DNA of 20,597 bases, taken from a virus. The stretch is from positions 1 through 20,597 of IMG/VR virus record IMGVR_UViG_3300032271_000515; one strand, given 5' to 3'. The position numbers and the translations under genes are program-made. Positions 1 to 20,597 of the stretch are shown here, one piece after another. A model generated the notes under the pieces. That model was not told the origin of the DNA. It saw nothing but the letters and a program-made list of their open reading frames with translations, and made no database searches. The stretch's first letter is position 1, and every line of letters starts with the position of its first letter.

Positions 1-1
1 T

Positions 2-2113
2 GGCTCCAAGCGCGGAGCAAGGCTGGACGCCGAAGGCCGCGAGCATCTGTTTAATCGGCAAGATTTAAACGATGCCCAAGCTATGGCTGCAAAGTTTAAG
101 CAGATGGGTATCGACTTCGATGCTGTGTACAAGGAGTATCAGAAGTGGAACGAAGCTCTGGTCAAGTATATGAAAGACACCGGGGTCATCTCTGCCGTTG
201 ACGCTGCCTACTTCACGAAGTTTGGAGACTACATTCCTTTCTACCGCCAGATGGACGGTGACAATACTGTTGGTCCCAAAATCTTCTCTGCTATCGCTGG
301 TGTTCAAAAGCCAAAGGCACTGAAGGGTGGCACTGAAAAGCTTGGCGACTTCCTTGAGAACGTGATTCGGAATGCCTCCGCTGCTGTTGACTCAGGAATG
401 AAGAACATCGCGGCAACCCGTGGCATCCGTGACGCCCTCGATTCTGGAACCGCGAGACAGGTTCCGGTTCCTAATCAGGACTCTGTTAGCGTTAAAGAGG
501 CTGGGTTAACAAAACACTATGAGCTTGATGACCCGCTGCTCTATGAAGCGTTTAAAGGTCTTAACATCCCCCGGATGCCTTGGCTACAGCTTCTTGCAAA
601 GCCAGCGGATATCCTGCGGAACTTTGTTACTAAGGACCCCGGATTTATTCTGGCTAACATCATGCGTGACTCAGTCTCTGCGTGGGTTACCTCCGGGTCC
701 AGCATGATTCCCGTCATTGATTCGTTTAAACAGTTTGGGAAAATCCTAGCTAACCAGTCGCCCGAGGCGGCGGCTATGGCTAGGGCTGGTCTTGGTGGCT
801 ATGAGTTTAAAGGCTCACTCAAAGACAGCGCCGAGTCTTTTGAGAAAGCGCTACGCGCAAAGACCGGAACCAGAACCGCGACAGAGAAAGCCCTGCTCCC
901 TGTCACGAAGCTTTGGGACATGCTTGAGCATGGCTCCAACGCCTCGGACATGGCAACCCGCGCAGAGGTTTACAAGCGCGTACTGAAGGAAACCAACAAC
1001 GAAGCAGAGGCACTCTTCCAAGCATCAGAGGTTATGAACTTCTCAAGGAAGGGCAACTTCCCTGTGATTCAAGCTGTCACCGCCCTTGTGCCCTTTATGA
1101 ATGCCCGCATCCAAGGTATGGATGTGCTGTACCGTTCCGGGTTTGGCAAAGCCGCAAGCGCAAACAAAGAGCGCATGCAGAAAGCTTTCATTGTTCGCTC
1201 ACTGTCCTTGTTGGCTCTGAGCGCAATGTATTGGGCAATGGTTCACGATGACGATGAGTACAAGAAGCTCACCAAAGAAGAACGTGATGGGTACTGGATT
1301 ATTCCGGCTTTAAGCTTTAACGGTAAACCTTTCCGGTTCCCAATCCCGTTTGAGATTGGCGTGGTGTTTAAAGTTCTTCCTGAGCGCATCCTTGAACTGA
1401 AGTACGGTCAGGACACTCCAAAGGACTTTACCGAATCCATCTCTCGCAACTTGATGGATACGCTCAAGTTCAACCCAATACCGCAAGCGTTCATTCCCTT
1501 CTATGAGAACATTAGCAATCACTCCTTCTTTACCGGAGAGAAGATTGTTGGTCGCGGTCTTGAGGATGTAGCGAAGCCTTTGCAGTACACCGCATCAACT
1601 TCTAATGCTGCGCGTTGGTTTGGCGAACAAACCGGTATGTCGCCTATCCAGATAGAAAACGTTGTTCGTGGCTACACTGGCACGATGGGCATGTATGCAG
1701 TCAACATGCTGGATTCGTTTTTTGCTACTCAAGATGCTCCGGTTAAAGCAACCACAAGGGCAGAGCAGTTGCCTGTTGTTAAGAGGTTTTTTGCCTCTGA
1801 TTCCGGTACGGTCGCCCAATACTACGACCTTAAAGGCGAAGTCGATGAGGTTGTTAGGACCGTGAACTTTTTGAGTTTAAACGACCCAGACAAGCTTGAA
1901 GCGTATCTCAAAGACAATGAGAACACTTACATGCTGAAAGACTTCGTTAGTTCTATTGAGAAGGACATGAAGGAAATCAGGGAATACCGCAACGCGGTCA
2001 ACGCTGACAAAGATATTAGCGCTGATGAAAAGCGGGCAATCCTAGATGAATTGCATGACTACGAAGTAGCCTTAACCTCAGATGTCAAGGCAATCAGAAA
2101 AGAGTACCATTGA
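2..2113 (+). CDS. Large polyvalent/internal virion protein, C-terminal part (LPD38-like)
   Basis: The frame is open from base 2 to the stop, with no start in context, so this is the C-terminal part (about 703 aa) of a longer gene cut by the window edge. The stretch around FVTKDPGFILANIMRD and the later NFSRKGNFPVIQAV / LVPFMNARIQG block resemble the LPD38 'large polyvalent protein-associated' domain of giant phage proteins, which are injected with the DNA or sit inside the capsid. A hydrophobic stretch (SLSLLALSAMYWAMV) is followed by an acidic patch, and the C-terminus is Lys/Glu-rich and probably helical. The family call is from recalled sequence similarity. Function (DNA ejection or host defence modulation) is inference. 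The last 20 bases overlap the convergent HNH gene. Six TTTAAA-core motifs lie inside it. Confidence 0.75.
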   Translation, partial: GSKRGARLDAEGREHLFNRQDLNDAQAMAAKFKQMGIDFDAVYKEYQKWNEALVKYMKDTGVISAVDAAYFTKFGDYIPFYRQMDGDNTVGPKIFSAIAGVQKPKALKGGTEKLGDFLENVIRNASAAVDSGMKNIAATRGIRDALDSGTARQVPVPNQDSVSVKEAGLTKHYELDDPLLYEAFKGLNIPRMPWLQLLAKPADILRNFVTKDPGFILANIMRDSVSAWVTSGSSMIPVIDSFKQFGKILANQSPEAAAMARAGLGGYEFKGSLKDSAESFEKALRAKTGTRTATEKALLPVTKLWDMLEHGSNASDMATRAEVYKRVLKETNNEAEALFQASEVMNFSRKGNFPVIQAVTALVPFMNARIQGMDVLYRSGFGKAASANKERMQKAFIVRSLSLLALSAMYWAMVHDDDEYKKLTKEERDGYWIIPALSFNGKPFRFPIPFEIGVVFKVLPERILELKYGQDTPKDFTESISRNLMDTLKFNPIPQAFIPFYENISNHSFFTGEKIVGRGLEDVAKPLQYTASTSNAARWFGEQTGMSPIQIENVVRGYTGTMGMYAVNMLDSFFATQDAPVKATTRAEQLPVVKRFFASDSGTVAQYYDLKGEVDEVVRTVNFLSLNDPDKLEAYLKDNENTYMLKDFVSSIEKDMKEIREYRNAVNADKDISADEKRAILDELHDYEVALTSDVKAIRKEYH

Positions 2114-2384
2114 GCGCAAGCTGAACATCATTTAAAAGGTCTTGTTCATCAAAGCCCCAATGTTTAACAAAGCCTTTAGTACCTAGCCCATGAACGCCCG
2201 TGTTGCCACGGTGATGTTCTGGGCATAGAGGGATAACGTCCCAGTTGCTTGCGCGGCGACCAGCGCCCGTACCCGCTCTGGGATGATGCAACTCCGCAGG
2301 GGTTCCGGGGTATCCCATCCTTTTACAGACAAGGCACCCAAGTTCCGCTACGGAGTTCATGTACTTCTTCTCAGCCTTGGTCAA
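2094..2384 (-). CDS. HNH-type nuclease, Ref/DUF968-like
   Basis: This 96-aa protein has a zinc/HNH arrangement: C17-x2-C20, then ELHHPR (H33,H34), IPLCPEHH (C54,H57,H58) and H65. It matches the compact metal-finger endonuclease pattern of phage P1 Ref and DUF968 proteins, which nick or cut DNA, in Ref's case in a RecA-dependent way. The start is TTG, overlapping the upstream gene's stop as TTGA; an internal ATG at residue 9 would still keep the motifs. It is the last gene of the leftward operon, and its 3' end overlaps the end of the convergent polyvalent-protein gene by 20 bp. The fold is well supported; a link to recombination is inferred from the ERF/nuclease operon. Confidence 0.8.
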   Translation of the reverse strand: MTKAEKKYMNSVAELGCLVCKRMGYPGTPAELHHPRAGTGAGRRASNWDVIPLCPEHHRGNTGVHGLGTKGFVKHWGFDEQDLLNDVQLALNGTLF

Positions 2385-2572
2385 TGAGTCAAGTCCCCAA
2401 ACTCTTGGCTGATTTTGTGGTCAATGTAATCGTCTAGTTCTTGTTCTTTGTTTAAACCCTCTGCAATGTCGCGCTGACGCCCAGCTAAGAACTCGCGCCT
2501 TAACCATCTATAACGATTAGATTCAAGCAATCTAAGTTCAATTGCCTCAACAAGTTTTGCTTTATTGTCCAT
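2381..2572 (-). CDS. Hypothetical small charged protein (63 aa)
   Basis: I do not recognise this protein. It is highly charged (many Arg, Glu, Lys, Asp) and probably all helical, with no membrane segment or Cys. It starts at ATG 2572, overlaps the gene before it by 11 nt, and its TGA overlaps the TTG start of the HNH gene, so the two are probably translationally coupled. One exact GTTTAAAC (2450-2457) encodes its Leu-Asn pair in EGLNKE. Confidence 0.6.
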   Translation of the reverse strand: MDNKAKLVEAIELRLLESNRYRWLRREFLAGRQRDIAEGLNKEQELDDYIDHKISQEFGDLTH

Positions 2573-2759
2573 GATATGGAAACACCATTGATTTGATTTT
2601 GGTAAACATAGAAGGCATCAGTCTTTCGTTCCATACAAGAAACTCTTGCAACCTGTGCATGTCATAGCACATTTCTGCGTGACGATACCAAACTGGCGTG
2701 TAGTGGATGCCAATCCTGCTCTTGTCCCAGTCTTTAATAAATTTACCGCCCAACAGCAT
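2562..2759 (-). CDS. Hypothetical small protein (65 aa)
   Basis: The family is unknown. It is rich in Tyr, Trp, His and Met with basic ends (YTPVWYRHAEMCYDMHRL) and has no clear signal or membrane segment. ATG at 2759. It overlaps the preceding gene by 17 nt and the following gene by 11 nt, fitting the tightly packed leftward operon. Coding is supported mainly by this packing and frame continuity. Confidence 0.5.
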   Translation of the reverse strand: MLLGGKFIKDWDKSRIGIHYTPVWYRHAEMCYDMHRLQEFLVWNERLMPSMFTKIKSMVFPYHGQ

Positions 2760-2943
2760 ATTTGCTCCAATAGATGTAGCTTGAATAGTGTGCCCCGCTC
2801 CTTGCTAAGTTTTCAATTTCATCAAACATGTCGCAAAACTCTTCGGGGCTAGTGTCATGGGATGCGCTCATTTCGCTAAGTCTAGTTGCCAATAACTTTA
2901 TATTGACCACCGCTTCAGCTATCAAAATCTTTTCATTCTCCAC
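2743..2943 (-). CDS. Hypothetical helical protein (66 aa, GTG start)
   Basis: Unrecognised, predicted helical and acidic in the middle (SPEEFCDMFDEIENLA). The start is GTG at 2943, inside the last codons of the DUF3310 gene (11-nt overlap). An AGG-type ribosome site lies just upstream. It ends with an aromatic segment (YSSYIYWSKY). Confidence 0.55.
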   Translation of the reverse strand: MENEKILIAEAVVNIKLLATRLSEMSASHDTSPEEFCDMFDEIENLARSGAHYSSYIYWSKYAVGR

Positions 2944-3154
2944 CGCTCACCTCAATCAGTTTACTTAAATACCAAGCCGCCTTCTCGTAGTCTTCAAGCG
3001 CGTTGCCTTTGCGCCCAGCGCGGCTTAGATACTTCATGCAGTTTAAACGCAGATACCCAGCAAATTCTGCCGGTGTGCTCTTTGCTTCTAAGAACTCAAT
3101 TGTTTCAATCCCACCGTATGTATAGTGCGGTGGATGGTTCACCATGTCGTTCAT
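2933..3154 (-). CDS. DUF3310 protein, T7 gp1.7-like nucleotide kinase family
   Basis: This 73-aa protein begins VNHPPHYTYGGIETIEFL and ends with a YLSRAGRKGNALEDYEKA block followed by AAWYLSKLIE. That pattern is the hallmark of DUF3310. The family includes T7 gp1.7, a thymidylate/nucleotide kinase involved in dideoxynucleotide sensitivity. The small size is normal for the family. It starts at ATG 3154 behind GGAG with 5-nt spacing; the ATG overlaps the upstream stop. A GTTTAAAC copy (3041-3048) encodes the Leu-Asn of LRLNCM. Family assignment is strong; enzymatic activity here is inferred from T7. Confidence 0.88.
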   Translation of the reverse strand: MNDMVNHPPHYTYGGIETIEFLEAKSTPAEFAGYLRLNCMKYLSRAGRKGNALEDYEKAAWYLSKLIEVSGGE

Positions 3155-3381
3155 CTGGTCTCCTTGAGTTGTTTCTTTAGGCTATGGTTTTCTTCCATAA
3201 CATCTTGCAGCATTTTTATATGCTCTCGGTGTCGAGCCTCCATTGTTTTAACCAATCTATCAAACTGGGAAGACCACATCTGCATGCTGTTCTTTAGTGA
3301 CTCTGATTGCCACCAAACATAATCTTCGGCAATGCCTTCTATTTGAATACTGTCTTTGATTTTAAATTCATCGTTATCCAT
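3151..3381 (-). CDS. Hypothetical coiled-coil protein (76 aa)
   Basis: No family is recognised. Residues from about 30 to the end are rich in Met, Glu, Lys and Gln with heptad-like spacing (EARHREHIKMLQDVMEEN), predicting a coiled coil. The N-terminus contains aromatic EDYVWWQSE. It starts at ATG 3381 after an AGGTGA ribosome site and ends in a 4-nt ATGA overlap with the DUF3310 gene. Confidence 0.6.
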   Translation of the reverse strand: MDNDEFKIKDSIQIEGIAEDYVWWQSESLKNSMQMWSSQFDRLVKTMEARHREHIKMLQDVMEENHSLKKQLKETR

Positions 3382-3389
3382 ATATCACC

Positions 3390-3533
3390 TCAAAATAAAG
3401 CATCAGGTACGTTAGACAAATCCAGCTTTGGTTTGCGCTGGCGTTTAAACTTTTGCACGATGTGTGGGTATGGCGGTACGGACCACACCCACCGTACTAC
3501 GTTGCCTTCGTCGTCAAGGATTCCGTACCTCAT
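3390..3533 (-). CDS. Short phage protein, 47 aa (MRYGILDDEG...)
   Basis: This reading frame runs ATG 3533 to TGA 3390 and starts MRYGILDDEGNVVRWVWS, then PPYPHIVQKFKRQRKPK. An AGGAGG ribosome site sits 6 nt before the ATG, which strongly supports translation. The short 'YG-x-LD-x-G-x-VVRW' type protein with a basic tail looks like a recurrent small phage gene, but I know no function. It overlaps the lipoprotein gene by 20 nt. The exact GTTTAAAC at 3443-3450 encodes its Phe-Lys. Confidence 0.72.
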   Translation of the reverse strand: MRYGILDDEGNVVRWVWSVPPYPHIVQKFKRQRKPKLDLSNVPDALF

Positions 3534-3708
3534 TTGGCTCCTCCTTTACACAAACATAGTTGGGGTACGGCTGCATGTACCCGATTCCCTTTTGCATATC
3601 AATCCATTGCCACACATAGTATTCCCCTTTCTGAACCACTTTGCCGCCTTGCTCTGTACAGGTTGGTCCGCATCCGAATAAGGGGAGACAAAGTAGGAGC
3701 CACTTCAT
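3514..3708 (-). CDS. Small lipoprotein (64 aa)
   Basis: The N-terminus MKWLLLCLPLFGC is a short signal peptide with an LFGC lipobox, so the mature protein would begin at Cys13 as a lipidated envelope protein. The rest is small, with one further CxxC-like region (GCGPTC). The start at ATG 3708 is preferred over an upstream in-frame GTG because it makes an exact ATGA overlap with the previous stop. Possible roles are superinfection exclusion or an Rz1-like function; neither is shown, and no Rz partner is adjacent. Confidence 0.68.
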   Translation of the reverse strand: MKWLLLCLPLFGCGPTCTEQGGKVVQKGEYYVWQWIDMQKGIGYMQPYPNYVCVKEEPNEVRNP

Positions 3709-4028
3709 GTGTTCTTCTCTTCGTTGGGCCACTGCGCCCACATAATTGGTTTACCAACCAAGTGCTCCTTCTCAAGCACCGCCGTTACAAATTCCAGCGG
3801 TGATACTTGAACCGGTTTTTCCCGACCATGCGCGGCGTCTCTAGCGGGGCATTCTCGCCCTTGGTTACAGTTGCCGTTACACGGTGGGCATGACTGATTT
3901 AAACCCGCATCCCATCCATCAGACCAAGCTTCAAAGATGTAACCCTCCATAGGATGGTAGCTACCCATTGGTTGATTCTTTCCGTGCTTTTGATACCACC
4001 ATTGACGCCACGCTTCGCTTTTTGTCAT
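3705..4028 (-). CDS. Hypothetical Cys-rich phage protein (107 aa)
   Basis: The centre contains CPPCNGNCNQGRECPARD, a five-Cys cluster (spacing 2, 3 and 6) that could bind a metal. Comparable CNQGR(D/E)CPAR segments occur in small phage proteins of beta- and gammaproteobacterial phages, from memory. The N-terminus is Trp-rich (EAWRQWWYQKHGK). Possibly two small modules are fused: a Trp/His region and an FVTAVLEKEHLVGKP tail. It overlaps both neighbours by 4 nt (ATGA). Function unknown. Confidence 0.65.
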   Translation of the reverse strand: MTKSEAWRQWWYQKHGKNQPMGSYHPMEGYIFEAWSDGWDAGLNQSCPPCNGNCNQGRECPARDAAHGREKPVQVSPLEFVTAVLEKEHLVGKPIMWAQWPNEEKNT

Positions 4029-4315
4029 TGTCTTGCCCTTATAAGGATTTCCAGTTCTTTAGGAGACAAAGTTCTTCCTTTGCCTTTAAATATTACATAC
4101 TCGGTCCAAGGTCTTGTCCAAAGACATTTAATCTCTGGCTTTGCCCTTGAGTTAATAAGTTCATCAGTAGTGTAGGTAACGCCACCAAGACCAACCCATT
4201 CATGCGGCCTGACGTAATCAGGAACAATGATTTGTTCTGTATTTGGTATTCTGAATACAGGCTCAAGACTGTAATCAGTGTTTCGTTTGTTTAATTCTGT
4301 GATGCTGAAGCCCAT
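4025..4315 (-). CDS. Hypothetical protein (96 aa)
   Basis: No family recognised. Mixed alpha/beta composition with RIPNTEQIIVPDYVRP and WVGLGGVTYTTDE segments. ATG 4315 is chosen because AAAGGG lies 9 nt upstream; an in-frame TTG at 4324 has no room for a ribosome site. It overlaps the PD-(D/E)XK-like gene by 25 nt and the next gene by 4 nt. Confidence 0.55.
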   Translation of the reverse strand: MGFSITELNKRNTDYSLEPVFRIPNTEQIIVPDYVRPHEWVGLGGVTYTTDELINSRAKPEIKCLWTRPWTEYVIFKGKGRTLSPKELEILIRARQ

Positions 4316-4650
4316 TTGTACCAACCCTTTATGTAGTCTTTTAGTTCATCCATTGTTCTGCCAAGCACAATGCGTTTGCCGTCTTCTTTAAGTATGCAAA
4401 ACCCACTAACGTTTGTTCCGTTGTCTCCAACTATGATTAGTACCGTGTAGTCAGGACTCACCATCTTTCTTAGCAACAACTCCTGACCCCAAGGCATAAC
4501 CTCTGATTCCCTTTTCCATTCTGCAACCAAAAACTTTCCGTTTCTTTCCATAATCATATCCAGATTAGAAGGCAAGAACTTTGGGTTTGATTCGATAAGA
4601 CCTTGGAATTCTGTAAAGTCAACATGAAGAGCAAACGGATTCCGCATCAT
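4291..4650 (-). CDS. PD-(D/E)XK nuclease-like protein (119 aa)
   Basis: The core reads PSNLDMIMERNGKFLVAEWKRE: Asp31 on one strand, then Glu44-Trp-Lys46 as the E-x-K half of the PD-(D/E)XK active site, followed by a Gln56 in WGQELLLRKM. This fits the restriction-endonuclease fold as seen in small phage resolvase/endonuclease-like proteins. The tail holds a strand-rich TVLIIVGDNG segment. Two adjacent ATGs (4650 and 4647) are possible; the first overlaps the upstream TGA as ATGA. It could cut branched or single-strand-containing DNA, or be an inactive relative. The fold call is motif-based. Confidence 0.6.
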   Translation of the reverse strand: MMRNPFALHVDFTEFQGLIESNPKFLPSNLDMIMERNGKFLVAEWKRESEVMPWGQELLLRKMVSPDYTVLIIVGDNGTNVSGFCILKEDGKRIVLGRTMDELKDYIKGWYKWASASQN

Positions 4651-4868
4651 AACTTTTCTTTTTTATCATTTATGTCGTTAACTTTTGATAGTATCAATCC
4701 TTGTAAAATTAAAATCTTTTGAGTTAAATTAAATATTTCTTTCTTTACTTCTTCATTAGATATATCAGATAGAATACTAAGTAAACTATGAATGTCATGT
4801 ATATCGCTGTGAAGGCGTCTACCATTTTCTGGTTCGCCTTCTTCTGGGGATGGCAACGATTCCTTCAT
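4647..4868 (-). CDS. Hypothetical helical protein (73 aa)
   Basis: Starts MKESLPSPEEGEPENGRR and continues into a Leu/Ile/Asn/Lys-rich helical stretch that may form a coiled coil. ATG 4868 has a GGAGG ribosome site 6 nt upstream, so it is preferred to the longer TTG frame from 4916. The 5' end lies inside the preceding gene (50-nt overlap). The 3' half is markedly AT-rich compared with neighbours. Function unknown. Confidence 0.55.
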   Translation of the reverse strand: MKESLPSPEEGEPENGRRLHSDIHDIHSLLSILSDISNEEVKKEIFNLTQKILILQGLILSKVNDINDKKEKL

Positions 4869-5001
4869 CTGGTTCCTCCAACATTTCATCAGCAATTTCA
4901 AAAGCGAGAGCGGCAATCTCTGAGGCGTTTAAATGGGGCTTGGACTGAACCAAGCCGTTCATTGCAAACGCAGCCAAGAACAATCTCAACTCATTGTCCA
5001 T
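4819..5001 (-). CDS. Hypothetical small protein (60 aa)
   Basis: A helical N-terminal region (LRLFLAAFAMNGL, then ASEIAALAFEIADEML) is followed by a short acidic linker and a basic end (PRRRRTRKW). The ASEIAALAFEIADEML segment resembles small phage proteins of unknown role. The basic tail could contact nucleic acid (inference). It overlaps the RHH gene by 11 nt. A GTTTAAAT motif encodes Leu-Asn in PHLNAS. Confidence 0.6.
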   Translation of the reverse strand: MDNELRLFLAAFAMNGLVQSKPHLNASEIAALAFEIADEMLEEPDEGIVAIPRRRRTRKW

Positions 5002-5296
5002 CGCGGATAGCCGAAGTAATGTTTTCAGAAACCAAGTCTGCGAATGACTTACCTGACGGGAACATCATCCTCGCCCCCTCAGTAGCATGCGTAAGCTTGA
5101 TTGCCTCCATCAGGCCAGCGTTGAACCCTGTATTGAAATCGTTACCTTGTAGTCTCATCCTGACCCCCTCCCTGACAATTTGAGATGCGGTCATCTTGTT
5201 GTCAGAGGCGTACTTAGTTAACGCCTCTTTGTCTTCCGGTGTTAGGTAAATCATTACCGGGGTGACTGTCTTAAAACGACTCTTTGAATTGTTCAT
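4991..5296 (-). CDS. Ribbon-helix-helix DNA-binding protein
   Basis: Residues 14-49 fit the ribbon-helix-helix fold: a strand VMIYLTPED, a helix KEALTKYASDNK, and a second helix TASQIVREGVRMRL. Such proteins (Arc, MetJ, CopG-like) dimerise and use the strand to read DNA as repressors. The 101-aa length leaves a C-terminal extension (about 50-101) of unknown role. ATG 5296 lies within the end of the preceding gene. It may autoregulate this operon or bind one of the repeated palindromes in the genome, which is speculation. Confidence 0.75.
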   Translation of the reverse strand: MNNSKSRFKTVTPVMIYLTPEDKEALTKYASDNKMTASQIVREGVRMRLQGNDFNTGFNAGLMEAIKLTHATEGARMMFPSGKSFADLVSENITSAIRDGQ

Positions 5297-5675
5297 ATTT
5301 TTTCATTAACTCATCGAAAAGGGTTTGCGCCTCAATGTCGTTATTGAGTTCGCTTCTGGATGTTATGCCACAGAAACTATAGATGGCGTTGATAGCATCC
5401 TGCTCCGTAACACCTTCACTGTTAAACTCGTTGTATACCCAGAACTGAAAGTCCCGGTCACGGCAAAGTATCCCAGCCTTCTGCACCCTGTTTAAATAGG
5501 GCACAGGATGTTCATCGTCGCCAATCCTAACCAACGCACATCCGTACCGCGCCCCAACGAAATCCCTGAATAATTCTTCGGGGATATCGTCAGGGTGGAT
5601 TCGTAGTGTTAGCACGAACCCAGCGGCATCCTGTTTGAGGGCAATCTTTTGACACTCAAACTGGAGGGCTTTCAT
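5271..5675 (-). CDS. Conserved phage hypothetical protein (134 aa)
   Basis: Two blocks look like recurrent phage sequence: TLRIHPDDIPEELFRDFVG followed by YGCALVRIGDDE, and a C-terminal FCGITSRSELNNDIEAQ block ending in a helical tail. I recall similar two-block proteins in phage recombination clusters but know no activity. The 'SRSEL' end may be a helical DNA- or protein-binding module. ATG 5675 overlaps the upstream stop as ATGA; the 3' end overlaps the RHH gene by 26 nt. GTTTAAAT (5490-5497) encodes Leu-Asn of PYLNRV. Confidence 0.6.
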   Translation of the reverse strand: MKALQFECQKIALKQDAAGFVLTLRIHPDDIPEELFRDFVGARYGCALVRIGDDEHPVPYLNRVQKAGILCRDRDFQFWVYNEFNSEGVTEQDAINAIYSFCGITSRSELNNDIEAQTLFDELMKKYEQFKESF

Positions 5676-6034
5676 TCGTTGAACACCTTCCCTTCAAGGT
5701 AGCCAATCACAATGAGAGCGGCTTTGTGTTGCTTCTCGACCTTCTCAATGTGAAGTTTTGCAGCATTCAAATCTTTGCGAAACGTTTCAACTTCAATTGT
5801 CAAATGCAATATTTCATTCTTTGCATTCTTTAAATTTGCGTTTGCAACAATAGCTTCAAAGTTTGCTTGAACGGCTTTCTCTCGGATTTTAGTAACAGAA
5901 ACTTTTCGTTTGGAAACCGGTTTCTTTTTAACGCCTTCCCCGTTCTTAACTCCGGTAGGGCGACCACGCCGTTTGACCGTTGGCGTGGTGGGTGCAGTTT
6001 CGATTGCTGCAATGTTTTCAGAAGTCAATGTCAT
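5672..6034 (-). CDS. AT-hook-like, coiled-coil DNA-binding protein (120 aa)
   Basis: The N-terminal third carries VKRRGRPTGVKN, which fits the AT-hook core R-G-R-P flanked by basic residues, followed by a very basic linker (KKKPVSKRKVSVTK). The C-terminal half is a Lys/Glu/Ala-rich helix with coiled-coil character. ATG 6034 is preferred over an in-frame TTG at 6070 because a GAAGAG ribosome site lies about 7-8 nt upstream. An AT-hook binds the minor groove of AT-rich DNA, so the TTTAAA cores spread over this genome are a conceivable target (inference). Confidence 0.6.
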   Translation of the reverse strand: MTLTSENIAAIETAPTTPTVKRRGRPTGVKNGEGVKKKPVSKRKVSVTKIREKAVQANFEAIVANANLKNAKNEILHLTIEVETFRKDLNAAKLHIEKVEKQHKAALIVIGYLEGKVFNE

Positions 6035-6302
6035 CGTTAAACTCTTCTCGTTTAGGTTGAGGTTTTGCAAAGGGTTCCTTTGGTTTCCACTGGTCTACCT
6101 TCAGTGAGAGGTAACTCTTACCGGAGGTCTTAGAGGTTGATTTCCAACCGCTAATCTTTACTAGCGCCATCCCGTCTTCACCAATGTCTAAACCTCTGGT
6201 GTCAATCAGGATGTCGCCGCGCATGTCAGGGCTACCCTCGGTAGTCTTGACATTCACTTTAAACATCGAGCCGGTGTTCGGCTTGGGTACAAACTTATCC
6301 AC
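6018..6302 (-). CDS. DUF736-like / putative ssDNA-binding protein
   Basis: The segment ALVKISGWKSTSKTSGKSYL followed by SLKVDQW resembles the GxAWxKTSxxGxxYLSVK core of DUF736 proteins. The C-terminus EEFNDDIDF looks like the acidic-aromatic tip used by SSB proteins to recruit partners. Together with the adjacent ERF annealing gene this suggests an OB-like single-strand DNA-binding partner (inference). The start is GTG 6302, one base after the ERF stop, with an AAGG ribosome site 5-7 nt upstream. CTTTAAAC at 6257-6264 encodes Phe-Lys in MFKVN. Confidence 0.62.
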   Translation of the reverse strand: MDKFVPKPNTGSMFKVNVKTTEGSPDMRGDILIDTRGLDIGEDGMALVKISGWKSTSKTSGKSYLSLKVDQWKPKEPFAKPQPKREEFNDDIDF

Positions 6303-6303
6303 G

Positions 6304-6966
6304 TTATGCCTTCATGTTTGATTTGAGTTCGTTAAACTTGGTCCTAAGCTGTTCGTAAAGCTCAGGCGATTCCTCCTTCAATTGATTGATGTCTGGCTGG
6401 TTGTCTTTCCATACACCGGCAAGCTCTGCCTTTGTTGTCAATAGATTTGCCCATTCGATAGTCTTCTCAACGAAGAGCGCATGGTTAGGGTTAACGGGCT
6501 TCTCTACCGGTTTCTCTACCTGCTTTTCTACAAGCTTCTCGACTGCCTTCTCAACTGCCTTTGTTACTGGCTTTTCAATTTGCTTGTCGGCTTGGTTGGC
6601 AGAATCAACCATGTCATGTTCAGTAATCTCCATAGCCATCAGCCATAGATACCTACGCAAATAGGTATGGGTTGCACCAAGATTTTGTATTGCCTGACCC
6701 CTTGGGTTCTGTGCGTGTACCGCAGGGCTAACAAACGCAACGCTACCGGTTCCTTCGGTGTCATGGATTGTCAGGGTTACATTGTCACCCTCAAAACTAA
6801 ACACTCCACATAAACCAACTTCATTAAATATCTTATGAATGTGTGGTACAAAATCTCCCAACTCAAAGTATTTAAATCCTTGCCCAAAGTTATTCTCACC
6901 TGACTTCTTCATTTCAACCAAAGAAAGCTGCGCTCTTGCAGCGGTGAGTTTTTTATAAACAGTCAT
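6304..6966 (-). CDS. erf: ERF-family single-strand annealing protein
   Basis: This 220-aa protein matches the ERF superfamily of phage recombinases. The diagnostic block GQAIQNLGATHTYLRRYLWL (residues 90-109) is followed by DMVDS, and the N-terminus carries the usual FGQGFKYFELGDFVPHIH region. ERF proteins form rings and anneal complementary single strands during phage recombination and genome circularisation. Residues 131-158 form a repeated EK(P/A/L/Q)V linker that separates the annealing core from a C-terminal helical domain. It sits in an ATGA-coupled operon with a 57-aa protein and a RecB/Cas4-type nuclease, a classic exonuclease-annealase pair. Confidence 0.88.
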   Translation of the reverse strand: MTVYKKLTAARAQLSLVEMKKSGENNFGQGFKYFELGDFVPHIHKIFNEVGLCGVFSFEGDNVTLTIHDTEGTGSVAFVSPAVHAQNPRGQAIQNLGATHTYLRRYLWLMAMEITEHDMVDSANQADKQIEKPVTKAVEKAVEKLVEKQVEKPVEKPVNPNHALFVEKTIEWANLLTTKAELAGVWKDNQPDINQLKEESPELYEQLRTKFNELKSNMKA

Positions 6967-7136
6967 AGTGTTTCCAAGTATTTGCGAGTCAATATTTTTG
7001 CTGCTAAAACAATCTCATCACCAAAATGCCTTTCCCATATATGCGAGTCTGCATGCAAAGCATCAATCTCCTTTTTGTTTATTAGCGGGGCAAGCGCCAA
7101 CATAAAGTCATAAGTCATCTCTTGTGCTGTTTTCAT
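6963..7136 (-). CDS. Small protein between nuclease and ERF (57 aa)
   Basis: Runs ATG 7136 to TGA 6963 and begins MKTAQEMTYDFMLALAPLIN. Both ends show exact ATGA overlaps, upstream with the nuclease stop and downstream with the ERF start, which is strong evidence that it is translated. It is helical, with HADSHIWERHFGDEIV in the centre, and has no recognised family. Its placement between the two halves of a recombination module suggests a coupling or accessory role (inference). Confidence 0.75.
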   Translation of the reverse strand: MKTAQEMTYDFMLALAPLINKKEIDALHADSHIWERHFGDEIVLAAKILTRKYLETL

Positions 7137-8002
7137 TCAGCGCTCTCCTGTTTAAACTGTGAACACCACGCAGCTACGCCGCAGAAGTTTCCTGTACAAC
7201 GAACCGGTTCTCCCTTGCGTTCAACAACGTTGAACTTGACATCGGTTGTAGCCAATGCATCTGCCTCCTCTTTGGTATCAAAAACCCTGACGGCGGTCTT
7301 GCGACCGTCCTTCATCACCGCCCACTTGTCACCGCGAACCCAGCGGTCAGCGTCAGTACACAGTGGTAGTTCGTCACCCCAGTCATGTGCTACTTTCGCA
7401 AGACGGTGCGCCTCGATGCGTTCGCGGATAAATTTTTCCGTGACCTCAAGGTCCCAGATTGGAATGTCAACCATTGCAATCGGTGCCTGTGGGTAGTCAG
7501 GCTTGACCGCAGCCTCGCGCCGGGACCAGTCCCGAATGAGGGCGCATATCTTAATCGACCGGACGGTTTGCCCTTTCACCTTGTTGACAAGGTAGGCATA
7601 GCAGTTCTGTTGCTGGTGCCAGTCCTGCTTATCAGCCCGCAGGGACCACGCTGAGGTGAACTTGTAGTCCACGATATCAACCATGTCGCCATCGACCCGC
7701 TGGAGGTCAATGGCACCCGATAGGCGCACCCCGTCAACGTCCAGAAACAATCTCTCTTCTGAGATATGACCTTCAACCTGACTGCGCTCTGCTACTACAT
7801 GTAGTGCGCTGCCCATCATCGACCAGAGCATGTCAGATACGTCCTGCTCCAGCGACTCATTGTGCTCTTCTCGCAGACGCTGAACCCGTGGCGGGGAGAT
7901 AATCTCAGTAACAGAGAAGGTCGCCTTGCCCTTGGTATAGTAGTCACGGGAAGCCAGAGCCATCAACGGCTCAGGTACCCCAAATTTGTTTGTTATCTTC
8001 AT
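7133..8002 (-). CDS. RecB/Cas4-type PD-(D/E)XK exonuclease
   Basis: The 289-aa frame contains GSALHVVAE (His68), GAIDL (Asp99), IVDYK (Asp112, Lys114) and a QQNCYAY motif near 131-137, matching the motif order of RecB/Cas4-like nucleases (PDDEXK_1). Three cysteines cluster at the C-terminus (C269, C274, C280, in RCTGNFCGVAAWC), as in Cas4/AddB iron-sulfur nucleases, although the usual N-terminal fourth Cys is not evident. It probably resects DNA ends to make single strands for ERF. ATG 8002 has a GGGGAA ribosome site; the longer frame from 8056 lacks one. It is the first gene of the leftward operon and is divergent from RusA with 44 bp between. Confidence 0.82.
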   Translation of the reverse strand: MKITNKFGVPEPLMALASRDYYTKGKATFSVTEIISPPRVQRLREEHNESLEQDVSDMLWSMMGSALHVVAERSQVEGHISEERLFLDVDGVRLSGAIDLQRVDGDMVDIVDYKFTSAWSLRADKQDWHQQQNCYAYLVNKVKGQTVRSIKICALIRDWSRREAAVKPDYPQAPIAMVDIPIWDLEVTEKFIRERIEAHRLAKVAHDWGDELPLCTDADRWVRGDKWAVMKDGRKTAVRVFDTKEEADALATTDVKFNVVERKGEPVRCTGNFCGVAAWCSQFKQESAE

Positions 8003-8046
8003 TGTTTCCCCAGCAGTTTGTGCATGATAGGTGAGTCGACGCGAAC

Positions 8047-8409
8047 ATGCAAGCACTTACAGAAATCTGCTTAGAAATTTTTGGTGAGCCAGCTTCCAAG
8101 GCAAACAGCCGTAGGCTCGTGGCCCGCGCAGGTAGGCCCATGTTCATCAAGTCAGAGAAGGCGCTGACCTACGCAGAGTCATTCAAGAAACAATGTACAC
8201 ACGATGTATGTACACCCTTCGATTGTGATGTATGTGTTGAGATAACCATCTACTACGCATCGCGTAGGCCCGACCTCGATGAGTCGCTCATCCTCGACCT
8301 GCTGCAAGGCGTAACATATTTAAACGACCGACAGGTAAAACGTAAGGTCATACAGTGGGGACTCGACAAACAGAATCCCCGTTGTGTCATACGGGTTAGT
8401 CCGTTATAG
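8047..8409 (+). CDS. rusA: RusA-family Holliday junction resolvase
   Basis: The 120-aa protein has the RusA layout. It has an N-terminal EPASKANSRR block, a central beta segment (DVCVEITIYYASRR), then RPDLDESLILDLLQG and YLNDRQV. The acidic residues D76, D78 and D94 correspond to the catalytic Asp set. RusA dimers cut four-way junctions, here probably resolving recombination or replication intermediates before packaging. Four cysteines (C50, C55, C60, C63) in the middle are not typical of the family and might bind metal. The ribosome site before ATG 8047 is weak. ATTTAAAC encodes Leu-Asn of YLNDRQ. A strong terminator follows. Confidence 0.85.
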   Translation: MQALTEICLEIFGEPASKANSRRLVARAGRPMFIKSEKALTYAESFKKQCTHDVCTPFDCDVCVEITIYYASRRPDLDESLILDLLQGVTYLNDRQVKRKVIQWGLDKQNPRCVIRVSPL

Positions 8410-8454
8410 TGCAGGTTGCTCTCGTTGTCTCCTCCAGTGGTGTGACCCACTTTG

Positions 8455-8478
8455 AAGCCCCTTCGGGGGCTTTTTTTT
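8455..8478 (+). terminator. Rho-independent terminator after rusA
   Basis: A perfect 7-bp stem AAGCCCC/GGGGCTT with a TTCG tetraloop runs directly into eight T residues (8471-8478). It lies 46 bp after the RusA stop. Confidence 0.92.
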
Positions 8479-8479
8479 G

Positions 8480-8784
8480 CCTTCTGTAAGGGTTGTTATC
8501 CTCTTGCCTACTCAGGGGGGACTGTGTACGATGGGACTGAGGTCGTCGGTGAAAAACGGCAGGGCCTCGGTCTAGCACTGGTACTGTGGGAAGGGTCTGG
8601 AACACCAGATGGGGCGGCGAAGTTAGCACCCTTGACCCGAAAGGCTGACGATGCAAAGGCAACCGGGATAGGGCTAATGCGCCCAAAATCTTTGAAAGAA
8701 TACGTTAGCAAACGCTCATGTTGGTTAACGTATCTCCAACAAATGTTAAAACAACTAACGTAAGCCAACGTTCTATGTTGGCTA
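8480..8784. other. Intergenic region with structured-RNA potential and an uncertain ORF
   Basis: About 300 bp between the RusA terminator and the HNH gene. A 10-bp RNA stem is possible between 8535-8544 and 8563-8572 (two G-U pairs), followed by a TCTGG-AACA-CCAGA hairpin (8596-8609). The same stretch is open on the plus strand from GTG 8524 (after a run of G) to TAA 8763, giving an 80-aa basic peptide with no recognised domain that ends inside the repeat cluster. I cannot decide between a non-coding RNA, a leader and a small gene. The far end holds the (C/T)TAACGTA repeats listed separately. Confidence 0.4.
8701..8783. repeat. Iteron-like repeat cluster upstream of the HNH/primase genes
   Basis: Three copies of (C/T)TAACGTA occur: inverted at 8701-8708, direct at 8725-8732 and 8755-8762. 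ATGTTGG(T/C)TAA is repeated at 8718-8728 and 8775-8785. A perfect 7-bp stem AGCCAAC/GTTGGCT with a 7-nt loop lies at 8763-8783, directly before the next ATG. The arrangement suggests binding sites for a regulator or replication initiator of the primase-helicase operon. Confidence 0.55.
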
Positions 8785-9045
8785 ATGGGTAAACCTATGA
8801 GCAAAAAGCTTGAGGACAGGAACTGGAAGCATGAATACGAACTTCAAAAAAAGAGAGGTGATACAGAAGGGCAAATAGAAAGACAACGCGCTCGTCGGAT
8901 GTACGACAAGGAAGGCATCGACCGCAGCGGCAAGAACATTGACCATATCAAACCACTTGCAAAAGGTGGTAAGTCAGTTCCCGGTAACTTACGATTGCGC
9001 TCACCTAGCGCAAACAAAGCAGACAACAAACCCAAAAAGAAGTAA
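8785..9045 (+). CDS. Small HNH-motif protein
   Basis: This 86-aa basic protein has a compact HNH core: NIDHIKPLAKGG (Asp53-His54), GNLRLRS (Asn68) and SANKAD (Asn77). That is the D-H...N...N pattern of small phage HNH endonucleases, though the usual zinc Cys pairs are absent and replaced by Ser/Lys. It might nick DNA or be a degenerate structural relative. Starts at 8785 or 8797 are possible; neither has a strong ribosome site, and the 8763-8783 hairpin abuts the first. It ends 2 nt before the primase-helicase start, so the two are probably co-translated. Confidence 0.75.
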   Translation: MGKPMSKKLEDRNWKHEYELQKKRGDTEGQIERQRARRMYDKEGIDRSGKNIDHIKPLAKGGKSVPGNLRLRSPSANKADNKPKKK

Positions 9046-9047
9046 GC

Positions 9048-10730
9048 ATGCAAGTTGAAGCACTTGTTGCGTCATTGCATGTGCATCAACACGCCCGTGT
9101 TGTTTGCCCCAATTGCTCTGACGACCGGAAGAAAAGGGATAAAGACCTAGTCATAAACCGTAACGGGGATGTCTGGGTCTTTTTTTGTCACCACTGCAAC
9201 ACCAAGGGCATCGTCCCTGTGTTTAAACGCGAGAAGCAACCAATGGTTCAGGTTCAATCAATCAATTCAAACAACTTTGATTTTCTTCAACAGGAACACT
9301 ATGACTTTTTATCGACGCGAGGCATCAGCAAGACAACCGCTGATACCGCGCAGCTTTTCGCAGCTACTAAATTCTTTCGCAAGCTTGACCGCACCGCTAA
9401 AGCGGTAGGCTTCCCTTATTACAAGGGGGGCAAGATGGTTGGCGTTAAGTATCGCTGCATCGAAACGAAGGACTTCACGCAGGACGCTGGCGGCAACAAT
9501 GAGTTCTATGGGATTGATGACATCAAGGATGGTCCCATCGTCATCGTCGAAGGCGAGATTGATGCATTGACACTCAGGGAGTGTGGCATCGACAACGTTC
9601 TATCGGTTCCCTCCGGGGCACCTATGAAAGTCAGCAACGGAAAGATTGACGCGAGCGAAGATAAGAAGTTTGAGTTCGTCTGGAATGCGTTCGACGTTCT
9701 GAGCAAGGCACCCTACGTCACCATCGCCACTGACAATGATGCTGCCGGTCAGGCATGCGCCGAAGAGCTTGCCCGTCGAATCGGTAAAGACCGCTGCCGC
9801 CTCACGACCATCCCGGCAAAGGATTTGAATGAGGTCATGCTCAAGGATGGGGCTGACGCTGTAAAGCAAGTGATTGCATCGGCCACGCCGTACCCGGTTG
9901 CGGGGCTGTCTCAGGCCACCAAGTATGAGGACCGTTTAAACGACCTATGGACCAAGGGCAACGGCAAGGGTGAATCGACCGGATATTCAAACGTCGACCA
10001 GATTTACACGGTAGCTCAGGGCCAGCTAACGGTGGTCACCGGTTATCCGTCATCAGGCAAATCAAACTTTGTTGACCAGCTTATGGTGAACTTAGCGAAA
10101 GCGCATGATTGGAAGTTCGCCATCTGCTCGTTTGAGAACGCACCGGAGATTCACATTTCCCGGTTGATGGAGCTTTACAGCGACAAGCGATTCTTTGATG
10201 GGGTTCAACGTATGAGCCAACAGGAAAAGGACGCAGCGTTTAAATGGGTAAACGACCACTTTCTGTTCCTTGATTCCGAAGGGGTAGAGCCATCGACCAT
10301 CGACTCGATTCTTGAAAGAGCGAGAGCGGCGGTCGCCCGCATCGGAATTCGGGGTCTGGTCATCGACCCCTACAACTACATCGACAACGGGAAGGGGCAA
10401 GCAGAAACAGAGTTTATATCTGGCATGTTGACCCGCGTCCAAGCCTTCGCAAAGGCTTACGGGGTCCATGTGTGGTTCGTTGCTCACCCAAGCAAAATCA
10501 CGCGCTCAGGCATGGATTTACCGCGCCCTGACGGCATGGCAATCAGCGGCAGTATGGCGTGGTGGGCAAAGGCTGACTGCGGCATCACCGTGCATCGGGC
10601 AAAGCCCAACGTTGAAATCGCAGTGTGGAAGTGTAGGTACCGGTGGATAGGCCAGCAGGGTGAAACCACACTGGCGTACAACAAGGTAACCGGCTCCTAC
10701 TTTGAGGATGAATCCGACGACTTCATCTGA
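9048..10730 (+). CDS. T7 gp4-like primase-helicase
   Basis: This 560-aa protein has the full bifunctional layout. A zinc-binding domain has C20-PN-C23 and C47-HH-C50. TOPRIM has VEGEIDAL (E169) and TDNDAAG (D229-D231). A DnaB/gp4-type RecA fold has Walker A GYPSSGKS (332-339) and Walker B GLVIDPYN (about 436-443), with a later helicase His in VWFVAHPSK. The C-terminus is acidic (EDESDDF), like the gp4 tail that contacts DNA polymerase. It unwinds the fork and makes primers. Length fits T7 gp4 (566 aa). No DNA polymerase gene lies in the window. GTTTAAAC-type motifs at 9221, 9934 and 10238 encode Phe-Lys, Leu-Asn and Phe-Lys. Confidence 0.93.
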   Translation: MQVEALVASLHVHQHARVVCPNCSDDRKKRDKDLVINRNGDVWVFFCHHCNTKGIVPVFKREKQPMVQVQSINSNNFDFLQQEHYDFLSTRGISKTTADTAQLFAATKFFRKLDRTAKAVGFPYYKGGKMVGVKYRCIETKDFTQDAGGNNEFYGIDDIKDGPIVIVEGEIDALTLRECGIDNVLSVPSGAPMKVSNGKIDASEDKKFEFVWNAFDVLSKAPYVTIATDNDAAGQACAEELARRIGKDRCRLTTIPAKDLNEVMLKDGADAVKQVIASATPYPVAGLSQATKYEDRLNDLWTKGNGKGESTGYSNVDQIYTVAQGQLTVVTGYPSSGKSNFVDQLMVNLAKAHDWKFAICSFENAPEIHISRLMELYSDKRFFDGVQRMSQQEKDAAFKWVNDHFLFLDSEGVEPSTIDSILERARAAVARIGIRGLVIDPYNYIDNGKGQAETEFISGMLTRVQAFAKAYGVHVWFVAHPSKITRSGMDLPRPDGMAISGSMAWWAKADCGITVHRAKPNVEIAVWKCRYRWIGQQGETTLAYNKVTGSYFEDESDDFI

Positions 10731-10735
10731 GAAAA

Positions 10736-10766
10736 CCGCATGCGGGATGTTGGAAACCGCATGCGG
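10736..10766. repeat. Two tandem CCGCATGCGG palindromes 21 bp apart
   Basis: Perfect 10-bp palindromes at 10736-10745 and 10757-10766, each preceded by AAA, immediately after the primase-helicase stop. A 21-bp spacing is two helical turns, typical of paired operator sites. Confidence 0.7.
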
Positions 10767-10774
10767 AGTTTGAA

Positions 10775-10807
10775 CCGGAGTTTGAAAAGCAAACTCCGGG
10801 TTTTGTT
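10775..10807 (+). terminator. Terminator after the primase-helicase gene
   Basis: A perfect 10-bp stem (10775-10784 with 10790-10799) and an AAAAG loop are followed by GTTTTGTT. The stem is strong and the T tract interrupted by one G. Confidence 0.8.
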
Positions 10808-10862
10808 GCAAAAGCTTCTGTAACCCGCATAAACACTGGAAAAGCAAACTCCGGGTTTTGTT
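10785..10862. repeat. 23-bp direct repeat of the terminator 3' half
   Basis: The 23 bp at 10785-10807 (loop, 3' arm and T tract of the terminator) recur exactly at 10840-10862, 55 bp downstream. The second copy lacks the matching 5' arm but can form a weaker AACCCG/CGGGTT stem (10822-10827 with 10852-10857). Confidence 0.85.
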
Positions 10863-10881
10863 TCACAGAGCGTTTAAACGG

Positions 10882-11097
10882 TTAACCAATCAGCGGCAGT
10901 GCGCTGCGTTCATATGCCATGTCGAAGTAGTCGCCCATTGGCCTACTGAACATTGACGGGTTAGCGCCCATGTTTAAACCAAGCAGATAAATTGCCTTGT
11001 CTCGGTCTATGTCATGGGTTGCTATTCCAAGCTTCTTGCCATCAAGGTCAAGCCAGCATGCGTACCAAATGCCTTTGCGCTGGTATGTCTTAATCAT
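10882..11097 (-). CDS. Hypothetical protein (71 aa), arm-binding-like
   Basis: The N-terminal half (GIWYACWLDLDGKKLGIATH followed by DIDRDKAIYL) faintly resembles the arm-type DNA-binding domain at the start of phage integrases, which also pairs a WY-x-gk strand pattern with a 'dr..A' helix. No integrase catalytic domain follows, so this is only a suggestion. It is the last gene of the long leftward operon. GTTTAAAC at 10972 encodes Leu-Asn, and another copy lies 3 bp past its stop, exactly 100 bp away. Confidence 0.6.
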   Translation of the reverse strand: MIKTYQRKGIWYACWLDLDGKKLGIATHDIDRDKAIYLLGLNMGANPSMFSRPMGDYFDMAYERSALPLIG

Positions 11098-11257
11098 TTT
11101 CGTATTCCTTGTTTTCTAAAATTTCAATGTTAATAATATCTGGATGAGTATCCAAACCACAACGGTTAATATAGTCATTTAACTTCCATTTTGATTCAAA
11201 GTTATGCCACCATTTATTCCCGTTGCGAAACTCCCATTTTAATGTGAATGGATACAA
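11090..11257 (-). CDS. Small hypothetical protein (55 aa, TTG start)
   Basis: The frame runs from TTG 11257 to TAA 11090. The peptide contains PFTLKWEFRNGNKWWHNFES, then an acidic end LENKEYEND. Its stop overlaps the start of the following gene by 8 nt, and its start lies within the end of the preceding one. No ATG is available, so the start is uncertain. Aromatic/basic-first, acidic-last composition; no known family. Confidence 0.55.
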   Translation of the reverse strand: MYPFTLKWEFRNGNKWWHNFESKWKLNDYINRCGLDTHPDIINIEILENKEYEND

Positions 11258-11478
11258 TTAAATTCTCCGGTTTGAATTGCGCTAGTTATTTGCCCAAAGT
11301 ATTTTGACTTCATTCCTCTGGGGCTAGTGTCAATCTTATGCCACCCAAAGGATTCAACTACATTAAAGTCTGCGTGTTTAATAATCAAATCATTCAATAG
11401 GTTGGCCTGTCTATGCGAAAGGCCAGACCACACAACTTCTGAGCCGTCGCAAAGCTCGACCCAAAATGCGTTACTCAT
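11239..11478 (-). CDS. Hypothetical protein (79 aa)
   Basis: Unrecognised. It begins MSNAFWVELCDGSEVVWSGL, has a helical RQANLLNDLIIKH segment, and ends with NCIHSH. ATG 11478 has a GGAG ribosome site 5-6 nt upstream. The C-terminal coding sequence is shared with the start of the 55-aa gene in another frame. Confidence 0.62.
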   Translation of the reverse strand: MSNAFWVELCDGSEVVWSGLSHRQANLLNDLIIKHADFNVVESFGWHKIDTSPRGMKSKYFGQITSAIQTGEFNCIHSH

Positions 11479-11487
11479 TGCATCTCC

Positions 11488-11691
11488 CTAATGCTTAGTA
11501 ACATCATCATCAAATTCAATGTCAAGTGTTTTTGCCACAAACTTAACTATTGCATCTGCCGGTATTCCAGCGATTTTAGATGCGTGATGCAATACCATGA
11601 CCAATGAAGGTATAACATCGTCTATTTCCTCCCCGTTTAAAAGCTCTGCAATTGCTGTAGATAGCTGTATTGTCCTGTCAACTTGGTCCAT
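11488..11691 (-). CDS. Hypothetical helical acidic protein (67 aa)
   Basis: Predicted all-helical with an acidic C-terminus (IEFDDDVTKH). ATG 11691 follows the HD-hydrolase stop by two bases, and AAGGAT inside that gene's last codons acts as its ribosome site, so it is probably coupled to the hydrolase. It could be a partner or antidote-type protein, which is inference from position only. Confidence 0.6.
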   Translation of the reverse strand: MDQVDRTIQLSTAIAELLNGEEIDDVIPSLVMVLHHASKIAGIPADAIVKFVAKTLDIEFDDDVTKH

Positions 11692-11693
11692 GA

Positions 11694-12221
11694 CTAATCC
11701 TTCATTTTGGCGTAAGCGGTATCAAACATTTCCTCCATCCAACCATCCGTACCTGCAAGAGCAAACCGTACACGGATTAGATAATCCTTGTACGCTTCTT
11801 TCTTTGCATCGCTCCAGCCCGAATCTTCAAGGTCAATCAGGTTGCAGGTTACGTCTGCAAGCTTAATCAACCTCGCGCCATCGCTCAGAAACTTAACATT
11901 GCCAATTATGTATTCCCTCCTTTCTGGTATATCGGCAGGGTATGTAAGTTCCTTCACATAACCGGCAATCTCTTTACCGAAGAACAATTCAATCTCTTCA
12001 ATTGTTGTATCGGTATCCTCCACAACGTCATGCAGTATTGCGGCGGCAACCATCTCCACCGTTGCCATTAGAGCGCAATCCACAGTCAATGCAACATTCA
12101 TTGGGTGAGCGATGTAAGGTGTTACGCCGTCAGCCCGAAAGTCATTTACATGTTTCATGCTCGCATACTTGTATGCTTTTAAAACCAACTTGTGGTCAAT
12201 GTAAGTAGCACCTTCTCTCAT
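11694..12221 (-). CDS. HD-domain hydrolase, RelA/SpoT-Mesh1-like
   Basis: This 175-aa single-domain protein carries the RelA/SpoT hydrolase motif set: TPYIAHPMNVA (H39), AAILHDVVEDTDTT (H64, D65 and E68-D69) and LIKLADVTCNL (D123, N127). The spacing and the surrounding GKEIAGYVKELT helix match small alarmone hydrolases of the Mesh1 type, which remove pyrophosphate from (p)ppGpp or NADPH phosphate using Mn. There is no synthetase, TGS or ACT domain. A phage enzyme of this kind could block the host stringent response or nucleotide-based defence signalling (inference). ATG 12221 has a GGGGGA ribosome site. It lies directly downstream of the VWA gene. Confidence 0.83.
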   Translation of the reverse strand: MREGATYIDHKLVLKAYKYASMKHVNDFRADGVTPYIAHPMNVALTVDCALMATVEMVAAAILHDVVEDTDTTIEEIELFFGKEIAGYVKELTYPADIPERREYIIGNVKFLSDGARLIKLADVTCNLIDLEDSGWSDAKKEAYKDYLIRVRFALAGTDGWMEEMFDTAYAKMKD

Positions 12222-12229
12222 AAATCCCC

Positions 12230-13012
12230 CTAGGCAATTGCCTTCAGTATGTTTCCGAAAGACTTGGATGCCATGTCTTTTGGTGTTTTAACATTAGCCG
12301 CATTGTTAAAGCATTCAGTAACCCTTGTGTCACCAATGCCAATCGCAACAACTTTGATGCCACGATTATCTGCAAAGCCTTGCAGATATTTCATGTGCTC
12401 AACTTTGTACGAATCAGCGTCAGTGATAACAAAGAAAACCTTGCGGGCCTCCGGTCTACGCGCTAGCTCGTCAAGCTTTGTATAAACGGCAGAGTAATCT
12501 GGCGTCCCGCCCGAAGCCATATGAAGCATCGACCCAAGCTTTGCAGCAGCTTTCTGCAACGATTCTCCCCACTGTTTAAACGGCAGGAAGGTAACCCTTT
12601 GCACCGTAACGTTATCAGTTATTTCTGCCCCGCCCTTGAACCCGGTAATCTCAAACGATGCATTCGACTTGCTAATGATGTTAGCAAGGTGAATTGCAAT
12701 CGCTTGCGCGGTTGTAATCCGGTTCATTTCATCACCGCACGAAAAGCTCATCGACCAACTGCAATCAATCAGTATTGAAACCGCAGCGGTGTCAGCCTCT
12801 TTCAATTCACGCCGCGAGAATATGTTTGCCTGTCCAGCAGCGAACCGCGTATAAGCCCTACGGTCAAGTCGACCGGACTCTTCACGGGTCGACCAACCGA
12901 CAAAGTCAATCGACCGCAGCGCAGCCAGTATTTTTGCCTTGGTCGCTGCAATACCCTGAATCGGGTTATGCAGCACTTCGGCATAGGTTTTTTCGCAATG
13001 TGCTTTGTTCAT
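12230..13012 (-). CDS. CobT-like VWA-domain protein
   Basis: This 260-aa protein contains a complete MIDAS metal site: LIDCSWSMS (D83, S85, S87), GGTPD (T170) and ITDAD (D198). The approach GRLDRRAYTRFAAG to the VWA domain matches the region just before the VWA domain of cobaltochelatase subunit CobT. In CobT and in MoxR-associated VWA proteins, this domain docks on the AAA+ ring. Here it is a separate gene, one base after the stop of the HExxH/acidic gene that resembles the rest of CobT. No CobN-like chelatase is present, so a protein-remodelling role is more likely than cobalamin synthesis (inference). ATG 13012 has a GGGAC ribosome site. Confidence 0.85.
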   Translation of the reverse strand: MNKAHCEKTYAEVLHNPIQGIAATKAKILAALRSIDFVGWSTREESGRLDRRAYTRFAAGQANIFSRRELKEADTAAVSILIDCSWSMSFSCGDEMNRITTAQAIAIHLANIISKSNASFEITGFKGGAEITDNVTVQRVTFLPFKQWGESLQKAAAKLGSMLHMASGGTPDYSAVYTKLDELARRPEARKVFFVITDADSYKVEHMKYLQGFADNRGIKVVAIGIGDTRVTECFNNAANVKTPKDMASKSFGNILKAIA

Positions 13013-13013
13013 A

Positions 13014-14108
13014 TTAGTCCCAAGTAAATTTGTAAATTGTGGGCTTCCGGCAGGTAGGGCGCGGTTCGTCAGTGGTGTCGACCTCTGCGCCGTAGGGCTG
13101 CAACTCCTTTCCCATGTCGGGTTCTACGTCGCGCTCCTGAGTACCGGCACCAGCACCGGGGCCTTTGTTCTCATCATCCTCGTCACCAGCCTCGTTGCCC
13201 GCCTCGTTGCCCGCCTCATTACTAACATCGTCACCGGGTTGGTCGGTGCTATCGCCCGGTTCATTACCGTCACCGGTTTCGCCTTCCTCACCGGTTTCAC
13301 CGGTTTCACCGTCTTCGCCTTCGCCGTCTTCACCAGTATCGTCGCCACCGTCACCGTCGTCGTCGCCGCCCTCACCAGCTTCGCCGTCTTCACCGGTATC
13401 ACCGCCATCGTCGTCGCTTGGTCCATCGGGGGGTTCGTCTTTCCCACCTTCGGGGGGCGGGGCAACCGGCTTCAGTGCGTTTAAACGCTCAAGCAACTCC
13501 ACCGCAATCGCGACAATCTCCAGCGTCGACTTAGCCTTGTGAGCTTTCTTCAAGGCCCATTGCATTGGCTCCTTGTAGCGCGACTCTTTGAGAACCGGGG
13601 GCAGCGCAATCTTGTAGCCGTTCATCCGGCGACCTTCGACCGCCAACTGAAAAGCCAGATTGCCGAAGTCATCGGGATGAACGTAGGTGCCGCCCATCAT
13701 CTCGTTAATCAGGTTTTCAAACAGCGACCGCGCATTACCTGCAATACCCGAATCGATTACCTTCTTTTCAATGCGGGGGTCCTCCAGCCCGTTAATCAAT
13801 CGGCAAAGAACAGGGTTGCCACGGTGAACATCCCAAGGTTCATTGTCGGTATACCAAGCATGACCAAGCTCATGCAGCGCCATCGCAACAAACTTGGGCA
13901 TGGTCTTGCGAGGTATCTGCCCGTTGTCGTCAACGTTGGGGAACCGGAAGGTCGCATCAACTATGCGAGTACCGGGGTATTGGGTAAATTGAATCGAAGC
14001 TCCAGTGCCATACCACTGAAACTCCAGAGTGTCGAACATGTAATCCGACGACTTAAACACCCGCTCAAGCGTCGTCACGACGCCGCGTTTAAACTCAGAA
14101 CCTAGCAT
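13014..14108 (-). CDS. HExxH metallopeptidase-like protein with acidic linker (CobT N-terminal-like)
   Basis: Residues 1-215 form a globular domain with ALHELGHAW (H79, E80, H83) and downstream GLEDPRIEKK (E109 or E114 as possible third ligand), a zincin-like arrangement. Residues 224-315 are low complexity, dominated by Asp, Glu and Gly, with a tandem NEAG repeat near 298-309. The end is basic/aromatic (RKPTIYKFTW). CobT has the same order: N-terminal domain, acidic linker, VWA; here the VWA follows as the next gene. The 'LEDPRIE' type motif also occurs in CobT-like proteins. ATG 14108 has a GGAG ribosome site. Protease activity is plausible but unproven. Two GTTTAAAC copies are inside. Confidence 0.75.
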   Translation of the reverse strand: MLGSEFKRGVVTTLERVFKSSDYMFDTLEFQWYGTGASIQFTQYPGTRIVDATFRFPNVDDNGQIPRKTMPKFVAMALHELGHAWYTDNEPWDVHRGNPVLCRLINGLEDPRIEKKVIDSGIAGNARSLFENLINEMMGGTYVHPDDFGNLAFQLAVEGRRMNGYKIALPPVLKESRYKEPMQWALKKAHKAKSTLEIVAIAVELLERLNALKPVAPPPEGGKDEPPDGPSDDDGGDTGEDGEAGEGGDDDGDGGDDTGEDGEGEDGETGETGEEGETGDGNEPGDSTDQPGDDVSNEAGNEAGNEAGDEDDENKGPGAGAGTQERDVEPDMGKELQPYGAEVDTTDEPRPTCRKPTIYKFTWD

Positions 14109-14109
14109 C

Positions 14110-15495
14110 TCAAGCTCCTTGCATCATCTTGTTGAAATAAACCTCGTCAATCGAGGCCACATAAATACCCTCAAGCTCGACCGCTGTTTCAGCGGGAAAC
14201 TTGTTAATCACCGCCGATTTATAAGCGCGTTTGACACGGATGCCCTGCTTCACCGCATCAGCCCAAGCAAACAACTGACGCAAGCTAGGGGGCTGCGTCA
14301 GCAAACCGTCGCGGGCCTTTTCACGGGCAATGTTTAGCAAGTCAACCATCATCCGCACCGCGTTAAGGGGCAAGCCGCTAACCTTCGCAACCAACTCAGC
14401 CTCCTGCTCACGGGGCAGGTACTGAAACTCAAAGGTGTAGCTGAACCGGTCAATAAACGCGCTCGACTGGACCCGGACCCCGGCAAAGTTGCCGCTTGCG
14501 TCGCCGTGCCCGTTGCTGTTGTCAGCAACCATGAACACAACGTGCGGGGCAACCGGGATGCGCTGCCCTGTCTCCGAGATAGTGATTGCACGGTCAACCG
14601 TGCGTTCACACAAAGCATGCAGCGAGGCAATCGCTTGCGCCCGCGCAAACCCAATCTCATCGAGCAGAACAATCGCGCCGGGGTGCGTGATTGCCTGAAC
14701 AATCGCACCGGGCGACCAAGTCACAGAACCGGCGGTGATGGTGTTGCCACCAATAAAATCCGCACGTTCCGCGTTCTCGTCGAAGTTAATCCGAAACAAC
14801 CGACGACCAAGCCGGTTGGCAAGCTGTTTCGCAAACTCCGTTTTGCCGGTGCCACGCTCACCAGCCAGCCACATATTGTGGGGAAGCGGGTTGTTAATCG
14901 CGCAGAGAGTCTCGTGGAGAATCTCCGGGTTCCAGTAGTAATCGTCGACACGCTTAGGGGCACCGGGGTCGCCCCAATACTCGACCTCCATGTTGCCGAA
15001 GTCGACCGTCGAATACTTGGTGAACCGGTCACCAAACAATTCGCGGGCCGTCTTCAGAACACGCGCAGGGGGCAACGCATCGGCGACCTTAGTAATAACC
15101 TCCGGGGCAGTAACCGATTTAAACGCTGCGAACGCATCAGCGACCGCACGGGCAACCTCAGAGACAACCGCAGTGTTGTCAACCTTCGGCACCGCAGCAG
15201 CGATTTTCGCGTCAACCTCTGCACCCTGACGGGTAACCGTCGCAGCCAATGCCGCAGTGGTCGCATGCAGGTCCTGCACGGTCTTCACAAACCCGTTAGC
15301 GTCAAACGCGAGCGGGGCAGCGGGAGCGGTCGCGACCGGCGTAGCGCCCTGAATCTCCGCAAGGGTAATCAGACCGTCAGTAATCAAGCGGTCCAGAGTC
15401 GAAACCGCAATTGCCTTGTCAGTTGTTGGCGTAATGCCAACCTGCATAAGCGCTGCGTTCAAGGTACGCAGCGGCAGCAGTGCAAGCTCTTTCAT
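14110..15495 (-). CDS. CobS/MoxR-like AAA+ ATPase
   Basis: The 461-aa protein has an N-terminal region (1-145) with a small helical module (TLNAALMQVG...) and an Ala-rich coiled-coil-like stretch. A CobS-type AAA_5 module follows: Walker A GERGTGKT (212-219), Walker B AIVLLDE (274-280), sensor-1 region VADNSNG (324-329) and an arginine finger in FIDRFSY (R350). The FAGVRVQSSAFIDRF sequence is close to the CobS signature. CobS is shorter, about 330 aa, so the N-terminal extension is unusual. It should form a hexamer powering the VWA/HExxH partners encoded next. ATG 15495 has a GGAGG ribosome site 4 nt away. Confidence 0.88.
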   Translation of the reverse strand: MKELALLPLRTLNAALMQVGITPTTDKAIAVSTLDRLITDGLITLAEIQGATPVATAPAAPLAFDANGFVKTVQDLHATTAALAATVTRQGAEVDAKIAAAVPKVDNTAVVSEVARAVADAFAAFKSVTAPEVITKVADALPPARVLKTARELFGDRFTKYSTVDFGNMEVEYWGDPGAPKRVDDYYWNPEILHETLCAINNPLPHNMWLAGERGTGKTEFAKQLANRLGRRLFRINFDENAERADFIGGNTITAGSVTWSPGAIVQAITHPGAIVLLDEIGFARAQAIASLHALCERTVDRAITISETGQRIPVAPHVVFMVADNSNGHGDASGNFAGVRVQSSAFIDRFSYTFEFQYLPREQEAELVAKVSGLPLNAVRMMVDLLNIAREKARDGLLTQPPSLRQLFAWADAVKQGIRVKRAYKSAVINKFPAETAVELEGIYVASIDEVYFNKMMQGA

Positions 15496-15534
15496 AAAAC
15501 CTCCAGTAGTGCCCCTCAGAGGGGGCTAGTGTCT

Positions 15535-16095
15535 TTATCGAACAAACGCCACGCCATCGGTCGGGCAGATTGGCAACCCGGTGTCTGCCCACTTCGCGGT
15601 CAATCGAACGGTGTAACCGCAGGCGGGGCACTCCGCTTTCAACAGCCGGGTCGACTGCGTCTTACGCACCAGCCCAACGTTTAAAACGGCGTGAGGGTAT
15701 GGGCCAATCGCTTCAACGATGGGTCCGAAGTTAGCGCGGAACGCATCACCAGCCACGGTCGCAGTGGCCTTGCCCTCCAGCCAGAGGGAACGCACAACCC
15801 GCACAAACTCGCCTTTGTGACCAGCGCCGGGGGTCGCAGCATGAGCAAGCTCATGCACCAGAATCGCAGCAACCTCCATCGGTTCCGCAATCACGGGCGA
15901 GATAAAAATCTCATTGTGCCCATCGGCGCTGGCAGCGGGTGCCCAATGCTCACCAATCGCCTTGTTTAAACTCCGCGCCTTCGACGAAGGCAAACCGCAC
16001 GTCACCCGAATCTTGTCGGGCAACGGCGCGTTAATCGCAACGAACATGGGGCGCAACTCAGCGACCAATTCGTTCAGCCATTCTTCACGGTTCAT
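15535..16095 (-). CDS. SprT-like zinc metalloprotease
   Basis: The 186-aa protein has LVHELAHAA (H81, E82, H85) followed by GHKGEF (H93), the zinc-binding pattern of SprT/Spartan proteases, then a C-terminal zinc-ribbon-like segment CPACGY (C156, C159) and ICPTDG (C177), where the fourth ligand Cys is replaced by Asp180. Spartan proteins digest DNA-crosslinked proteins; bacterial SprT functions are less clear. ATG 16095 (second of two adjacent ATGs) has GGAGG 5 nt upstream. It heads the AAA+/CobT-like block, so it could be the proteolytic output of that machine (inference). Confidence 0.85.
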   Translation of the reverse strand: MNREEWLNELVAELRPMFVAINAPLPDKIRVTCGLPSSKARSLNKAIGEHWAPAASADGHNEIFISPVIAEPMEVAAILVHELAHAATPGAGHKGEFVRVVRSLWLEGKATATVAGDAFRANFGPIVEAIGPYPHAVLNVGLVRKTQSTRLLKAECPACGYTVRLTAKWADTGLPICPTDGVAFVR

Positions 16096-16097
16096 CA

Positions 16098-16268
16098 TCA
16101 CCTCCACGCATAGATTGAAGTGCAACGCTCAACGTGAACGTTGCCGCGAGAATCGGTCCAGTGCTCGCCGCACCCGGACAACCAAGAGGTCAGGCCCATG
16201 CCCAACCAGATTCCGAAAAGCAACACGGTCAGGATTGCGACCGCAGTGCGAAGCGCATCTCGAAACAT
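16098..16268 (-). CDS. Small membrane/lipoprotein (56 aa)
   Basis: MFRDALRTAVAILTVLLFGI starts a single hydrophobic helix ending in LSGC, a good lipobox (Cys33), followed by a short polar domain with a second Cys. It may be a lipoprotein or a single-pass protein with its C-terminus outside the cytoplasm. The start ATG 16268 lies directly after the GTTTAAAC (16269-16276) that also ends the preceding gene; no clear Shine-Dalgarno fits there, so translational coupling is likely. The stop overlaps the SprT start. Confidence 0.65.
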   Translation of the reverse strand: MFRDALRTAVAILTVLLFGIWLGMGLTSWLSGCGEHWTDSRGNVHVERCTSIYAWR

Positions 16269-16270
16269 GT

Positions 16271-16906
16271 TTAAACCCATCCGTAACGCTCGGCGCAAAC
16301 GGGGCCGATACCGCGAGCGACCGACTCAGGGTCGCTCAACTCTTTAGCGCAGACCGCGCACTTGCCGAATTCCTTGCCATACGCAACAGCGGCGGCGTGA
16401 GGGTCAGCGGCGAGGTCGACAACCTCAAGCGCAATCTCAGGCGAACAGTCACGCGACTTCTGGAACCTGCCGCCGAGAACCTTGCCCAGATACAGGTCGC
16501 CACGCTTAACGTAAACAGCGCCAGCGTTCGCGCTGCGTTCACCAGCGGGGCTGAAGGTGAACCCGCCAAGCCGAAGCTTCGGCCACTTGATACCAGCCGC
16601 CTTAGCCTTGGCGAACGCAGCCTCCACCGCAGCGACCTCGCATGAGGGGGCAGCGGCAGCTTCCGCAGCTTTACGGGCAGCGAACGCAGCCTGACGGGCG
16701 GGCGCATCAGCGGCGAGCCGCGCAACGGTCGCGTACTGCTTCTCAGTTAATTGCCCCCACTGATTCAGTGCCTGAACCATAGCGGCAGCAAACTCAAAGC
16801 GCGGTGCCTCCGCAACCATCCAAGCGTACTCAGCCGGGTGCTCAGTGGCCCATGCCGCAACCACTTCGGGGGAAGCGGCACGGCGCTGTTGGTAATGTCG
16901 GTACAT
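16271..16906 (-). CDS. DUF6011-like zinc-finger protein
   Basis: The C-terminus KCAVCAKELSDPESVARGIG followed by PVCAERYG matches the DUF6011-type 'CxxC-x-(K/R)-x-L-x-DPxSVxRGxGPxC' zinc finger seen in many phage and actinobacterial proteins. It is preceded by a GKVLGGRF / RDCSPEI region. The N-terminal half is Ala-rich and helical (QAAFAARKAAEAAAA). Function unknown; these proteins often sit beside single-strand DNA or nuclease genes. Start 16906 is preferred to 16912 for correct spacing from AAGGAG. Its stop TAA is part of the GTTTAAAC palindrome. Confidence 0.75.
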   Translation of the reverse strand: MYRHYQQRRAASPEVVAAWATEHPAEYAWMVAEAPRFEFAAAMVQALNQWGQLTEKQYATVARLAADAPARQAAFAARKAAEAAAAPSCEVAAVEAAFAKAKAAGIKWPKLRLGGFTFSPAGERSANAGAVYVKRGDLYLGKVLGGRFQKSRDCSPEIALEVVDLAADPHAAAVAYGKEFGKCAVCAKELSDPESVARGIGPVCAERYGWV

Positions 16907-16917
16907 AGTCATTCTCC

Positions 16918-17124
16918 TTAGTAGGTATAGGTAGGAACAAAAGCAACCAGATGCCCATTGCCGTCAGACTCAAACTCCATGCTTTCCCATGCCGCATGGA
17001 ACATGCGGTCGCAGGGTGCAAGGCCGAGGTCAATCGCAACGTCGGTGCGAATGCCCTCATAAAAAATCGTTGGGTGAGCACTGAACCATTCTTTGATAGC
17101 GCAGTGCATTGCATAGACACCCAT
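16918..17124 (-). CDS. Hypothetical protein (68 aa)
   Basis: Begins MGVYAMHCAIKEWFSAHPTI and ends in a strand-rich GNGHLVAFVPTYTY. No family recognised. ATG 17124 has an AAGGGGG ribosome site about 5 nt upstream, and that site can be sequestered in a hairpin (17130-17152). The upstream in-frame extension to 17154 would run through the hairpin and is unlikely. Confidence 0.6.
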   Translation of the reverse strand: MGVYAMHCAIKEWFSAHPTIFYEGIRTDVAIDLGLAPCDRMFHAAWESMEFESDGNGHLVAFVPTYTY

Positions 17125-17129
17125 CACAA

Positions 17130-17152
17130 CCCCCTTCGGGGGCGAAGCCCCC
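17130..17152 (-). promoter_or_regulatory. Alternative RNA hairpins covering a ribosome binding site
   Basis: On the minus-strand RNA, GGGGGC-UUC-GCCCCC (17152-17138) and CCCCC-GAA-GGGGG (17142-17130) share the same C run and exclude each other. The second hairpin hides the AAGGGGG ribosome site of the 68-aa gene; the first would free it. Confidence 0.5.
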
Positions 17153-17156
17153 ATCG

Positions 17157-17513
17157 TTAGTCCAGCCGCCCGTCGGCACGGGCGACAACGCCGCCAGCGG
17201 CGAGCACTCGCGCAACTTCAATCGCCCATGCAATCTTCCGGTCATACGACTGCGTCGGGTAGGGCGGGCGAATGTTTAAACCCTTCGGGTAACCGGGTCG
17301 GGCGAGGCCCTCCGATTTCAGCCACTTGCCGAAGGCGGTGTTGCCGGGGACGTTCACCCATGCAAACCCGCAAACCCCGTCAGTAACGTGGTAGGTGCGA
17401 CCGCCACCGACGACAGTCATTGGCTCAGGCACCGCAGCGTGATAGGCCGCATCGCCCGCAGCCATAGCCGCAGCGTAAAGCGAAGCGTTGGTCAAACCGT
17501 TAAGGTGTTTCAT
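17157..17513 (-). CDS. Conserved phage hypothetical protein (118 aa)
   Basis: Starts MKHLNGLTNASLYAAAMAAG and contains YHVTDGVCGFAWVNVPGN, then FGKWLKSEGLARPGYPKG and SYDRKIAWAIEVARVL. I recall similar proteins (MTVVGG...YHV..GVCGFAWV) in other phages, always of unknown function. The order suggests a small alpha+beta fold with an N-terminal helix. ATG 17513 has GGAG 8 nt upstream, inside the previous gene's last codons. GTTTAAAC at 17274-17281 encodes Leu-Asn in GLNIRP. Confidence 0.68.
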   Translation of the reverse strand: MKHLNGLTNASLYAAAMAAGDAAYHAAVPEPMTVVGGGRTYHVTDGVCGFAWVNVPGNTAFGKWLKSEGLARPGYPKGLNIRPPYPTQSYDRKIAWAIEVARVLAAGGVVARADGRLD

Positions 17514-17516
17514 AGT

Positions 17517-17672
17517 TCAGGCTCCTTTTTTCCAGAAATGACAGTAGTGGTAATAACTGGCGAGTGCATACGCAACCGCCATTGGGGCGGGACCGCATTT
17601 GGCGGCGGCGGCTTCCGGGGTCATCCCCCGGCGCACCATCTTGTGAACAACGTAAGCAATCTGGGCATTCAT
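17517..17672 (-). CDS. Small protein (51 aa)
   Basis: Frame ATG 17672 to TGA 17517 with an AAGGGG ribosome site 6 nt upstream. It begins MNAQIAYVVHKMVRRGMTPE and holds EAAAAKCGPAPMAVAYALASY then YHYCHFWKKGA. The middle looks like a compact helix-turn-helix-like segment (MTPEAAAAKCGPAPMAVAYAL), which could bind DNA, but this is a weak resemblance. Three bases separate it from the 118-aa gene. Confidence 0.68.
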   Translation of the reverse strand: MNAQIAYVVHKMVRRGMTPEAAAAKCGPAPMAVAYALASYYHYCHFWKKGA

Positions 17673-17682
17673 TCAAATCCCC

Positions 17683-17916
17683 TTAAACGTAGATGACCAT
17701 GCTCAACTCAGCGGCAGCGACCGCCTCATCGAACGTGGCGTAAAGACCAACGGGGCGGGTACAGAAGTCACTGACTTCCAGCTCGACTTGGTAGTCCTCG
17801 GTGCCGTCAGCGAATTCGCGGCGCACAACGTAAATCTCATTACCGTTGGTCATATGACCGACGATGGTTGATTGCTCCGCAACGGGCTGAACGGGGTAAA
17901 TAGCGAATCCAGTCAT
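17683..17916 (-). CDS. Hypothetical protein (77 aa), first gene of the leftward operon
   Basis: Starts MTGFAIYPVQPVAEQSTIVG, followed by strands NEIYVVRREFADG and DYQVELEV, then a C-terminal TFDEAVAAAELSM helix: a strand-strand-helix pattern seen in small phage proteins with 'dG...y.v......f.s.deA...a'. ATG 17916 has GGAG with 6-nt spacing; the longer frame to 17961 has no ribosome site and runs into a hairpin. Function unknown. Confidence 0.65.
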   Translation of the reverse strand: MTGFAIYPVQPVAEQSTIVGHMTNGNEIYVVRREFADGTEDYQVELEVSDFCTRPVGLYATFDEAVAAAELSMVIYV

Positions 17917-18171
17917 GTCAATCTCCAGTAGGTTGTTTATCCTGCTGCTCACTGGTAGCAATGAGCAGTCAGATAAAACCTAAGTAAAGCCGCAGTGCCC
18001 TTCGTAGCACCCTCGACTCACGCTCCCGGTAACGTTGCCGTCCCGCAGTGGGAGACCCGAAGGCCCCCGGTTCGCGTCCGTTTGTCAGGCTTGACCTCCC
18101 GACTTCCTTGCCGGTCCTAGGATGCCAACCCCGGTGCCGTCTCAGAGAACCAAATTTTTAAAGAGCAGTTC

Positions 18172-18198
18172 GTGCCCCGTAGTGGGAAGGTGGGGCAC
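18172..18198. repeat. GTGCCCC/GGGGCAC hairpin
   Basis: Perfect 7-bp inverted repeat with a 13-nt loop. A second short hairpin CAGTG-CAAT-CACTG follows at 18204-18217. Confidence 0.6.
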
Positions 18199-18258
18199 CG
18201 GGCCAGTGCAATCACTGACCACAGAACGAAGTATGCACAACTGTTTAAACCAATGCAA

Positions 18259-18300
18259 GCACTGTCGTCGAAGAAAACAACAGCGCTGTTGTGTCAGTGC
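18259..18300. repeat. 16-bp perfect palindrome inside a larger inverted repeat
   Basis: ACAACAGCGCTGTTGT (18277-18292) is a perfect 16-bp palindrome. It is flanked by GCACTG (18259-18264) and CAGTGC (18295-18300), so a longer interrupted cruciform is possible. It fits an operator for a dimeric regulator or part of the origin. Confidence 0.7.
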
Positions 18301-18426
18301 AACAAGGTGCTTTCGCAGCCGGTACAAAGGGCTGGAAACCCGCATCAGTGCTGGAGGTGTGGAAAGTGAACGACCGCGCAGTCGGGTGCCCTAGTAATAG
18401 GGGAAGCGCAGGAGGTTCTAGGCGAG

Positions 18427-18654
18427 TTATCCACAACTGTATGGAAGTACAGCTAGGGCGAAACAGGGGCTAGAACGGCCTCAGAGCGATTTAAACGCTA
18501 GTGCAAGCTTGGGTACAGGTGCTATCGCGTTCGTCGATTCTGGAGGGTTTTGGCTCAACCATGCGGGTTACAGAGCATCGCAAAAGCTGTGTATTTATAC
18601 AGTGTGGATAAGCTGTGGATAACGTTGTTATAAGTTGTCCACAAGTTGTCCACA
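18427..18654. other. DnaA-box cluster, probable replication origin
   Basis: Perfect E. coli-type boxes TTATCCACA at 18427-18435 and, inverted, TGTGGATAA at 18603-18611 and 18614-18622. TTGTCCACA (one mismatch) follows at 18635-18643 and 18646-18654. The last four form two tandem pairs, each pair offset by exactly 11 bp, with opposite orientation. An AT-rich stretch (tgtgtatttatacag, about 18588-18602) adjoins. This is the arrangement expected of a host-DnaA-loaded origin. Confidence 0.8.
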
Positions 18655-18733
18655 ATGGGTAGAATGCGAACAGGTAACGACGCAGCGTGTAAACGCTGTG
18701 TGGGGTCAGGTCAAACAGCAGAGGGTGACGACG

Positions 18734-19369
18734 ATGAGCAGGGATGAGTGGAACGATGAGGTCGACGACGGCGTCGCACAGGGGGAGGTCGACTCCCAGG
18801 TAGATGTTGCAGCGCAGCAGAGCAGTGAAAGCACGAACGTTGCAAGCCCCGGCATCAGGCGGGAAGTGATGGAGATGGTAGAGGGTACTAAGGATAAGAA
18901 GAGGCAAGACGGAAAGCCTATCGGAGTGAAAAGGAATGAACCTAGGATTACTCCGAAGATGAGAGCTTTCGCGTCCCTTGTTGCACAGGGCAATAGCGCC
19001 AGAGATGCATATCGCAAAGCCTATGAGGTCCGCAGTGGGACTAGCGAAGCGACAGTGATAGCCAGTGCGAACAAGTTAATGAAAGACCAGAGGATAAGTG
19101 CATTAATGGAGCCTGTCTGGGAGGCTGTCAAACAGAACGTAATTGACGATGCAATCGCAACACGGCGTTATGTATTGGAGCAATTGCACCAGCATGCGGC
19201 AGACGATAACGTCAGGACCTCGGACCGTTTAAAGTCGCTTGAGCTAATGGGCAAAGCCATTGGCATGTTCGTCGATAAGAGCGAGGCAAAGGTGGAGCAG
19301 GTCGACCCCGAGCAGTTGAAGCGTGAATTGGACTCGCACCTGAAGGCGTTTAAACTCCGCGCTGTTTAA
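18734..19369 (+). CDS. terS: Terminase small subunit-like protein
   Basis: The 211-aa frame starts at ATG 18734 with GAGGG 8 nt upstream; the longer frame from 18635 would begin in the DnaA boxes. An acidic disordered N-terminus (to about 50) is followed by a basic patch and a TerS-like helix-turn-helix block, ITPKMRAFASLVAQGNSARD, AYRKAYEV, then ATVIASANKLMKDQRIS. After this comes a helical region (ATRRYVLEQLHQHA) and a final acidic/basic tail. This matches Terminase_2-type small subunits, which bind pac or cos DNA and deliver it to TerL. TerL lies 500 bp downstream. The stop codon is contained in GTTTAAAC (19364-19371), and another copy lies 9 bp before it. Confidence 0.78.
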   Translation: MSRDEWNDEVDDGVAQGEVDSQVDVAAQQSSESTNVASPGIRREVMEMVEGTKDKKRQDGKPIGVKRNEPRITPKMRAFASLVAQGNSARDAYRKAYEVRSGTSEATVIASANKLMKDQRISALMEPVWEAVKQNVIDDAIATRRYVLEQLHQHAADDNVRTSDRLKSLELMGKAIGMFVDKSEAKVEQVDPEQLKRELDSHLKAFKLRAV

Positions 19370-19406
19370 ACGGGCCATTGGGGCTTTCCACTAGGGCTGC
19401 GCGCGA

Positions 19407-19427
19407 CCCCCACCCATACCCCACCCC
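19407..19427 (-). other. G-quadruplex motif on the minus strand
   Basis: The plus strand reads C5-A-C3-ATA-C4-A-C4. The minus strand therefore has four G tracts of 3-5 with loops of 1, 3 and 1 nt, a pattern for a very stable parallel quadruplex. It sits in the gap after terS. The rest of 19372-19555 is C-rich and shows no supportable gene. Confidence 0.72.
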
Positions 19428-19555
19428 GGCGTATAGGCGGCTACCCATCGCCCACCCGTACACTCGATTCCACACACCCGATTTACACTTTTCCCATTCG
19501 TACCATTACTTCCACAACGAACACAATACCCCCCATCCCATATCAATTTCTACGC

Positions 19556-19583
19556 TTGACTTGTTTAAACCCATATATAGAAT
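19556..19583 (+). promoter_or_regulatory. Sigma-70-type promoter for the LexA-like gene and terL
   Basis: TTGACT (19556-19561), a 16-bp spacer, then TAGAAT (19578-19583). An exact GTTTAAAC (19563-19570) fills the spacer. The predicted start falls near 19590, upstream of the winged-helix gene. Confidence 0.6.
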
Positions 19584-19594
19584 GAACCCCCATA

Positions 19595-19604
19595 CGAACG
19601 TTCG
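19595..19604. promoter_or_regulatory. CGAACGTTCG palindrome, candidate operator
   Basis: A perfect 10-bp palindrome just downstream of the expected transcription start. It is nested between GAATG/CATTC and a distal C-run/G-run pair. The gene it precedes encodes a LexA-type winged helix, so autoregulation is plausible. It lacks the 4-bp gap of the Gram-positive LexA box CGAAC-N4-GTTCG. Confidence 0.5.
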
Positions 19605-19624
19605 CATTCCTACCGGGGGGGTAT

Positions 19625-19876
19625 ATGTTTGAAAAACAAGAAGGGCTAACCTCTCGGCAAGAACTTGTGTTGGAGTTCATTCATGCTTACATCAAGCTCA
19701 AGGGCTATGCGCCTTCGTATAACAACATCGCGCAGGGCATGAAGCTAAAGAGTAGGTCCAACATACACAGGCTTGTGCATGAACTTAGGCAAAAGGGTTA
19801 CTTGAGAGTACAAGCACACAAGTTTAGAAGTTTGAAAGTAGCTGACAAAGGCATTAAGAAGATACTGTCTCTATGA
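19625..19876 (+). CDS. Stand-alone LexA-type winged-helix regulator
   Basis: Residues 8-70 follow the LexA DNA-binding domain: LTSRQELVLEFIHAYIKLKG, YAPSYNNIAQGMKLKSRSNI, then HRLVHELRQKGYLRV. LexA proper has 'LTxRQxxVLxFIxxxIxxxGxxPSxxEIAxxLGxxSxxxVHxxLxxLxxKGxL'. No S24 peptidase domain or Ala-Gly cleavage site follows; the protein ends at residue 83. It therefore binds DNA but should not respond to RecA by self-cleavage. It probably represses its own promoter and perhaps terL, or competes with host LexA (inference). The G7 run before TATATATG serves as ribosome site. The stop overlaps the terL start as ATGA. Confidence 0.85.
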   Translation: MFEKQEGLTSRQELVLEFIHAYIKLKGYAPSYNNIAQGMKLKSRSNIHRLVHELRQKGYLRVQAHKFRSLKVADKGIKKILSL

Positions 19877-20597
19877 GTCTTCTCACCAAACAAGAAGTTA
19901 AGGACTACCGCAAGCTGTTGGACACGTTGCCAGCGGGGCATCCTAACGTTACAAAGATTGCCCAACTCTTAAAGGCAGACAAGATAGAGCGCTGCAAAGA
20001 GAACTTCCTGCCATTTGTAAGAGAGATGTGGCCTGTATTCATCTCTGGAAGGCACCATCAAATCATGGCTGATGCGTTCGAAAGGGTCGCTTCAGGCGAC
20101 CTCAAGAGGCTCATCATCAACATGCCTCCGCGTCATACCAAGAGCGAGTTTGCCTCTTTTCTCTTTCCTGCTTGGTTTCTAGGCAAGTATCCAGAGAAGA
20201 AGATTATCCAGACTGCCCACACTGCGGAGCTTGCTGTTGGCTTTGGACGGAAGGTGAGAAACGCCGTCAACACCCCGGAGTATCAGGCAATCTTTCCAAC
20301 AAAATTGTCAACAGATTCCAAAGCAGCAGGACGGTGGAACACCAACAAAGGAGGCGATTACTTCGCTATTGGTGTTGGTGGAGCGGTTACAGGTAAGGGC
20401 GCTGACGTTCTAATCATTGACGACCCGCACTCAGAGCAGGAAGCAATGCTAGGCAATCCAGCGGTCTACGATAGGGTGTTTGAGTGGTACAACGCCGGTC
20501 CTCGTCAGCGTCTGCAACCGGGCGGCGCTATCGTGGTGGTTATGACTCGCTGGTCCAAAAGGGACTTAACAGGTCAAATCGTAAACAACGCAATCAA
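19873..20597 (+). CDS. terL: Terminase large subunit, N-terminal part
   Basis: From ATG 19873 the frame is open to the window end (about 241 codons). The ATPase domain shows IINMPPRHTKSE as the Walker A region and GKGADVLIIDDPHSE with Walker B (LIIDD), followed by GGAIVVVMTRWS (motif III/coupling region). This is the TerL family (Terminase_6 type), whose ATPase pumps DNA into the prohead; the RNase H-like nuclease half lies beyond the window. The N-terminal helix (LTKQEVKDYRKLLDTL) may bind TerS. It is translationally coupled to the winged-helix gene by ATGA. Confidence 0.93.
   Translation, partial: MSLLTKQEVKDYRKLLDTLPAGHPNVTKIAQLLKADKIERCKENFLPFVREMWPVFISGRHHQIMADAFERVASGDLKRLIINMPPRHTKSEFASFLFPAWFLGKYPEKKIIQTAHTAELAVGFGRKVRNAVNTPEYQAIFPTKLSTDSKAAGRWNTNKGGDYFAIGVGGAVTGKGADVLIIDDPHSEQEAMLGNPAVYDRVFEWYNAGPRQRLQPGGAIVVVMTRWSKRDLTGQIVNNAI

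Follow-up and report, generated by a model that had tools for sequence, protein, structure and literature searches.

A SprT-like protein is the candidate reader of an iterated 8-bp word in phages and plasmids

Why does one short palindrome recur throughout a viral genome, and which protein might read it? We investigated this question in a 20,597-nucleotide stretch of viral DNA (henceforth the window), in which the word GTTTAAAC has 20 exact copies, the first starting at 724 and the last at 19563. These are as follows (no strand assigned; exact matches throughout):

724–731, GTTTAAAC site
1875–1882, GTTTAAAC site
2450–2457, GTTTAAAC site
3041–3048, GTTTAAAC site
3443–3450, GTTTAAAC site, intergenic
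7150–7157, GTTTAAAC site
9221–9228, GTTTAAAC site within the primase-helicase gene
9934–9941, GTTTAAAC site within the primase-helicase gene, on Arg-Leu-Asn codons (kept in 62/78 homologues)
10872–10879, GTTTAAAC site, intergenic
10972–10979, GTTTAAAC site
12574–12581, GTTTAAAC site within the VWA gene
13479–13486, GTTTAAAC site within the CobT-like gene
14087–14094, GTTTAAAC site within the CobT-like gene
15964–15971, GTTTAAAC site within the SprT-like gene
16269–16276, GTTTAAAC, putative operator of the SprT operon, abutting the ATG (GGGTTTAAACATG) of a small ORF that precedes SprT
17274–17281, GTTTAAAC site
18243–18250, GTTTAAAC site, intergenic
19348–19355, GTTTAAAC site, end of the terminase small-subunit gene
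19364–19371, GTTTAAAC site, stop of the terminase small-subunit gene
19563–19570, GTTTAAAC site upstream of the LexA-like wHTH gene

The SD-ATG spacers in phage Venkman offer a comparison for the site at 16269–16276.

The word is over-represented and selected as DNA

Under an order-2 Markov background, 0.47 exact copies were expected. Among palindromic 8-mers GTTTAAAC was the most over-represented, and when all 8-mers were ranked only its own shifted overlap, CGTTTAAA, came out higher. The original prediction had counted 20 exact copies and 15 one-end variants against about 0.3 exact copies by chance; both counts were confirmed, the word is indeed an outlier, and the strong excess stands at the slightly higher expectation. 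Exact copies and variants together form 35 sites, from 63 to 19563, which are spaced more evenly than random (largest gap 1168 bp, where simulation gave a median of 2245 bp, P = 0.00025; gap CV 0.55, P = 5e-5). The evenness originally claimed holds for this combined set but was not seen for the 20 exact copies alone (largest gap 3707, CV 0.85, P = 0.36); pooled over 51 relatives, exact sites had a CV of 0.69 against 0.91 simulated (0/400 simulations as low). Along whole genomes the density of the word is not uniform: in two 60-kb records we found about 1.2 sites per kb in the replication region and about 0.45 in the remainder. That nearly every recognised gene of more than 100 aa has a site was overstated, several such genes having none.

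In relatives with a SprT-like gene (SprT+; see below), the word was used to spell 174 of 212 Arg-Leu-Asn occurrences, although TTA makes up only 12% of their Leu codons. Because of this spelling, and because sites were retained far more often than control words (see below), selection acts on the DNA and not on the protein, as had been proposed. On this evidence, the word (favoured context in the window lineage: YGTTTAAACR) is held by strong position-by-position selection at about one site per kb in about 90 relatives. A DNA-level word read by a protein is the account that agrees with these data; readings as a restriction target or a codon effect are both wrong.

The word is lost with a SprT-like gene

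Judging by presence and absence among relatives, it is a SprT-like gene that follows the word, and none of the three genes first nominated as readers does so. The relevant features, all on the minus strand, are:

12230–13012, minus strand, protein with a VWA domain (CobT C-terminal-like), lost along with SprT in the window phage group
13014–14108, minus strand, CobT-like protein with HExxH and an acidic linker, lost along with SprT in the window phage group
14110–15495, minus strand, AAA+ CobS/MoxR-like ATPase, lost along with SprT in the window phage group
15535–16095, minus strand, SprT-like protein (phrog_6361), proposed word reader from presence/absence and co-variation with the word
15553–15675, minus strand, C-terminal zinc ribbon (KTQSTRLLKAECPACGYTVRLTAKWADTGLPICP), the domain proposed to read the DNA
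15646–15648, minus strand, codon of the putative specificity Arg (position 160 when the 196-aa ORF is read from 16125, position 150 when counted from the Met at 16095)
15841–15855, minus strand, zinc-protease motif HExxH of the SprT-like protein, here HELAH
16098–16268, minus strand, small hydrophobic ORF between the putative operator and SprT

SprT+ relatives (n = 90, some counted twice under two locus ids) carry 0.53–1.42 sites/kb, against 0, 0.15, 0.17 and 0.42 sites/kb in four distinct relatives that span the region without a full SprT. On the primase tree the SprT-less relatives represent four independent changes, and 4/4 independent pairs agree, with word loss incomplete in the most recent of the four. 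At the level of individual positions, SprT+ pairs with 65–70% DNA identity kept 67% of sites, versus 7% for control words and 4% for the neutral comparison, while relatives without a full SprT kept 0/66 (L012), 0/59 (L070) and 5/112 (L069); retention above control was also seen outside the primase gene. Sites thus compared appear to fall to neutrality only on SprT loss. One short contig (L008) has no SprT and still has sites, reflecting either a recent loss or a SprT gene elsewhere. Word enrichment was not found in MinM2 and PJN03, two primase-helicase relatives outside the group that lack SprT.

The readers originally suggested fare differently. The RHH protein (4991–5296) is still present in L012 (0 copies) and L069 (3 copies), the LexA-like wHTH protein (19625–19876) is still present in L012 and L070, both word-poor, and the AT-hook-like protein (5672–6034), with few detectable homologues, is too rare to account for a word found across the clade. 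The SprT-like gene, the true correlate of the word, was missing from that list.

Given that SprT loss in the window group includes the three neighbouring genes (VWA, CobT-like and CobS/MoxR-like), the loss test alone cannot single out SprT there. The CobS/CobT AAA+/VWA module, which tracks the word in this group, was also considered as the reader and rejected: CobS/CobT phages without SprT (L172, L173) lack the word, and SprT phages without the module still have it.

Unrelated phages and plasmids carry dialects of the word

SprT-carrying phages and plasmids unrelated to the window phage were found to have the same word or a dialect differing by 1–2 bases (GTGTAAAC, CTTTAAAG, CTGTAAAG or ATTTAAAT). 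Copies versus expectation were 32 vs 0.87 in Venkman, 6 vs 0.01 in R5C, 8 vs 0.00 in Pan1 and 5 vs 0.08 in Mica; for the actinophage dialect, GTGTAAAC, they were 17 vs 0.02 in Intolerant, 13 vs 0.02 in Mabodamaca and 12 vs 0.07 in Yang. Among 200 further SprT loci we found the dialects CTTTAAAG, CTGTAAAG, GTGTACAC, GTCTAAAC and ATTTAAAT. In the reverse test, a scan with the word only, SprT was encoded in 30 of 65 word-enriched fragments versus 2 of 55 non-enriched ones, and most of the placeable enriched fragments without SprT were pieces of window-group genomes ending short of the gene. Since some SprT carriers have only 1–5 sites (Alexa/Mica/ep3-type phages, Sphingobium plasmids), genome-wide sowing is not universal. 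These comparisons support the view that protein and word have been gained, lost and dialect-switched together across phages and plasmids.

We also asked whether the word belongs to the element or to its host, having been suggested to be a HIP1- or Chi-like word shared with the host. In a Pseudarthrobacter genome (4.8 Mb), 45 of 65 GTGTAAAC copies lay in three clusters, two of them around SprT loci, and in a Streptomyces genome (9.5 Mb) 12 of 20 lay in one cluster. The concentration in prophages of these two lysogens gives no support to sharing with the host and supports the word as a mark of the element and not of the host chromosome, for the GTGTAAAC dialect and the two hosts that this test covers. 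Strong strand bias of the kind seen in Chi/KOPS words, which are oriented recombination or segregation words, was not found, the main word being palindromic and the asymmetric dialect mixed in orientation.

HIP1 (GCGATCGC) is a word of cyanobacterial host chromosomes that is linked to methyltransferases and has variants in some lineages (PMC4390886). The word studied here is likewise a short, highly iterated palindrome with lineage variants; unlike HIP1, it sits on mobile elements, is all but missing from the host chromosomes examined and is linked to SprT. A HIP1-type methylation or mutation word, a restriction–modification effect, or codon or mutation bias is very unlikely to be its cause: only after SprT loss do sites decay to neutral levels, the word is concentrated in the prophages of the two lysogens, the GTGTAAAC dialect is asymmetric, and graded variants such as GTGTAAAC are no simple decay products of the word. 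Among the scanned window proteins no methyltransferase was recognised, bar a weak match of protein 83–2113 to a large family so annotated; with the tracking gene being SprT-like, this also argues against the methylation mark first envisaged.

A ribbon residue changes with the outer base of the word

SPRTN and Wss1 are proteases active on DNA and are not known to read a DNA word. We found that the SprT-like protein consists of an N-terminal SPRTN-type zincin and a C-terminal zinc ribbon. Its structure model (m4b3daa6a4450, pLDDT 82) matched SPRTN (6mdw, Z 8.6), 4jiu (Z 8.3) and Wss1 (5xbn, Z 7.3), so that the zincin fold is common to it and the DNA–protein-crosslink proteases SPRTN and Wss1 and, together with HELAH, agrees with the SprT/SPRTN-like family. 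In Pfam the window protein scored below the SprT-like cut-off and its L478 and Venkman homologues above it; a sequence search of solved structures gave no match. The phage protein family is listed as unknown in PHROGs and is elsewhere annotated as 'SprT-like protease' or 'transcription elongation protein'. By contrast with SPRTN/Wss1, the ribbon appears to have become specific for a sequence, and not every homologue has a protease motif: HExxH is kept in 98 of 106 word-bearing homologues and missing in 8. In some lineages the motif is gone while ribbon and word are retained, and there a DNA-binding role must suffice.

Three SprT phages with a degenerate ribbon (Brahms, CN2 and PSA20) all lack the word, and the motif-rich L252 carries a free-standing ribbon alone, with word arrays at 41–45 bp steps near a DnaA-box-like sequence. 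L069 and L070 retain a free-standing ribbon yet are word-poor, so the ribbon alone is insufficient to maintain the word in them.

One ribbon position varies with the outer base that the word has: Arg occurs with G, Ala/Ser/Tyr with C and Asn with A. Specifically, Arg was present in 94/94 cases with outer G and in 0/12 with outer C or A, where A/S/Y/N was found in 12/12, and this column was the only one of 180 to split perfectly by outer base. The tree shows two changes of base and two of residue, which fall in the same rows; with two clear switches and one C-to-A step, the association offers too few events for a tree-based sign test. The ribbon Arg would contact the outer G of GTTTAAAC. A symmetric dimer model of binding is weakened by the strictly asymmetric GTGTAAAC dialect.

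Taken together, hundreds of compared genomes point to the SprT-like protein as the reader of the word in many unrelated phages and some plasmids, with the key residue changing with the word. That this protein is the reader we hold to be very probable. It could instead act on another DNA-binding protein that reads the word, for example by cleaving it as IrrE/ImmA-type proteases do, which would suit its protease fold, the word at the SprT promoter and the placement of SprT in one module with other genes in the window group. We consider this improbable: apart from SprT, we found no protein shared by Venkman, R5C/Pan1, actinophages, plasmids and the window group, the outer base and the ribbon residue vary together, HExxH is dispensed with in the homologues noted above, and L252 has the word with the ribbon alone.

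Site placement and proposed mechanism

The word lies ≤120 bp upstream of SprT in 25 of 38 cases (2.0 expected) and 56 of 139 (6.2 expected), which partly supports a scheme in which the protein sets its own level through the word in its promoter or start region; autoregulation of this kind is probable. Between 60 and 75% of sites lie inside predicted genes, with intergenic DNA about 2-fold enriched. For the asymmetric GTGTAAAC dialect, orientation was mixed (77 same and 136 opposite in coding DNA; 17/30 upstream). A weak 10-bp signal for helical phasing of close sites came from non-independent data and is given no weight here.

We propose, with good though not full confidence, that the word is read by the ribbon of a self-regulating SPRTN-like protein docked across its own element's DNA. 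The C-terminal ribbon would read the 8-bp word (GTTTAAAC in the window lineage); docked about once per kb, the protein would serve its own element as a regulator and protease that is DNA-bound and sequence-addressed, blocking or clearing other DNA-bound proteins. In the window phage group it probably partners the adjacent CobS/CobT-like AAA+/VWA module. Proteolysis on DNA could be its main job, a suggestion we make tentatively; genome-wide transcription control is somewhat doubtful in that role, as is the remaining group of copy-number titration, partition or something else.

Transcription control could take the form of stoperator-like silencing, with the same reader acting as a lysogeny repressor that keeps transcription from starting or elongating at sites genome-wide, the protease being irrelevant. 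The L5 repressor is an HTH protein that reads oriented 13-mers located in promoters and in short spaces between genes (PMC9283540), and in cluster A mycobacteriophages (L5, TipsytheTRex; PMC9283540), as here, a phage DNA-binding protein has >20 sites in its own genome, promoters included. Besides this resemblance in layout, the sites in promoters and start regions, their enrichment between genes, the integrase that identifies many SprT carriers as temperate elements, and the dispensability of HExxH in some homologues speak for such silencing. We regard it as rather unlikely, however, with most sites inside genes, the dialect lacking the orientation of L5 sites, and HExxH conserved in most homologues. 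The systems also differ in that the candidate reader here is a zincin with a zinc ribbon and not an HTH protein, and in that the SprT–word system occurs in phages and plasmids of several bacterial groups.

On alphaproteobacterial plasmids, the genes immediately downstream of SprT are parA and an RHH parB-like gene. Sites might soak up the autoregulated protein, so that its free level reports genome copies, or might serve partition, on plasmids together with the adjacent parA/parB, as the even spacing and the L252 arrays would also allow. This is a distinctly unlikely explanation given that plasmids have only 1–3 distinct sites in the stretches read, individual positions are conserved, which pure titration would not need, and phages rarely need partition.

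Meaning of the word

Returning to the docked, ribbon-guided protein, its word may be a 'self' address in a sequence-addressed protease system shared by phages and plasmids of several bacterial groups and read through a one-residue base code, steering the blocking or destruction of DNA-bound proteins (host silencers, defence proteins or crosslinked proteins) to the element and away from the host chromosome, with dialects separating competing elements; we offer this as a conjecture. We found no description of a word–SprT system in the open literature on GTTTAAAC, GTTTACAC, GTGTAAAC or SprT in phages. In jumbo phages the same broad families have been noticed: the excerpted text of one study proposes host-protein cleavage for SprT-like proteases and virion assembly for a MoxR-vWA-metallopeptidase pair, and that excerpt mentions no genomic word (PMC7824862).

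A phage protein family listed as unknown in PHROGs thereby gains a function-bearing feature. Our results suggest that mobile elements write an address in their own genome that is read by a dedicated protein, through a simple amino-acid-to-base code that varies between lineages. The word is also a sequence signature for finding new elements and linking fragments to element type, and could help to predict cross-immunity or incompatibility.

Distribution of an over-represented word in the window and its relatives

We found 20 exact copies of the 8-bp palindrome GTTTAAAC (henceforth the word) in the window against 0.47 expected, and 15 variants altered at one end, for a total of 35 sites, confirming the counts of the original prediction; in a ranking of all 8-mers, only the word's own shifted overlap stood above it. 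The even spacing that had been claimed held for all 35 sites (largest gap, P = 0.00025) but not for the 20 exact copies alone. Three regions of the window matter below:

9048-10730, primase-helicase gene
12230-15495, genes for a CobS-like AAA+ protein, a CobT-like HExxH protein and a VWA protein (CobS/CobT block)
15535-16095 (-), SprT-like protein gene (zincin domain and C-terminal zinc ribbon)

A scan with the primase-helicase retrieved 80 relatives from IMG/VR, in nearly all of which the word was the leading palindromic 8-mer. Excluding the word-poor relatives L012, L069 and L070 (0, 3 and 2 copies, respectively; henceforth the exceptions), the pooled relatives contained 1154 copies against 16.6 expected. 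Enrichment of variants was graded (GTTTAAAT 6.9-fold, GTGTAAAC 6.3-fold, GTTTAAAG 3.1-fold) and the flanking bases followed the pattern Y...R, both of which are expected where a protein binds, not where DNA is cut or a site simply decays. In two whole records (G004 and G001; loci L079 and L042) the word was about 2-3 times denser around the replication region than elsewhere, and, across all SprT loci, the distances below 160 bp between neighbouring sites tended weakly to recur with a 10-bp period (R 0.24, n 207, from related sequences).

Comparison of relatives indicates selection on the sites. Between SprT-carrying relatives with 65-70% DNA identity, 67% of sites were identical (69% outside the primase gene), compared with 7% for control words and a chance expectation of about 4%, while retention in the exceptions (L012 0/66, L070 0/59, L069 5/112) was at or below the neutral expectation; as these counts re-use the same sites across many pairs, they indicate direction only and carry no exact P values. 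L069 kept 2 of 7 sites relative to its SprT-carrying sister L073 (85% identity), and the primase-gene site at window position 9934 (Arg-Leu-Asn) was conserved in 62 of 78 homologues.

The word follows the SprT-like gene

Gene-content comparison identified a four-gene block absent from the exceptions: VWA, CobT-like, AAA+ CobS-like and SprT-like. The RHH protein, originally proposed as a candidate reader, was not supported, its gene being still carried by two of the exceptions. In an enlarged set, 90 relatives with SprT had 0.53 to 1.42 sites per kb, compared with 0 to 0.42 in four distinct relatives lacking a full SprT; the tree of relatives contained four independent changes, with SprT and word in agreement in 4/4 pairs. 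Within the window group, loss of the CobS/CobT genes and loss of SprT always coincided. In unrelated phages the two come apart: the word was absent from those with CobS/CobT only and present in those with SprT only. Where the block is missing, we observed ArdC-type antirestriction genes (L012:9974-10807 (-), Pfam-confirmed; L069:13571-14401 (-), by sequence resemblance), which suggests that the two are interchangeable anti-defence modules.

The association extends to cultured SprT phages, with observed/expected counts of GTTTAAAC of 32/0.87 in Venkman, 8/0.00 in Pan1, 6/0.01 in R5C, 5/0.08 in Mica, 5/0.65 in Alexa and 3/0.09 in Persinger. In SprT phages of Arthrobacter, Microbacterium and Streptomyces GTTTAAAC was almost absent and the top 8-mer was GTGTAAAC (12/0.07, 13/0.02 and 17/0.02). 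Each of the 80 loci retrieved with SprT as the sole query had at least 0.44 sites per kb. Conversely, a reverse scan querying two close words and no gene found SprT encoded by 30 of 65 word-enriched fragments vs 2 of 55 non-enriched ones; three further enriched fragments had SprT elsewhere in the same record, and most of the remainder, where placeable, were pieces of window-group genomes. On alphaproteobacterial plasmids, parA and an RHH gene lay directly downstream of SprT, and a few word sites were present, one of them within SprT.

Dialects and the zinc ribbon

Three added scans contributed 200 more SprT loci, and most of those showing a word had GTTTAAAC or GTGTAAAC. Other dialects (one- or two-base changes) were CTTTAAAG in one SprT clade (e.g., 24 vs 0.18 expected), CTGTAAAG in L347 (22 vs 0.36) and, at single loci, ATTTAAAT (L479), GTGTACAC (L430) and GTCTAAAC (L497). 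All 94 rows with a word starting in G had the Arg of the ribbon motif KKQxTRxLKxxCxxCGY (residue 160 of the 196-aa ORF); rows with C at that position of the word had Ala, Ser or Tyr instead, and those with A had Asn, making this the only perfect column among 180. On the tree, outer base and ribbon residue each changed twice, in the same rows. Arg-G and Asn-A pairings are well-known protein-DNA contacts. Phages with a degenerate SprT ribbon (Brahms, CN2, PSA20) had no such word. Mainly on account of this co-change and of these wordless phages, comparison strongly supports the SprT-like protein itself as the very probable reader, albeit from few independent switches.

Different over-represented words were seen in Microbacterium phage Brahms (CTATTGTA, 5 vs 0.01), in the YuA-like Bordetella phage CN2 and Pseudomonas phage PSA20 (CCTCGAAG, 24 and 28 vs about 3), and in L385 with L440 (same contig) and L471 (CGCTGGAG, 14 vs 0.35, and CATCGACC, 30 vs 2.1). 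Caulobacter plasmid L303, whose sequence holds the same genes twice (a dimer), had 8 copies of GTATACAA vs 0.09, perhaps plasmid iterons.

The protein model resembles a SPRTN-like zincin with a ribbon (6mdw, Z 8.6; Wss1, Z 7.3). HExxH was absent from 8 of 106 word-bearing homologues, and L252 (IMGVR_UViG_3300043446_001209) combines many sites with a ribbon lacking any zincin, which makes DNA reading the constant part. In L252, word arrays with 41-45 bp steps (288-520, 1634-1884, 2812-3333) lie beside DnaA-box-like TTATCCACA and the free ribbon gene, and possibly represent an origin or a partition region. Free-standing, zincin-less ribbon genes matching the SprT-family C-terminus also occur in two exceptions (L069:10993-11139 (-); L070:4665-4838 (-)), which have few sites in spite of them.

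Site placement and a proposed mark of self

Sites were enriched about 2-fold between genes, with 60-75% still within them, and no strict orientation was found. The word lay within 120 bp upstream of SprT at 25 of 38 GTGTAAAC loci, where 2.0 were expected, and at 56 of 139 loci with low counts, against an expectation of 6.2; the dense window group showed no excess over density (6/51 vs 5.2). The window's own SprT operon begins with GGGTTTAAACATG; in ep3 and Mica the word comes immediately after a box resembling TATAAT or TACAAT, and several Venkman genes have it as the spacer between Shine-Dalgarno and ATG. The SprT-like protein likely autoregulates.

In Pseudarthrobacter siccitolerans (4.8 Mb), 45 of 65 copies of GTGTAAAC were grouped into three clusters, of which two surround SprT loci; a Streptomyces genome (9.5 Mb) had 12 of its 20 copies in a single 39-kb cluster. 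In these two genomes this dialect thus marks self, the element, and not the host. HIP1 words are host-wide and methyltransferase-linked, and stoperator systems have an HTH reader with oriented, intergenic sites; the SprT/word system differed in each of these tested features. As we also found no published account in the open-access literature, we rate the system, with its putative reader binding, as categorically new. Once docked, the protein would be a SPRTN-like regulator and protease, sequence-addressed and DNA-bound, acting on its own element's DNA.
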